DNA from: Picocystis sp. L7
Taxonomy: Eukaryota > Chlorophyta > Picocystophyceae > Picocystales > Picocystaceae
Direction: 5' to 3'
Assembly (NCBI GenBank): GCA_020975725.1
Contig: QXJR01000019.1
Coordinates: 372,001-436,000, forward strand
DNA: 64,000 bases
The notes under the pieces are model-generated. The model made no database searches and was not told the DNA's origin. It saw only the letters and a list, made by a program, of their open reading frames with translations. Positions within the stretch are counted from its first letter, which is position 1, and every line of letters starts with the position of its first letter. The translations under genes and the position numbers were made by a program. Of the stretch, positions 1 through 64,000 are shown one piece after another.

Positions 1-181
1 AGTCGTTGAAGTTATCGATCCCAATCACTCTGTCCCCTCTTTCGTGCAACTGCAACGCTAGCTCGTGCCCAATGAAGCCGGCTGAACCAGTCAGCAGAAT
101 CACTTTGTTGGCAAAGTCAGGTCCAACTTGGCACGCCTGTTTCACTTTGCTTCTCAACTCCCCTATGTTTGACCGTATCAT
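1..181 (-). CDS. NAD-dependent UDP-sugar epimerase, N-terminal part (cut by window edge)
   Basis: The reverse complement of bases 1-120 reads a Rossmann fold start: [12 protein letters not shown], then [15 protein letters not shown]. This is the TGxxGFxG dinucleotide-binding motif and the acidic end of beta-2 of extended short-chain dehydrogenases. The IDNFND ending fits UDP-glucuronate or UDP-glucose 4-epimerases. The first in-frame ATG is at 181, giving about 33 residues ahead of the motif. That frame is closed by a stop near 297, so a short upstream exon remains possible. The catalytic YxxxK lies outside the window. A second epimerase with the same motif is at 7389-8501, in the same orientation. 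Family assignment is sure; substrate is inference. Confidence 0.8.
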
Positions 182-1755
182 CTGGTGCTCTACACTATCT
201 GCTTTCTTTCGGGTGAGTTGAAACCAGCTCGGTCCCAAAACCACCAACCCCGAGGCACTGCAGTCGGGACGCGAAGTCAGCGGCAAAGTCTCGACGAATC
301 ACGCTGTTCTTTTCGTTCTTGTCACTTACATCAGAATGAGCACCAGGAGTATCCATGCCTGAGCGGTCGGCCAAGGACGCAACAGGACAGAAGCGATCGT
401 GGACGTCGTTGCGGATGTCAGCCATCAACACTTTGTGTCCCGTTCGTCCAGGAATGCCTTGGTTCTGTTCCCTTACCTTTCTGTTGCTGCTCCTTCGGAC
501 CGACTTGACAGTCCCTTCCATCCCGTCGGTCGGATGGGACCCTGGATGTGCCTGTGGCACCGCGCACTGCTCTTCCACAACTCCTTACAACGATGGGCGG
601 GACCCACTTGTCGATCCCCTTCCAGCCTGGGTCAAAGGGGATCGCCCCACCACACACACAGAGAGAGACACCCGGACCCCATTCGGACATCTTGGGGTCG
701 CCCCCCCGTCACAAACAAACAAACAAACAGCCGGTCTCTCTTCCCATCTCTTGGGATCGAAGGGGGGGATCCTACCTACGGTTCGATTGGGACCGTCCCG
801 ACGGATCCAAAAGGTGAATAGACGGAAGGGAACGACGGGAAGACCCATGTGGAAAGGAAGAGCAAGGGGGGGGTAAGAATGGGCCAGCCCGTAGAGCCTT
901 CGAACGCACCGTCCACACGAAGTGCAAGAAGAAAAGGGGGCTATATGGACGGGTGATTTGCAAACGCTCGCCTTTTCGAAGCGACGGCACACCCACAAAT
1001 TGTGCTACCGATCGTTCCATTGTCAGTCTGTGGAAGGTCGAAACACATCTCGAGTGTTGGTCGCCCCATCGAGCAAGCAAACCGCATGCAAAGATTTCGA
1101 TGGACCGTAACAAGCAATCATTGGTTACGGTGAGAGCACGAGAGCTTGTCGATGCGCATCGAGCACATCTCCGCCTCAGAAGGCGACATGGTTAAGAAAT
1201 CCAAAGAGACCACGATGCACCGTCCACCGTAGCGATCGGATAGGCCGTCCCGCACATCGGATGCAAGGGAACAAGGTTTGGTACGTCCAAGCAGTGGACG
1301 AGGAAGAGGGCGAGGCAAGCCACGACCGACGAGACGAGAAGGGACGGTATTCGGGAGACGCTTGATGTGGCCGTTCAACTTGAGGCGAGTGAGTTTTCAA
1401 GGATCCACCCCACCACCCGTCCACTTGGCACGCCCTTGCGTTTCCTCCGCGTTTGTAGGTGTGGAGAAGGTGTTTCTTGCTTCCACCACGTGACCATCAC
1501 CGTCCACTTGTCCATGAATGGTTTCGGACACGCGTCTTCTCCCTCATCCTTTCCCCTCTGTCCCCCCCTTCCCATCGAGTCGTGAGTCCTCCTTTCCTCG
1601 ACAAGCGAGCCGTTTCGATCGAGCCTTGGGTGTCGGGTGCGAGTCCCTGGGAGGACGTGGGGGTCGGTTCTCGTCTCCCAGTGCGCCATTTCCTCGTTTT
1701 GGCGCAGTCGGAAGGGGTGTCGCACGGCGCACCTGTCGAGCTGAAGGAGCAGGCG
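182..1755. promoter_or_regulatory. Intergenic region between divergent epimerase and RNF4-like genes
   Basis: About 1.5 kb without a recognisable gene; the open frames here are short, overlap on both strands and match no family I know. It lies between two divergently transcribed genes, so it should hold both promoters. It contains a 10-bp inverted repeat, CGATCCCCTT at 612-621 and AAGGGGATCG at 635-644 with a 13-nt loop, which recurs in similar form upstream of other genes. There is also a short CA/GA-rich run around 650-670 and an ACAA run near 715-730. Confidence 0.5.
612..644. repeat. Inverted repeat CGATCCCCTT/AAGGGGATCG
   Basis: Two perfect 10-bp arms (612-621 and 635-644) separated by 13 nt. 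The same GGGGATCG word in a hairpin occurs at 62693-62711 before the MscS-like gene. It may be a regulatory element. Confidence 0.6.
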
Positions 1756-2439
1756 ATGGCGCAGACGAGGAGATCGAGCGTGGTGTGGGTGGACGAGGTG
1801 CAGAGGGAAGGCAGGAAGGAAGCAGGAGGCGCCTCGGATGGCGTGGTGGACCTCACCGTCGCAGGACACACGCCGAAGCGCAGGAAGAGAACCGAAGAAG
1901 AATGCGTGATCGTGCGCGAAATCAAGGTGCGTGAACGAAACCAGGAACGAGAAGGGATGGGTGACGTGCGGAAGAAGGAGACCGTGCCCTGGAGAGAAGG
2001 ATCTGGGAAGACACGCGAAGCCCAGGACAGGAAGTCCGTGGGAGCACGAAAGCGACGTGTCCGCACCAGGCCGAAGCGAGAGAGGAGGTCGGAAGAGACG
2101 GAAGCGGGAATGTGGGCTGACCGAGATCGTGCTCGAAACGTGGTGCAGAAACGAAACCGAACGCGCCCACCACCACCACCACCCCTCAACGCCGTGGAGA
2201 TCGTCGATCCAGCCACTTTGAAACGCACAGGAACTGGTGCGAGGAAAAAGACAAACGTGACACCAGAGACCGCCAAAAAATGCACCGTGTGCCTGGGAGA
2301 AATGGAAAAGATGAGTAGCACTACGTGCGGGCATGTGTTCTGTTGGGACTGCATACGCAGAGCGGTGGCAACACAACAAAAGTGTCCTACCTGCAGGAAA
2401 AAACTGACCACCAAACAAATCCACCGCATCTACCTTTGA
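1756..2439 (+). CDS. RNF4-like RING E3, candidate SUMO-targeted ubiquitin ligase
   Basis: 227 residues from the first ATG in frame; the frame is open further upstream but without an ATG. The C-terminus is a C3HC4 RING: CTVC, CGHVFCWDC, then CPTCRKKL, ending KQIHRIYL. That last stretch closely matches the end of RNF4 (CRKKINHKRYHPIYI). The N-terminal part has hydrophobic-acidic patches that look like SUMO-interacting motifs: VVDLTV and CVIVRE. Known RNF4/Slx8 proteins use such motifs to bind SUMO chains and then ubiquitylate the target in the nucleus. The basic middle may contain an unproven intron (AAG/GTGCGT at 1927 to a CAG near 2150). The RING is certain; STUbL function is inference from the two features together. 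Confidence 0.75.
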   Translation: MAQTRRSSVVWVDEVQREGRKEAGGASDGVVDLTVAGHTPKRRKRTEEECVIVREIKVRERNQEREGMGDVRKKETVPWREGSGKTREAQDRKSVGARKRRVRTRPKRERRSEETEAGMWADRDRARNVVQKRNRTRPPPPPPLNAVEIVDPATLKRTGTGARKKTNVTPETAKKCTVCLGEMEKMSSTTCGHVFCWDCIRRAVATQQKCPTCRKKLTTKQIHRIYL

Positions 2440-2760
2440 AACGTATCAACCCAAAGGGTTCCCAGACTCGTACTCCTGGGAAGACCAAGTTTGGCACCTA
2501 AGAAGCGACCGAGACGAGTCTCGGTTTCCGCACCTCAAATTTGCACCCATGATGCAAGTCTTGAAAATAAGCGAGGTTCCTTCAGTAGAGATTCAAAATG
2601 AAAGATTTATTCGTGATGCTGAGCTAGCTGTCCGATCCGAAGTGCATGCACTCAGATGGCCCATGCTTCCCCGCTCAGGTGGTACAGTACGCCATATGGG
2701 ATATTGTGACCCAGCACTCATGTAAAATGCATGACTTCCTAATTTCCTGGCACGCCGCAT
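2440..2760. other. Convergent 3' intergenic spacer
   Basis: 321 bp between the stop codons of two converging genes. It should hold both 3' UTRs. I see no ORF of interest or other element. Confidence 0.5.
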
Positions 2761-4461
2761 CTACTTTTGCAAGCCTATGAGCGACCGTGCAGACTTTTTC
2801 TTGGCAGCTGTTCTTCTCCCTGAAAGCTTCCAATAAAGCAGTGCGAAGGCTACCATCACTGCCAAGCTTAGCATGCCAAACACGTGGTAGGACCGCAGGG
2901 TTCTGAAATAGCTGCTCCACTCATTGCCATCGTCCTGACTGCTGCTCGACTTGAAGGAAACTTTTTCTGAAGCTTTGCCCTGTTTGTTCTTCTTGGCAGG
3001 GTGAGAAACAGTCTTTTCAGGATCCTCCATGTTTATAGAACTCCAAATGATGCCCTGTTTTTCGAGTTGGGTGTATACTTTCCGGTAGTCTTTTGGTCCA
3101 AATTTTCGATTTACTTTTGACCGCTTCCATGTCTTCAGTGACGTGCGTTTTTCGTAATCCACGACGCTTGAATCATGACAAAGATCACAGGAGGCTCTAC
3201 AATGATATGCCATATAGGATATGTTGTTCGTGCATTCCCCCCTCTTTGCCCATCCTGGGCAGTTACTATTTAAATCAACACATCGACCTTCGAACTCTGG
3301 AAGTGAGCGTAAGTGAGCATGTGCTGCCTCTTTGGAGCTTGGGACGCAGCTTTCAGGGCGATTCAACTCCTTGCATACATAATGTTCTCTTGGTGTTCTC
3401 TCAGCGTTGTCCAGGCCACCGCACTTCCTGGCAATGAGGTCCCTCGTCGAATTGTAAATAGAATGAAGCGTGTATAGGGACAGGTCTTCCCGACGCTGGG
3501 CATACCGATCCAGCCTGGGGTAAAGTATAAGATCCTCCTTCTTTGGAGGCTCGGGAAACAGCTTTCCAGGGCAATCAAGCATTTGGTATTTGTGGTACCA
3601 ATGCTTGTCAAAGGCATAGTCTTCCACAGAATTCAACAAAGCGTAGTGTATGAACACTGGCCAAGGGTCAAAGAAAGCTGCGTACCCAGGGTACAAGATA
3701 GCACGAGGGGGCACGTCGTGGTGGATGCCCAGTTCGGCACATGCAAACGAGTATCCATACATTTCTGAGATCCATGGTGGATCCTTCGCATGGGTCTTGT
3801 CTGAAGATCCTTCAACAGGCCAGTTACCTGGTTCCGCCCGGATTATCGCAGAGTAATTGTACCACAGTGGTGCGACCTTTCTGAGGTCGTCTTTGTGCAT
3901 TAAATAGTATCCACCAACCATCTCTGCGTCGTCGGGGTGTTGAAGGATTTGTTTGATGTTCATGTGCACAGATTTTCTTAGTCCGAAGAGGTATTCGTGC
4001 CTGGCCGACGCTGCCTTTCCCTTCCCGACGTCGAACATGTCCAGGCTAAAATTGTTTGCGAACACCATGTCTGTGTCCAACACGAGGATGTACTCTGCAT
4101 CGGTGGAAGTTTGTTCCAGCCACAATTCCAGCGACTTGGGTTTGTTGTGGGGTGGATAAAAATCGTTGTTTTTCGCGTTCCTCGCCCAGTTCTTGTGTAC
4201 GAACGTGTCTTTCACGATGTCCATTCCGGGTGGATTGGGATCGTCGCAGGCCATCAGCCGCGTGATGGGTGCGTCCACACCCACCCTCTTGGCACTGTCC
4301 AACAGCGTGGCGGATTGCCAATCGAAGTAGTCGTTGCATTCCGTGCTGAACACCACGTGCACGTTGCTCCTGGCCTGGGCTGCGAGGACCATCGACGCCA
4401 TCACCAACCATTGCGCCATCGTTTCCATGTCACGCGGCATCCGCCACCCTGGTGGTTTCAT
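2761..4461 (-). CDS. SGT1: Peptidyl-serine alpha-galactosyltransferase-like membrane protein with ShK domain
   Basis: 566 residues. An N-terminal hydrophobic signal (about 15-32) precedes a glycosyltransferase domain with the family-typical ECNDYFDWQ at 41-49 and a DTD metal/sugar-nucleotide motif at 129-131. A six-cysteine ShK domain follows at about 394-428 (CVDLNSNCP to CDLC). A single transmembrane helix at about 526-545 is followed by a basic tail. Plant and Chlamydomonas SGT1 share this order and add galactose to serine of extensin-like hydroxyproline-rich proteins in the ER/Golgi. Several ATGs lie close together (residues 1, 8, 12, 15), so the start is uncertain; I use the first. The nearby UDP-sugar epimerases suggest a cell-surface glycan neighbourhood, though eukaryotic clustering is weak evidence. 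Confidence 0.85.
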   Translation of the reverse strand: MKPPGWRMPRDMETMAQWLVMASMVLAAQARSNVHVVFSTECNDYFDWQSATLLDSAKRVGVDAPITRLMACDDPNPPGMDIVKDTFVHKNWARNAKNNDFYPPHNKPKSLELWLEQTSTDAEYILVLDTDMVFANNFSLDMFDVGKGKAASARHEYLFGLRKSVHMNIKQILQHPDDAEMVGGYYLMHKDDLRKVAPLWYNYSAIIRAEPGNWPVEGSSDKTHAKDPPWISEMYGYSFACAELGIHHDVPPRAILYPGYAAFFDPWPVFIHYALLNSVEDYAFDKHWYHKYQMLDCPGKLFPEPPKKEDLILYPRLDRYAQRREDLSLYTLHSIYNSTRDLIARKCGGLDNAERTPREHYVCKELNRPESCVPSSKEAAHAHLRSLPEFEGRCVDLNSNCPGWAKRGECTNNISYMAYHCRASCDLCHDSSVVDYEKRTSLKTWKRSKVNRKFGPKDYRKVYTQLEKQGIIWSSINMEDPEKTVSHPAKKNKQGKASEKVSFKSSSSQDDGNEWSSYFRTLRSYHVFGMLSLAVMVAFALLYWKLSGRRTAAKKKSARSLIGLQK

Positions 4462-4623
4462 GTGACCCTAGGATGTCACCCCATACCTTGGGCTCGGACC
4501 CACGCCCTGGTCCCTATTGGTTGAGGGGGGGGGGCAGAAAGGGCAGCCGAACCCACGAGAAGGGCGAATTGAGGGAGAAACGCGAAGAAGTTGGGTGGTG
4601 CAAGGAGATTCGTGGACCATTTA

Positions 4624-6450
4624 TTACCGAAGCTCGTCCTCCAGATAGGAGTATTCGAAAACCATCTCGTTCTTGGAACGTTGGCACCAGCCGTCCAGGG
4701 AAGGAGCTCCATCCTTGGTGTCGCGGGTGAACGTCGGGTCAAAGTAAATGTAGGGACCAGCCTCAAGCTTCTCTGTGACTGCCACAGGCGGAGCACTGCG
4801 CATAAACCATGCCCCAAACTTGGTGTGAAATCTCCAGCCCTGTGCCTTCAGCAGCTTTGCAGCCAAATACTGTTGCAAGGTGCCCTGTTGATAATAAAAC
4901 GCAAAAAATACCCCGTCCAGACCCAACCGCTGAAAAAACGCAGGTGAATCTATGGACGGCAGTGGGGTCTTGGGATAGCTTGCCGGTATAAGATTCGGCG
5001 GAACAACTGGGTTCTTTGTCAACGTCTGGCGTTTTCTGAACTCACCATCCCGTGGCAGTGGAACGTTCTGCCGCCATGCCTCCAGACCCACAGGGGGCGG
5101 TTTGACTGCTGGCTCCTTCCCCTCCTCCAAAGGCATGCCATCTTTTAGAACTGGCCTTCGTCCTGGAGATGCTGGTGGAAGGTGCGCCTGTGGAAATGCG
5201 CCGGTAGATTGCACAGCTTGCGGCTCGCCCACTGCAGGTGGCATGGAGGCCCTCTCATTCAAAGAGTACGCAGTACTTCCTGATGCTCCCACTCCCCGTG
5301 CCGCTTGCCCTGCATACAAACCCACGGGTGGAGCTGGTGCTTGTCCGGGCGTGACATCTATGCTTTCAGATTCGGCTCCCAAAGAGGCTGCTTGCATCTT
5401 TTTGGCTAGTGTTTCTGTTCCAGCACCACCCAGAGCTGCCTGGGCTGCACCCCATGCTTGGGAGGGAGGCGCTGCTCCCGTCGGAGATGGAGGTTGAGCA
5501 GAATGCACCATTGGCTTTGCTGGAGGCACAGTGCTGGCAGCTTTTGGGGCTGTTGCTGTTACGGGCATGGGTTTTACTGCTTTTTTCTCCGCAGGTTTCG
5601 TCTCCTTCTCCTTCTCGCGCTCCTTTTCTGCTTCCTTCTCCTTCTCTAACTTAGCTGCACTTGCCGCAGCCGTTGGGGAGGTTGGCACCGGCGTTGGTGG
5701 CACCGTGGCCTTGGAGGTGGAATGATCCACATTGTGAGAGATGTCCTTCACGTCTACCATATCCAGGGGGAACTCGTCGTAGACAGTATCATCATCGATG
5801 AAGTCTGGTTCCGTGCACGCTTCCAAGTAGTACTCCAGTTGGTCCTTGAGGTTGTCCATGATCATATCTGGCGTGGTTTGCTCATTGTTGAGTAGCCTGA
5901 GCACTTGCTCCAGTTTCCTGATGTGTTCTTTGTGCTGTGAGACGAGTTGTTCCAGTTCTTCCACTTTGGCGGGAGGTTTTTTGTTTTTCTTCACGGCAGC
6001 CATTTCGGACTCGATTTCCCCTTCGAAGGTTTCGATCTGCACTTCGAGCGTTTGCATGGTTTCTGTGAGCCAGTCTTCGGTTTCGGCTCTGGCTCTTTCC
6101 GTGGGATCCATTTGCGACCTCTTTTGTGCGAGTCCTTCTTTGGAGAAGGCTTTGGTTTTGGAAGCCCTTTCGAGCACTTTGAAGCTCTCCATTTTGCTTT
6201 CGATGAGCTTCCTCGCGGCCACCAGCTGCGTGTTGTCTTTGACGTCTGTGGAGGAGATCCATCCTCGGATTTGGTCTCGGTATCTCTGCAGTTTTTTGAG
6301 ATCTTTCTTGAGTTCTGCTTCCACTTTGTCTCGTTTGTCGGGTTCGCTGGCTTCCACCTTTTCCCACGTGGCGTCGAACACCTCCACCCCTTCTTGCACC
6401 TTCTTCAGCGTCCGTTCGATCTCCTGCTGCAGTTTCCGGTTGGCGCTCAT
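4624..6450 (-). CDS. CNOT3: CCR4-NOT complex subunit 3 (NOT3/NOT5)
   Basis: 608 residues. The N-terminus (MSANRKLQQEIERTLKKVQE and on to about 230) is the conserved coiled-coil Not3 domain. A Pro/Ala/Ser-rich linker (about 250-480) follows. The C-terminal NOT box (about 505-608) contains FFQRLGLDGVFFAFYYQQGT and ends WCQRSKNEMVFEYSYLEDEL. In yeast, animals and plants this subunit pairs with NOT2 and anchors on NOT1 for mRNA deadenylation and codon-dependent decay. The ATG at 6450 is the natural start. The gene is intronless here. Its stop lies 163 bp from the start of the galactosyltransferase gene on the same strand, so that small gap must contain the next promoter. Upstream is a long pyrimidine/purine repeat. 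Confidence 0.95.
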   Translation of the reverse strand: MSANRKLQQEIERTLKKVQEGVEVFDATWEKVEASEPDKRDKVEAELKKDLKKLQRYRDQIRGWISSTDVKDNTQLVAARKLIESKMESFKVLERASKTKAFSKEGLAQKRSQMDPTERARAETEDWLTETMQTLEVQIETFEGEIESEMAAVKKNKKPPAKVEELEQLVSQHKEHIRKLEQVLRLLNNEQTTPDMIMDNLKDQLEYYLEACTEPDFIDDDTVYDEFPLDMVDVKDISHNVDHSTSKATVPPTPVPTSPTAAASAAKLEKEKEAEKEREKEKETKPAEKKAVKPMPVTATAPKAASTVPPAKPMVHSAQPPSPTGAAPPSQAWGAAQAALGGAGTETLAKKMQAASLGAESESIDVTPGQAPAPPVGLYAGQAARGVGASGSTAYSLNERASMPPAVGEPQAVQSTGAFPQAHLPPASPGRRPVLKDGMPLEEGKEPAVKPPPVGLEAWRQNVPLPRDGEFRKRQTLTKNPVVPPNLIPASYPKTPLPSIDSPAFFQRLGLDGVFFAFYYQQGTLQQYLAAKLLKAQGWRFHTKFGAWFMRSAPPVAVTEKLEAGPYIYFDPTFTRDTKDGAPSLDGWCQRSKNEMVFEYSYLEDELR

Positions 6451-7388
6451 GGCGTCGTCGTCCCTGGCTAGGCCGTGCCTACGCGACGCTCAACCACACG
6501 CGCTCTCGTCCCAAACCAACGCCTCTCCAATGCCCTGGTGCCCTGCCCTCCCCCCCCCTCCATTCCCTCTCCCTCAATCTCCACTCCCCCAATCCCTCCA
6601 CTCCCTCTCTCTCTCGACCCCTCTCCCCCATTCCCACTCCCTCTCCCCCAATCCCTCTCTCCCCCATTCCCACTCCCTCTCCCCCAATCCCTCTCTCTCT
6701 CTCCATCCCTATCTCTCTGCATGCCTCTCCCCCAATCCCTCTCTCCACGCCCTCTCTCTCCATCCCTATCTCTCTCCATCCCTCTCCCCCAATCCCTCTC
6801 CCCCAATTCATCTCCCCCAATTCATCTCCCTCGATCCCTCTCGCTCGCTCGCTCGCTCGCTCACTCTCGATCCATCTCTCTCACAAAATCCGTCTCCCTC
6901 CCTCTTTTCTTTCTCTCTTCTCTCTTATTGTCTCCCCATCAATCGCACGCGACTACCTTCCCTCGTTGTGTCGCTCCTCTGCGTCTAGATTGGAAAGCGA
7001 TGGTGCGTGACCCTGTACCCACACACTCGTCACACCTATACACAATCCCACCTTTCGTGGATGTTGAACAAGCACCCACACACTCCTCTCCCTCCATCTC
7101 TTGCCCCTTTCATCGACCGCTCACCTAGGGAAAAGATACTCGACCCTGCTTCCTTGGGATTGGATGCGAGCACGAGGGTACAGTGGACCTTCCACCAGGG
7201 AGAGGGCCTAGAGAAGTGGAATGAGGACAAGGAGAAATCGTGGAGGAAATGTGAGGAGAGGAGGAAAAGAGATGGATGCGCAGGAGAAGTAGAAGGAGAA
7301 GGACAAGGAAAGAAGCGGAAGGGAAGGGAATGGAACGTCCCAACTCCCTCGATACACGAAATGTGACGTGAGATGCACCATCACCGTG
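6451..7388. promoter_or_regulatory. CNOT3 upstream region and epimerase 3' flank
   Basis: 938 bp without a credible gene. The CNOT3-proximal half is the polypyrimidine repeat annotated separately. The rest (about 6960-7388) is purine-rich on the + strand near 7215-7340 and should include the 3' UTR of the minus-strand epimerase. Overlapping frames here are low-complexity translations. Confidence 0.5.
6545..6915. repeat. Polypyrimidine minisatellite (CCCTCTCCCCCAAT type)
   Basis: Degenerate tandem units of CCCTCTCCCCCAATCC and CCATTCCCACT, with a (CTCG)n run at about 6838-6865. On the coding strand of CNOT3 the repeat is purine-rich (GAGAGGGATTGGGGGAG) and starts about 95 bp upstream of the ATG. 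A related repeat with the same AGAGGGATTGAGGGAGAG core occurs at 50735-50965. Confidence 0.8.
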
Positions 7389-8501
7389 CTAAAAAGGCTC
7401 GTAATTCCACTCCTCCTCGCTGACCCTGGAACCATCTGCGCCATGGTGATCCAAATACCAAGCGACCGATCGACCAATGCCCTCGTCCAAAGAAACCTTT
7501 GGAGCGTACCCCAAGTCCCTGCACGCAGCAGATATGTCCGCGTGTGTGAACAAAACGTCGCCTGATTGAGGCATGGGAATGTAATGGGTGGTGGCAGACC
7601 TGCGGAGATGCTTCTGCAGGGTCTCCACAAGCTTTGTCACCGTCACAGGGTGGGTGTTACCCAGATTGTATATCCTGTACGGGGCAGTCCCGGCCGTGTC
7701 AAGGGCACCGAGGCATCCTTGCACGATGTCGTCGATAAAAGTGAAGTCCCGACCAAGTTCCGATCCTCCTGGTCCCTGAAAGATTCGAATGGTCTCCCCC
7801 TTCAATATCTTCTTGGTGAAGGAAGACACGGCCATGTCTGGCCTTCCCCATGGTCCATACACGGTGAAGAAACGCAAACCCGTGCAGTTCATCCCATGCG
7901 TGTGACTGTAAGCATAAGCGATGAGTTCGTTCGCCCGTTTGGTAGCGGCGTACAAGCTGAGTGGTTGACAGGCCAGTTCGTCTTCTCGGAAAGGAGGAGT
8001 CGCATCGTCCCCGTACACGCTACTGGACGACGCATAAACTACGCGCGTTTCTTCCATTCTTGCGGCTTCCATGACGTTCACGAATCCTCCCAGATTGGCA
8101 TCTGCATAGCTCCTCGCGTCTCGCGACGCGTATCGAACGCCTGGCTGTGCGGCCAAGTGCAGCAGGTGCGTTGCACCGTCGAGCATCGCACGCATCCCTT
8201 TGGCATCGTTCACGTCCCCTTCCACCACTTCCACGCCGATCTGACGCAGCCTTTCGGCCCTCGCACGTTTGATCTGGGCAGGATAGTACGTGCTGAAGGC
8301 GTCCATTCCCAGCACGGCGTCTCCTCTTCGTCGCAGCGCCTTCGCGGCGTGGTATCCCACGAATCCGGCAGCACCCGTCACCACCACCCGCATTTCCTTC
8401 CTTTCAGAGACGTCCTCTCCACTCCTGTGGATCGAAGGGACGCCTCCCTGCGCCTGCACGCGCACGTGCCTCCCGTCCATCGCGGCCGTCGTCCTCGCCA
8501 T
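7389..8501 (-). CDS. GAE: UDP-glucuronate 4-epimerase-like protein (GAE family)
   Basis: 370 residues from the first ATG, or 334 from the ATG at 8393 just ahead of the Rossmann motif (MRVVVTGAAGFVG). The sequence carries HLAAQPGVRYA, SSSSVYG, the catalytic YAATK (YxxxK) and LRFFTVYGPWGRPDMA, all typical of plant and bacterial UDP-GlcA 4-epimerases, which make UDP-galacturonate. Plant GAE proteins usually start with a membrane anchor. Here only a polar extension of about 36 residues precedes the domain, so a soluble form is likely. The start is divergent from the DNAJC9-like gene with a gap of about 110 bp. The first epimerase at the window edge suggests two paralogues. Confidence 0.9.
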   Translation of the reverse strand: MARTTAAMDGRHVRVQAQGGVPSIHRSGEDVSERKEMRVVVTGAAGFVGYHAAKALRRRGDAVLGMDAFSTYYPAQIKRARAERLRQIGVEVVEGDVNDAKGMRAMLDGATHLLHLAAQPGVRYASRDARSYADANLGGFVNVMEAARMEETRVVYASSSSVYGDDATPPFREDELACQPLSLYAATKRANELIAYAYSHTHGMNCTGLRFFTVYGPWGRPDMAVSSFTKKILKGETIRIFQGPGGSELGRDFTFIDDIVQGCLGALDTAGTAPYRIYNLGNTHPVTVTKLVETLQKHLRRSATTHYIPMPQSGDVLFTHADISAACRDLGYAPKVSLDEGIGRSVAWYLDHHGADGSRVSEEEWNYEPF

Positions 8502-8609
8502 CGTCGGTCCAGGCCTGCGCCATTCGCCACGAGAGAAGAAACTCCCTGCTGCCCTTCCTCGACGGCCTCGTTAACAGGAGTAGGGTTTAGCAAAGGGGAG
8601 GGCGGGAGG

Positions 8610-9557
8610 ATGGGCGCACAAACCAGCACGAAGACGTGCGCGATGGACGAAGAGAGGCCGCTGTACGAGGTGAACAGAGGCGCGGACGTCGACGTTCGGT
8701 GGGAAGGAGGGATTCGGGACGTTGAAGAAGAGAGAGAGGAAGAAAAGAAAAGGTGAAGCTGACGCGAAAGGACGGTCGCGAAGGTGCTTGGAGTGGCGAA
8801 GGATGCGAGTGCAGAAGAGATACGCGCCGCGTATCGACGCCGTGCACTCCAAATGCATCCAGATCGGAACCGAGGGAAGGAAGACGAAGCCAAGGAAAGG
8901 TTCCAGCAGCTGCAGAAGGTGTACGCAGTGCTCAGCGATCCGGCAAAACGAAAGGTGTACGATCGAACGGGTCGCATCGACGACGCCGACGAACTCGCAG
9001 GAGAGAAGTTCGACCAGCTCTACGAGTACTATCGGACGATGTATCGGGAAGTGACGGAAGAAGACGTGCTCGAATTCGAGGCCCAATATCGAGGGTCCGA
9101 GGAGGAGAAGCAGGACTTGTTCAAGTACTATCGGAACTTCCAAGGTCGCATGGACAAGGTGTTCGCGTGGCTCATGTGTTCCCGTCCGGAGGCGGATTCT
9201 CATCGCTTTCGCGATTGGATCGAAGCCGAGGCGGATTGCGGCAACCTGGAGCGCTATCCGGCGTACAAGAAGTGGGTGCGAGGTGTGAACAAGAAGCCGG
9301 CGCCGAAGGATCCCCTTCGACTCGCCTCCTTCGAGAAGAAATCGAGGGTCACGTCCCGCAGCAGCGATGGAGACGGGCAAGACTTGGCTATGATGATACG
9401 CAACCGAGGCAAGGATCGTTCCTCGAGCCTCTTGGCGTCTCTGGAGGCCAAGTACGCGCCAGCGTCTCGGAAGCGGAAGCCACGTGCACCGCCCACCGAG
9501 GTCGATTTCGAGGCTGCACGCGCGCGTTTGGCGTCTCGTCCGCGCGTTCCACGGTGA
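8610..9557 (+). CDS. DNAJC9: DNAJC9-like J-domain cochaperone (2 exons)
   Basis: Exon 1 is 8610..8669 (or from the ATG at 8643), exon 2 is 8784..9557; the intron of 114 bp is GTGAAC...GAAG. The junction restores the J-domain start PLYE|VLGVAKDAS. The HPD motif is present (LQMHPDRN). Past the J domain the text follows DNAJC9: YDRTG..DDADEL, EEDVLEFEAQYRGSEEEKQDL and a basic C-terminus. Human DNAJC9 is a histone H3-H4 cochaperone that recruits HSP70; the conserved post-J region suggests the same role here. Two in-frame ATGs compete for the start. The intron sits only 9 to 20 codons into the gene. Confidence 0.88.
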
Positions 9558-10320
9558 TCCACGGCTTCACGTGTCTTCCCTTCGCACCCACCTCTCTCCA
9601 TGAAGGTATCGCTTTTCCCTTCCCATGCCCAAGCTCTCACTCCTTCCACGTCCATCCAACGTTTCGGGATCCGCTTCGAAGGATCCTTCCTTTCGAAGCC
9701 TTCCATTCTCCTATGGGAAAGGGCAAGGGGAGACCGAGACCCCCACCCAAACGGTCGAGGGAGTTTCTTCTCTCCCCGGGGTCGTCCAACCGCCGTACCG
9801 TGCCGGGTCGGGAGCACGGCTCTCGTCACCCACCTCCCTTGTTCGATACCTTCCCCCGAAGATCTCGATTTGCACGCAGAGATCTCGATGTCCGGAGATC
9901 CCCCGAGGCGGGACGGAAAAGATTCTCCCCCCTGCCTCCACCGAGATCCAGAAATATCGAGATCTTTGCTCCTACGATCGAGATCTTTGCGTCACGAATC
10001 GATTACGTGGAGCCTCCCCCGTGCGTCCCACCGTTCGTAAAAAGCGTCAAAAAAAAGCGAAGAGCGCCACGCACGTGCGCTGCTTCGCGCGCTCTTCGCG
10101 GCGGTTGGAGCGCCCTCGCGCGCCCTTCGAGGAGCGTGGAAGGCGCAGGAAGGCGCAGGAAAGGCCCGGTTGCGAAGCAAAAGGAACACGCGCGAAGGAA
10201 GGCCAGCCCTACGTCGTGGCCCAGCACGGGACGGAAAATATCTGCTGGAACGACGTCGACGTCGCCTGAAGCAAAGGAAAAGAGACGAGCGCCGTGAAAA
10301 AAACCTTGGGTCTGGTGGAA
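9558..10320. promoter_or_regulatory. Beta-amylase upstream region with four ATCGAGATCT-type elements
   Basis: 763 bp of GC-rich intergenic DNA. AGATCTCGAT occurs at 9860-9869 and 9880-9889 (20 bp apart), and its reverse complement ATCGAGATCT, both followed by TTTGC, at 9956-9965 and 9977-9986 (21 bp apart). Downstream, 10030-10170 is rich in GCG/CGC and short GGCGCAGGAA repeats. All lie within 470 bp of the beta-amylase ATG. Long overlapping frames in the region look like GC-driven artefacts. Confidence 0.6.
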
Positions 10321-12090
10321 ATGGCGAAGCGACAAGGAGGGACCAGACGCACGGGCGGGATGGGAAGCACACGTACAACCCGAAGAAAAGAAAGGACCGG
10401 CACCAGGTCGCACACGGCGATGCTCTTCTCGGCGTCCAAGTGGACTTCCAGGCTGCTCTCCGGAACGTTCAAGACTAAAGAAGAAGACAGGGTGGAAGAT
10501 AAGTCAGCACGGGAAGAGGAGGTGGTAGAACGGAAGCAGAGCCACGTGTCGGCTGGGTCAACCGCTCAGCAGAACACCAGGGTGGTGAGGCAAACTGGAG
10601 TGCCCGTGTACGTCATGCTTCCGTTGGACACAGTCTCGCCCGACGGTACCATCACTGCCAAGCATGCCAAGGCACTGGGAGTGGGATTGAAAGCCTTGCG
10701 TGCAGCAGGCGTGGAAGGTGTAATGGTGGACATCTGGTGGGGGGTCGTGGAAAGGGATGGGCCCAAGAAATATGACTGGTCCGCGTACAAGCGCATCCTG
10801 CAGATGGTAAAGGATGCTGGACTCACCATGCAAGCAGTCATGTCGTTTCATGCGTGTGGATGCAACGTGGGCGACCAGCGAGGTGTCCTGCAACCGGACA
10901 AGCAGCACATTCCTCTTCCATCCTGGGTACTGGAGGCTATGAATGATGATCCAGATTTGATGTTTACTGACAGATGGGGTTACCGAAATCCTGAGTGCAT
11001 TTCTCTTTTTGCCCACGATTCCCCTACAGTTGCAGGACGTACTCCCATAGAATGCTACCGCGACTTTATGGCATCCTTCAAGATGGCGTTGGGAGGGGAG
11101 TTGGGTTGGACAGTGACGGACATCTCGATAGGATGTGGTCCTTGCGGCGAGCTAAGGTATCCATCGTACCCGGAGGGGAGCGGTCGTTGGCGGTTCCCAG
11201 GGATAGGTGAGTTCATGTGTTACGATAAGAGGGCACTTATAGGCCTTGCGAGTGCTGCAAGCGAGGTGGGCAGGGGTGAGTGGGGCTCTGGAGGACCTCA
11301 CGATGCAGGATCGTACAATGATTGGCCTGATAATACCGGTTTCTTTGCCACGACGCAAGGCAATTGGGAGTCTGAGTACGGTGATTTTTTCCTCAAGTGG
11401 TATTCTGGGGAACTGATTTCTCATGGTGAAAGGATGGTGGAAAATGCATTCAACGTTTTCGCAGGAACTGGCGTGCACCTGAGCATTAAGCTTGCTGGTG
11501 TGCACTGGTGGTACAACTGTAGGAGCCACGCAGCAGAACTTGCTGCAGGCTACTACAACACGTACGGGAGGGATGGCTACGATGCCATCGCTGAAATGTG
11601 TGCAAAGTGGGGTGTTGGTTTGAACTTTACTTGCATGGAGATGCAAGATCACGAGCACCCATTTGAGGCACAGTGTGGCCCAGAAGGTCTTCTCCGTCAA
11701 GTGCGTGCAGCAGCAGCACGTCATTCTGTACCCTTAGCTGGTGAGAATGCACTGACAAGATTTGATAGCGAGGCGTACAACCGGATTCTTCAGAATGCGC
11801 ATGGAGGTTTGGACAACTACGGAATTCCCCTTCCTCCGCTCGCTTCTTTCACATTCTTGCGCCTACTCCCAGAGCTGTTTGAGGGCTGGAACTTAACAGA
11901 GTTCATGAAGTTTGTGAATCGTATGGCAGATGGTGACCAAGTAACAGACAAGATGAGTGCTGCCATGGACGTCCCCAATGTGCGGATGACGATAGATGAA
12001 TCTTGGCTTGAGGGCGATACCGAAGAGCCGAAGGAAAGTCTGAACGCCTCTGGGCAACGCTTTGTCCTGTTCAAGTTCTCTCGGCGTTGA
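10321..12090 (+). CDS. BAM: Beta-amylase (GH14), probably plastid-targeted
   Basis: 589 residues from the first ATG. It hydrolyses alpha-1,4-glucan from the non-reducing end to maltose. The glycosyl hydrolase 14 signature blocks are present: VYVMLPLDTV, SFHACGCNVGD, then GPCGELRYPSYPE with the acid Glu at about 277, and GENALTRFD with the base Glu at about 475 (Glu186 and Glu380 in soybean). The flexible loop region appears as GTGVHLSIKLAGVHWWY. The roughly 90-residue N-terminal extension is basic and Ser/Thr-rich, fitting a transit peptide; the internal ATG at 10420 would give a shorter form. No intron is needed. Starch breakdown in the plastid is the expected role. Confidence 0.95.
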   Translation: MAKRQGGTRRTGGMGSTRTTRRKERTGTRSHTAMLFSASKWTSRLLSGTFKTKEEDRVEDKSAREEEVVERKQSHVSAGSTAQQNTRVVRQTGVPVYVMLPLDTVSPDGTITAKHAKALGVGLKALRAAGVEGVMVDIWWGVVERDGPKKYDWSAYKRILQMVKDAGLTMQAVMSFHACGCNVGDQRGVLQPDKQHIPLPSWVLEAMNDDPDLMFTDRWGYRNPECISLFAHDSPTVAGRTPIECYRDFMASFKMALGGELGWTVTDISIGCGPCGELRYPSYPEGSGRWRFPGIGEFMCYDKRALIGLASAASEVGRGEWGSGGPHDAGSYNDWPDNTGFFATTQGNWESEYGDFFLKWYSGELISHGERMVENAFNVFAGTGVHLSIKLAGVHWWYNCRSHAAELAAGYYNTYGRDGYDAIAEMCAKWGVGLNFTCMEMQDHEHPFEAQCGPEGLLRQVRAAAARHSVPLAGENALTRFDSEAYNRILQNAHGGLDNYGIPLPPLASFTFLRLLPELFEGWNLTEFMKFVNRMADGDQVTDKMSAAMDVPNVRMTIDESWLEGDTEEPKESLNASGQRFVLFKFSRR

Positions 12091-13679
12091 TTTCCTTCCT
12101 ATTGTACATCATGTAATGATGCATATCCTTTTTCTCTCCATGCTTGGTAACTTTTTTCTCACCTCTCCCACTCCTTAAGTGTCCAACTAAGTTGTATCTA
12201 GATCATTGACTTGCAAGGGATCCTTTTCACTTGAGCACCACGGGGTAGCAATCGTAAGGGACACCTTGCCTTTGGTCTTAGTAGATCTCATTCTATTCAC
12301 GTGGGGATGCATTTCACTGTCGAATCCTTAGCTCGGGCACTGTGAATAGTGTGAGTGTATGTATACGAATGCAAGTGGTTCGATTGAAGTCGAAATTGAA
12401 TTCAAAATTCGTTGTATGTTGTTAGGTCGGTCTCCACGCTTTCATTTGTGCCACCTGCTTACTAGTGTTTCTCAAAATTATGGCAATTGGACAACAAGCG
12501 GAATGGAACTCTACGGATTTCTTTTTACGATTCCAATGGAAGACGTCTCCTTCATCATTACGTGTCTTGTCTGCCTTGGTGCTTGGGACGATTTCATTTG
12601 TAAATGGAGTACGTTATGATCGTTCAATGCTTGTAGGGAGACGTCATGAGCTTGTAAGCTTAGCCACGGAAACATTCTTGAGTAGGGCTTCCTACGTGAA
12701 CGGCTTTTATATGAAATACGCAATACTCCAAGCGGACAAACGCAACGCTCGTTCTTATTGCGAGCAAGAAAAGTACTTTACACATAGTGCACCGCAAGTT
12801 AACTTCATCCGTGAGAAACCACATTGTAACGTCTTGGTACAAGGGATCGCGTATGAACAAAAGAGTGTCATGCAACGCGTGATTGAGCACAGTTGATGCT
12901 TCCATCATAAGTTGTCACTGCAAAGGGTTTGTGTTTACGAACCTTCACTCGTTCATCCGAGATTGTTCAAATTGCTTTAATAGTTCATTCATTTTGCAAG
13001 TTCCAACGCTTTGATTACATAAAATGCCATGTGTGAGGATGGGTCCAATCCGATTTTTTTCAACAAGTAAGCAATGCGCCATGTTCGAGAAACGCGGACC
13101 ACAAACGGTTAGAAACAGGGAAGCGCGCTGGCACCGTGAGATCGATGTACGTCGAGATTCACAACATACGGTTGTAGCTGGGGGGCACTCTATGCGAGTT
13201 CTCCTAATGGCAACGAGTAGGCGTTGAGAGGCACTATGTTGGAATGAACCTTCCACAATTCCAAGGTTCCGCAGTAGAGGCCGTTGTTGTTGGGCATCCA
13301 ACAAGTCCAATGGAATACTTGTTGTGGAAGCCTACGTATTCCAAAGAACCTCTCACAGTGCCACATCTTGAAACCGTTTGTGATACTTCGGCATGGATAA
13401 CTACAGTTGATTAGTTCCGAAGTCCTCCGCATGGGGGAATGCCTTGCACGCGTTTATCTTGATCACATCTCCGGCCTTGCGGTGCCGGTCGATTCCTCCG
13501 GCACGCCCACTCCCCCACTTGTGCTGTGGACGACTTTTTCATGTCACGGGTGGAATGTACTTACCATGCACCCCTCTGTCATGATGCATTTCTCGCTATC
13601 TGATTGGGTTTGTTGTTCCATTGTGTTTCACCCTCACCATTCTGGTTGTGGTGGACACAATCCCGACGCACCGTCGACC
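12091..13679. other. Low-GC island 1
   Basis: About 1.6 kb, visibly richer in A+T than flanking genes up to about 13460. Short frames on both strands (for example 12465-12896, 143 codons) match nothing I know. No terminal repeats were seen. The start should hold the beta-amylase 3' UTR. A decayed mobile element or simple relaxed spacer are both possible. Confidence 0.5.
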
Positions 13680-13919
13680 ATGTCTGCGCTCCGTCCCCAC
13701 CGCTGCAATGACCGCGTGGAGGACGCCGTGCAGGCGCTGTTCGAGGGCGATTTCCGACACGTGTTCCTACCACGTGCGCGGATCGCATGGGAGTGCTTTC
13801 GGAGCGCACCAGGACAGGAGCCCGACGTGCCCTATGTGTTCGTGCAACCATCTCCATCCCAGGACGAGAGGGAACATGCATCCAAACCAGTCGAGGGAAG
13901 GAAACGAGAAGTTCCGTAG
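13680..13919 (+). CDS. Possible small hypothetical protein (79 aa)
   Basis: An ATG at 13680 opens a frame of 79 codons in sequence that has returned to the GC content of genes. The text (DRVEDAVQALFEGDFRHVFL, then PDVPYVFVQPSPSQDE) looks protein-like, but I recognise no family. Its stop is 35 bp from the stop of the converging importin gene, which would be tight but not out of line with other gaps here. It may instead be an exon or chance ORF. Confidence 0.3.
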   Translation: MSALRPHRCNDRVEDAVQALFEGDFRHVFLPRARIAWECFRSAPGQEPDVPYVFVQPSPSQDEREHASKPVEGRKREVP

Positions 13920-13954
13920 GCAATGAGGAGCGAAGGACGTGTGGAGGAGCAATC

Positions 13955-16900
13955 TCAAGGATGAACAACCTGTGGCACCGGCGTTGGAGGAGTGCCGCCT
14001 TGGCCTTTCTTCTTGCCGCCAGAGATGGTCTTCAACTGAGCCTTGAACTTCTTCGGATCCGACCAACTGTCTGCACCAACCAGTCTGTCTGCCATAGACT
14101 CAATCACGTGGAGCTTGGACATGCCACGAGCACGCATGAATTCCACTGCAGAACCGCGCAGCCAAGGGCCAAAATGTTCAAAACCAACCGTGTGCCACAT
14201 CTTGTGGAGGGAGGCAGAGATTGGCTGCACCATCCACGGCGGCATCTTACCACCAGCCGCTTCCAAGCAGGATGTGCAGATGGCAGTACCTCCGCCTGAT
14301 GAAAGATACGAAATCGCAGCAGGGTTCTGGTTGGCCGCCAACTGACAAAGAGCAACACACCAGGACAATGCTGCCTCCCCAACGGATCTGTCTTGGGCTT
14401 CCATGGATGGTCTGGCAAATGCGGCTAGGATTTGAAGCCGCTGTTCATCTGCACCGTCACCAATAAAAGTGGTGCTCCAGACGATGCCCAGCTGCAAGAT
14501 CGCGGCTACCACTCGTGCCACAGCGTCGGCACATCCACCAGCGTTCTCCAAGGTCTTCAATGCACCTACGCACAGCGATTCAGAGCACTCGTGAATGGAA
14601 GATTTTATGTGTGCTGTTTTGGCCAAAAGGATGATGCGTTGAAGCAGTTCCACTAGGCCGTGCTCCTCCGTGATATGGTAAAAGTAAGGTATGTGCTTCA
14701 TTGTGTGTTGCATCCAGTGTACAGTGCTGGGGGCTAGGTTGTGCGTTGAATCAGGTAGTTCTTCTTCCCCTGGAGTGCAAGGTAAAAATGATCGCAACAG
14801 ATCAACAACGGCCATTGTTGCATCCATGCGATTCAAGAAGGAACCCGAGCTAAGCGATGCCTCCAGGAGTGACCTTGACACTTCAACCACAGGCCAAATC
14901 ATGCCCATCAGCAAGGACATGTTTTGGGCCCCTGTCTCAGTTGGGCAGTCATAGTATCTCTCCACCACGGCCTGAGAGACTATCCCCAACACGTTCAACT
15001 TCAGGGGTAGATACTCCAATGCACCAGCTATTGTGGATGGATTGAATCCCTGCTTTGAAAGGGCCTCCACCCACTGCGAAGAGTCCTGGCAGATGTGGCG
15101 GAAGACCACCTCTGCAGTAGAGGCATCTAGGCCTGTTGCTAGACGCGCCAAGGATGCCAAGAGCATTTCTTCTGTAGAGACATCACCATACTCCCCCGCA
15201 CGAGTTGGTGGTGGCCCCATGCCACTGTAGATCTTCAGGAGCTCTTCGATGAGTGCAGGATCGGACAGCATTGCTGCGCAGTGTGGATTGCGTGCTAGTC
15301 TTTGAAACGCAGTCGCTGCATTCCTGGACAAGGTGGGCTCTTTCGAATGCAGCGTGCGACCAACACTCAAAACAACATCCCTGAGTACAGAAGGGTGCTT
15401 GCTCAGAAAGCCTGGGATACCACCAAGGAGGGTCAGGGCCGTTCCAGAGAGTTTCGGGTGAATGTTTCCATCTAATGCCTGCAGGGCCGCATTTGCTAAA
15501 TTCAAGGATATACATGACACTGCGTCATCCTGCATCCGATTCAGGACCACGTTTGCCGCGTAGAGTAGTGCTTCTTTCCTCTCCCAAGGCAAGTGCTCCA
15601 AATGAAGCGCCTCTTCAATGTTTTTCAACACATGCGCAGGACCTAAGAAGGCAGCAAGCATGCGAAGCTCCACCCCCACCTCTCTCCGAACCATGCGTTC
15701 AGATTCAGGTAGATCTCTAGCATCTGCGCTCTGAACGCTCGCTGCTTGACCTTTCAATTGGGCCCTTCGCAACAATGCATCAAGCAGTGCACCAAACACG
15801 CTAGAGGCCCCTGGAGCAAGCCTCATGCTTTCGTTCTCCATGTCTGCTCGTAAGTCAGACCAGTAACCTAACGCAATCATGGCCACTTCTCCATCCTCGT
15901 CATCGATGCCTCTGAGCATGGTTTGAAGGAGCGCCTCCGCATTCCTTCTGCGATTGGGATCTGCACGCCAAGATTCCCCTTCCATCCCTTCGGCAAGCAA
16001 TAGCACGGCTTGCTTTCTGGTGGAGTTCGCAATGGTTGCTAGCACATCGAATGCTGCCCTGGCTCGGAGACCTCCCAGTTGGCCACGATGAACCCTCTCC
16101 AGGCACTGGAGTGCTCTGGGGAGCATGGACAGGAAGGCCTCCGGATCCTTGCTGCTGCAGGCTGCACAGATCATCTCTGCAGCTGCAGCAGTGATATCAT
16201 CGTCATCATCGTCCACTTCTTGCCGTTTCGAAGGTTTGTTCCTGTTCACTCCTTGCCAGCCCCCAAGTGGCTCTTCCTGCATCCTTGCGTCGATGTGGTC
16301 GAACGCTCTTCCCAGGAGCACATGTGCAACCTGGCAGCTAGCATCTGCGATGGGCGCAGCGTCTTCGAAGGTTTCTTTTGGATGAGAATCGATCCTCTCT
16401 TCGAGCAGCTGCCACATCCATCGCTCGCCACGAAGTGCGTCTCGCAATTCCTGACGTCGTTCTGGCGGCATGTGGACGTCCTTCCGCGTCGCATCGATCC
16501 CCATACGCGCCACCGCCGCATCTACGGCCTCGCACCTCACCTCTTGACGCCATTGCAGCAGTTCGCGCACCGTTTCATGTGCGCTTTGCTGCGGTTCGAG
16601 GCGTCGGATGCGTGTGACGACGGCGCACTGGGCGGCGATGGCTCGCGTTTGCGGATCGCAGGTGTCTGCGAGGGCCGCCACGGCGGCTTCTTCGAACGTA
16701 TTTGGATCCAACACGTCCTTGGACGCCTTTCTGAGCGCCACGGCGGCGAGGAAACGCGCCTGGTGCGGCTGCAGCTGTGTTCGTCCATGCCTTCGGAGGG
16801 CCTGCAGCGAGGCCAAGCACCCGCCAGGTGCTTTCTGGAACCGCTGGAGGCACTCGTCCGCCTTCCTCCTGGTGTCTTCTTCCGTCTTGGGATCGTGCAA

Positions 16901-17011
16901 GGTCTCCAAGCACGCCAAGGCGTGGCTGACGTCCGTCGCCATTGCGCCATCCACCTCCATCGCGAACCGTCGTCGACGTGAGGGGAAGCCAATGCCATCC
17001 ACTGGCCCCAT
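13955..17011 (-). CDS. Importin-beta family karyopherin (transportin-3/importin-13-like)
   Basis: 1018 residues, one exon, ATG at 17011. The N-terminus (ALACLETLHDPKTEEDTRRKAD then LQRFQKAP) is the importin-beta N-terminal helix pair that binds Ran, in the style of TNPO3/IPO13 (short hit, then xWLxxFQ). The rest is helical HEAT-type sequence with an acidic loop (VDDDDDDITAAAAEM, near residue 268). The tail SGGKKKGQGGTPPTPVPQ is basic and disordered. TNPO3 and IPO13 carry SR proteins and other cargo through nuclear pores. Family level is fairly sure; the exact member is inferred from length and N-terminus only. Confidence 0.75.
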   Translation of the reverse strand: MGPVDGIGFPSRRRRFAMEVDGAMATDVSHALACLETLHDPKTEEDTRRKADECLQRFQKAPGGCLASLQALRRHGRTQLQPHQARFLAAVALRKASKDVLDPNTFEEAAVAALADTCDPQTRAIAAQCAVVTRIRRLEPQQSAHETVRELLQWRQEVRCEAVDAAVARMGIDATRKDVHMPPERRQELRDALRGERWMWQLLEERIDSHPKETFEDAAPIADASCQVAHVLLGRAFDHIDARMQEEPLGGWQGVNRNKPSKRQEVDDDDDDITAAAAEMICAACSSKDPEAFLSMLPRALQCLERVHRGQLGGLRARAAFDVLATIANSTRKQAVLLLAEGMEGESWRADPNRRRNAEALLQTMLRGIDDEDGEVAMIALGYWSDLRADMENESMRLAPGASSVFGALLDALLRRAQLKGQAASVQSADARDLPESERMVRREVGVELRMLAAFLGPAHVLKNIEEALHLEHLPWERKEALLYAANVVLNRMQDDAVSCISLNLANAALQALDGNIHPKLSGTALTLLGGIPGFLSKHPSVLRDVVLSVGRTLHSKEPTLSRNAATAFQRLARNPHCAAMLSDPALIEELLKIYSGMGPPPTRAGEYGDVSTEEMLLASLARLATGLDASTAEVVFRHICQDSSQWVEALSKQGFNPSTIAGALEYLPLKLNVLGIVSQAVVERYYDCPTETGAQNMSLLMGMIWPVVEVSRSLLEASLSSGSFLNRMDATMAVVDLLRSFLPCTPGEEELPDSTHNLAPSTVHWMQHTMKHIPYFYHITEEHGLVELLQRIILLAKTAHIKSSIHECSESLCVGALKTLENAGGCADAVARVVAAILQLGIVWSTTFIGDGADEQRLQILAAFARPSMEAQDRSVGEAALSWCVALCQLAANQNPAAISYLSSGGGTAICTSCLEAAGGKMPPWMVQPISASLHKMWHTVGFEHFGPWLRGSAVEFMRARGMSKLHVIESMADRLVGADSWSDPKKFKAQLKTISGGKKKGQGGTPPTPVPQVVHP

Positions 17012-17698
17012 GGGTTAACTCTCCACTTAACACGAGCAGCACACCGGCCCCATCCGAGGACGACCGGGGGGGTGGGAGAACCGGCCTCCTCCGCGGGACG
17101 TGTCGATATCACGTGCGAACGAGGAAGGAGGGTCGAACGATCCCGTTGCGAAAAGACGATGCGCGTCGAGGAGATATCGATATCTCCGAGAAAGGTACCG
17201 ATCCGTTTCCCGGGTGGTTTCGGATCACTCGAGTCGTGGGGATGCCCATCAGCCAAGGCGACCCTGAACGTGTGTCCTTCAGGCAGAGCAAATGTCCATG
17301 AACCACCGTGGCATGACAAAGTACGAAGGAATGCGAATGCCAACGGATCGGGCGACTTCTCTGGGATGCACCGACCGGTCCAAGGAATTTCGTTAATGAT
17401 TTCAACACTGGACATGGAGTGATGCGCATGTCGACCCTCCGCGCCCAACAGGGTAGGAACAGGTGCGGACGAATCGCAGAGCAGATGTGCAAAGGGTGGA
17501 GGGAAAAGCAGGAAACCACTTCGGCTGCAGAGTTCAACGTATTTCCAGCCGCGCAATGGCTCAGTTCATCGTCCTTTAACGTCATGTGTTTATGCAAGCT
17601 CCTTACTTACAACTGGATACAAAAATCAACATCAGCTCTCTCCAGAATGTACAACGAGCTACCCAACCACCGCAAAGAACGGCACGGGCAGCTTGACC
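17012..17698. promoter_or_regulatory. Importin upstream region with an 18-bp perfect palindrome
   Basis: 687 bp upstream of the minus-strand karyopherin. GGAGATATCGATATCTCC at 17170-17187 is a perfect palindrome, about 160 bp before the ATG. Further elements include CGATATC flanked by ACGTG and CACGT arms at 17099-17116. The distal end is the 3' flank of the HAD gene. No credible ORF. Confidence 0.55.
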
Positions 17699-18712
17699 TT
17701 ACACCGTTTTGTTTCTGGCTTCTAACATTTTGGCTAGCCTATCGTAGGCCAGGCCACCCCCGGGTCCAAAACCATCAAACTTCCAGTCCACTCCTGGTTG
17801 GGCCCCATTCATGTTGTTGGAACACGGCACAACTGCAGTGAGTAAGCCAGAGCCAGCTGCAGCCTTGAGAGGCCGGAAATGGGCACCAACGAAGACACAG
17901 CGAGAGAGTTCTGCGCCCAGCTGGAGCTGCGCGACAGCATTGATCCAGTCACTGCTGATACCCTCGCCTTCAAAGAGCAGGTTCGGATCCACACTCCAAC
18001 CCCTCCCTTCACTCGCTTGTCTGGCAATGTTCCGTTTGAGCTTCCTTTGCTTCTCTGCCGCTGCAGCAACGAGGGAGGAGGCCACGTCCTCCAGGACTTC
18101 TTCCGAATCCTTCGTCTGCTCGTCTTCTTCTACTCCCTCCCCATTCGAGAAGCCTTCGAACACACTGATTTTGGATGCTCTGTCAGAACCCAGCTTCCGC
18201 ATCACCATGTCCACCACGTGCTCGTCCGGGGCTGAAGCAGTGCCTGCTACTAGTCCCACTTTCGCTCCAGCAGACAATGCATCGTCCAGAAACTCAAGCA
18301 CCCCGTCTCTGAACTCCACTTGGTCATTTTCCACCATCTCCTTCATGGCTGCTCGCTTCATCCGGTGAAGCTCCTGTGCATATCCCACCCGATCCTTTTC
18401 CGTCACCATCAAGGGCCATCCCACGGTGTTGAAGTAGGCGATGATCATGCCTTCTCCACTTCCTTTTCCCCCTCGCATCACGTCATGGTACACCTGTGGC
18501 GACCAGTGGGCGCAGTCCAGGCCCATGGACTGGAAGGCTTGGTTGAACGCGACGCGGTGGGCGTCGCGATGCACGTCCACCATCACCCCGTCGCACTCCA
18601 GGAGCAATCCCATCGCATGAGACGCCCGTGCACGCACTGGAGAGGATCTCGCATGCCTTCTGGACCTGCGAAAAAGAGCTGCACGAGGCGCAGGCATCGA
18701 TTGCGAAGCCAT
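17699..18712 (-). CDS. CbbY-like HAD-superfamily protein with altered nucleophile motif, plastid-targeted
   Basis: 337 residues from the ATG at 18712; the frame continues upstream but into low-GC sequence. A basic, Ser/Arg-rich N-terminus (about 1-33) looks like a transit peptide. The HAD domain starts LLLECDGVMVDVHRDAHRVAFN. In active CbbY-type phosphatases this is DxDGV, where the first Asp is the nucleophile; here it is Glu. The following text (MGLDCAHWSPQVYHDVM, GMIIAYFNTVGWP, EFLDDALSAG, LSRCVFVGAHFRP) resembles a plant CbbY-like subfamily (such as At5g45170), which as I recall also has Glu there. A regulatory or non-canonical activity is therefore likely. Confidence 0.8.
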   Translation of the reverse strand: MASQSMPAPRAALFRRSRRHARSSPVRARASHAMGLLLECDGVMVDVHRDAHRVAFNQAFQSMGLDCAHWSPQVYHDVMRGGKGSGEGMIIAYFNTVGWPLMVTEKDRVGYAQELHRMKRAAMKEMVENDQVEFRDGVLEFLDDALSAGAKVGLVAGTASAPDEHVVDMVMRKLGSDRASKISVFEGFSNGEGVEEDEQTKDSEEVLEDVASSLVAAAAEKQRKLKRNIARQASEGRGWSVDPNLLFEGEGISSDWINAVAQLQLGAELSRCVFVGAHFRPLKAAAGSGLLTAVVPCSNNMNGAQPGVDWKFDGFGPGGGLAYDRLAKMLEARNKTV

Positions 18713-20699
18713 CTTCGAACGGCTTTTATGTCCAAGGCATTCGCAAGGGCCGAAGGGTTCACCACCAGGAATGAAGTTCATCAAGGATCCCTTCCCCGAC
18801 ACACACTCAACACAGCCTATCGAATGGGAGACGTGGGTGTTGAAGAACCGAGTGTAGCAGTTTGTGGAAAGTGGTGGTGAATGTGTACGATGCCAGAGGA
18901 CGAAGCCAGATGTTGGTGCGATGATTGGGGTAGAAGATGGGCGCACAACGGACCGCCACAATGAGGATAGGAGGGTAGGCACACGTAATTGACACAATCT
19001 TCCAACGTCAACAAAGGGTGTTTCTTGGTCCGACACCGTCCAATTGGAACAACGAATCGCCCTTGGTTTTTATGTTAGCACATGCGAATATCGCTCGCAT
19101 TTCGCCACCATTCTATTGCATGCTTGACAGTTGATGATGCATGGTGGCTAGATAAGCTAGCAAAGAGCAAGGGATGGCTAGTTGCCCATAGGGGAACAAG
19201 GATGGTGTCGCTGAGCTCCTTATGAATCAAATTACCTTGTTTTCATGCGGCAAGTTGTGTGCGACCAAAGTAATGAATTGAGAAGCCGAGATGTTTTATT
19301 TATCGAAATCAACAAATTCACCCGATGCACCCCGGGATTGCCCACCCACCCTTTGTGGTCAATTAGTATAGATCCTCCATGCATCCTCACAAACATCCCC
19401 TAATTTCAACTAGCAACGGATTCTTGCTCTGAAACAAGGAAAGTGGCACGTATGCAGAGTAGCAAACAAGTCCTCTCCCGAGTACGACACGGATTTGCAC
19501 GGCTTTTTGGGCTTGGTCATTCTTCTCATCAAGAAAGGTTACCATTCCCCCATTTGTGAAAGTGCCCATCGAATCGTGCAACCACACATTTTGCCTTGTA
19601 GTACGGATGAGCTCCAAGAACCATCGATTTTCCTTCAGAGAGCAAAACGGTGGTTCTCTTTTCTCTGTCATGAAGGGGGAGCGATTCGTTCCACTTTCTT
19701 TTTGGGATGGAGGCGGGCAATTACGCATAGCGGCAAGGGGGAGGGTGCGCTAGAATGAAAGGCTTCGTCATTAAACAAATTCCATCCGTTGTACAATTTT
19801 CCCGTGCGCACGAGGATGATTGGAGTTCTTCTAAATCAAACGGCATGCTTGTCCAATTGAGACGTCTTATGCCATCCTCCATCACCCCGTTCTTGCATTT
19901 TGAACAACGAGATATCGCTATGATTCGGGGCGAACTTGCATGCTTCTTAGTTGTCATCCACTCCACAAGGTACTTGATTCTTGTCGCCTTGAGTTTGCCG
20001 TGGAAGATGAATATTCAAGTTCTAACACTAATTTGGCACGTAAACCATTCGTTGTTTGGTGAATCTAGGATCTTCAAAGGGGATGCTAGGATTGGGAAGC
20101 AACAAAAACACTCAAGAAAATTGTGACGTGGAGCTCACATCCTCTTTCTAACACAACCCAAACCGAGTTGCCCTGACCTTGCATACTATAAGGAAACATA
20201 ACCAGCAACCGTTTGTGTTTTCTCGAGGCGAAGGAGCTTGTCCTCCGCCATGCAACGGTGTCACCATACCGGTCCGTCGGAATTGGCTTGAGATCCATTC
20301 GTGAACGGTGCCCTTTTCGCTTTCGTATACCCTCGCGTGTTTCCGCCTTTCGGGTATGATTGCCCAAGATTGACGCGAGACAGCTCCTCAACGTTGCGCT
20401 CGTGTGTTCCTCAATACGCCAATGGAGCTGCACGATGCGCCTTTTTCCATGCTTCCATGGCACGTTGTGTCGATTCCAGGCCGAAGCATCCCATCATTTG
20501 AAATGGACTTGTTCTGGCTCCACGACCCATCCTGCTGTAGGAGGGATGGACTGTCCTTTCCCCGTTCCTTTCCATCGAAAGGTGGCGTACCGATCTCCCT
20601 TTCAAGCCTTCGTTTCTTCCTTCCGTTTGACCGGGGTCTTGTAGATGTCGATGGTTCGCCAAAGGGAAACGCACCAACCGACGTCGCTTTCGCGGAGGC
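18713..20699. other. Low-GC island 2 and divergent promoters
   Basis: About 2 kb between two divergent genes. From about 19000 to 20300 the DNA is A+T-richer than neighbouring genes and holds only short unmatched frames, for example minus-strand 19387-19728 and 19721-19966. From about 20400 GC rises again toward the hotdog-fold gene. No terminal repeats, tRNA or known element seen. Confidence 0.5.
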
Positions 20700-21752
20700 A
20701 TGGCCTTTCCAGGCGCTTCGGACGGGCTCCTGACGGATCCCAGCGCCGAAGGCGAGCTGGGTGGATCTTTCGTGGATGTCAAGGAAGAGACTGGGGAGGC
20801 AGAAAAGGACCGCAGCGGGATAGCTGCGAGCAAAGCCGCCGAGAAGCGGACCAAGAGGAAGCGTCTCGACGGGAAGAAAGATGTAGGAGAGCACGCAGGA
20901 GAGACGCACAAATTGGCCAAGGAGGGCGCGGAAACCACCGAGGATGCGCTAAAGCACGCGAGAAGAGGAGTCGAAGAGCTGCTGCAGAGTATGCTTCAAT
21001 CGACGCGTGCCGACGGCGGGGAACGTCTCGAAGGGAAGGAGTTGCAAGGGCTTATGCTGAAGAGCGTGGAGTACGGGAGGGTGTCCTGCACTTTCCGCGT
21101 GTGCGAGAACATGCTCGATGGGGATGAAGAGTTCCACAGTGGAGGAGTCTCCACGCTCGTGAATGCGCTGGAGAAGCTAGCACTCTCTACGGTGTACTCC
21201 TCCTTCCCCAAGAGCGCAGAGCAGTCCATCGGTGTGCTTGAAAGCATACCTGTCGGGTCTCACCTGCACGTAGTGTCCATGGTCGTCTGTTCGAGCAGGA
21301 CAGCATTGGTGACCTCAGAAATAAGAAGCGCACAAACCTCTAGACTGATGGCGCATGGGAGGAGCATGTACTTGGTGGGCGACCTGCCACAATCGAGCGG
21401 GAGGGTGGTACCTCCTGCACAGAACGTGTTGATGGCAGGTAGGGCCAACTTCAATCCTACATTGGCACCCTCCTACAAGTTGGTGGCCCCTGTGACAGTC
21501 CAGCTTCCCACCTATGGAACTGCTTCCCCCATGAATGCTGCTCCAGTGCAACCGCGACCTTCATCGTCTGGGGCCAACGTCACTGCACACACCGGAGAGG
21601 CAGAGAATTTGCCTTCCATACCCGTGGGGGTCCGTCGCATGTCGTGTTGCGGTCATCCGAGACGGCACCATCCCAAGCACTACTGCCCCAATCCTGGCAT
21701 GCGATATCCAGGCTATCCCAAGGACAGAATGGCAAGAAGGAGGGCCTTGTAA
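20700..21752 (+). CDS. Hotdog-fold thioesterase-like protein with Cys/His-rich tail
   Basis: 350 residues, ATG at 20700. Residues 1-90 are charged and lysine-rich. Residues about 118-230 follow the ACOT13/PaaI hotdog fold: GRVSCTFRVCENM, FHSGGVSTLVNALEKLAL, and SRLMAHGRSMYLVGDL. In human ACOT13 the matching helix reads HGGLTATLVDN with a catalytic Asp; here the aligned residue is Asn (LVNAL). The C-terminal 120 residues are Pro/Ser-rich and end with CCGHPRRHHPKHYCPNP, a small Cys/His cluster that could bind zinc. Neither tail belongs to the usual family (about 140 aa). Acyl-CoA or another thioester substrate is unknown. Fold assignment is from pattern only. Confidence 0.65.
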   Translation: MAFPGASDGLLTDPSAEGELGGSFVDVKEETGEAEKDRSGIAASKAAEKRTKRKRLDGKKDVGEHAGETHKLAKEGAETTEDALKHARRGVEELLQSMLQSTRADGGERLEGKELQGLMLKSVEYGRVSCTFRVCENMLDGDEEFHSGGVSTLVNALEKLALSTVYSSFPKSAEQSIGVLESIPVGSHLHVVSMVVCSSRTALVTSEIRSAQTSRLMAHGRSMYLVGDLPQSSGRVVPPAQNVLMAGRANFNPTLAPSYKLVAPVTVQLPTYGTASPMNAAPVQPRPSSSGANVTAHTGEAENLPSIPVGVRRMSCCGHPRRHHPKHYCPNPGMRYPGYPKDRMARRRAL

Positions 21753-22112
21753 CCTATTGTTTGCATCGTTCACTTGATCTTGCCTGTAGACCGCTCCACC
21801 CTCACCAACTCCATCTTCAAGCTCTCCACCCCGCCGGACCGCTCCGAACCCACCCCCGAAACGTTTATCCGCGAATTCGCCATGACCCGAAGAGCATCTC
21901 CTCTCCTGCTTTTGTCCTCTACGTCATCTGCCCCGTTTCCCGGATCCCCGTTCCTCGTCCGCCACGGTCCCCATGTCCCGCCTCGAAGCCCGGTTTTCCC
22001 TTTCCATCCCCTCCTTCGGGACAGGACCCGCAGAGGAGGGGGCGCCGCCTGGTGGTGTGGACGTGGGCCCTTCCCACACGGATTTCAGTGCCAAGCACGA
22101 TCGAATTGGACG
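21753..22112. promoter_or_regulatory. Spacer between hotdog-fold gene and S16 gene
   Basis: 360 bp between two genes on the same strand. It should contain the hotdog-fold 3' UTR and the S16 promoter. No separate gene or clear motif. Confidence 0.4.
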
Positions 22113-22725
22113 ATGATGGCCTCGACGTTGAGCGCCTCCACGTCCACGTTCGCCGGGAAACGCGTGGTGCAGGTGCGTTGGAAAAGCGGGAAAGAGGATG
22201 CAGGCTCGTTCCGGGACGTGAAAGGCGCAGCAACGAGAGGGGAACGGAGCGAGGGAAGGAAGCCGCCGCCGACGGAGAGTGCGGGACTAGAGTGGGAGCT
22301 GACGCGTGCTTGCGACGGTGCAGCAGAATGGGAGTGCGCGCGTAGCGGTGGCCCGAAACATGCCCGTGGTGGAGGCGGCCGTGAAGGTGCGTGGTCGTCC
22401 AGCGAACAATCGAGCGAGACGCGTCCTTGGAGGATCCAGGTGGAGAAGACGCCTCGGAAACTGACACGTATGGGACTTCAACGGCGACGTGCAGCTGCGT
22501 TTCAAGCGCTTCGGAAGGAAGAAGCTTCCTTTCTACAGGATCGTGGCCATGGACTCCAGGGACAAGCGCGACGGTAGAGCATTGGAGGAATTGGGCTGGT
22601 ACGATCCCATCAGGCACGAGACGCAGTTGAAAGCACCGGAAATCAAGCGATGGCTCGATGTGGGAGCAGAACCAACGAAGACCGTGGAGAACTTGCTGAA
22701 GAAGGCCATGATTATCAATCCTTGA
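22113..22725 (+). CDS. rps16: Plastid 30S ribosomal protein S16, nuclear-encoded (3 exons)
   Basis: Exons 22113..22172, 22324..22386 and 22495..22725 give 117 residues. Exon 3 is plain bacterial-type S16: [36 protein letters not shown], to the end. The introns (151 and 108 bp) both start GTGCGT and end GTGCAG. Splicing creates [14 protein letters not shown], matching the usual MVKxRxKRFGRKK, and a 41-residue leader ([20 protein letters not shown]...) with the Ser/Thr/Arg make-up of a transit peptide. S16 helps assemble the small subunit. Exon 3 is certain, exons 1 and 2 are inferred from phase, splice sites and the leader; a mitochondrial destination cannot be excluded. Confidence 0.85.
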
Positions 22726-23187
22726 AGCTAATTTCGGGTAATGAACATGTTCCCGTTTCTTCCTTCTGCAAGCGTGCTTCGTCGTGGGTCCGTGCCTTGG
22801 CCTGGGAAGCCACAGGCACACCCTTCTGTCACGAACCTCGATTCCACCACCAAATGCGCGTGCAGCATTCTCGCAGCACCTTCGCATGGCCTGGCGTCCG
22901 TATCTCCCCGTCGCAGCATCCACCGCTCCTCCCGCACCCGCTTCGCATCCGTTCGCCGAGGACGAGGCCGCGCTTGGCCTTGGACGCACGCGCTCCGGTT
23001 CGCTCCGGTTCGCCAGGAAAGGCGGTCCAAGGTCGCTGGTGTGGGGACAGGCTGGGGTCCGACCCCAGTGAACTGTCCGACCCCAGGGTCCTTCTCCGGT
23101 TCGGTTCCTTGGGGCGACCCCACCTGGCCAGGCCCCCACCCGAGTGTTTGGCGCACGTGGGCGAGCATCCCATCGCCAAGCGACACG
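22726..23187. promoter_or_regulatory. Upstream region of the Tudor/SAM gene with GACCCCA inverted repeat
   Basis: 462 bp. CTGGGGTC-C-GACCCCAG near 23050-23067 is a near-perfect palindrome (8-bp arms, 1-nt centre) and a third GACCCCAG follows 18 bp on. No gene in the spacer; the large minus-strand frame crossing it is a shadow. Confidence 0.5.
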
Positions 23188-24657
23188 ATGGAACAGCACA
23201 GCGACAGGTCCTTGGACGCGAAGAAAGCGTCGAAACCTGCCTTGGGAACCCGTGTGGCCATCTTCTGGCCAGCAGACCTGGTGCGTGGGATGCCGACGCG
23301 TGGAAAAGCGAGGCCGAGCTCGCCGCCAAGGGACGAGACAAGGACGGACGGGAACGGTTCTGCCGCACGATGGGACGAGAACCATCGTAGAAGAATCTTG
23401 AACGCCGAATGCAGCACACTCGTGCGATCCATCGACGTGGAAGGAACGGCGAAAGCCAAAAGTGGCCGATGCGGACGTGGTCGCCCACCAACGACGAGAT
23501 TCGAACACCAGCTTGCTGACGGTGCGAGGGGTTTCGACGCTCGAACGACGATACGAACCGCATCGATCGTGTCGACGAACATCGCCACGATTCTTCAGGC
23601 ATGGTATTTCGGAACGGTGGTGAAAGAAAACACGGACCAAGGCACTCACTACATCATGTATGACGACGGAGACGAGGAGGAGCTCGATCTGAGCAAGGAA
23701 ACCTTCAAAATGGTGGACAAGAATGGAAACTACATCGGTGGAAATAATGCTCATTTGGCAAACAGCGGAGAAGACGAAGAGAACGGTGGCGACATCAATA
23801 TTGCAGCAATCGCCAATAAATCGCTCCCGGATGCGACAGGGAGCGAAGAAGCTGATCACCTGAAGGATGCACTGATAGATGATCCGCTGCCTAACAAGGC
23901 AATCGGCAACAAAAAGGCTAGGCTTCTTCGAGCCCGCGATGACAGCACTGGGGATGCAACTGGCGACAAGGAGGTGGATGCAGCAGGTGAAGGGCCTCAA
24001 CCGAAGCGTACAAAGATGCAGACGAGGCGCATGGTCTCGCGTAGACTTCCCACAGTGGACTATTACGAAGGGGGCACACCTGGAGAGATCGAAACTGGCA
24101 GGCTAGAAACCGAAGCATTGCCTCCAATCACCCCAGTCGGCACCGAGACAGGAAACACTACAGAGAACGGACTTGTCGCCTACGGCACACAGGCACCTTC
24201 AGCTGGTACGGGAAGAGGCAGGGGTCGTGGTAGAGGGAGGGGGAGGGGAAGAGGTCGGGGTCGAGGACGAGGTCGTTCAGGCTCAAGAAAACTTTCTGCT
24301 ACAGTAGGAGGAGCAGACATATATGCAATCGCTTCTGGCAATGCCACCGACGAGAACCATGGCGTGGACCTCGCAGTCCTTGCTGCCGGAGCAGAACATG
24401 CACAAGCAATCAGTGGAGATAGGGAACGAAGTGGCATAGCTTGCTTGGCCCAGAAGTCGAACCAGCATGGCAAAGATGTATTGTCTTGGTTGCAGAGCCA
24501 TGGGATGGAGAAATTCGCATCCCATTTCATTGCTCACGAGGTAGACATCGAATCCCTCAAGCTGCTGGAATATGGCGACCTCAAGGAGATGGGGATTCAT
24601 CAGGTTGGTCCTCGCAGGAAACTCTTCAAACTCATTGATGGTGTTCGTCGTGGATAG
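23188..24657 (+). CDS. Tudor-like / GR-repeat / SAM-domain protein (2 exons)
   Basis: Exons 23188..23280 and 23599..24657 give 383 residues; the 318-bp intron is GTGCGT...TTCAG. The junction builds a Tudor-like fold: GTRVAIFWPADL|AWYFGTVVKEN, then THYIMYDDGDEEELDL. Such small barrels read methyl-lysine or methyl-arginine, or bind DNA. The middle (about 70-215) is acidic, then basic, with PKRTK and TRRMVSRR stretches. Residues about 230-258 are an uninterrupted Gly-Arg repeat, an RNA-binding and methylation type. A C-terminal SAM domain (DVLSWLQSHGMEKFASHF, LLEYGDLKEMGI) ends at the stop. I know no named protein with this order. A nuclear chromatin or RNA scaffold role is inference. Confidence 0.8.
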   Translation: MEQHSDRSLDAKKASKPALGTRVAIFWPADLVRGMPTRGKARPSSPPRDETRTDGNGSAARWDENHRRRILNAECSTLVRSIDVEGTAKAKSGRCGRGRPPTTRFEHQLADGARGFDARTTIRTASIVSTNIATILQAWYFGTVVKENTDQGTHYIMYDDGDEEELDLSKETFKMVDKNGNYIGGNNAHLANSGEDEENGGDINIAAIANKSLPDATGSEEADHLKDALIDDPLPNKAIGNKKARLLRARDDSTGDATGDKEVDAAGEGPQPKRTKMQTRRMVSRRLPTVDYYEGGTPGEIETGRLETEALPPITPVGTETGNTTENGLVAYGTQAPSAGTGRGRGRGRGRGRGRGRGRGRGRSGSRKLSATVGGADIYAIASGNATDENHGVDLAVLAAGAEHAQAISGDRERSGIACLAQKSNQHGKDVLSWLQSHGMEKFASHFIAHEVDIESLKLLEYGDLKEMGIHQVGPRRKLFKLIDGVRRG

Positions 24658-25569
24658 GTAAGTTCTCCAGTTGGTGTGGCGTATAGTGATTTGCGCCCAC
24701 AGGAGGGCGGCGCTTCACAATTACCTCCGTCCCGAAGCTCTTTACTCTGCATGCTTGTAAAAGACAAGTTCTGCTGAACTACCGGTCGAGGCAGGACTAT
24801 CTTTGTAGCGGCAAACTTTTGCCCAGAACTGCTCGTCAATGATTGTGTTATTCACAAGGTCATGTGACGCGTGTCCCCAGACGGTTGGTCGGACCAGGTG
24901 TAGATGATCTCCCATCATTCCGGTGCTGTGATTGCCGATGGGCCTGACCCACGTCATGGACTGGAATTTTACTGCTAATTTTTTCCATGCATGTCTGTGG
25001 CTACAGGCCAACCGGGTGCCATCTTTCTTGCGTGTGCGATGAGGCAGCATTTCTTTTTTTTGTGTAGTCCATCCTCTCCTCCCGGGACAGGCCTGGATCA
25101 CCGTTGACCCCGTGTTCCTTCCTGGTCAAAAGGTTCCTCTTTGCCACGTGCGTCGCTCGTTGCAGGACCATGGCAATCATGCCATGATCATTTGTATCTC
25201 AGGTGTCCCTGTTTGTCCAATGGCATCGTTCCACTTTGCAATTATGGATGTGTATCCCTGGATGTTCCATGGTGCCCTCTTCCATCCCTCCGTTCCAGAC
25301 ACGAAACCAGAGAAGCGCAACACGAACACGACGTCGGCAACCGTCTCTGCGAGGCGCTCGATCGCCGTCGCCACCAAGACCGCGCTGGAAGGTGCACGAG
25401 GGGACTCGCCTGCACGTCGCGCCTTTCGGAGGAGCAGATTGGGTCGCACATTCGCCCGTCGGATCTGCTGGCGCCTGTTCAACGCTCCACCATTCGCAGG
25501 TTTTGGTGTCCTTCGCTGCGCCGAGCGTCGGCGCGCGCTGTGTTTGGTTCCCCGTGCCTTCGTGCTTCC
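24658..25569. promoter_or_regulatory. Spacer before flavin-reductase-like gene
   Basis: About 0.9 kb between two genes on the same strand. The first half is lower in GC and likely 3' UTR. The second half is GC-rich with a short hairpin, GCGCCGA-GCG-TCGGCGC at 25518-25534, about 36 bp before the ATG. An open frame reaches upstream of that ATG but has no recognisable content. Confidence 0.45.
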
Positions 25570-26304
25570 ATGGAACCATCAAACACGCGTCGTGTGAAGA
25601 TCACGCCATCGCCACATCCGAATTGGAGACCGTCCAAACCACAACCTTCACCATATGCGTCCAAGAACATGATTACCTTCGATTGTGCAAAACAAGGACC
25701 AGCAGTGCTCTATCCCATCATGGTCAGTGCAGTGGTGCCCAGACCCACCGCATTGATCTCTACTGTGGACGGAAAAGGTGTGCGCAACCTGGCACCGTAC
25801 TCCTACTTCAATGTGGTGGCGCACGATCCACCGCATGTGGTGGTGGGACTCTGCATGCATGATGATGGAAGCAAGAAGGACAGCCTCAAGAACGTGGAAG
25901 AGACCGGAGAATTCGTGGTCAACATGATGAGCGAATGGTACGCAGAATCTTCCAATTTCACCTGCGGTGGATATGGACCAAACATAGACGAGATGGAAGT
26001 TGCTGGGCTCACGCCCCTGCCTTCCCTGGTGGTCAAACCAGCGCGTGTCGCGGAGTCCGCCGTGCAGATGGAGTGCGTGCTCAAGCACAGTTACGAAGTT
26101 CACAACGATCAAGGGGTGCACACCACCACAGTTGTCATTGGAGAAGCCAAAATCGTGCACGTGAACGAAGGCGTGTGCGAGAAGGTGGAAGGAGAATATC
26201 GCGTCTCTTTGGAAAAACTCCAGCCCGTTTCCACGTTGGGAGGCACGTATTTCGGACGGACCGACTCGATCTTCGAGATGCCCAGGCCAGAAGAAGCAGG
26301 ATAG
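25570..26304 (+). CDS. Flavin reductase-like domain protein (FMN-binding split barrel)
   Basis: 244 residues from the ATG at 25570. The sequence YPIMVSAVVPRPTALISTVD, then NLAPYSYFNVVAHDPPHVVVG and ETGEFVVNMMSE is typical of the DIM6/NTAB-type flavin reductase family, which binds FMN in a split barrel and in many members reduces it with NAD(P)H. The family is spread through bacteria, algae and fungi; substrates are mostly unknown. The 32 residues before the domain are Pro/Arg-rich with no clear targeting pattern. The stop faces that of shikimate kinase, 150 bp away. Family is sure, role is open. Confidence 0.85.
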   Translation: MEPSNTRRVKITPSPHPNWRPSKPQPSPYASKNMITFDCAKQGPAVLYPIMVSAVVPRPTALISTVDGKGVRNLAPYSYFNVVAHDPPHVVVGLCMHDDGSKKDSLKNVEETGEFVVNMMSEWYAESSNFTCGGYGPNIDEMEVAGLTPLPSLVVKPARVAESAVQMECVLKHSYEVHNDQGVHTTTVVIGEAKIVHVNEGVCEKVEGEYRVSLEKLQPVSTLGGTYFGRTDSIFEMPRPEEAG

Positions 26305-26454
26305 CCAACGACGGTCGACTGGAAACACGTATTCGTATTTTGCTGTCCTGCAAACTTGGAGCGAGAGGTGGAGTAGGAGCGCTCGAAAAAGCATCCGCTA
26401 ATATCCCATTTATTCTTTTAGCCCATGGCCACGTCTGATCGCTGGCAGGCGCAG

Positions 26455-27380
26455 CTACCCCCCAAAACCTTTCTTCCCACCCGTATCCTTCCCATCGTCA
26501 AATTTGTTGTAATTCACCATGTTGCTCTTCTTGCCACGTTCTTCCAGCTCCATTTTCTTCTTGTCCATGAGATAGACGATGGCGTCGAGGCACCTTTCCA
26601 CGATCACCTGGGGCGTGGCGCTGGCGTACGAATCGGCAGAGTCCTGTATGGAAACGCAAGCGTCTGCTTCTTGGTAGAGGTGTTTTCTCTTTTCAAAAAT
26701 GTCCTCCAGCTTCTCCTGCGTGGTTGCGAGGAGGTCTTCACCGGCTTCGTTGGCGATCAGCGGGCGCGACCCTGTTCCGTCACCGACCGCACGTTCGGCC
26801 AAGATGGACGTGGCACCGTTCAGCCAGATGACCACACCGTTTCTCATGCTGGCCCAGTTCCTGGTCTTCAGCACGACTCCTCCACCGGTTCCCACCACGC
26901 ATCGCTGGAAGGAGCACAGTTCGGACATGACTTCCACTTCCAGGTCTCTGAAGTACTCTTCTCCCTCTTCGGCGAAGATCTGGGACACGGTTTTACCACC
27001 AGCCGCTTGTTCCACGAGCGAATCGCTTCCATCGTCGCGTACAAGCACGTCCTCGGTCAGTCCTTCCCGCATCGCGTCTGGTTTCGCTCTCTTCCGTTCC
27101 TTTTCAAGGATTTGCAAGCTCACCTGTCGAAGAAGTAGTATCCCATCACTTCAGCGATCCCTTTTCCCACGGTGCTCTTTCCGCTTCCCATCATGCCGAC
27201 GAGGTAGATGCTCGAACCGTGCAGCGCTTCCACGAGTCCGTCGAACTTCTGCTGCAGGCGCGTGGTTTCTTCCGGTTCCAGCACCCGTGGAGGGGTCGCA
27301 CGTGCACGCACGCGGGGTCTTGCGGCGGATGCGAGGCGTCCTGGACGGCATGGACGTGCGCGACGCGCCATCGTCGCCAT
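26455..27380 (-). CDS. SK: Shikimate kinase, plastid (2 exons)
   Basis: Exon 1 is 27380..27124, exon 2 is 27025..26455 (minus strand), 275 residues; the intron of 98 bp is GTGAGC...GGAAG. It phosphorylates shikimate to shikimate-3-phosphate in the plastid route to aromatic amino acids. Exon 1 has a Walker A loop (GMMGSGKST) after an Arg/Ala-rich transit-like leader; splicing gives GYYFFD|SDSLVEQAAGG, the shikimate-binding stretch. Exon 2 carries GTGGGVV and the lid GSRPLI. The extra C-terminus is lysine-rich (KKKMELEERGKKSN). Two ATGs lie 9 bp apart at 27380 and 27371. A perfect 28-bp palindrome lies 41 bp upstream of the first. Confidence 0.92.
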
Positions 27381-27420
27381 CGCGTTTCTGTCCGACACGT
27401 GCGCCGCCGACCTCCCTTTC

Positions 27421-27448
27421 ATCGATACCTTGGATCCAAGGTATCGAT
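27421..27448. repeat. Perfect 28-bp palindrome
   Basis: The left half ATCGATACCTTGGA is followed directly by its exact reverse complement. There is no loop. Chance occurrence of a 28-bp perfect palindrome in 64 kb is very unlikely. It lies 41-68 bp upstream of the shikimate kinase ATG. Confidence 0.95.
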
Positions 27449-27454
27449 ACAAAG

Positions 27455-27481
27455 ATCGAGATCTCTTCCGAAGATCTCGAT
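27455..27481. repeat. Inverted repeat ATCGAGATCT-7 nt-AGATCTCGAT
   Basis: Perfect 10-bp arms at 27455-27464 and 27472-27481. The arm is the same decamer seen four times before beta-amylase and twice before the FUSED-type kinase. Confidence 0.9.
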
Positions 27482-27828
27482 GGAAGGGACCCGCACAGCG
27501 CCTCGCCGTGTCGGTTTCGTCTTTCGGACGAGGCTGTGGACGGCGTGATCGGCGTGTCCAGGGTGGGATCTGCAGGAGACGAGCGTGCAGCAGAGGGAGG
27601 AGACGCACGCGAGGCTTGTGCTGTTGATGGACGACAGTCAAAGGGTGGATTGGGAGGGAGGGAAGCACCCAAAGGACGCCTGGTGGTCGGTCGTCGCCTG
27701 CGTCCTTGCGCGTGGGAATGCAGCGGGTCGTTCGCTCCTTCCTTCACGTCTCCTGGCCCTGGCATCCGTCTCGTATCACGTCCATTGGATGTGGGCGTTG
27801 GACGTCCGTGGCGAAGCGGATGAGCCTT

Positions 27829-28066
27829 GGACCACACACGCACACACACACACACATAAACACACACACACACACACATAAACACACACACATAAACACA
27901 CACACATAAACACACACACACATAAACACACATAAACACACACACATAAACACACACACATAAACACACACACATAAACACACACACACATAAACACACA
28001 TAAACACACACACACACACATAAACACACATAAACACACACACACGCACATAAACACAAACACACA
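27829..28066. repeat. (CA)n microsatellite with regular TAAA breaks
   Basis: About 240 bp of CACACACA units broken at short intervals by TAAA (ACACACATAAACAC). Alternating purine-pyrimidine DNA of this kind can form Z-DNA. It sits in the middle of a divergent promoter. Confidence 0.95.
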
Positions 28067-28539
28067 GTGGTGTGGGACAGGAGAAGATGTGTGGTGGACA
28101 GGCCACGGTCCACTCCACCCTCCGCCTCCCGTACGTCCCCTGCCTCCACGGTCCCCGTCGCTCCAACCCAGAACCGTGGGGAAAGGGGGGTGAGAAGGGA
28201 CCACGGAGGCGTGGCCCGTGGAGGAGACCGTACGCCATCCGGGGGGGGGAGGGGATCGACCCCGCGGGAACCCGTGCGATTTTCCCTTTCGAACCCGAAC
28301 CCTTGATGGGAGGAACCCGAAGGACTTCCCTTACGACCCTCGGGTCTCGTTCCCTCCCATCCCTACGCGCGAGTCCGCGTTTTCTCGATCGAGACCCTCC
28401 CTCGCCCTTGTTTCTCGTCCCGTCCACGAGTCCACCCCATCCGTCCTGGACCGAGGCGTCTCCTCCATCCAAGCGTCGACGACGCAGTTGTGCGCCTTTC
28501 ACGTCGCCGAAGCGCGCTCCACCGTCCTCGAACACGTCC

Positions 28540-29344
28540 ATGGCGATGTCCACGACCCTCCTGAAGCCCACCATGCGCGTCCAGCCGCGCGTGGCCGCAC
28601 CCAGGCGCGCCACCAAGGCCGCACGCGGCGCATCCGGCGTGGCACGTGCAGCGCCGATCGTCGGCAATCCCGCACCTGGATTCTCGGCGCAAGCGGTGTA
28701 CGACCAAGAGTTCATGGACGTCTCCCTCGATCAGTACAAGGTACGTCGTCGTCCGATGTCCAAGACGGACGTGTCGAGGATGCCGAGGACGGCTCGCCTG
28801 GAAAACGTGGCGCACGAGCTGACCCAACCGCGCACCTGGACGAACGACGCAGGGAAAGTACGTGGTGCTCTTCTTCTATCCGCTGGACTTCACCTTCGTG
28901 TGTCCCACCGAAATCACCGCCTTCAGCGACCGCTACGAAGAGTTCGCCAAGCTCAACTGCGAAGTGTTGGCCGTGTCCGTGGACAGCCAGTTCTCCCACT
29001 TGGCCTGGTTGCAGACAGAACGATCCGAGGGTGGATTGGGCGACCTCAACTATCCGCTGGTCTCGGATCTGAAGCGCGAAATCTCCACCGCGTACAGCGT
29101 GCTCACGGAGGAGGGAGTGGCCCTCCGCGGACTCTTCATTATTGATAGGGAAGGAATCGTACAGCATTCGACCATCAACAACTTGGCCTTTGGCAGGAAC
29201 GTAGACGAGGTGCTGCGTACACTGCAGGCGCTGCAGTACGTGCAAGACAATCCGGACGAGGTCTGTCCAGCCGGTTGGAAGCCAGGCCAAAAGACCATGA
29301 AGCCCGATCCTGAAGGCTCCAAGGAATACTTTGCTGCCATCTAA
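28540..29344 (+). CDS. PRX: Chloroplast 2-Cys peroxiredoxin (2 exons)
   Basis: Exons 28540..28740 and 28853..29344, 230 residues; the 112-bp intron is GTACGT...CGCAG and the junction reads [19 protein letters not shown]. It reduces hydrogen peroxide and lipid peroxides in the plastid stroma, recharged by thioredoxins or NTRC. The peroxidatic Cys is residue 84 (FVCPTEI) and the resolving Cys about 205 ([10 protein letters not shown]). The C-terminal GSKEYFAAI holds the YF motif of redox-sensitive eukaryotic forms. The first 60 or so residues are basic, Ala/Pro/Ser-rich and fit a transit peptide. Confidence 0.95.
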
Positions 29345-29621
29345 ATCGACCAAACACTGTCGCAACCGCGATTCCCACGACGGGAAGAGTCGATCTGTGT
29401 AAGTACGATTCTTTGCGCTGATACTTCCCCATGTTTTTTCTTTCCTGATCTGTGCTGTGTGGAAGTAGCTGCGCTTGAGGTGCAAGAGTAGGTGGAGAGT
29501 GGTCCTCGGTGCCCATCTCTTGCATCTCAAGTGAAGCACGATTGCACGGAGGGCAGAAGGCACACGACGTTCACCCAAAATTTTATTGAACCGCATCACG
29601 ACCAGCCAAGAAGGAGTGAGC

Positions 29622-32275
29622 TTATCGCTTGCTCTTTCCTGCATACTTGGACAGAATTCGTGCCGCATGCTTTGCCTTGCTACCCTCCTTTGAATGGGCA
29701 AGCTGAGCTGCCATGGCATCGATCTCGAGGGCTTTGATTTTGTGTCTGCAAACCTCGTAAGCAGCCAGGTTTCCCAAAGAAAACAAGGCCACGGAAGAAG
29801 CTCCGGAATCTTCACCAAACGCTGTGGCACATAGGGCATCCACCGCGCCCGATTTTACGAGTTCCTCACACAAGAGCCCACCATTGCGCGCGAAGTTTCC
29901 GAGTGCTCCAGCAGCATTCGCCCGGGCTTTGATGCTCTCTTTGTCATCATCCTCCCGCTGCAAAAGATCAATCAACAGGGGTATGGCATCTTTCAGGGCC
30001 ACATAAAGCATGTGGTTGTGGAAAGCAGCATTGCCCAATGCAAAGCTGGCAAATTTGCGCGCAGTGCCATCTTCGTCTCTCAGGAGATTGACGAGTAGGG
30101 ACAAGAGAGTGGTTGCTGCTGGCCTGCTCCTTGCATCCACTCCTTCAAGTTCCTGGGACAAAGGAGCTTGCTCCCAGATGTTTTGATTGCTCATTTGGAC
30201 CAAAGGTTCCACCAGCGGTTCGTAGAACGCAGCAGTGTGCCTGCACAAATTTCCCACCAGATGCGCGGCTCGTCCCCTTACGACCGGGCTCTTGTGACTC
30301 AGTAGCTCCCCTAGCACTTGAGGCATGGTCTTTTCCATAAAGCAATTCACAAAGGTGGACTCCCCCCGTACAAGCTGGCTGTAGACCAAAAGGACATCGC
30401 ATGCAACTGGCGGAGAATTGGAACGGTGCAGAAGGGATTGCAGGTGATGTGGATCCCTTGCTGGTGAGTCTGGTAGGCTCATCTGCTCCGCTAGTGCCGG
30501 GGACTCCAGCACAAATCTGACTAGCAAAGAAGAAGACGTCCTGAGTACAGAATTCAAAGCAGCTGGAGGAGCCTCGGTGGAGCTTGGTGTACGTGCCCAC
30601 ACTTTCTTTGCGATGATGGAAGAGAATTCAAAGAGCCTTGTGGCCGCTGAACCATATGCAAGTATTTCTGACACATCCTCTGACCTATTGTCCAGTAAGC
30701 AGACCATTGCGCCCAAGCAGAAGCGAACAGTCCTCACCCTTACACTACTTGCCTCTTCGCTGTGGGATAAGGTGCATACAAGATCGAGGAGTCCAAGCAC
30801 CAAAGGCTCCAAGTGAACCTCTGTACGGTCTTTGAGGGATGTGGCTGCCGTCTCAACTGTTGGAAGCACTGATCCCATGGCGGGGTCGGCCAGTTCTGCT
30901 CTACACCCGTCCACAATGCATCCTAGCCAGGCGCCGAGCCCATCGATGTGCAATGGTTGGATGTTCTCTCTGCCAGGCCTATCCCCACTCCTTGTGCTTG
31001 TCTGAAGGTCAGAGGCACAGGCAGTCAACTGGCTTGTTTCTTGATACTCCGATCCTGAACGCACCCCTCTCTCGCATGCCTTCTCTGACCCCATGGAGGA
31101 ATGGCAGGTCGATAGACCATCTGCTTCTTTGGTGCTTTGAGTCTTCCTGGGAGGGTTACCATTCCTCTCTTTGAGTGTACCCCGATGTTGTCTGCATTCG
31201 CTGGTGGTAACTTTCTGCCCTGCTTCCTGCTCAGTGTGTGGCGGATCTGGGCGGCTGCTTGCAACGCTTTGTTCAACCATGGTTTCGAGAGTAGAAGAGC
31301 GCGATGATGAGCAGCGGAGCGTGGAAGATGTCCTCTGACTATTTGCTGATGTCTGCTGTGAGGAACCCAATGAGGCCGATCGAGGCGTCCTGGCTTGGGC
31401 TTGCTTTTCCTCCTCTGTGTCGGCAATGAAAGGGTGTCGAAGCAGATCTGGCCATGAGAGACGTTCCCCTGGAACCTTGTGCAGCAAGCCCGACAAGAAG
31501 TTCTGGAATTCCGGGGATATCCTCTCAGGAAACTCCACAGGTGACTTGACTATCTGATTGATCAACTTGTAGATGCTGTTGGTGTAGAACGGGGGGACTC
31601 CGAAATACAGCTCGTACAGGATCACGCCTAGACTCCAAAGGTCCACATTGTGGTTGTAAGCTTGTTCCTGGACTAGCTCCGGTGCCATGTACAAGGGGGT
31701 TCCCTTGATTGAGTGTAACATGAGTGTGGACGGCGACATGGCGCTTGCAAAACCGAAATCGCACAGTTTCACGAGTCCTTTACTCCCGATCAATATATTT
31801 TGAGGTTTCATGTCCCTGTGTATGATTCTTTTCCTGTGCAAGTAATCCAGAGCCCTGACCAGTTGCTTGGCTATCTTCCTCACCTGGTCTTCTTTCAGCC
31901 TCCGGTCGTGTTGGAGGACTTCGAAGAGCTCGCCATGTGCAAACTCGGTGACCACGCAGAACTCGGTGGGTGTCTCGAAGGCGTCCAGCATCTCTACGAT
32001 GTTTTCGTGTTTGAGGTTTCTGAGTATCTCTATCTCCTGCCTCAACCCTTCCAGATCCTTCTCGCACTTCCCTTTCTTGGTGATGAACTTCATGGCCGTC
32101 ACCTGTGCACTGTGCTTCTTCCTCGCCTTGTACACCTGTCCGTGCGTCGTTTTTTTCGCCGTGCTTCGCGTCAGCACGTGTCCATCCACCCATTTGCTCT
32201 CTTCTCCGCACCACATCCACGCACCTTTCCGAACGATCCTTCGCCCACGAGGTCGAGCACGCGGTAGCCATCCAT
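29622..32275 (-). CDS. FUSED/TIO-type Ser/Thr kinase with ARM repeats (2 exons)
   Basis: Exon 1 is 32275..32225 (17 codons), exon 2 is 32135..29622; 854 residues. The 89-bp intron GTGCGT...ACAG splits the glycine loop: [18 protein letters not shown]. The kinase is complete: VTAMKF lysine, [26 protein letters not shown] long Ser/Gln-rich linker leads to ARM-like helical repeats at the C-terminus ([25 protein letters not shown]). Plant FUSED (TIO) acts in phragmoplast expansion and the animal/algal form (STK36) in the ciliary central pair. Domain order and kinase text fit this family well; which role applies cannot be told. An ATG further upstream is in the same frame as exon 2 but lacks the glycine loop. 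Confidence 0.9.
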
Positions 32276-32504
32276 CGTGCGCGCAAACGCGAATTGGAAC
32301 CGTCTCGGCTCCCGCCCGTTTCCAACCCCCGAAGAACACAGGGGAACCCTCGACATATCGATATCTTTGGAAGAAAACCATCGAGATCTCCGGCCGGGGG
32401 AGCGTGGGCGAAGCATCGATATCTTTCGAAGAAAGATATCGAGATCTTGGAAGGAAGGGAGGACAGTGGAGGTGTTGAGGATGGTGGGACGTGGAAGGAA
32501 TCAT
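32276..32504. promoter_or_regulatory. FUSED-type kinase promoter with ATATCGATATC elements
   Basis: The 229-bp gap behind the AP mu gene. It contains ATCGATATCTTTGG near 32357, ATCGAGATCT at 32380-32389, a 12-bp inverted repeat TCGATATCTTTC-GAA-GAAAGATATCGA at 32416-32442, and ATCGAGATCT again at 32438-32447. All are 80 to 172 bp upstream of the ATG at 32275. Confidence 0.65.
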
Positions 32505-33848
32505 TCAACGGATGCGGATGTGGTAGTCCCCAGCCAAAGTCATGTATCGCACCCATTTCTGAGGGACGTAATTGCTCTGCTCGGTGACCCGAAGGAAACG
32601 CACACGGACACCACTCGCCGTGTACATGGGAATCTGAAACTGCATGCGAATCGGTGGCTTCTCCCATGCCTTCTCCTCCACTGTACTTACCATATCCACA
32701 GAAGAAGTGAGACGATACTCTTCCCCACCAGTCATCTCCGGGATCTTCCATCGAATGTACCCGTCGGATAGCTTCAACTTGGCCTTGCCGTGGCTCGTGT
32801 GGGGAGCTGCCCTGGCAGTTGTCGAGGGAACTGGCAGCAAAAGTACCACCTTGAAAGCAGAAAGATCCTGTGTAAACATGGCTCGAACAGTAACGTGGTA
32901 CTCCCCTCTTGTCCTACCCTGCTGAGTGTAAATCGGAATGACCCGGAACGGGGTCTCAATGTGGCTTGTCTGAGTGTAGTGCAGAAGATCGAACTCTCCG
33001 TCTGGTGGGATGAAACAGATCTCCTTGTCTTCCTCGTAATTTCGAAGGCGCACGGCCTGGTGAAACCTGAGACTGTCCAACTTTACTTGCGATCGGATCG
33101 TTTGATGGCCCATGGAAGAATGAAGGGAAGGGCTCATGAGTCCAGGGGACGTGGATCCATCCACCGATAGCTTGTCATTCAGCCCAATTTTGCATTCTGG
33201 CATACCAGACAGCAAACAATTCATCTTCACCACCCCGGCAACTTCCCCCGACAGCATTTCTCCGGATGGAGACAACAGGGCAGACACTTTCTCGACGCAG
33301 TCGAGGTACACTTCATTTCTCCTGTATACGAGTCCCGTCTTACGCCAAGGCACGGCTCCTGTTGCAGCAGCTGCTGCCCGCATTTGTCTCTCTCTCAGTT
33401 TCTCTTTTTTCCTGTCGTCCGTGGGAATGGATTTCTCAAACACGTACTGCTTCAAGATGTCCGCTTCCAGCATTTGCGGGTACCCAAAGTCCATGGCTTC
33501 GTCCAGAACAGAGAGCACCAGCGTCAGCTTCTCCCGTATTTTGTCTGCTTTGAGCTCATCGTGGTGGCTGTAGGACTTGAGAACCTCTAAGATCTGCTCG
33601 AGGAACTCGAGCGCAAGGCTGCAGTTGGCGTCCCATCTGCTTGCGGCGAAGGCATACACCTCCTTGGACTTGGTGAACACGAAGTTGACATCACCGAGCT
33701 GCACTAGAGGAGGCATGTCCGCCGCATCTCCGGTTCGAAACACGTTGTCGCAGAACTCTCGCACACGTTCCATGGAGACCTCGCCTCGGTAGTCCTTCAC
33801 GGCCAGCACCCGTCCGCTCCCGTCCGCGAATCCAACCAGGCTGATCAT
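32505..33848 (-). CDS. Adaptor protein complex mu subunit (AP-2 mu or AP-1 mu)
   Basis: 447 residues, single exon. The N-terminal longin-like domain (MISLVGFADGSG to MDFGYPQMLEADILKQYV) and the C-terminal mu homology domain (VPWRKTGLVYRRNEVYLD, LSGMPECKIGLNDKL, IPPDGEFDLLHYTQ, GRTRGEYHVTVRAMF, SGVRVRFLRVTE, WVRYMTLAGDYHIRIR) are complete. Mu subunits bind YxxPhi sorting signals in clathrin coats. Details in the second half (VRFLRVTE, GRTR) lean to AP-2 mu, but some stretches fit AP-1, so the complex is not settled. The stop is 229 bp ahead of the kinase start on the same strand. Confidence 0.9.
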   Translation of the reverse strand: MISLVGFADGSGRVLAVKDYRGEVSMERVREFCDNVFRTGDAADMPPLVQLGDVNFVFTKSKEVYAFAASRWDANCSLALEFLEQILEVLKSYSHHDELKADKIREKLTLVLSVLDEAMDFGYPQMLEADILKQYVFEKSIPTDDRKKEKLRERQMRAAAAATGAVPWRKTGLVYRRNEVYLDCVEKVSALLSPSGEMLSGEVAGVVKMNCLLSGMPECKIGLNDKLSVDGSTSPGLMSPSLHSSMGHQTIRSQVKLDSLRFHQAVRLRNYEEDKEICFIPPDGEFDLLHYTQTSHIETPFRVIPIYTQQGRTRGEYHVTVRAMFTQDLSAFKVVLLLPVPSTTARAAPHTSHGKAKLKLSDGYIRWKIPEMTGGEEYRLTSSVDMVSTVEEKAWEKPPIRMQFQIPMYTASGVRVRFLRVTEQSNYVPQKWVRYMTLAGDYHIRIR

Positions 33849-35148
33849 GGTGGCACCTGCACCCTTTTCTAAGACCTTCTCCTACCCTTTTTCGCGTGTG
33901 CGTTCGATGCAGAAGCGCGTCGAAGCGACGCCTTTCGACGTCGTCGACGTTCGATTCGATTCGGGTTTTCGTTTTGTCGATTCCCATCGAAAGGGATCGA
34001 CCGTCCCGATCGAGAAGGAAATCGATGTCCGTGGGAAAGGGAAGGCTTCCCGATCAAGGGGCACGTTCTGAAAGGGACCGTGGAGGTTCCCAGGACGGTG
34101 TCACGGATGGTGGAGACGTCGAACCAAGGAAGCGAAGCTTTTGGTCCTCGTCCACGGATAGACGCACCGATGGGTTCCATCGCCAGGACCTGGACAACAG
34201 CATCCCGCGGTGGGAACGTCAATGACGCACGTTGACGGTGATGCAGGGTCGGCCCACCGGTGGTAGTGGAGACCTGAGCTGTACCACAACACCAGGTCCT
34301 ACGTGCATTGGCCCTCTTTCGCCTGCCCGTGAACGGCCGTTTCTTCTACAACGCTCCCAGCCGTCCTTCGAGAGACACCGGAGGATCGCATTTACCGAAA
34401 GGCACATCTCCTGGCACACTGTCGTCCATGCGAGGGAAGAGCACCAAGCCACGTTCGGATCCATTCCAAGGACGCAACGCCCTGTCCGGGAGGCTCCTCG
34501 ACCGGAACGGCTCCACCAGGCACAGCCGCGTCCACCTTTATGGATCACCTCGCCGTTTGCAGCGATCGTCCTGCCGCGGAAGGGGACGCAGAAGCAGCAG
34601 CATTGTGGCGTTCCACAGATGGACGTGTCGCACGTGCCACGTGGCGCGGACGTTCAAGTGTCGGAGTTGAGGTGGCGCATCCGAAGGGCACGAATCTCGC
34701 AACGCCCGACGAGGAAAGGATGCCCTCGTGGGAAGGTCAGGGGGTGCCAGGTCGGCATCCTCTGCGCGATCCCTCCACTTCCGTCTCCACCGCGCGGGGT
34801 TCCTCGCACGACCATGGACCTTCGTTCCTTCGTTCATCCCAGAACTTTACCACCTTTTCCATCCCTATGCACGTTTCTCGCGGAGGACCTTTTCCTGCTT
34901 CTTCTCCTCGAACAGTCCGGGGCGTCTTCCCTTTCAGACCGGGATCGACCCTGGGTCAGTGGGGGGATGGAACCTGGGTGGTGGGTGCTTTCCACCTGTC
35001 GGGTAGCCACGTGCGCTTTCCAAAGCGCAAGACCATCGTGTCGAACTCCGCCACCACAACTGCGCTTCGCGACGCATTGCACCTCCAAACACGCCACCAG
35101 GGACCGCCCACGTGCACCCGAGGATCCGACGAGACAAGGGAGAACACC
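33849..35148. promoter_or_regulatory. Divergent region between AP mu and MLRQ-like genes
   Basis: 1.3 kb without a convincing gene. GGGATCGACC occurs at 33993-34002 (near an inverted CGATCGAG) and again at 34941-34950. The AP-proximal part is rich in TCGA words. Long overlapping frames on both strands (for example + 34232-35239, minus 34834-35532) have no recognisable domains and look like effects of high GC. An extra exon of the MLRQ-like gene cannot be excluded. Confidence 0.45.
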
Positions 35149-35475
35149 ATGGTCTTTCGCAGGCTGCTCCAGGACCTCTCCCACGACAAAGAAATCATCC
35201 CCCTGCTCAGCATGGTGGGGGTGGCCTTGTCGGCCATGACGTACACGATGTATCGCACCGCAACGAAAAACCCAGATGTGCGATTCATCAAGGGCGAGAG
35301 AAGTGAAGGACTCTGGGAGGACGAAAAGTCCAAGATCGAAGGGGACAACTGGCAAAGGACGTCGTTCTTCTACAGGGCGTCCCAGAAGTCGAGACCGGAA
35401 GTGTTCCCTTCGGCAAACAACGCTTTCGGTGGAAAACCAGTGAACGAGAGGCCCGAGGCACGTGCACAGATGTAG
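35149..35475 (+). CDS. MLRQ/B12D-like small membrane protein
   Basis: 108 residues, ATG at 35149 in a good context (ACACCATGG). After a short N-terminus a single hydrophobic helix (about 18-37, LLSMVGVALSAMTYTMYR) is followed by ATKNPDVRF. This is the layout of NDUFA4/MLRQ and plant B12D proteins, which end the helix with xNP(D/E)VR and sit in the mitochondrial inner membrane near complexes I or IV. The C-terminal tail, about 65 residues, is polar and longer than usual. The stop is 76 bp from the converging UBE2S-like gene. Confidence 0.7.
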   Translation: MVFRRLLQDLSHDKEIIPLLSMVGVALSAMTYTMYRTATKNPDVRFIKGERSEGLWEDEKSKIEGDNWQRTSFFYRASQKSRPEVFPSANNAFGGKPVNERPEARAQM

Positions 35476-35551
35476 AAGGTCGAAGGAAAAACCAGTGTTT
35501 AATGTAGCGCAACCTTCTTGCTTTCCCTCCAAGTTTCCACTCCTTTCGCTC

Positions 35552-36214
35552 TCACAGTCGTTTCAGGCTACTCTTCTTTCGTAGGAGCTTCTTCTTCGGT
35601 GTTCCTGAACCTTCTGCAGCGGTCCCCTCCACACTGGCCCCGGAATCGGATCGTTGAAGCTGTGCATGGACGCTGGTCATAAGCTTAGCATACTTTGCAT
35701 ACCCGTCGTAGTCTTCGAGAAGTTGCCTGGCCGCCTCCTCGTTCAGGGCGGACTCGGGAAACGGTTCAATCAAGAGGCAGCGGATCACCATGAGTATGTG
35801 GCGAAGGTCATGCGTTGCCTGCCAGTCTTTCTTCAAAGTGTTCACACACACCTCTCCAGACTTGGAGATGTTGGGGTGAAAGATCTTCGTCAGGAAGTAG
35901 CCCTTTGGCGGGTTTTGTGGGTAGTCCTGCGGCAACGCAAGCTTTACTTTGAATGTACCACCCTCGTAAGGAGTGTCTGTAGGTCCAGTTATTTCTGCAA
36001 CTATGTCTGCTACGTTGTCCTCGTTGATGAGGATCTGCGTAGGAAAGGGTGACACGTACCCGGGTCAGTCGTGCAGTTCTGTGCTTCGCGTGCACCCACT
36101 CGTTTTGCCGTGGATCTCGCTTACCTTGATGCCTTCGGCAGGTTTGTCTGTCAGGCTTTTCAATTCCTGCAGCAGCTTGTTGATGATTGTGGGGGAGAGG
36201 TTCTCGTTTGTTGC
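35552..36214 (-). CDS. UBE2S: UBE2S-like ubiquitin-conjugating enzyme (partial 5' end)
   Basis: The last two exons are clear: about 36214..36125 and 36034..35552, with a 90-bp intron GTAAGC...ACGCAG. The join reads KPAEGIK|ILINEDNVADIV, as in UBE2S. The catalytic Cys is in SGEVCVNTLKKDW, and PKGYFLTKIFHP and FPESALNEEAARQLLEDYDGY are UBE2S-specific. The C-terminal tail is lysine-rich and ends LKRL, like human UBE2S (ALRRL), whose tail docks on the APC/C. UBE2S extends K11 ubiquitin chains in mitosis. No ATG precedes the first clear residues (NENLSPTIINKLL) in frame, so a short first exon upstream, toward 36290, is likely but not located. Confidence 0.85.
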
Positions 36215-36877
36215 CTTCGGGGTTCGGCAGGCGAACGGTCAGCCACGTCTTCGCGCACGTGACGATGCTGCGAGCTCTCGTTCATCGATCCTCCATCCAT
36301 CCTTGCGATCATTCGGCGGTCTCGAATCTCTCCGGACGATTTCGCGTCCGTCCTTCTCGTCCTCCTTTCCGAGCAGGTGCTCACCATCTTCCTTCTTCTC
36401 GGTACGTCCTACCCACTTCCTTCGTCGTGCGCAAGACGGCCCGTTTTCACTCCTCCCTCTTCGTGGTCTCGTTTCCAGGAACCTCGAGGTTCCTTCCACG
36501 TTTTATTCCCGCCTTTTCCCTGTCCCAGTGCGTGCGTTCTCGGCGCGTTCCAGCGACAGCTCCTTGCACGCGTTCGACCGATGTGTGTCCCTTCCAACGG
36601 GTCTCCCATTTCACAACCCTCCTCGCCTCTCCTCCTGGGGTCACAACCGTGTTCTTCCCTCCCCAACCTTCACAACCCCCACCCGTCACAACGATCGGTT
36701 CCCCGGAGAACGTGTTCGACCCCCGGGCCCTCCCCCCAGTCCGCTTCACAACCGTCTCTTTCCGATGGAGTCACAACTGTCTGCACCCCCTGGATGGGCC
36801 TTGAGGGACACACAGGGAGCCACGCACGTCCAGTTGGATCCATTCGACGTGCGCCGCATCGCACCTCCTCGCTCGAC
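36215..36877. promoter_or_regulatory. Divergent region UBE2S/ClpP with six TCACAAC boxes
   Basis: 663 bp between two divergent genes, probably including the first exon of the UBE2S-like gene near 36215-36290. Six copies of TCACAAC, all on the + strand, occur at 36611, 36641, 36670, 36686, 36746 and 36771; four are TCACAACC. They lie 101 to 267 bp upstream of the ClpP ATG. Confidence 0.6.
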
Positions 36878-38121
36878 ATGCGCACGCTCTCCGCGCCTCA
36901 AATGGCCTCCGTTCGGACCTCCAGGGGTGCAGAAAGACGTCCCGGAGGATCCAGCACGCGACTGACGCGTACCAAGCGCGTGGTGGTGCCTCGCGCGCGT
37001 GCGGAAGGGGAAGGTCCGCCGGCCATCGCGCCCAGGTACGGCCAAGCAGGAAGACGGCGCGCAACGGGACGCGACAGGCGTGGACCAAGGGCCACGTCCA
37101 TGCCAGCGAGGGAAAAGGACGGTCCGGGACCGATAGGACGACACGCACCAATCGTTGGAGAGGACGAGCGATCCTCGACGCGCGCACGAGACGAACCCTA
37201 CGATACCGAAGAGCACCTTGGTCCGACGAAGGCGCATTCCGAGGAGCTCGCGCACCCGTGCGACCCCGACTCCTGGAGCCGCGAACGAGACGTTTGGAAG
37301 GGCGTGGACATGGACACGGAGCGTTTGGAATCGAACGGGATGGCGAAGGGAAGGCGATCCGTGAACGAACCGATGCTGACGTCGTCGACGGTCGCCAACT
37401 TCGCTTGCACGCATGGAACAGGTTGCCAGAGATGAACGGCGATCCCTTTGCGCTCCTCCAGAGAGAACGCATCGTTTTCCTGGGGAGCCAAGTGGACGAC
37501 TTCGTGGCGGACGCAGTCGTCAGCCAGCTCCTCCTGCTGGATGCAATGGACCCGACGAAGGACATCAAGCTCTTCATCAACTCACCCGGAGGCTCAGTCA
37601 CGGCTGGAATGGGAATCTACGACGCCATGAAAATGTGCAGGGCTGATGTGCAGACGGTGTGCTTCGGACTTGCAGCATCCATGGGCGCCTTCCTGTTGGG
37701 AGCGGGCACAAAGGGCAAACGTTACTCCATGCCCAATGCAAGGATCATGATCCATCAACCTCTGGGAGGTGCTAGTGGGCAGGCTGTAGATATCGAGATC
37801 CAGGCACGTGAAATCATGCATCACAAGACGACACTCAATCAGATCATGTCCGATTACACAGGTCAACCGGTGGAGAAGGTGGAGGAAGATACAGATCGTG
37901 ATAGGTACATGTCCCCATTGGAAGCAAAGGAATACGGTATCATTGATCACATCATTGGTGGAGACGAAGCCGTGTTCCAGGTGGAAGGGGACACGCGTAT
38001 GTTCGGAAAGACCAAGGAAGCGTACATCAGCTGGTGGAAGGAGGCAGAGGAGGACCAGGGCGGTTCTGGGTCTTCCTTCAGGGGAAAGGAGGTCGAGCCC
38101 TTCGATCCCGCAAGAAAGTGA
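36878..38121 (+). CDS. CLPP: ATP-dependent Clp protease proteolytic subunit, plastid (2 exons)
   Basis: Exons 36878..37035 and 37422..38121, 285 residues; the 386-bp intron is GTACGG...AACAG with AG|G forming Arg53. Exon 1 is a basic, Ser/Thr/Arg-rich leader ([17 protein letters not shown]...), a transit peptide; a second ATG is at 36902. The mature part has an intact Ser-His-Asp triad: Ser139 (GLAASMGAF), His164 (MIHQPLGG) and Asp209 (EEDTDRDRY), so this is a ClpP and not a ClpR. It forms tetradecameric rings with ClpC-type unfoldases in the stroma. The C-terminus is extended and acidic ([20 protein letters not shown]). Confidence 0.93.
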
Positions 38122-38304
38122 GCAATCAGGTCTCCAGGACCAAGCTGTCCAGGCGATGGTGTAGTAAACCAGACTTACAGTTCCTCCCGCATTTGAGCAC
38201 GGAGCATTTATTTCTCCTTGGCAGGAGAGCAGGCAAGCACCTATCAGTAACCAAGGACAGCTTCGTGCCTGGTCGGTCAGCCTGCTTCTATTCTTCGTCG
38301 GTCT

Positions 38305-39264
38305 TCAGCGTCCACATGGCCGAAGTCTGCTGTTCCCTTCTCCCCTTTTGTGTTCGTCTTTCCAGTCGTCCCAGTTTCTGGCCTTTCTCCAGGCTTCCTC
38401 ATCGTCGCTGTCCACCTCCTGCGCATCGCCATCGCCTGGTGGCGCCGAGCGCGCTTCGTCCTTTTCCATCATCTCTTTTCTCAACCTTTCCCCATACTCC
38501 TCGACAGATATCGTCGGCAAGCGATGAGACGGACGGAAGACTTCCTCGCGCAAATGACTCGTCCTCGTGCGGAGGGGAATCACAGCCGGCGGCTCAGGAA
38601 GACCGGAGCTCGCGGGCGGTGCGGCTCTGTCCGGCAAATTCTCGGCAAATTCGAGCACTTCGAGCTCTTGCTGATGCATTCGCCTCATACGAACGGCTTG
38701 GATGACCGCGTCTTCGAGTTGAAGAAGCCAGAGTTCTCTCTCGTCCTCGTCCTCGTCTTCGTCCTCCTCGTCCGCGACACGCGCGAGTGTCTTTTTCCGC
38801 ATTTCGATGCCTTCCAGTCTCTCTCGTATCTCCCTTTCCCGCTTGAAAGCTTCAATTTTCCGTTGCCTTGCCGTTTGTGGATCCGTCTGTGCGTCGTCTT
38901 GCCCATCTCCAGCGGCACTTTCGGCCCCACGAACGCCGTAGCTGCGGCAAAGGGACAGGAATTCGTCGATGGCTCGAAGGCTGTCGCTCAATTCACTCTT
39001 TCGATCTCTTTTTTCTCCTTCTCCCGTCTCCTGGAGGGATTCGGCGAGGTAGAAGGGCAGCAGGAAGTACTTGATGTCCTTCGTCGCCACGTCGTCCAGC
39101 TCTTCCTGGGAGGAGAACAGCGCGCTTGCGTCCGCCATGGCCCACGTCCTGCGCAGAAGGGGTACCAGATCCATCTTGGCATCCTTCCTCCCGTCTTTCG
39201 CACGCCTTCGCGTCTCCATCACCTCTCGAAATGCACGTGGAAGCGGTGCCTCCATCGCGTCCAT
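38305..39264 (-). CDS. TAP46: TAP46/IGBP1 (alpha-4), PP2A catalytic-subunit regulator
   Basis: 319 residues from the ATG at 39264 (another at 39255). The conserved helical domain contains DDVATKDIKYFLLPFYLAE, matching TAP46/alpha-4 DLKYLLVPFYLAE. The C-terminus has FRPSHRLPTISVEEYGE and ends NWDDWKDEHKRGEGNSRL, the family-specific WDDWKD(D/E)xxRGxGN tail. The protein binds PP2A-type catalytic subunits downstream of TOR. An acidic stretch (DEEDEDEDEDE) is in the middle. Intronless; 103 bp downstream of the transporter start-side neighbour on the same strand. Confidence 0.93.
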   Translation of the reverse strand: MDAMEAPLPRAFREVMETRRRAKDGRKDAKMDLVPLLRRTWAMADASALFSSQEELDDVATKDIKYFLLPFYLAESLQETGEGEKRDRKSELSDSLRAIDEFLSLCRSYGVRGAESAAGDGQDDAQTDPQTARQRKIEAFKREREIRERLEGIEMRKKTLARVADEEDEDEDEDERELWLLQLEDAVIQAVRMRRMHQQELEVLEFAENLPDRAAPPASSGLPEPPAVIPLRTRTSHLREEVFRPSHRLPTISVEEYGERLRKEMMEKDEARSAPPGDGDAQEVDSDDEEAWRKARNWDDWKDEHKRGEGNSRLRPCGR

Positions 39265-39366
39265 CGCGCGTGCTCGATCCCTTCGATCTCTGTCCAATGG
39301 GTCGTAAACCCTAGCAAGTTAACTGGAAAGGAGGGAGGGGGAAGGGAGAGAGCACGTGGGGTGGAT

Positions 39367-40866
39367 TTATTCGTCATAGGACACAGACAGGTGGTAGTCC
39401 TTGGCAGTCCTGGAAGCCCTCCACGCCAAGAAGAGGAACAAAGTGCATGGAACCAGCAGGAAGGAAGCTACAACCATGGTGATGCGGACAGCGATGGCTG
39501 GAGGGTACATGCCTTCCAAGGCATCCTCCAACAGACCGAGCAAGGGAGGGGAAGGAACATCCCCAAACAAATGGATGGCCACCACCGACAATGCCATGGA
39601 GAATGGGCGCAAACCTTGAGGAACAGACCACATAGCTGCAGCGTTGACAGGAGCTCCCGTGGAAAAGATGAATAGCTCCCCGAAAAAAAAACACGATAGC
39701 ATGGTACCCAGGTGTGTGACTGTGAAAGCTGCGGCCAGAAACAAAAATCCGATCGCGATGGCCACCGTTGTCATCAACAAGCAAGCTTGCAAACTTGAGC
39801 CAAAAAAGTCAACCCATAACCCTCCTGATAGTGTACCTACAATCCCAGTAAACACAGTGATCATTCCAAACACCACATCTGCATGCGAAGGAACCTCGAA
39901 AGCGACGGGATAGACAGCACGCCCTGCCTTCGGACCCCAGTACGCAAGTGCCCCGATCAATGCTGTGTTAAAGACATAACCCACCAAGAGAAGGCTGTAT
40001 ACCTTGTGGGAAAGTACCACTTTCGAATCCTTCCAGATGGTTTTGGCATGCCATTGAACTTTCTTCGCTTGCAAAAGGCAACGCCCAGCCAGCGTAGGTG
40101 GTGACTCCTGGGTCTCCTCTTGCCTCTGTATGTTTGATCCGTTCTCTTTGCATTCTACCGTGTCTGTGCCCCGCAAGTGAACACTCTTGGGAGCCAAACT
40201 GGCCAGCACAATGAAAGGGATCATGAGAAAAGATTCGGTGAAGAAAGCTGCCCTCCATCCCAATGCAGCAGACACCAGGCCCCCATAAATGTACCCGAGC
40301 GCTACGCCCGTGGGTATTCCCAGGTAGAATATAGCCAACCACGTGGTCTTCTGCCCTGCCGGTGCAACGTCGTCAATGAATGGTGCAGCGAGAGATACAA
40401 ACGAAGCTTCCCCAACCCCCACGAAGGCTCTCGCAAACGCGATGCTCTTGAACCCAGTGGACAAGCCACAAGAGAGCGTAGCCACAAACCAGATGCTGAG
40501 ACCGATGGATATGAGCCACATTTGGTTATGTGTCTGCGAGAGGCTTGCAAAGATGGGCGAGGCCACCAGGAGTCCCACCATGAAAATTGCTGGCAAGAGG
40601 CCATCTTGGAAGTTGTCCAGCTGGAAATCTCCTTGTATCCCTCCACCGGGTTTTCCTTCGGTTCCCATGGCGCCGTTGACGCCGTTGCTGGCGATGACCC
40701 CCCTGTCCAAGTAGGTGACCAGCTGGATTCCACAAAAGACCACCAGCAGAGCTGTCGGTCCCAGCCAAGGTCGCGGACGCATGGGTTCCACGGGTGCGAT
40801 TTCTTCGCCCAGCAGCGGTTCCAAGCTTTCTTCCTCGACTTCATCCACCTCTTCCGCGCCTTCCAT
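39367..40866 (-). CDS. Spinster-like major facilitator (sphingolipid/lysolipid transporter homologue)
   Basis: 499 residues, ATG at 40866. An acidic N-terminus (EEVDEVEEESLEPLLGEE, with a dileucine-like EPLL) precedes about 12 hydrophobic segments. YLDRGVIA in the first helix, then FARAFVGVGEASFVSLAAPFIDD and GQKTTWLAIFYLGIPTGVALGYIYGG, are typical of Spinster family proteins, found in late endosome or lysosome membranes in animals and as predicted sphingolipid transporters in plants. The central loop (residues about 245-275) is hydrophilic. The acidic dileucine signal fits a vacuolar or lysosomal location. Substrate is not known. Confidence 0.88.
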   Translation of the reverse strand: MEGAEEVDEVEEESLEPLLGEEIAPVEPMRPRPWLGPTALLVVFCGIQLVTYLDRGVIASNGVNGAMGTEGKPGGGIQGDFQLDNFQDGLLPAIFMVGLLVASPIFASLSQTHNQMWLISIGLSIWFVATLSCGLSTGFKSIAFARAFVGVGEASFVSLAAPFIDDVAPAGQKTTWLAIFYLGIPTGVALGYIYGGLVSAALGWRAAFFTESFLMIPFIVLASLAPKSVHLRGTDTVECKENGSNIQRQEETQESPPTLAGRCLLQAKKVQWHAKTIWKDSKVVLSHKVYSLLLVGYVFNTALIGALAYWGPKAGRAVYPVAFEVPSHADVVFGMITVFTGIVGTLSGGLWVDFFGSSLQACLLMTTVAIAIGFLFLAAAFTVTHLGTMLSCFFFGELFIFSTGAPVNAAAMWSVPQGLRPFSMALSVVAIHLFGDVPSPPLLGLLEDALEGMYPPAIAVRITMVVASFLLVPCTLFLFLAWRASRTAKDYHLSVSYDE

Positions 40867-41087
40867 CGCCTCTTTTCCTTCCGCTTTGCACGTCGCGCGC
40901 GGTGTCGCGACCTATGCCACGCTCGCCTCGAGTGTCCACACTGCTCCTTCCTGACCCGACGTGGTCCCAAGGATGGCCCATCCCTACCCTGGCAATAGCT
41001 CTCATGGACCGTAAAAAGGGTCTGTCTTTGCACGTCTTCGGGTGGCAAGGGGAAGGCAAAGGGTTAACCGAAAGAGGCGTTGGGTTT

Positions 41088-41681
41088 TTACTGGGAACAC
41101 AGCTGGTGTTGGAAGGTGTCCACGTCCAGGATGGCGATGCCTGCCTGTGCCATGTCGTACAAGTTGGATTGCTGCACCACGTTCGTGGATGAAGCGGTGG
41201 CGTCTCCAAGGACGCTCACTTGTGGGTAATCCAACGCCACCGCGTCGTAGGCGGTGGCACGGATGCAATTGGGCGTCTGCACTCCCGACACCACCACGTG
41301 CTCGATGGCCAACCTGCGCAACAGAAGGTCCAGGTGGGTGGCGAAGAAGCCACTCCATCTGCGCTTGATCACCACAGGTTCGTCATCCAAAGCCGACAAC
41401 CCCTCCACCAGCTTCGCTCCGTCCGTGCCCGCCACGGTTGCGCCTTTCCCTCCGTCCTCGAAGAGTGCTTTCCGGCAAGACTCCACGTCCAAGCCGCTCG
41501 GCAAGTGTTCCCTCACCACCCAGATCACAATTGCGCCGCATCTTCGTGCCGTTTCGACCGCTTGGCACACTTTGGGAAGGCAGTTCATGGCTCCCTTCAC
41601 GCACAGCGGTGCATCTGGGAGGCAGAAGTCATTTTGCATGTCCACCACCAGCAGCGCAGTCCGCTCCGCTGCAGGCGCCAT
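41088..41681 (-). CDS. Isochorismatase-like cysteine hydrolase
   Basis: 197 residues from the ATG at 41681. The Asp-Lys-Cys triad of the family is in place: LLVVDMQNDFC, VIKRRWSGFFAT and GVQTPNCIRATAYDA, with the cis-peptide-type VQTP before the Cys. Members cleave amides such as nicotinamide, or pyrimidine breakdown products; the text does not tell which. It looks cytosolic. Its start faces the TraB-like gene with a 253-bp gap. Confidence 0.9.
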   Translation of the reverse strand: MAPAAERTALLVVDMQNDFCLPDAPLCVKGAMNCLPKVCQAVETARRCGAIVIWVVREHLPSGLDVESCRKALFEDGGKGATVAGTDGAKLVEGLSALDDEPVVIKRRWSGFFATHLDLLLRRLAIEHVVVSGVQTPNCIRATAYDAVALDYPQVSVLGDATASSTNVVQQSNLYDMAQAGIAILDVDTFQHQLCSQ

Positions 41682-41934
41682 CTGGGATGCGTCGACCGCT
41701 CTTCCCCGTCCCGATCGAACGAGAGGCTCCCCTTCCAATATCAGGTCCGCTCCTTTCGCCGCAAGCGATCGCTCGCAGTCGGCGCGACGGCGGTTTGCAC
41801 GTGTCGTCCAGCGCCTGGAGCCAAGCGGATGGTTTCGAAGACCTCACACGTCCGATCCACCCAGGACCCGACCACGGATAAACCCTAGCTAAAACTTCGT
41901 ATGCCCCCCTTTCGACCGGAGGGGAGGGGGGCGA

Positions 41935-43275
41935 ATGGGGCCATGGGGAAGCGGAAGGGGGGCACCTACGAACGAGTGGGCATCGCCTTGGCCACCGACA
42001 CACGCGGTTGCGCTCTTCGCACCATGCGACACGATGGGATGGGGAAGGAACGCCAAAAGAGTGCTTGCAGCGAGGTACGAGAACGCTTCCCGTCGACGCA
42101 GCCAGGCACAGACGCGGTTCTTGCGCATCGAAAAATCGAAGGAAGGACGTGTCGAGCTGCAGAGTGCGGTGGCCAACTTCGTGGGCACAGGAAAGGATGG
42201 AAGCCGAGTGCGACTGGATCTCGTGGCGCTCGTGCACGTTGCAGATGAACAATACTACAAGAAAATACACGAGCGATGTGGCAAGTGCGACCGAGTGCTC
42301 TTCGAGATGATTACCGCCCGAGAAAACGTCCACACGGACGTCCACGGACGGAAGACGCTCAAGCGACGGATGTTCCCCACGGCACAGCAGATCGAAATGG
42401 CGAGTGCGTATGGTTTGAAGTCCCAGATCCAGTCCATGGACTGCTGTCGAGAGGGCTGGTACCTCGCAGACTTGGAGAAGGAGGTGGTACAGAAACTTCA
42501 AGAGAATGCCCGTGAGGCTGTGTGGGGCTCATCACCAGCCCAGTTGCTAGCTGGCAACATGGTGGAAGCTCTCCGATTGCTGGTTGAGGGAAGATCAAGC
42601 GGGGCAATGAAGAGCAAGTTGGTCCGAGCCCTCCTCTGGATCACACCGTGCCCGGAAGCAGGACTTTTGCTGCTGGATTGGGCTCGGCAAGGTGGCCGGC
42701 CAGCTCCTGTACTACTCCCGCTGGCCTCTACCCTGTTTGCACTGGACCTTCCTACCTCTAGAAAATTAGCTTTTGCACAAGACCTTGTCTCTGGACAGGC
42801 AATCGGTATCAGGGCAAACGACCCCAGGACCACATTGATAGGGAAGAGGAACGAGGCTGCGGTCACTGCAGTCTCCCAGGCGATTGAGGACGGGTGCAAG
42901 CACATTGCAGTCCTTTATGGTGGCTTGCACATGAAAGATCTGGCCAGGAGACTAGAAGTCGAGCTGGACTTCTACCAGACAGGAGAAGAGTGGAACGTTG
43001 CATGGGAAGTGAATCAGAGGCCAACTGCATTGCCTGCATTGACTGGCTTGTTTGTGGCCTCTTTGACGTTGCTAGGCATTGACGCCTTGGACTGGCTTGA
43101 TACTCTGGATTTTGTTGTCGAAAGCTGGGCTTCCACAGGACCGACTGCGGCTACCCTGAATGTTTTGCTATACTTACTCCGTCATGCAGTTATATACCTT
43201 TCCTTGGGGAGGTGGCTGTTGGAATGGGATCAAGAACTGTTTCAAGAGGAGGTGGCCCAGCATGTCGTGGAATAA
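41935..43275 (+). CDS. TraB/PrgY-family membrane protein
   Basis: 446 residues from the ATG at 41935; a later in-frame ATG at 42034 would remove 33 residues that look non-conserved. The TraB domain starts ELQSAVANF, then LVALVHVADEQYYKKI and VLFEMITAREN, and closes with LIGKRNEAAVTAV and HIAVLYGGLHMKDLARRLE. These are the two GxxH-like blocks of the TraB/TIKI superfamily, some of which are metalloproteases. Two hydrophobic stretches follow (about 362-385 and 405-425), so it is membrane-bound, perhaps in the plastid or mitochondrion. Function in algae is not established. Confidence 0.78.
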   Translation: MGPWGSGRGAPTNEWASPWPPTHAVALFAPCDTMGWGRNAKRVLAARYENASRRRSQAQTRFLRIEKSKEGRVELQSAVANFVGTGKDGSRVRLDLVALVHVADEQYYKKIHERCGKCDRVLFEMITARENVHTDVHGRKTLKRRMFPTAQQIEMASAYGLKSQIQSMDCCREGWYLADLEKEVVQKLQENAREAVWGSSPAQLLAGNMVEALRLLVEGRSSGAMKSKLVRALLWITPCPEAGLLLLDWARQGGRPAPVLLPLASTLFALDLPTSRKLAFAQDLVSGQAIGIRANDPRTTLIGKRNEAAVTAVSQAIEDGCKHIAVLYGGLHMKDLARRLEVELDFYQTGEEWNVAWEVNQRPTALPALTGLFVASLTLLGIDALDWLDTLDFVVESWASTGPTAATLNVLLYLLRHAVIYLSLGRWLLEWDQELFQEEVAQHVVE

Positions 43276-46200
43276 ATTTTTGCTCGGCCAAGGGAATAGT
43301 GGGACACCTTCAGCCCAACCGGTCGTGCATAAAATGACGAGGAAATGCAGGTGCGTTGCCCAACATCTGCCTACTATGGGTTTGACACTCCTATACTGTA
43401 GAGTACTCATGGGGAAAGCTCTCCTTGCTTCCTTTCGTGGTCCCACAACATCCTTTCATTTGGGATTCAAACCTTTGCCCCATTTCTCTACTTCTTTCGC
43501 TTTCGAGCAACTTTGATTTCTACGTCGCGTTCGAAACAAGGAGTTGCAGATGTTTATCAAGGCATTGGAGCACCTATCATCGAGCTTCTTTCCATGGGGT
43601 TGGAGAGACTACACCAATGCGGGTTTCAGACCGTCCTCTCTATGTCTCGCCCTCCACACCCTTCCACAAAGACGTGTGCTTCATGGGGGATGATTGTCGC
43701 TCAAAACTTGTCTTTGATCCGGGATTCGAAACTGCACTAGCACTCTCTTGAGAGTTGAATTGTCGACGTTGAATCCTCAGTTCTCCCACGGGCTGAAAAC
43801 TTTGCGCATTCGTACAGCACATTCTCGGTGTTCTTCCTTCCGATCTTTGTTAGCATGCAATAGAAAATGCTAGCAAAGTTGCCGTTTCCCTCTGCACAGG
43901 CAACCATTGATTCGCCCATTTTTTTGTGCGTATGTCGAACAAAGACACGCCTATGTATCTTTCACTACCTAGTTGTACCCAACCAACTTCGCAAAACTTC
44001 CCCGCATGGATGAGGCTTGGGACAGTGTTTCAAAGACAACTAAGGGATTGCTCGGTGAAGCCACTATGCAACCTCTCAATCGGCCTGAAAGATCACGTTT
44101 GCAATGCAATAGTTCCTCCTCGAGGCAAGCATCAAACACCGGTCGTACCCATCCTTCCAAAAGAAATAGAAGATGTTCCCTCCGCTTTCGTCGGTTCCCA
44201 TGCACATGTCGTTTGGACTTGATTTCACGAACAGTGCTTTAGTGGGTTTTTGGAAGGTTTCTCGAGCCGTTCGTAATGGGCGCAAATGGCAATCTTGGTT
44301 GTTCCCACTATCCTCATGAACTTCACAACCACTCAAAGCATTCAATTCACGTTCAACGTGGGTAGCCTATCCTCTGTGCTCATCGTGGCATGAAAAGCTT
44401 CGTGATTGGTGCTTGCCCACCCCCACTCTCGGACGAAGCCTTAGAAAACGTTGGTAACTTCTTTTGCGAATTGATTTCGGATTCCAAAGTTAAGGACCAA
44501 GTGCAAACGCGATCTCCGTTGACCACGTTTACGTACCCTTGACAAAAAGGACGTACTTGACCATCTTGGCAAGGTAAAATAAATGCGCATAGCATTCCTC
44601 TTGGAAAGCAAAGGCATGACCTAGGATCCCCTTTTGATTTCGACTATCCACTTCAAGATCGGATAGCAAAAGCTCATGGATAGCCTAATATCTCTTAGGG
44701 AGAGTCTGGTTGTGAAGACGTTACACCAACGACTTGCTCGCCTTCCTCCGATTTGATCGAAGGACCGAAGCTTCGATTACTTCCTTTACACCCGAGGAGT
44801 AGACCCCAATTTTCGATCCAACCACTCTATTCCCGTGCTGCCGTGCATTTTGAAATCGATGAAGTATTTATGGCACCAAACAAATAGACGTTGATATCTA
44901 CCTTGTATCGATCGCGTACGTCTTCCATGGCGTGTAGAGTGCAATGTCTTTTGCGAAAGGAGGCTATATCTTTACGTGGTATATACATACCTTCCGCACT
45001 AGACACCAACTGTGTGTAAAACATTTGCTCGAACACGTTGGGATGTCCATACTACTCCAATCTTGGGTCACGGCGCCATGGATGGTAACTTGGAGCGATG
45101 AATTCAAAAGTGCGCTCGCCGAATGCATAACATAAATGTACGTTAGAGCCAAGGTTAGGACCACACATCTGCTTTCTGGCGTGGACACACTATGCCACGT
45201 AAAGGTCCCTTCAACGTACGATTTATGATGTTTTCTTTTATGTGGACTTTAGATCTTCGATCTTTTGGATCCAATTAGGTCACTTTCGTTTTTATCGGTT
45301 GGATCCTTTCACGCCAACGTTCGTATCCGGATCCTTGTGCATTGAGAGGGTTGGACCTTGACCAAGGACACCCCGGCGAACTCCTCGAGGGGTAATTTGT
45401 ATCGAAAATCTACATCGATATTGATGTGGGATATGCAATCGATATGCAGAGGGGAAGTCCTCAATCGACGTATCGCACGAGTTTCAATGGCCCAAGTTAT
45501 TTGACCAAGTTGACGTAGTGTTTGACTTTAGAGAGAATGCGGATTGACGCACACGTGCCGCCTCTTGGGGGGTTTCCCAGCAATCACACGAAGCGCCTAC
45601 TTACCAAAGACGGGGTTTCTTGCGCCTTCTCCTTGCATTGTTTCCATGGACATAAGTTTGCACTTCGCCACATGAGGGTGTCTCCGTGGTTGGTCTTGGT
45701 TGGCTCGCTCTTATTGACAAGGTGGCAGAGCCTCGTTGCGTAGCTTGGTTAGATGGGTACGTCATCATTCCACAGTTTTTAGACAAAATTATGTTCGACT
45801 CTCTTCAAATCGGCTAACAACACCCGATCTTTCTCATCCACGTTAGCGATAGTGGTACCTTTTCACGGGTCTCGACCTGATGCATGGCTCACAAAGGCTG
45901 CCTTTACTGATATTTTGGTTGGTATACGAAATTAAGTTGGTGGCGAACGTGTGAGGCCAAGCATGTTGAGCTCTTGCGATGACTCTTGATGGATGAGCTG
46001 TCCGTCACCACCGGTGAGATCCATCACCTTTGCCGTGAGGAGTTGGATTAAATCTTGGAAGATGTTGCGAACTGAGGCTGTTGTGATGTTGCCAAAGTCG
46101 GCATCTCTTTCTTCGAGGCATTGAAGAACAACTTTGGGGGGGTTGACCTTCAATTTCCCGGTGGAATCTGCTATCGAAGTACAACTAAATAGGATATGCA

Positions 46201-48123
46201 CATTCACAAGTATTCCCGTGGTTGCGATGCGGTTACGGCACCAATCTTGAGTGCCATCAAAGGTAAGGAATTGCTTTAATGATTTTCGAGATGGATCACG
46301 CCATAGTGGTAAGAAGCGTAGAGAGTTCTATAGGCTCAAATCTCGGTGAAGGAACTCTTCATGGTACGAAAGGGTTGCCAAACAATGCTCCAACAAAAGT
46401 TGCATTGATGGCTTTTGAATAAAACTATCGAAGCTTGGTGTGGGAGGAAGATCGAGGACCCGCATGTCCACTGTAGGAAGGAAGTCGAGCAAACTTCGTT
46501 TCACTTGATGTTGAATGGTTGGCCATGATCCTCCAGATAATCCGGTCACCAGCTACTTCGCAACGCAGTTAGGCAATGACAACATCACCTATGCCTCATT
46601 TCTCCCGTTATATTTAGCAACAATGCTCGATGCCTCAGCCATTCCGGATGTCACAAATGTATACTTGCTTTGAATTACGATGCCATCAATTAGTAGGTTG
46701 TGTGCCCACAATCTCAATATTTTTCTGTCCGTGCTACCATTTGCTTGGTAAATCGATTAAATACACCACACAATTTCAAGAAAATACTTCTATCAAGTTT
46801 GGTCCTTCCTTTTGTAGATGCAAAGACTGCCAAACGATAGAATATGATACATGCTTCGCATTTTGGGATTAGCATGTTCATACCAAAAATGTGGACCTCG
46901 CCTCCTCCATCTCCCTCACTTTTTGCGTTGGAAGAAAGTCTCTTTACAATCATTTCCCCAAAGCAAAGTGAAAATGCCAAAATGCACATGTCGTGAATGC
47001 CCTCGCGGAATGATTCTACGAGTGTATATGAAAAAAGTGAGTGCTCCACATCCTAGTTTGAAATAGGTCATGCATCATTGCACAATACAAAGGGGATAGA
47101 AAGAAACACTTTCCCAACTTATTCAACTCTCTTGCGTCTTTCTTGTGTTCTTGTGGAAACGCTGTTTGGAGCAAAGTGACGAGCTCTTTTGCACGAATGC
47201 CGAACCATGTTACCACGGGCACACCAACCACATGAAATAAAAGGCGCGGTGCCGAATCAAGCTTCCTACAACCTTTTGAATGGATGTCTTCTCCTCACTT
47301 GTTATTTTGCCATGCACTTGGCAAAAAGTAGCTCCAAGCAAGGAAATTTCGGCGCTTCAAATGCAAAATGTCCTTGTGGCCTAGTTTGGGCCGAATGCCG
47401 GACGTGCGAACGCCGGTCGGAACATTCGGCGTTCGCAACAGTCCAATAAGTCATTCGGCCCAACCATGCTTGAAGCCTACTCTACTAACAAGGTTGACGT
47501 TGGCGAGGATCTTCTTCGCTTCTTACACACGTCGAGCCTCAATCAATCGGAGGATTCGCTCTAATTAGAATTCGAACACGACTGCGTGCGCCCCAAGCTC
47601 CTTCATGCCTCGATTTCCATCCACTGCCCAATCTAGGAACTCTGATGTTTTTGCCATGTAGTCTTTCGAAGTAGCCTTGGATCTGCTCATGCCATGGATC
47701 CGTCAAGTCAATTCGATGTCGATGGCGGTACCACCACTTCCCTCATTGTCGCGACCGTCGTTCCGTTATCTTTGAATTGGCGCTGCCGGCGACCGTGCCA
47801 CCATATTCGACGTCGATCCCGGGCTAGTGGATCGATATTCAATTGACATCTCTGTTCCCGATAATTGAGATCCTCATTCTTATTCATCGAGATCAAAATA
47901 CTGTGAAGTATCGATACAATGTGCAATGAATTTTTGTGATTTTAACTCGGTTGCACACCGAGCGCGCTAGAGGAAAAATCAGAGAAAAAAACACTAGAAT
48001 TTTGACGTGTTGGAAAAATCGATGCAAGAGGTATCGATTGAGAGGGCCAGTCCACAACGAAACCTCCCTCCTTTCCAATGATAGTGTACCATCCTCATCT
48101 GACATCTTCCTTCTGTCTGCACG
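43276..48123. other. Low-GC island 3, no recognisable gene
   Basis: About 4.8 kb, clearly richer in A+T than its flanks. After the TraB 3' UTR no frame exceeds about 115 codons. Several minus-strand frames follow each other (47231-47016, 47049-46714, 46549-46328, 46207-45932), but I do not recognise a transposase, reverse transcriptase, capsid or other hallmark in them. A nested hairpin at 47386-47463 is annotated separately. Small imperfect hairpins exist near 43848-43880 and 45407-45422. GTATCGATAC occurs near 47909. It may be decayed mobile or gene sequence, or a structural region. Nothing allows a family call. Confidence 0.5.
47386..47463. repeat. Nested double inverted repeat (78 bp)
   Basis: The outer arms TTGGGCCGAATG (47386-47397) and CATTCGGCCCAA (47452-47463) are perfect 12-bp reverse complements. 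Inside, GCGAACGCCG (47406-47415) and CGGCGTTCGC (47427-47436) form a second perfect 10-bp pair with an 11-nt loop. The block is GC-rich in A+T-rich surroundings. It could be a MITE-like element, or a structured RNA or cruciform site. Confidence 0.9.
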
Positions 48124-48935
48124 GTGCACTTCCATCTAGTTCATGGTTGCTGCGTCAGTGTCTCCTCATTCACCAGTATGCCTGAAGTTGGGGTCGTTGG
48201 GTTAGGTTCACAGGTGCGCGAACATCCCTCAGCGAATGGCGGTGCCGGATGGTCTCTCCCTGAACGGTCCCGCAACCACGATGGACGCGCCGGGTCAGAC
48301 CGTGCGTCGAAATGGCAAAGCGCGACGAGGAAAGCGATCTCATCCACTCGTCCTTAATCGGGCCTTGGGGAGGCAGGAACCCATCCGCCAATCCTCTGCG
48401 GGTAATGTTGTACGACAGGTTGCTCCAATGACCGTCCGTTGTGCCGTTTGCAACGGCCCGAAGAGGATATCGATCGGTCCCCGGTCCCTGATTGATTTAA
48501 GATACGTCCTCTGCAGGCTTTGTTCGATGGATGGCAGCCCCATCGCTCCAGTTGGCGCGTTTCCATTGGTCCTGCGAACGGCATGGGGATCGACCCGACG
48601 AGCCCGGGAAACAGTCCGAGCCCTTGATCGGAGGGATCGGGTTCAATTGGAACGGATGATCCGACTTCCGAGAGGGACTCGGTCGACCCCCCCGTGCCGA
48701 TCCCTCTGCGCAAACTGTCGCATGTGGGGGGAGTATGACCGTGCAAGATCCGGACGATGGGAGGAGAAGGTCTTGATGACCGCAGAGGAATTCCTCCTTC
48801 CAGGGCCTCTGGCCATTCGTCGGAAGCTCAACAGAAGACATTTGTCGTCGGCGTGCTTCCGCCACGCGCAGCGGAGCAGCGAACGAGAAGCGCAGGTGAC
48901 TGCCAAGGACGGTCCTGGCACACCTCGAAACCAGT
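48124..48935. promoter_or_regulatory. Upstream region of coiled-coil orphan 1
   Basis: About 0.8 kb where GC returns to the gene level. GATATCGATCGG lies near 48465 and GGGATCGACC at 48586-48595. A 247-codon frame (48236-48979) overlaps it with two CxxC pairs, but it overlaps the next gene's start and many frames on both strands; I do not accept it as a gene. Confidence 0.4.
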
Positions 48936-49409
48936 ATGGTATCCCTTCCCGGGAAAGTAGCGGCCCAGTCGGTGGGTAAATACTCGAATATGAGCCAGAC
49001 GGTCACCACCAACAAGCCACCCCGAGGAACAGGAACAGGCACGCACGCGGTCAAGGTAAACGAAACGAAGAGACAAAGGATGTCGATGGAGTGCGGCACC
49101 ACGGTAGCCTCGTCATCTTGTGCAGAGCAAGAAGCGGACTCGGTGGACTCCGGTCTCTGCCAGAGCTTGCTGAAGCGTATTTTCTCGGCGGGTTCGACCC
49201 AGTGCCTGGAAGTGCGAGGGGACGGGAGTCGCGGCTTTGTCGTGAACGATGCTTTCATGGAGTGCATTAGGCAACAACAGGAGCAGCAGCAGAAGCGGAT
49301 AGAATTCTTGGAGCTAGAAAACAAGTACCTGAGGAACTACTCTGGACTGGGGGACGTAAGCCTGGGCTTCCCAGTGAAGAAGGGACAGTCTCCGCAGAAC
49401 AATAACTGA
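48936..49409 (+). CDS. Hypothetical coiled-coil protein (orphan 1)
   Basis: 157 residues from the ATG at 48936; a second in-frame ATG (SNMSQTVTTNK) starts 18 codons later. The first half is Thr/Ser-rich and basic. Residues about 85-110 (LCQSLLKRIFSAGSTQCLEV) look like a folded patch, and the C-terminus has a short coiled coil (RQQQEQQQKRIEFLELENKY). I recognise no family. A possible GTAAAC donor near 49054 could mean a different exon structure. It faces the ATP synthase d gene, 206 bp between stops. Confidence 0.5.
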   Translation: MVSLPGKVAAQSVGKYSNMSQTVTTNKPPRGTGTGTHAVKVNETKRQRMSMECGTTVASSSCAEQEADSVDSGLCQSLLKRIFSAGSTQCLEVRGDGSRGFVVNDAFMECIRQQQEQQQKRIEFLELENKYLRNYSGLGDVSLGFPVKKGQSPQNNN

Positions 49410-49615
49410 ACAAACGATGTGGTGTTGGATGCACTGGCTGACGAGCGCGAGTTGAGGCAACGTTGTACTTGTCTTCTCAGTCCTTACACAGAAAGGGAGC
49501 TTGTAGAGGCGCTATACGTCCTGTAAAAAAATGATGTACTCTTTGAAAGACATCGGACTTGCCTGGAAAGACAAGGTGCTGTCAGGAAGCCTTGACTCTC
49601 TGGTCCCCTGCCCCC

Positions 49616-50468
49616 TCACCATTTGTGCTCAGAAATTTCCTTGTCTATTTGCCTTGCCAAGGCAGGGTTCGCGTCGAGTTCCTCATCGATGGTTGTTGTG
49701 TGCAGCCTTGCGATGGCAGCATCGATGTTTTGTATTTCCCTGTCGATTTCTTGCAGCCTCAGGTCGGCCTCTTGCTTGGACTTCTCAGCCTCCTTCTGCA
49801 GTTGGGCGAATTCCGACTCGAACTCTTTAAGCATTGAGTCATCAATCTTTGGGATGTTGATGTTCGTGTACGCTTGCTTGAACATTTCCACGATGGAAGG
49901 CGCACCTGAGTTCTTGCTGAGGTCGTCCCAGTCAATGGGCTCTACTGGTCCGGGATCGCTCCTAATGAATGCCATGATCTCTTCGTACGCCTTTCTCAGG
50001 GACGCGAGTTCTTTCTTCCCTTCCTCTGTCACTACGATTTTCGAGATGTCGGACCAATCCAATTCTGGCACCACAGCTTTTTCCGCCAATCCTCTTGTGC
50101 CGGCCAGGCCATTCGCCCTCACCTGCAAGCAGCGGAGCGGATGTGCTCGGAGGTCAGCCAGCGAGTTCTGGGCCGTGTCGTTTCACGGGTGTTCCACGGG
50201 TCGCTTCTCGGCTTCGCTCCTTCCGAAACGATGGACTTCGAAACGCTTTCGGGTGTCTATCCGAGCGCTTTCTTTCCAGAGCACCGTCCGTTGTTCCTTT
50301 CTGCTCACGTTCCGGTAGGGTTTCCCATCCGGCATCCGTCTCTCGCCTCGTGCGTCCTGACGGTTATCTCCCCCTCCCCTACGTCTCCTCCACGCGTTTC
50401 CCCGTTCGTGTTCCCTTCCCTTCGCGTCTTACCTGGCGTCCCAGGCCCGCCAGTGCGACTCGCAGCAT
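49616..50468 (-). CDS. ATPQ: Mitochondrial ATP synthase subunit d (2 exons)
   Basis: Exon 1 is 50468..50433 (12 codons, MLRVALAGLGRQ), exon 2 is 50122..49616; 180 residues. The 310-bp intron is GTAAGA...TGCAG. The sequence follows plant subunit d: ELDWSDISKIVVTEEGKKEL, PVEPIDWDDLSK, FKQAYTNINIPKIDD, a coiled coil, and a charged end. Subunit d is part of the peripheral stalk of the F1Fo enzyme. The spliced N-terminus, MLRVALAGLGRQ|VRANGLAGTRGLA, is a good amphipathic mitochondrial presequence, which supports the exon call. Exon 2 is certain. Confidence 0.9.
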
Positions 50469-51486
50469 CGTGCTTTCGACCAAGCACGTGCGCCTTGCGC
50501 TCCTGTGCGAACCGAGTCTCCAGCCACTCGGCTGGTGAACTCCTCGAGTAAACTCCCCCAGACACACCCCACACCCAGCCACCCCGACGCGGGGAACGAG
50601 ACCCCCTTCTCGTTTGGAAATCGGTAGAAGGGATGCTCGATCCCCGAGGGGAAGGGGGGTGTGGGAGGCTGGACCCTCCCTACCCCCCAGTTGCACCTCC
50701 TGGGGCTCACACCCAGGTCGACCGAGCAGGGGGCGTTCAGAGATCGAGAGGGAAAGAACGTGAGAGGGATTGAGGGAGAGAGGGAGAGAGGGAGAGGGAA
50801 ATGAAGTGAGAGGGATTGAGGGAGAGATGGACAGGGAAAGAAAGTGGGAGGGATTGACGGAGAGGAGAGGGAGAGGGAAAGAAAGTGAGAGGGATTGAGG
50901 GAGAGGAGATCGAGAGGGAAAGAAACTGAGAGGGATTGAGGGAGAGGAGATCGAGAGGGAGAATCTGGCATCGACAAGGGACAAGGCGCATAGCTTGTCG
51001 GCATCGTTTTCGCTTGGAGCAAGGTGCAATGGACGGTTCCGAGCGTCTCCCGCGGCGAGGAAGGAGACGAACACGTGCCAACCTGCGTGCCCACGTCGTG
51101 GGCGTGGTTTCGAACGCACACACGACGTGGCCGATCCACGAAACGCCGTGCCCATCACACGCAACGCGACACCTGCCGACGCACGTGATTCCTTCTCCTC
51201 GCTTCCCGTCGCCATGGCCAGCATCCATGGACGTGGAAGGAACCCCATCGTCGTCCTACCGTGCACAGGCGAACGAAGCGATGCAATCCACGCCGATCGG
51301 ATCCAAACGATCCATTCCATTCCGAAAAAGGCGTCGCCGAAGCACGGCCTGCCGCGCGCTCCACCGCCTCGCGAACGCGCGCCGAAGGCGAAGCGAAGCG
51401 GATTCGAAGAAAGGACAACGAAGAGGAACCGATACGAGTGGGAAACGACGTGAAAAGACCCTTGACGAGCGCGTAAGACGTCGAGC
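50469..51486. promoter_or_regulatory. Divergent region ATP synthase d / SANT-like gene
   Basis: 1.0 kb between divergent genes. It contains the purine-rich repeat at 50735-50965 and GC-rich sequence after it. Large frames crossing here on both strands are repeat or GC artefacts. Confidence 0.45.
50735..50965. repeat. Purine minisatellite (GAGAGGGATTGAGGGAGAG type)
   Basis: About 230 bp of imperfect tandem units GAGAGGGATTGAGGGAGAG with GAAAGAAAGTG spacers, all purine-rich on the + strand. It is the reverse complement relative of the repeat at 6545-6915. Confidence 0.9.
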
Positions 51487-52178
51487 ATGGTGCTCGCGCA
51501 GTATCCGAAAGACCATCCGGTGTGGCGAGATCTCACCTTCTGCAGCGAAGAGCTGCACAACATCGTGCAAGAAGGACCGCATGTCGTGACTGCAGCACCG
51601 CCACAGGCACCGCCGACACGAAACTCCGCGGCCACGGAGATGAAAATGCCGCCGAAGGAGCTGCTGATCCCGCCCAAAGTGAGTCCGAGGACGAAGGTAG
51701 AAGAGCGAAAACGAAGAAACGAACGACTTGATGCCTGGAGCCTACCCATCCAAAGACGAAAAAAGCGCACTGGGCGATGGCTGACGTGAAAGTGTCCTCG
51801 GTTCAGGCTGCTTTCACTGCGGGTTCGAAAGGTGCTGGAACAAGCAAAACTGAGGCTAGCAATCCGAGCGGAAAAGAAGCGGCCACAGAGGAACAATCTG
51901 GCGTCGATGCCAAGGAAGCAGCTGCTTCCGGTGCAACAAAAGAAACGAGCGCGACGAAGACGGGCCTGCTGGACGAGAATGGGCTTCAGGAGCTGAGGAA
52001 AATGAGCAATTGGACCAAGGAAGAAGATGATATGCTCATCCAAATGCATAGCGATGTAGATTGTACCCTGACCTTTCAAAGCGTTGCTGAGAAGACGGGG
52101 AGGCATGTCAATGCTGTCAAATGCAGGTGGTACCAGTGCATCAAGCCTCGTTGGGAGGCGGACCTAAATAAACTGTAG
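51487..52178 (+). CDS. SANT/Myb-like domain protein (2 exons)
   Basis: Exons 51487..51678 and 51807..52178, 187 residues; the 128-bp intron is GTGAGT...TTCAG. Exon 1 (MVLAQYPKDHPVWRDLTFC...) is Pro-rich after its start. The middle is Ala/Thr/Glu-rich and disordered. The C-terminus reads NWTKEEDDMLIQMHSDVDC, then FQSVAEKTGRHVNAVKCRWY, a single Myb/SANT-like three-helix unit with the WTxEED start and conserved Trp near the end. Such single-repeat proteins bind DNA or histone tails. No named orthologue recognised. Confidence 0.75.
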
Positions 52179-52333
52179 ACGCTGCCGACGATTCCTCCCG
52201 ATATGAAAGAATCGCTGCTGCATCGGTCAGCTGAGTACCCTCGGTACTCGTGGAAAGATCCGGAAAACGATCACTTATTGCAGACTTTGGGTTTCCGAGT
52301 GGAAAAGCTGCGCATTGCGAGGCAAGTGATGCA

Positions 52334-52992
52334 TTACTCTTGCGAGGGTGAACGGGCGTCTTCATACTGCTCATCGAGAAACCGCATGGCCCACATATCA
52401 ACGAGAATCTTCATCTTCACTTCCTGCATGTTGCATCTTTCTCGCAGTCTGGCGATCTCTTGTGCCTGTTCCTCTACTGCAGCGGTCAAATCCTCGACAA
52501 TTTGCACGTTGACGTTGTTCTGCCTCCGCGCATCTTTCAGCTCCTTTCTCAACTCGTCGATGAGCCTCGATTTCTCCTTCCGCTTCTCTCCCGCTTTCCC
52601 GGACCAAGACCACATCCAATTCGCTTCTCTGGGTTGCAACCACCGACGTTTCGACTTGTCCTTGTGGTACGTTGACCTGTCCCCCACAGCCTTCTCCCAG
52701 TCTTGTCGACCCCACTTTTCCAATCGACGGGGTCGTCCTTCCTTACTATTTCCCCGAGTTGAAAAGGGAGAACCTGGGGATACAGCCCCTTTTTCGAACT
52801 TTTGGTGTGCTTGCTACCCGTGGTGGACAACGGCGGCTTGCTATGGTCGCGCGGTGAAGAGCGCTTTCCTTGGGACTGCCTCGCCCGAGATGAGGCGGAA
52901 TCGATCACAACCTTGGAAAACGTGCGGCCGTGGGCACGTGAATAGCCACCCCCTTGTGCACCTACCACCTGCGGATCGTCCATTCGATCCAT
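52334..52992 (-). CDS. Hypothetical basic coiled-coil protein (orphan 2, 2 exons)
   Basis: Exons 52992..52747 and 52660..52334 (minus), 190 residues; the 86-bp intron GTAAGG...CACAAG is inferred from phase, size and loss of the frame otherwise. Exon 1 is basic and Ser-rich, ending LPFQLGEI. Exon 2 starts DKSKRRWLQPREANWMWSWSG and becomes a coiled coil (RLIDELRKELKDARRQNN, then EEQAQEIARLRERCNMQ). I recognise no family. The neighbouring SANT-like gene converges on it, 155 bp between stops. Splice choice is less certain than for the conserved genes. Confidence 0.6.
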
Positions 52993-54025
52993 CGTTCGAA
53001 CTCACCTATTCAAAAGTGCTTGCCAAGCAAGGAAACGACAACGATGGAATGTGATCGAAATCTCTTCACGTGCCTTTCCAATTCAGTCGGAGGGAAGCAG
53101 TGAAACGAGTGCTCTTTGCATATCAAAGGTGAAGCACACCACACGATTTGCTTGAGCACAACACCAACTTGGATGGGGTGTATTGAATAGCCTCGGATGA
53201 ACACACAAAATCTCAATCGAGGGGAGTCGATGCATTCTAGGCTTTTTACGGTCCAACATGTTTGGTAACGGTGGAACACTAGAATGGTAAAGCTTTCGTG
53301 AATATAGAGAACGAACTCAGGCAATTGCTCGGTCGCACCCTTGGCCGATGGTTTCGTTTCACAAAGAACCTCCACAAATGACACAAAGAATTGCTTGTTG
53401 TGTTTTAGTCCTTCTAGTGCTTGGTCCAGTGCGATGGGTGCACGATGTACGCGAGCGTGCGGGATAGCCCACGCTCCTCTTAGAATGCGACACAGAGAAT
53501 CGATTGAGGTAATCGCGTAGTTGACACTCCAAACCGACATTAATGAAGGAAGCACTATCGTCTTTTTGAGAGGGTTGTAATCGTGATATCAAGAGAATTG
53601 CGGAGCATTTCTCGCGTGCCAGTTTAGGAGCATGAAGTTTTGGCCCATTGTATAAGTAGGTACTACAAGAATGTGTCTCATATGAAGCCATCCCAAGCAA
53701 AGGAATGCATGAATTGCAACCAAAGATACTCCTCTCGATCCATGCGGCACCTTGCTGTTGGGTTTCACATTCAACCGTCCTTGGTTGTACCGAGAATTGG
53801 GACGATGGCCATGCACTCACCCACACCACATGTTCCTTCTCCACCTCCATGTGCTTCGTGCTGTGTTTTTGGTGCGTGGACCACCCCTCCGCCACCACCC
53901 CTAGTGCCATCCATTCTTCCACTCATTCCTTGGACGTGGCAATGTGGGTGGACACCTGATCTCCTAAGTGTGGTTCATTTTGGGACAACTGGACTGGCTT
54001 GGACTGGACGAGCCACCAGCGCGCC
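52993..54025. other. Low-GC island 4 between divergent genes
   Basis: About 1.0 kb, A+T-rich from about 53050 to 53800, between divergent orphan 2 and MenA genes. Short frames on the minus strand (53010-53555, 181 codons; 53359-53922) overlap each other in different frames and match nothing I know. Confidence 0.45.
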
Positions 54026-55066
54026 ATGGCCGTGGCGATGGCGCGCTTTGCGGCGAAAGCGAGGACACCGATGCACAGCAGAGTCCTGCGTCGGACTGGC
54101 ATCGAAAACAAAGGGAGAAGGAGAGGAAAAGCGAACGCTGGAGAAGGACACGCGCTGGAAGGAGCCTCGTCCGCCAAGCTGTGGTTCATGGCCGTGAAGC
54201 CGCCGATGTATTCCGTGGCCATCGTGCCGCTCTGCGTAGGAGCTGCTTGCGCTAGATCCTGTGCCATGAGCTTCGAGACCACGAGGTTCTGGATGGCGTT
54301 GCTGGGATGCGTGCTCACCATCGCATGGCTGAACCTCAGCAACGACGCTTTCGACGCCGACACCGGTGTGGACATCAACAAACCAGAATCCGTGGTCAAT
54401 CTGCTGGGAAGCAAGACCTTGGTGGTGATCATTGCATGGACCTCCTTGCTGGCAGGAATCGCCATTTTCCTCCGTATCAGCGCCCAGGCGGGAGATCCTG
54501 GCATTCTCCTGAAGCTCCTCCTGGCCATCCTCCTGGGATATATGTATCAGGGACCACCGTTCAGATTGAGTTACAAAGGTCTAGGAGAACCCATTTGCTT
54601 CCTGACATTCGGTCCATTAGCTACATCTGCATTCTATTCGTTGCAGCTTCCCGGTCAGTCAATATCGTGGATGGCATGGGCGGCGTCCGTGCTGGTGGGG
54701 ATTACCACCTCCGTCATCCTCTTCTGCAGTCACTTCCACCAAATTGTTGAAGATAGAGCCGTGAATAAATTCTCACCGATTGTGCGCCTTGGTACGAAAC
54801 GTGCAGCGGTCGTCCTGCAATGGTCTGTCGCGGCCTTCTACGCCTTGCATCTATTGTTCTGTACAGTGGGATGGCTACCCATCACTTGTGGATTCACGAT
54901 GCTCCCTGGAATGGTCTTGGCGAAAAAGTTGGTGGATTTCGTACGCACAAAGCATGATCTGGCCAAGGAAGTTTTTGTGTCCAAGTACATAGCAGTGCGC
55001 TGGCATAGCTTGCAAGGTGCTTTGCTTGTTTTAGGGTTGCTGTGGGCAGGACGGTACCCATCGTGA
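54026..55066 (+). CDS. MENA: 2-carboxy-1,4-naphthoquinone phytyltransferase (MenA/ABC4), UbiA family
   Basis: 346 residues from the ATG at 54026. The first Asp-rich motif is NLSNDAFDADTGVDINKPESVVN and the second region YQGPPFRLSYKGLGEP, both MenA-specific, with DKFSP-like NKFSPIVRLGTKRA later. About eight or nine membrane helices are visible. The enzyme prenylates dihydroxynaphthoate in phylloquinone or menaquinone synthesis for photosystem I, in the plastid of green algae and plants. A basic leader (about 1-50) may target it there. Intronless. Confidence 0.9.
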   Translation: MAVAMARFAAKARTPMHSRVLRRTGIENKGRRRGKANAGEGHALEGASSAKLWFMAVKPPMYSVAIVPLCVGAACARSCAMSFETTRFWMALLGCVLTIAWLNLSNDAFDADTGVDINKPESVVNLLGSKTLVVIIAWTSLLAGIAIFLRISAQAGDPGILLKLLLAILLGYMYQGPPFRLSYKGLGEPICFLTFGPLATSAFYSLQLPGQSISWMAWAASVLVGITTSVILFCSHFHQIVEDRAVNKFSPIVRLGTKRAAVVLQWSVAAFYALHLLFCTVGWLPITCGFTMLPGMVLAKKLVDFVRTKHDLAKEVFVSKYIAVRWHSLQGALLVLGLLWAGRYPS

Positions 55067-55632
55067 TGCCGTATGCCTCATTCGCGCATACAGCTCGAAA
55101 TGCCGTGGTTCTTAGGTTCTGCAGGGCTGATTGCACGTGCACATCATGCCAAAGATCGAACCCTCATCCAATCGGTGCAAGGAAGCACGGCCATGCTGTG
55201 CACGTCTCACTTTTTTCGGAGGGAGTAGGGGCCACGCACGTTGGTAGACGGGCAACTGTGGACCAAATGCCCGCTCAGGCAGTTGAATAAGCCCGAGCTT
55301 TCTCACTTTGCTCCGACACAAGAAGTTAGCTATCATGGCGACGGTTGTGGCGGATTCAGATGTCAGGCACCTTTCCGATCCTCTGGTTCCGAACTCCCCT
55401 TTGATGGGTACAGCCAACGACGATCTTCGTTGCCTGGATGTCGCCATGCAAATCCACGATTCCGTTGTAATCCCGTTTCTCCGATTGGCACATGTGTTGC
55501 ATACTTCAGCCTGTGCAATTTGTGAGCTCTAGCCCATGGACACATCCCTTCCATTTGCTCCCCTTCACTTGTTCTGCACTTGAATGGCCAGTTCCATCCA
55601 AGACCGTTCACTTGCTTCTACTTGCGATCGCC
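55067..55632. promoter_or_regulatory. MenA 3' flank and ABC transporter promoter
   Basis: 566 bp between genes on the same strand. A 75-codon frame at 55308-55532 has no recognisable feature. No repeat or motif stands out. Confidence 0.4.
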
Positions 55633-57924
55633 ATGCGACGCGCTGCCGGCAAGCTTGCACGTGGGCTGGTGGTTCGAGTGTGCAGGAACGCTTCTCAACA
55701 CGCACCTGTCCTGGTGTTGACCGCAGGTGCATGTGTCGGTGTGGTTCGCTGTGAATCTGCGCGACCATCCTTGTTTCAGGGACAGGAATGGCCGTGGTGT
55801 GGATTCGCATGGGATGGACACCACACTTACGTCCACGCCAAAGTCGACACGAGCCGTTCCAGCCACGAGCACGCGAACACATGGAAGGAAGGAGAAGAAG
55901 AACCTGGAGGAAACACACACGACACAGACGAGGAAAGCGAGAGGAGTGCCGACGAATCCCCGCGTGGTGGAGTGGAGGTGCAACCAAGTGACGATGAAAG
56001 GCAAGCGAAGACAGCGCCAAACGAAGGAAAGAGAGGATCCGAAGAAAAATTACCTGCCGCGTCGGATGGTGGACAGGAAGTCCAAGAGGAAAGCGATGCG
56101 GTGCAGGGAATCGGAGCCGTGCAGAATCCTGGCCGTGCTGAACACGAGGCGACAGTGCATCCCACAGGCGCTTTGGCCAAGCTTATGAGGGAAAATTCGG
56201 TCTCCTTGCTCTTGGTGGTAGGAGCTGCACTGCTCGGAATCTTGGGACAGATTGCTGCACCAGCTGTGGGTGCCAAATTATACGATATCGCTTCAACAAA
56301 ACCGACAACCCTATCACTCAAATCGTTTCCCTGGAAAGCTTTCTTATCTGCCTTTGGCATCTATGCTGCTGCATCGCTCCTCAAGGCCGCCAGTGTTTAC
56401 TGCATCAATGCAATCGGGAACCGGATAGAACTGAAGCTGCAACAGCAGCTTTTCGAGGCGCTGATACACCAAGATGTTTCGTTTTGGGACACACACCACA
56501 TCAATGTTCTGTACCCAGAGCTACTAATGGACATCATAGATGTGAGGAGACTGTTTGTGGACCATGTAGTCGCAACCGTCAATGCCTCCGGGAGGGCCAT
56601 TGTGGGTGCCGCTTTTGTCGCATACAATGCCCCCAAACTGGCAGCTTTGTGCTCCGTGTTCATTCCTCCAGGAGTGGCAGTGCTCGTGCACAGTGCACAG
56701 CAGCTCGTGACGTCTTACCGCCTCTTGCGCGATGTCAGACAGGAGCAGTCAGCTCATTCATCAGAAGTTCTGAATGGTTTGCGGACTGTTCGCGCCTTTG
56801 GAACGGAAGCAATCGAAACGTCCCGTCACTCCAAAGGTTTGCACAAAGTAGGAAACGAACTGAGCAACGTTGCGAAGCTGACAGCGTTGCACACTGGATT
56901 GCTTACCCTTCTACAGTCTTGGGCAATGATCAGCTGGGTCTGTTATGGCACGTACCTGGTTTGGAGGAATGAACTTTCTGTGGGGTTGCTTTCTGCAGCA
57001 GTGCAATATTGCCATGGCATTGCCAGTGGATTAGGGGAGCTTTCTGGGTTGCAAGAGAAATACATCCGGGGAGGATTGGCCGCCGCAAGGATCGATGCCT
57101 TTTTGGGGGAGATCCCATCCATCGAAGACAGACACGTAGAGAGGGCTTCAAACAAGAGACAACATAGCATGAGAGGCGACATAGTGTTTCGGGATGTACA
57201 TTTCAGCTATCCATCCAGGCCGGACACCGAGGTGCTCCAAGGTGTAAATCTAGAAATAGAAAATGGAAAAGTTGTTGCGCTTGTTGGTGCCTCTGGGAGT
57301 GGCAAATCAACCGTTGCACACTTGATAGAGCGGTTCTATGATCCTGATTCCGGGACGGTTCTGATCGACGGGGTGGCCTTACAGGATATTGACTTGCACA
57401 GTTTCCGTGGAAGAATTGGGGTGGTATCGCAAGAACCAGTTCTCTTTTCTGGGTCTGTGGCGGAGAACATTGCATACTCCAAACCAGATGCTTCACAGGA
57501 AGATATCGAGGCAGCAGCGAGGCAAGCCAATGCTGACGGATTCATTCAAAAATTGCCCCACGGTTACGGCACTGTCCTTGGAGAGCATGGTACACAACTG
57601 AGTGGAGGCCAGAAACAAAGAATTGCCATTGCCCGAACACTTTTGCGTGAACCAGATGTACTGTTGCTCGACGAGGCCACCAGTGCACTGGATGCCGAGT
57701 CTGAACGAGCAGTGCAAGAAGCACTGGAAAAGGCTATGGTCGGTCGAACTGTCTTGATCATTGCCCACCGTCTTAGCATGGTCCGTTCTGCAGACGAAAT
57801 CATTGTACTTTCGAACGGAAGAGTGGTGGAACGTGGTACGCACTCCAGTCTTGCAAGGGATTCAAATTCATTGTATGCCAAGCTGTACGCAATGTTTGGG
57901 GACAGGAATGAGGAAGAGGAGTAA
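55633..57924 (+). CDS. ABCB-type half ABC transporter, probably mitochondrial or plastid
   Basis: 763 residues from the ATG at 55633. The first 25 or so residues (MRRAAGKLARGLVVRVCRNA) are basic and amphipathic, fitting an organelle presequence. Residues about 60-180 are acidic and disordered. Six transmembrane helices follow (from about 190), with NGLRTVRAFGTE of exporter type I folds. The nucleotide-binding domain is complete: Walker A GASGSGKST at about 552, signature LSGGQ at 656, Walker B VLLLDEATSALD at about 676, H-loop IIAHR. One TMD plus one NBD is the ABCB half-size plan (ABCB8/ABCB10/TAP-like). It would act as a dimer. Substrate unknown. Confidence 0.92.
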   Translation: MRRAAGKLARGLVVRVCRNASQHAPVLVLTAGACVGVVRCESARPSLFQGQEWPWCGFAWDGHHTYVHAKVDTSRSSHEHANTWKEGEEEPGGNTHDTDEESERSADESPRGGVEVQPSDDERQAKTAPNEGKRGSEEKLPAASDGGQEVQEESDAVQGIGAVQNPGRAEHEATVHPTGALAKLMRENSVSLLLVVGAALLGILGQIAAPAVGAKLYDIASTKPTTLSLKSFPWKAFLSAFGIYAAASLLKAASVYCINAIGNRIELKLQQQLFEALIHQDVSFWDTHHINVLYPELLMDIIDVRRLFVDHVVATVNASGRAIVGAAFVAYNAPKLAALCSVFIPPGVAVLVHSAQQLVTSYRLLRDVRQEQSAHSSEVLNGLRTVRAFGTEAIETSRHSKGLHKVGNELSNVAKLTALHTGLLTLLQSWAMISWVCYGTYLVWRNELSVGLLSAAVQYCHGIASGLGELSGLQEKYIRGGLAAARIDAFLGEIPSIEDRHVERASNKRQHSMRGDIVFRDVHFSYPSRPDTEVLQGVNLEIENGKVVALVGASGSGKSTVAHLIERFYDPDSGTVLIDGVALQDIDLHSFRGRIGVVSQEPVLFSGSVAENIAYSKPDASQEDIEAAARQANADGFIQKLPHGYGTVLGEHGTQLSGGQKQRIAIARTLLREPDVLLLDEATSALDAESERAVQEALEKAMVGRTVLIIAHRLSMVRSADEIIVLSNGRVVERGTHSSLARDSNSLYAKLYAMFGDRNEEEE

Positions 57925-58102
57925 CATGATGAGGCAAGGGTTTGGTAGTTCCATTGCCACAGTAAAGGTGCACCGGAAATGGTTGGGGTTCCAGCTCTTT
58001 CCAACGAATACATTAGAGCTTCTTTCACGACTCTAGTTTATTTAAGCTGCAGATGTTCCTGAAGAGGAGGCACGCCTGAGACGGTCATGTCTTCGAGAGG
58101 GT

Positions 58103-59098
58103 TCATAGGGGGCCATAAATGGCAACACGCGTCCTCCCATATTTCCTATCCCTAAACTTGATGAGTGGTCCACACATTTCTCTCATTTCATCCCTGGCCT
58201 TCTTCGGATACTCAATCACCAGGACGGTGTCGGGATGTACAAGAGGGGATGACTGAAGCATGTCCAAGAGTGCCGTGTAATCCGCTTCAGGATAGGGAGG
58301 CGTCACACTGACAAAGTCAAACGTACCCCCTGCCACTTGCGGGTTGTTCGCTGCATTTTCCATGAACTTCTCCACCGTTTGCGTGTGCACCACGCCTTGG
58401 TCTTTGCACCCAGCAATGGCCAGGTTGGGTTGCAGCACGTTGGACACGCACCAGGCATCTGCTTCAACAAAATGACCTTCTGCTACACCTCTTGACATAG
58501 CTTCAATGCCTACAGATCCTGTTCCTGCATAGAGGTCCAGCCACCGCAATTTTCTTCCAAGGAACATTCCGCCACCTGCTGCATCACCCAAGTACCTGGT
58601 TTCGTGGGAGAGCAGCATGTCGAACACCGCTTCTCGCACGTTTTCCATCATCGGCCTTGTGGTGGCGTCTTCTGCGGCTACGAGCCTTGCACCTCTCGCT
58701 TTTCCCGCCACCACACGCAAGCTCGGCCTGGCTCTGCGCTGGGCCGTCTTCGCCTTGCCCTTCCGCCTCCCTTCCATCGCCTTCTGCCTGGCTTCGCTCC
58801 GTTCCAGTCGCACCAGCAACCTCTTGGGCACGTCCAGATCCGCCATTCGCACGTTCTCTTGCTCTTCTCTCGCCACGTGTGCCTCGTTCGCGTCCATTTC
58901 GTCTCCATCAACGTCGCCAATGTCGGACCAATCCCAGGCGTCTTGGCTCCATCCTCGGTCCACGTCGAACAGGACCTCTTCCCTGGCATCTCCACCCACG
59001 CGTCCCCCGCTCCTTCCTCCTCTCCTCGCCGAAGAACGCACCGACGTGCGTCGAGGAGCGCGCCACGCGCGTCGCGACGTCGCCATGGCGCTGGCCAT
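58103..59098 (-). CDS. RSMD: RsmD-type rRNA (guanine-N2) methyltransferase, plastid-targeted
   Basis: 331 residues from the ATG at 59098; another in-frame ATG at 59170 would add 24. The first 30 residues are Arg/Ser/Ala-rich, like a transit peptide, followed by an acidic region. The domain starts LRVVAGKARGARL, then TRPMMENVREAVFDML, the SAM loop LDLYAGTGSVGIEAMSRG, and the active site VSVTPPYPEADY. RsmD methylates m2G966 of 16S rRNA in bacteria; the algal form should act on plastid 16S rRNA. The stop is 178 bp from that of the ABC transporter. Confidence 0.9.
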   Translation of the reverse strand: MASAMATSRRAWRAPRRTSVRSSARRGGRSGGRVGGDAREEVLFDVDRGWSQDAWDWSDIGDVDGDEMDANEAHVAREEQENVRMADLDVPKRLLVRLERSEARQKAMEGRRKGKAKTAQRRARPSLRVVAGKARGARLVAAEDATTRPMMENVREAVFDMLLSHETRYLGDAAGGGMFLGRKLRWLDLYAGTGSVGIEAMSRGVAEGHFVEADAWCVSNVLQPNLAIAGCKDQGVVHTQTVEKFMENAANNPQVAGGTFDFVSVTPPYPEADYTALLDMLQSSPLVHPDTVLVIEYPKKARDEMREMCGPLIKFRDRKYGRTRVAIYGPL

Positions 59099-60340
59099 CG
59101 CCACCAATTCGGGGCTTTTTCGACGTGGACCGACGAGGAACGGGTTCGGGTTTCCCCTCCCCTTTTCCATCGGGGAAAGTGTGTTGGGAAAGAGAAGGGA
59201 AAAAAGGCGAATTGAAAGGGAAGCGCAATTGGGAGACCCGTGGATGGAACCGGACGAACACGGGAATGGCAAGGATGGAGTGGCGGGTGGACACCAGGTC
59301 CGTCCAAGCCACCTGTGGCGTGGGATAACGGATGAAACGATGGAATGGAAGAGGAACGTACATGGAATGTGAACGTCGATAGACAACGAACCGTACGCAC
59401 TCTAGGCCGTGGCTACAAGCAATCACGAGCGAACGGGGAAGGAGAAGAAAAGCAACCCGAAGCGTGACATCCAAGAGTAGGGATGGTGAAAAATCCCAAA
59501 ACATCGTTGATGTGGCATGAGAACGTAGGTTCTGCACTAGGTATCTACGAATGAATTGCGTGCGCCGGTTGGAACGGTCGATGCGTGATTCACGAAGAAC
59601 GCATCCATTGCCCTAGCCCGATGAGAAACGAACAAGAATTTCTTGCATTGGCTCAAGTGCTAGGAGCATGCACAAAAGTGCCAACGATCCATTGATGCCT
59701 TGCTTTTCTTCGAAGACTTGATTCGCATCTAAGAACGAGAGAGTTGTTGCACACCATGCTTTCCTTTTGGTGCGCGTTAGTTCGCAACTCTTCGTTCACT
59801 ACAATGACCCGACAAGGGAGGAGATTCCGATGTGTCGATGATGCAGTTGCGAAGCAAAGTGAACGATGATAATGAATGCAACAAATGCGCCACGGATCAC
59901 GCTTGAAGGAGAAGGAGCGAATGTGCATCATGCAGATGGACTTTGACGAGCTCCAAGCGAGGGACGCTTAGGATCGACGTGAGCATTGCCCACCAAACGA
60001 ATCTCTTTTCCGCGATTGAAGGCCCCCATTTCATCTTCCTCGTCACGGAGCCAGTGCAACGATTTGCAATATTTTCTCGATAGATGAGGTGGGGGCGTTG
60101 TGGATGGGTTGCCAAGACACAACTCTCCTTTCTCATCCTTTTGCAGGTGAGTGCATTCATTGAACTGTCCCATTGCCATTCCTCCGTGCATCAACTCTTG
60201 CACCTCCGCTCGAAGCTAGGTGGAACGTGGTGTGACAAGTTGAAGGTGTCGCACGTCGTTCCATTGGTGTTCGGGTGTCCCAATCACCCTGATGTTGCTC
60301 TTGCTTCCTACCTGAGTTCACGTGGAGAACAGGTCCCACC
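59099..60340. other. Divergent region with low-GC island 5
   Basis: About 1.2 kb. The RsmD-proximal 300 bp is GC-rich promoter-like DNA. From about 59400 to 60290 the sequence is A+T-richer with only small frames on either strand. No repeat or element recognised. Confidence 0.45.
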
Positions 60341-61096
60341 ATGGCCCAGGCGTCCGCGAAAGGATGGCAGTCGAGTGCCAACGGGAAAGGCGTGGAATTG
60401 TTCACTCACAGCTTGTGTCCTTATGCCCAGCGCGTGGAGATGGCGCTGGTGGAGAAGCAGGTCCCACACGAGGTGGTGGCGATCGACTTGAGCCGCAAGC
60501 CGTCCTGGTACCGATCTGTGAACCCAAGGATGCTGGTGCCAGCGTTGCGGTGGGAAGGGAAAGTGGTCGTAGAGAGTTTAGCCATTTGCAGATTCGTGGA
60601 TGAGCGCTTCGAGGGGCCTTCGCTGATGCCGGATGAAGGAGGAGTCAGGAGGCGAGCGGATGAACTGTTGGATGCTTGCGATGGAGTGGTTTCCGCGGGA
60701 CTCCAAGCAGTTATGGGAGCGGATGGGAGGTTCTGGGGAATTGGAACAAGGTTCGAAGAAAGAGACACAAAAGCTTTCGAAACAAAAATGGCGCCCCTAC
60801 TGAAACAGCTGCAAAAGCATGGAGGGCCTTACTTGGTGGGGCAGCAGCTGACATTGGTAGATCTTGCTTATCTGCCATTTATTGAGCGCTTTGCCGTGGC
60901 CATGAATCACTTCATGGGATACAACGTGCGTGCGCTTGGAGATGGAGAAGTAGGTCATTGGATGGATGCTTGCCATGCCAGACCTGCTCTTCAAAGTACA
61001 AGGACAGATCCAGTACAATTGCGCAAAGCATACCAAAAGTACATGTCCTTGGACTTCTTTGACTACCATTCTCTGACCAGATCAGACCTGCTGTAG
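60341..61096 (+). CDS. Glutathione S-transferase, lambda/omega type (CPYA)
   Basis: 251 residues, ATG at 60341 in good context (CACCATGG). The thioredoxin-fold half holds the Cys-type active site, THSLCPYAQRVEMAL, followed by NPRMLVPALRWEG and ES(L)AICRFVDE, the glutathione-binding cis-Pro and Glu-Ser. The helical C-terminal half contains YLVGQQLTLVDLAYLPFIERF. Cys-type GSTs (lambda, omega, DHAR) act as thiol transferases or deglutathionylases. Lambda or omega cannot be told apart here. The stop is only 40 bp from the converging channel gene. Confidence 0.9.
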   Translation: MAQASAKGWQSSANGKGVELFTHSLCPYAQRVEMALVEKQVPHEVVAIDLSRKPSWYRSVNPRMLVPALRWEGKVVVESLAICRFVDERFEGPSLMPDEGGVRRRADELLDACDGVVSAGLQAVMGADGRFWGIGTRFEERDTKAFETKMAPLLKQLQKHGGPYLVGQQLTLVDLAYLPFIERFAVAMNHFMGYNVRALGDGEVGHWMDACHARPALQSTRTDPVQLRKAYQKYMSLDFFDYHSLTRSDLL

Positions 61097-61136
61097 CAGT
61101 TCCCCAGGGTGATGCTTTGTACAAGCACAGCAGGCA

Positions 61137-62627
61137 TTAAACAACATCTACACTCTCCTCTGTCTCTGAAGAATCCATTACCATATCGACGTCCAAGCCC
61201 TCGGGATTTAAGAGTGCCCTGTGGCTGCGCTCAGTCACCAACACATGTACCGTTTTCATCATGAGCTCTGCACCATTACGTTTGATGCACTCGATGAATG
61301 CCAGTAACAAATCTTCGGAGATACTCAGGAAAACGTCTTTGTTGGCTGCTTCTATGTAGAATGACAGGTGAATGAGTAAAGCATTGTCTGTAATTTCTGC
61401 AAAAAAGACTCTTCTGTGCAACTTCTGAAAGATGCGGCTATCCTCCCGGACAATCTGCCGCATTTCCTGCACGATATCCTTGACCCGGTACACGTCCTCC
61501 AACCGGATTGCCACTGTGTGTAAGAATCTGAACTCGTTCCCTTTCCTTGTAATGTTCAGAACAACGGCACGATTGAAGACGCTGTTTGGAATGGCATACA
61601 CCTCCCTTTCTAGCGAGCGGACCACTGTCCTATACCAACCAATGTCTACAACAAACCCATTGACATCCTTCTCCCCGCCTCCCGTAAATTTGACCTCATC
61701 CCCAATTGCAAATGGCTGGGTGGAGTAGATCAAAAACCCAGCAAATAAGTTTTCCAGGATTTCTCGACCAGCAAGACCCACGGCCAATCCCCCAAACCCT
61801 CCGACGGCCAACAGAGAGCGAACTTCAAATCCTACCTGCTGCAAAAGCATCACACCAGCGATCGTGATAATAGAGACAGTCCCCACGCGATTTGCTGCTT
61901 CCAACCCAGCATTCTCTCTCCTCCGTCCCTCCAGTTCAAAGTTGAATGCCATCTCTCCCACCACTTTCTTCTTCCAATTCAGCAGCACTTTGGCAGTCAC
62001 CAACACCCAGGATATGGCCAGCGTCCGGTAGGTGAGGTTGGATATATCATACCCCAGTATAGTGTTCAGCCTGGGTGCCAAGTATGCATCCACAAGTTTG
62101 CATCCAGCCAGGACCAGGAACATCACCTGTGTTGGTCCCCATACTTCCGTGAAAAGCCAGCCTCCTAGGGTCCTTTCCCATGCGCCTTTGCCGTTCATTT
62201 TCCAATGCATATTTCTCATCAGTGGTGCAGCTCCGTGGTTGACAAATGCAACACCAGAGACGAGTGCCAGTGCTTGTGCTGCAGAAGGATTCGGTGAGCT
62301 CACCAAATACTGTGCTGCTGAATGTACCATCTGTGAAATGGGAACCATCCACGTTCTCCAGTTCCACAAAGCCACTGCTGCTGGCGGAATCAACGCCGAC
62401 CACGCCCACTTGTTCCAGGAGAACGTTTCCACATCGTCTCCACCACTTTCGTCCAGGACGGGATCCTCCACTTCCACTGGCGTCGGGCCAACCACGACGT
62501 CGTTGTCGTCGCACAGGGAGCTTTTTGTCCTCATCCTCTTCCGTGGTATCCGACGTTGCGGTGCAATAGTAGCCTGTCTCCTCCTCCAGGTGCCCGCCAA
62601 ACGCGCCATCGATTGCGCATGCGCCAT
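61137..62627 (-). CDS. MSL: MscS-like mechanosensitive channel (plastid/mitochondrial MSL type)
   Basis: 496 residues from the ATG at 62627. The basic leader (about 1-35) fits an organelle transit peptide. Four or five transmembrane helices lead to the pore helix and beta domain: LAVGGFGGLAVGLAGREILENLFAGF, then YSTQPFAIGDEVKF, with a VDIGWYRTVVRSLEREVYAIPNSVF block. This pattern is that of MscS and plant MSL1-3. In plastids such channels relieve osmotic stress and affect division. The acidic tail (MDSSETEESVDVV) is unusual only in detail. Confidence 0.92.
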   Translation of the reverse strand: MAHAQSMARLAGTWRRRQATIAPQRRIPRKRMRTKSSLCDDNDVVVGPTPVEVEDPVLDESGGDDVETFSWNKWAWSALIPPAAVALWNWRTWMVPISQMVHSAAQYLVSSPNPSAAQALALVSGVAFVNHGAAPLMRNMHWKMNGKGAWERTLGGWLFTEVWGPTQVMFLVLAGCKLVDAYLAPRLNTILGYDISNLTYRTLAISWVLVTAKVLLNWKKKVVGEMAFNFELEGRRRENAGLEAANRVGTVSIITIAGVMLLQQVGFEVRSLLAVGGFGGLAVGLAGREILENLFAGFLIYSTQPFAIGDEVKFTGGGEKDVNGFVVDIGWYRTVVRSLEREVYAIPNSVFNRAVVLNITRKGNEFRFLHTVAIRLEDVYRVKDIVQEMRQIVREDSRIFQKLHRRVFFAEITDNALLIHLSFYIEAANKDVFLSISEDLLLAFIECIKRNGAELMMKTVHVLVTERSHRALLNPEGLDVDMVMDSSETEESVDVV

Positions 62628-62692
62628 CTTCGCCACGTCGGCAATGGTTCGTATACGGAACCCGAAACAGAAGGGGGTTCTTCACCGATCAA

Positions 62693-62711
62693 ATCCCCTT
62701 CGAAAGGGGAT
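62693..62711. repeat. Inverted repeat ATCCCCTT-CGA-AAGGGGAT
   Basis: Perfect 8-bp arms around a 3-nt loop, 66 bp upstream of the MscS-like ATG. The second arm continues as GGGGATCG, as at 612-644. Confidence 0.75.
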
Positions 62712-62755
62712 CGCCGATCGGAGGGAACCAGGTCGGATGGGAGAGGTTCCAGGTC

Positions 62756-63046
62756 ATGGCAGGGGTGGAGCCCAACGAAATGAAAAAGGTGATCGCATCA
62801 ATGGCGGACGGGGAGGTTTCGAAGGGAAGATGGAGTGACGATTCGAAGATCGTGGATCTCCAACTCGACTGCGAAGCCTACGGTGGATGGATCGCAATTG
62901 ACGACGCTCGACGAATTGCCTTTGAAGGATCGCCAAGGCAACGCTTTGAAGAGGGACTATTGTCACAAGATGGAGTTCTATCATGGAAAGGAAAGCTCAC
63001 GTGTTCTAGCGGTGCACTCTTCTTTCATGGTGCACTTCCACGTTAG
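62756..63046 (+). CDS. Possible small or truncated protein (96 aa)
   Basis: An ATG at 62756 opens a 96-codon frame (MAGVEPNEMKKVIASMADGE...) divergent from the channel gene. The first 70 residues look protein-like (GRWSDDSKIVDLQLDCEAY) but match no family I know. Right after, the DNA drops into an A+T-rich stretch. It may be a small gene, a first exon, or a gene broken by the island. Confidence 0.3.
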   Translation: MAGVEPNEMKKVIASMADGEVSKGRWSDDSKIVDLQLDCEAYGGWIAIDDARRIAFEGSPRQRFEEGLLSQDGVLSWKGKLTCSSGALFFHGALPR

Positions 63047-64000
63047 AAAGGCAATTGGGAAATGAGTTGGCACTGCAACCAACTCCATCCACCGTCCTTC
63101 GATGGGGAACAACTTTAGGGACATCGCGTAGTAGGTCCAAACACATAAGGCCTTTCAACACCAGTGGTTGGCAAAGACCCCCAAAACGGTGCGACTTCCT
63201 ACTCTGTTGCAATCTTGATCGCTACGGCATTCGTTGAAGGATGATAGAGAATCCACGTGCTCATTTGTACGAGCATGGGCATGGGTAGCCTTTTTGCCAA
63301 TCATATGCATGGTGCTTGCGAAAGGCTTGATTGAGTTGGAAGAGATCACACATTTCCTAAAGTGAGAAAAGCCGTTTCTTCGAAACAAAGACGAAGCCTA
63401 ACACTCTGTCGCTCGAGGGGTCGTTGCATTCAATGCATGACTTTGAGATAGAGTGCGAGGTCATCGTCCGACAATCATTTTTGGTGGCTTTCTTCATGTC
63501 CAATCCGCATGCTCTACGTTGATGTCCATGCTATTCGACACATATTCTATGCGCAGAAGATGGTGTTTCTCCGAATTTGTCCAACACGTTCTCCTGCCAT
63601 CAAGCCACGCAACCCTTCGTGTCTTTTCCTTGACGACCTGCTACGAGGATGCGTCCTCACACCAACCCACGTGCGGAATCCTCTTTGTGGATCCACGTTG
63701 GATCCTGGGTTCGTGACGGACTGCCGCAATCGATCGCGGGTCGTTGGCCTGGGACCCTCGTCCACTCAGCCTCTGTCCCCGAGGACCCCCCCTTCGACCC
63801 TGGGGTCTATCCCCGCCAAATCTCCAATGACGAAGGTTTCCGTTGTGGGGTCGGACCGTTGGGCACGCCCCGGGGTACGAAATCAAAGCGAGACACGACA
63901 GATACACAATCGAACGTTGCGACGAAGCAACGTGGCGACTGCTCTGCCCACGCTGGCGACGTGGCAGGTGCGCGAGGAAGGATGTCCACCACCCTGCCCA
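63047..64000. other. Low-GC island 6 and next promoter at the window end
   Basis: About 63050 to 63700 is A+T-richer with only short unmatched frames. From about 63710 GC rises and CC/GG-rich words appear (CCCCGAGGACCCC, GACCCTGGGGTC), resembling the promoters seen elsewhere. No gene can be called before the edge. Confidence 0.45.

Follow-up and report, generated by a model that had tools for sequence, protein, structure and literature searches.

A short DNA word, ATCGAGATCT in its commonest form, is strongly over-represented in the genome of Picocystis sp. L7, where it gathers in clusters upstream of genes; neighbouring sites lie whole helical turns apart, and their relative orientation sets the distance between them. 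It is fairly probable that the word is the predicted binding site of one DNA-binding protein, or of a small family of such proteins, which would mark several hundred mostly housekeeping promoters through arrays of sites on the same face of the helix, binding cooperatively and activating transcription. Protein binding, cooperativity and activation are predicted here from the arrangement of the sites.

The window, i.e., the whole stretch of DNA that was analyzed, comprises 64,000 nt of the assembly GCA_020975725.1 (contig QXJR01000019.1, positions 372,001-436,000, forward strand), and the searches covered the genome of 30 contigs and 20,525,659 bases. Its gene content is that of a green alga, with 18 chlorophyll a/b-binding matches, none to a phycobilisome linker, and green-lineage light-harvesting proteins as the best PDB hits among those with a single matching stretch; the score of the top PDB hit, 9vfj, is on a different footing because it combines two stretches. 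In the whole genome, ATCGAGATCT was found in 414 copies on both strands versus 8 for the same word read backward, ATCGATATCT (searched as AGATATCGAT) in 400 copies versus 5, and a third variant, ATCGATACCT, in 273 copies versus 10, the backward-read control being one that does not preserve dinucleotide content. The word thus totals about a thousand copies over its forms, and its strand split is even (200/214 for ATCGAGATCT and 204/196 for ATCGATATCT). The initial annotation had described a shared upstream element resembling a promoter code; counts so far from random expectation, together with the clustering and position of the sites, support such an element, with a putative action at promoters.

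In addition, 10-mers were ranked in a sample of 264 kb (the window plus C1:100001-300000) against the expectation of a trinucleotide model. The top ranks were taken by AGATCTCGAT (15 observed, 0.78 expected) and AGATATCGAT (8 observed, 0.34 expected) after exclusion of runs, low-complexity words (dinucleotide or purine-rich) and a single ACATAAACAC-type repeat. Other over-represented words of the same sample were CACGTGCG (45 versus 15.6) and the ACATAAACAC-type repeat (14 versus 0.15). All eight sites of ATCGAGATCT or its reverse complement reported for the window (9860, 9880, 9956, 9977, 27455, 27472, 32380 and 32438) were found in place. The expectation of 0.12 per 64 kb given with them is correct for equal base frequencies, and the trinucleotide model raises it to about 0.19 per 64 kb.

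According to the matrix refined on 29 cluster regions (consensus RAGRTMTCGAT), the unit is an asymmetric site of 10-11 bp in which a CpG is flanked by AGAT on one side and by AT alone on the other. Of the 14 most frequent one-base neighbours listed for each form, only the other main form and AGGTATCGAT (6 copies) exceed four copies. The earlier view of a palindrome as the unit is not borne out, as the long palindrome consists of two sites with a common CpG; of the two related palindromes proposed, that at 17170-17187 is genuine and that at 32416-32442 is an interrupted inverted repeat. The single copy of GATATCGATATC in the window, at 17173, lies within the former. The arrays of the window and the genes next to them are the following:

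9842..9986: array of five sites 5' of the beta-amylase gene, namely TTCGATACCT at 9842-9851 (degenerate), AGATCTCGAT at 9860-9869 and 9880-9889, and ATCGAGATCT at 9956-9965 and 9977-9986
10273..12090, plus strand: beta-amylase gene (GH14), which follows the first array (Pfam PF01373, E 3.9e-113)
13955..17011, minus strand: long frame without Pfam match at E 0.001
17170..17187: palindrome GGAGATATCGATATCTCC, 5' of the gene at 13955-17011, made of two opposite-strand sites with a common CpG at 17178
26464..27126, minus strand: partial shikimate kinase segment, N-terminal part unplaced (Pfam PF01202, E 1e-28)
27421..27481: array of four sites in alternating orientation 5' of shikimate kinase, namely ATCGATACCT at 27421-27430, AGGTATCGAT at 27439-27448, ATCGAGATCT at 27455-27464 and AGATCTCGAT at 27472-27481
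29622..32228, minus strand: gene of a protein kinase that carries HEAT/Arm repeats (Pfam PF00069, E 3.8e-74, and HEAT/Arm), which we take to be FUSED-like by its architecture
32357..32447: array 5' of the kinase gene, with ATCGATATCT at 32357-32366 and 32415-32424 and ATCGAGATCT at 32380-32389 and 32438-32447

The names given earlier to three of these genes (GH14 beta-amylase, shikimate kinase, HEAT/Arm kinase) agree with Pfam, and "importin", the name given to the frame at 13955..17011, found no support there. The statement that all sites lie within 475 bp of a start codon is about right, with 437, 218, 395 and 185 bp between cluster centre and start of the named gene; a start on the minus strand that was called nearer to the first cluster (217 bp, versus 437 bp for beta-amylase) is probably spurious. 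No Rfam match to RNA genes was found in the 64-kb window or in the loci L062, L030 and L037.

The three forms have 81 listed sites on contig C1, which fall into 44 clusters, a count that includes four transposon-borne sites and two in a reverse-transcriptase frame; 62 of the 81 sites have a neighbouring site no more than 150 bp away, versus a mean of 1.35 under random placement. Extrapolation from C1 alone gives about 630 clusters genome-wide. Pairs of ATCGAKATCT sites with a gap of up to 30 bp were searched in the whole genome in the three relative orientations. This search yielded 95 head-to-tail pairs, 60 face-to-face pairs (the pattern is blind to those below 14 bp) and 46 back-to-back pairs, and the reversed-pattern control gave 0 in each case. 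Ten head-to-tail copies of one transposon-borne 25-bp pair were dropped, which left 85, and face-to-face spacings were taken from the 50 of 60 pairs listed. Distances between CpGs were distributed as follows:

Head-to-tail (n = 85): 12-13 bp (4 pairs), 19-24 bp (54), 31-35 bp (26), 40 bp (1)
Face-to-face (50 listed): 19-23 bp (32), 25 bp (1), 29 bp (1), 32-33 bp (2), 40-44 bp (14)
Back-to-back (n = 46): 10-14 bp (27), 20-23 bp (6), 26 and 29 bp (2), 31-35 bp (11)

The CpGs of 176 of the 181 close pairs listed are therefore 10-13, 19-24, 31-35 or 40-44 bp apart, and these spacings are whole helical turns. The orientation sets the spacing: back-to-back sites are mostly 11-12 bp apart, and face-to-face and head-to-tail sites mostly 20-23 bp. 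At a period of 10.5 bp the phase of the 181 pairs gave R = 0.719 (best period 10.6), and the highest value among 20000 uniform draws was 0.234; after removal of similar spacers, 131 pairs gave R = 0.691 with a null maximum of 0.279. When longer pairs were added, the peak centres were 11.8, 21.3, 32.7, 43.0, 54.9 and 64.6 bp, these pairs being not all independent because some long ones include a third site. Phasing is weaker beyond 40 bp: the 41 head-to-tail pairs with gaps of 31-60 bp gave R = 0.409, a value equalled in 29 of 20000 nulls.

The rule is plainly visible in the shikimate kinase promoter, where the CpGs at 27423, 27445, 27457 and 27478 are separated by 22 bp (face-to-face), 12 bp (back-to-back) and 21 bp (face-to-face). 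The CpGs of the kinase gene array (32359, 32382, 32417 and 32440) are placed head-to-tail at 23, 35 and 23 bp, and those of the beta-amylase array at 9844, 9866 and 9886 (22 and 20 bp apart) and at 9958 and 9979 (21 bp).

The variant ATCGATACCT is absent from all pair patterns, and its 57 sites on contigs C1-C6 were tested separately. They had 27 partners within 6-70 bp with R = 0.652, which was reached in 0 of 20000 nulls; back-to-back distances were 10, 12, 12, 12 and 44 bp, and face-to-face and head-to-tail distances mostly 21-22 bp, with 25, 31, 33, 36 bp and longer ones in addition. The variant obeys the spacing rule and the control word CACGTGCG does not: this word, which has a noncoding excess, formed 19 close pairs spread over 11-37 bp with R = 0.232, and 39% of nulls reached this value. 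Degenerate partners of 124 exact sites showed the same peaks with R = 0.335, a figure that includes an 8-bp count arising as an artefact of the AGATCT palindrome.

The position of the sites relative to genes was assessed in the 264 kb, which had been labelled by a codon model with 60 long frames as its training set. Of the 23 exact main-form sites, 5 lie in the 38 divergent gaps (30.3 kb), 10 in the 31 tandem gaps that measure 250 bp or more (30.2 kb) and 8 in coding-labelled segments (174 kb); none was found in the 38 convergent gaps (24.0 kb), the 17 short tandem gaps or the 3 edge stretches of this sample. Seven of the eight coding-labelled sites precede the first plausible ATG of the Pescadillo gene (5) or of a gene with a Vps51/EXO84/COG1 N-terminal domain (2), and the eighth is within a reverse-transcriptase frame (RVT_2). 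The initial annotation had found no exact decamer in coding DNA, which is true of the window; in the 200 kb of C1, one of the seven copies of ATCGAGATCT is in the RVT_2 frame and five are labelled coding by the model yet lie upstream of the Pescadillo ATG. Divergent and long tandem gaps together hold 15 of the 23 exact sites, and their density in coding and intergenic DNA is not equal.

The degenerate matrix at threshold 10 gave 53 matches in noncoding DNA versus 18.2 in shuffled sequence, and 68 versus 38.1 in coding-labelled DNA. The excess in coding segments is only partly explained by upstream DNA that the coding model reads through; the remainder lacks an explanation, and the coding contrast therefore rests on exact sites only.

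A called start was present within 700 bp of 34 of 39 clusters versus 237 of 600 random noncoding positions (Fisher p 3e-9), where most of the 30 fetched loci had been picked for multiple sites and the automatic start call is rough; within 400 bp the numbers were 26 of 39 and 146 of 600. The clusters with a start were 7 of 9 in the sample and 27 of 30 in fetched loci, the transposon locus L037 being omitted, and the five clusters without one include a five-copy 22-bp tandem array (L030).

Fifty-one frames were scanned with Pfam, and 8 of them remained without a match at the E-value applied. The matches among cluster neighbours were GH14, shikimate kinase, kinase with HEAT/Arm, Pescadillo, EDC4, arginine-decarboxylase-like, MCM OB, Cyt-b5/desaturase, Rieske, 6PGD, Nas2/PDZ, 2OG oxygenase, CbiA-like, actin, YrrC-type OB, methyltransferase, methyladenine glycosylase, EH, APS kinase, cyclophilin, DEAD helicase, adaptin-binding, MORN, Clp protease, LYR, HEAT, Clp_N, RRP5 S1, ODP, E2, MFS, trehalose phosphatase, TPR and RRM. 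By inspection, these look like mixed housekeeping genes with no prominent pathway. The CbiA/CobB-type nucleotide-binding frame, unusual in a eukaryote, adjoins actin (L036, 2-982, minus strand).

An orientation-free word that is tied to the 5' ends of genes, clustered and spaced by turns is what would be expected of copies of a protein touching one another on one face of the DNA. The CpG centres of the sites of an array would be on the same helix face, back-to-back sites about one turn apart and face-to-face or head-to-tail sites about two turns apart; with sites on one face at fixed turns, neighbouring protein molecules could touch and bind cooperatively. The bound array would most likely open the promoter and activate one or both flanking genes. 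More tentatively, a single alga-specific factor may form a regular one-sided promoter lattice with two types of contact, dedicated to several hundred housekeeping promoters, with two mobile elements carrying the word as well. Candidate binding factors in the genome are one zf-BED match and nine SHAQKYF-type domains, none of which is favoured. The sole zf-BED match is placed as follows:

C15:406801-408600 (locus L061): 378-aa open frame with the zf-BED match (BED-finger protein at C15:407275-407430), followed by a second finger-like stretch recognized by eye

A boundary or chromatin-organising element like the BEAF-32 sites, which would separate gene units or position nucleosomes and influence transcription only indirectly, would also lie in clusters near gene starts, and 5 sample sites are in divergent gaps. 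According to PMC2605929, each BEAF subunit takes one CGATA, and clusters are located near transcription start sites (TSSs) of cell-cycle genes; the one zf-BED match points in the same direction. This explanation is nevertheless rather unlikely, given that 10 of the 15 noncoding sites are in tandem gaps and none is in convergent gaps, although general boundaries should occur there too. An RNA-level element of 5' untranslated regions, suggested by some clusters within 60-100 bp of a called start codon that could be transcribed, is highly improbable: strands are equal genome-wide and mixed inside single arrays, and phasing by the DNA helix is hard to make sense of in single-stranded RNA.

A mobile or tandem repeat that spread and left the sites as remnants of one repeated sequence would fit the first and third of the following entries; the others are further repeats or mobile elements that hold the word:

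C1:774001-778000 (L037), more copies on C4, C24 and C26: repeat with a long tyrosine-recombinase-like frame (weak Pfam match, E 0.0015, below its cut-off), presumably Crypton-like
C1:114690-114740: copia-type reverse-transcriptase frame (RVT_2) with one exact site and ATCGATACCT 12 bp away
C1:1106641-1106716, C7:189322-189393 and C17:300977-301072: arrays of tandem copies
C1:1106619-1106716 (L030): five sites in a 22-bp tandem array, no gene within the 2 kb read and no tRNA
C7:601674-633987: ATCGATACCT seven times at exact 5,384-bp steps, and therefore a tandem array of a 5.4-kb unit, with no Rfam match in the 800 bases read

The tyrosine-recombinase-like repeat carries the site pair in 10 places at a spacing of 25 bp, out of phase; the site in the RVT_2 frame has a partial site about 21 bp off, and its partial and variant neighbours are in phase. 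Elsewhere, the spacers vary between pairs, the 131 pairs with dissimilar spacers are still phased, and all three orientations are present, so repeat spread is disfavoured and very unlikely. Viral use of the word was considered separately: in IMG/VR, the pair pattern with gaps of 9-13 bp matched 14 stretches versus 3 for an out-of-phase control (14-18 bp). After merging of equal or nearly equal spacers, 8 remained, each inside an open frame 194 aa or more in length, and these matches may be read as chance and common coding sequence.

The preferred reading remains that of promoter arrays that would be bound by a protein. The word and its two-distance orientation rule may be new, the helical spacing and orientation rule having been missed initially. 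In the open-licence literature, as far as titles and the starts of abstracts go, the description of the element as undescribed stands: no algal promoter word was among the matches listed for exact ATCGAGATCT and GATATCGATATC, and the word and the rule were absent among those listed on algal promoter motifs, helical phasing and prasinophytes. To our knowledge, promoter grammar is little studied in this green-algal lineage. The spacing rule is readable from bare sequence and predicts protein geometry (same face, one or two turns, contacts that depend on orientation) cleanly enough that a few binding or reporter constructs would test it; it also offers a starting point in the search for the binding factor and in the design of promoters for this lineage.

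As for known systems, the nearest analogues are the Drosophila DRE and BEAF-32 sites; the algal word would work like them, and no kinship is claimed. The DRE and its factor DREF have a wider housekeeping role. The DRE (TATCGATA, bound by the BED-finger factor DREF) shares with the algal site the central ATCGAT and a location near gene starts, which are those of cell-cycle genes (PMC2605929). The algal site, however, is asymmetric and stands in strict helical arrays, whereas the DRE is an 8-bp palindrome, and 414 of the 814 main-form sites read ATCGAGATCT, without TATCGATA. In BEAF-32 sites, each word takes one subunit, many clusters are no further than 500 bp from a TSS, and the site is defined as two CGATA clusters round an AT-rich spacer of about 200 bp (PMC2605929). 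Clusters of a short word near gene starts are common to both systems, but the algal sites are spaced by helical turns, ATCGAGATCT has no CGATA, and CGAT is followed by A in 25% of matrix sites. Since the commonest form contains neither TATCGATA nor CGATA, membership of the DRE and BEAF-32 families fails by sequence.

Other regulatory words are also comparable. Plant evening-element or CCA1-type sites read AAAATATCT, and GARP/LUX sites GATWCG. They have the ATCT or AGAT part in common with the algal site, and the algal genome encodes nine SHAQKYF-type domains, but the algal site needs the adjacent TCGAT, has no AAA and places CG one base further from GAT than GATWCG does; neither core is present in the matrix consensus. 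Yeast PAC/RRPE and the plant telo-box are lineage-specific words upstream of ribosome-biogenesis and growth genes. The algal word resembles them in its place upstream of growth genes, with Pescadillo and an RRP5-like gene among its neighbours, while the sequences differ and the algal neighbours form a mixed set in which ribosomal genes do not predominate. As in homotypic arrays, several copies of a single word lie close together upstream of genes, and regulatory DNA with phased homotypic arrays is already known.
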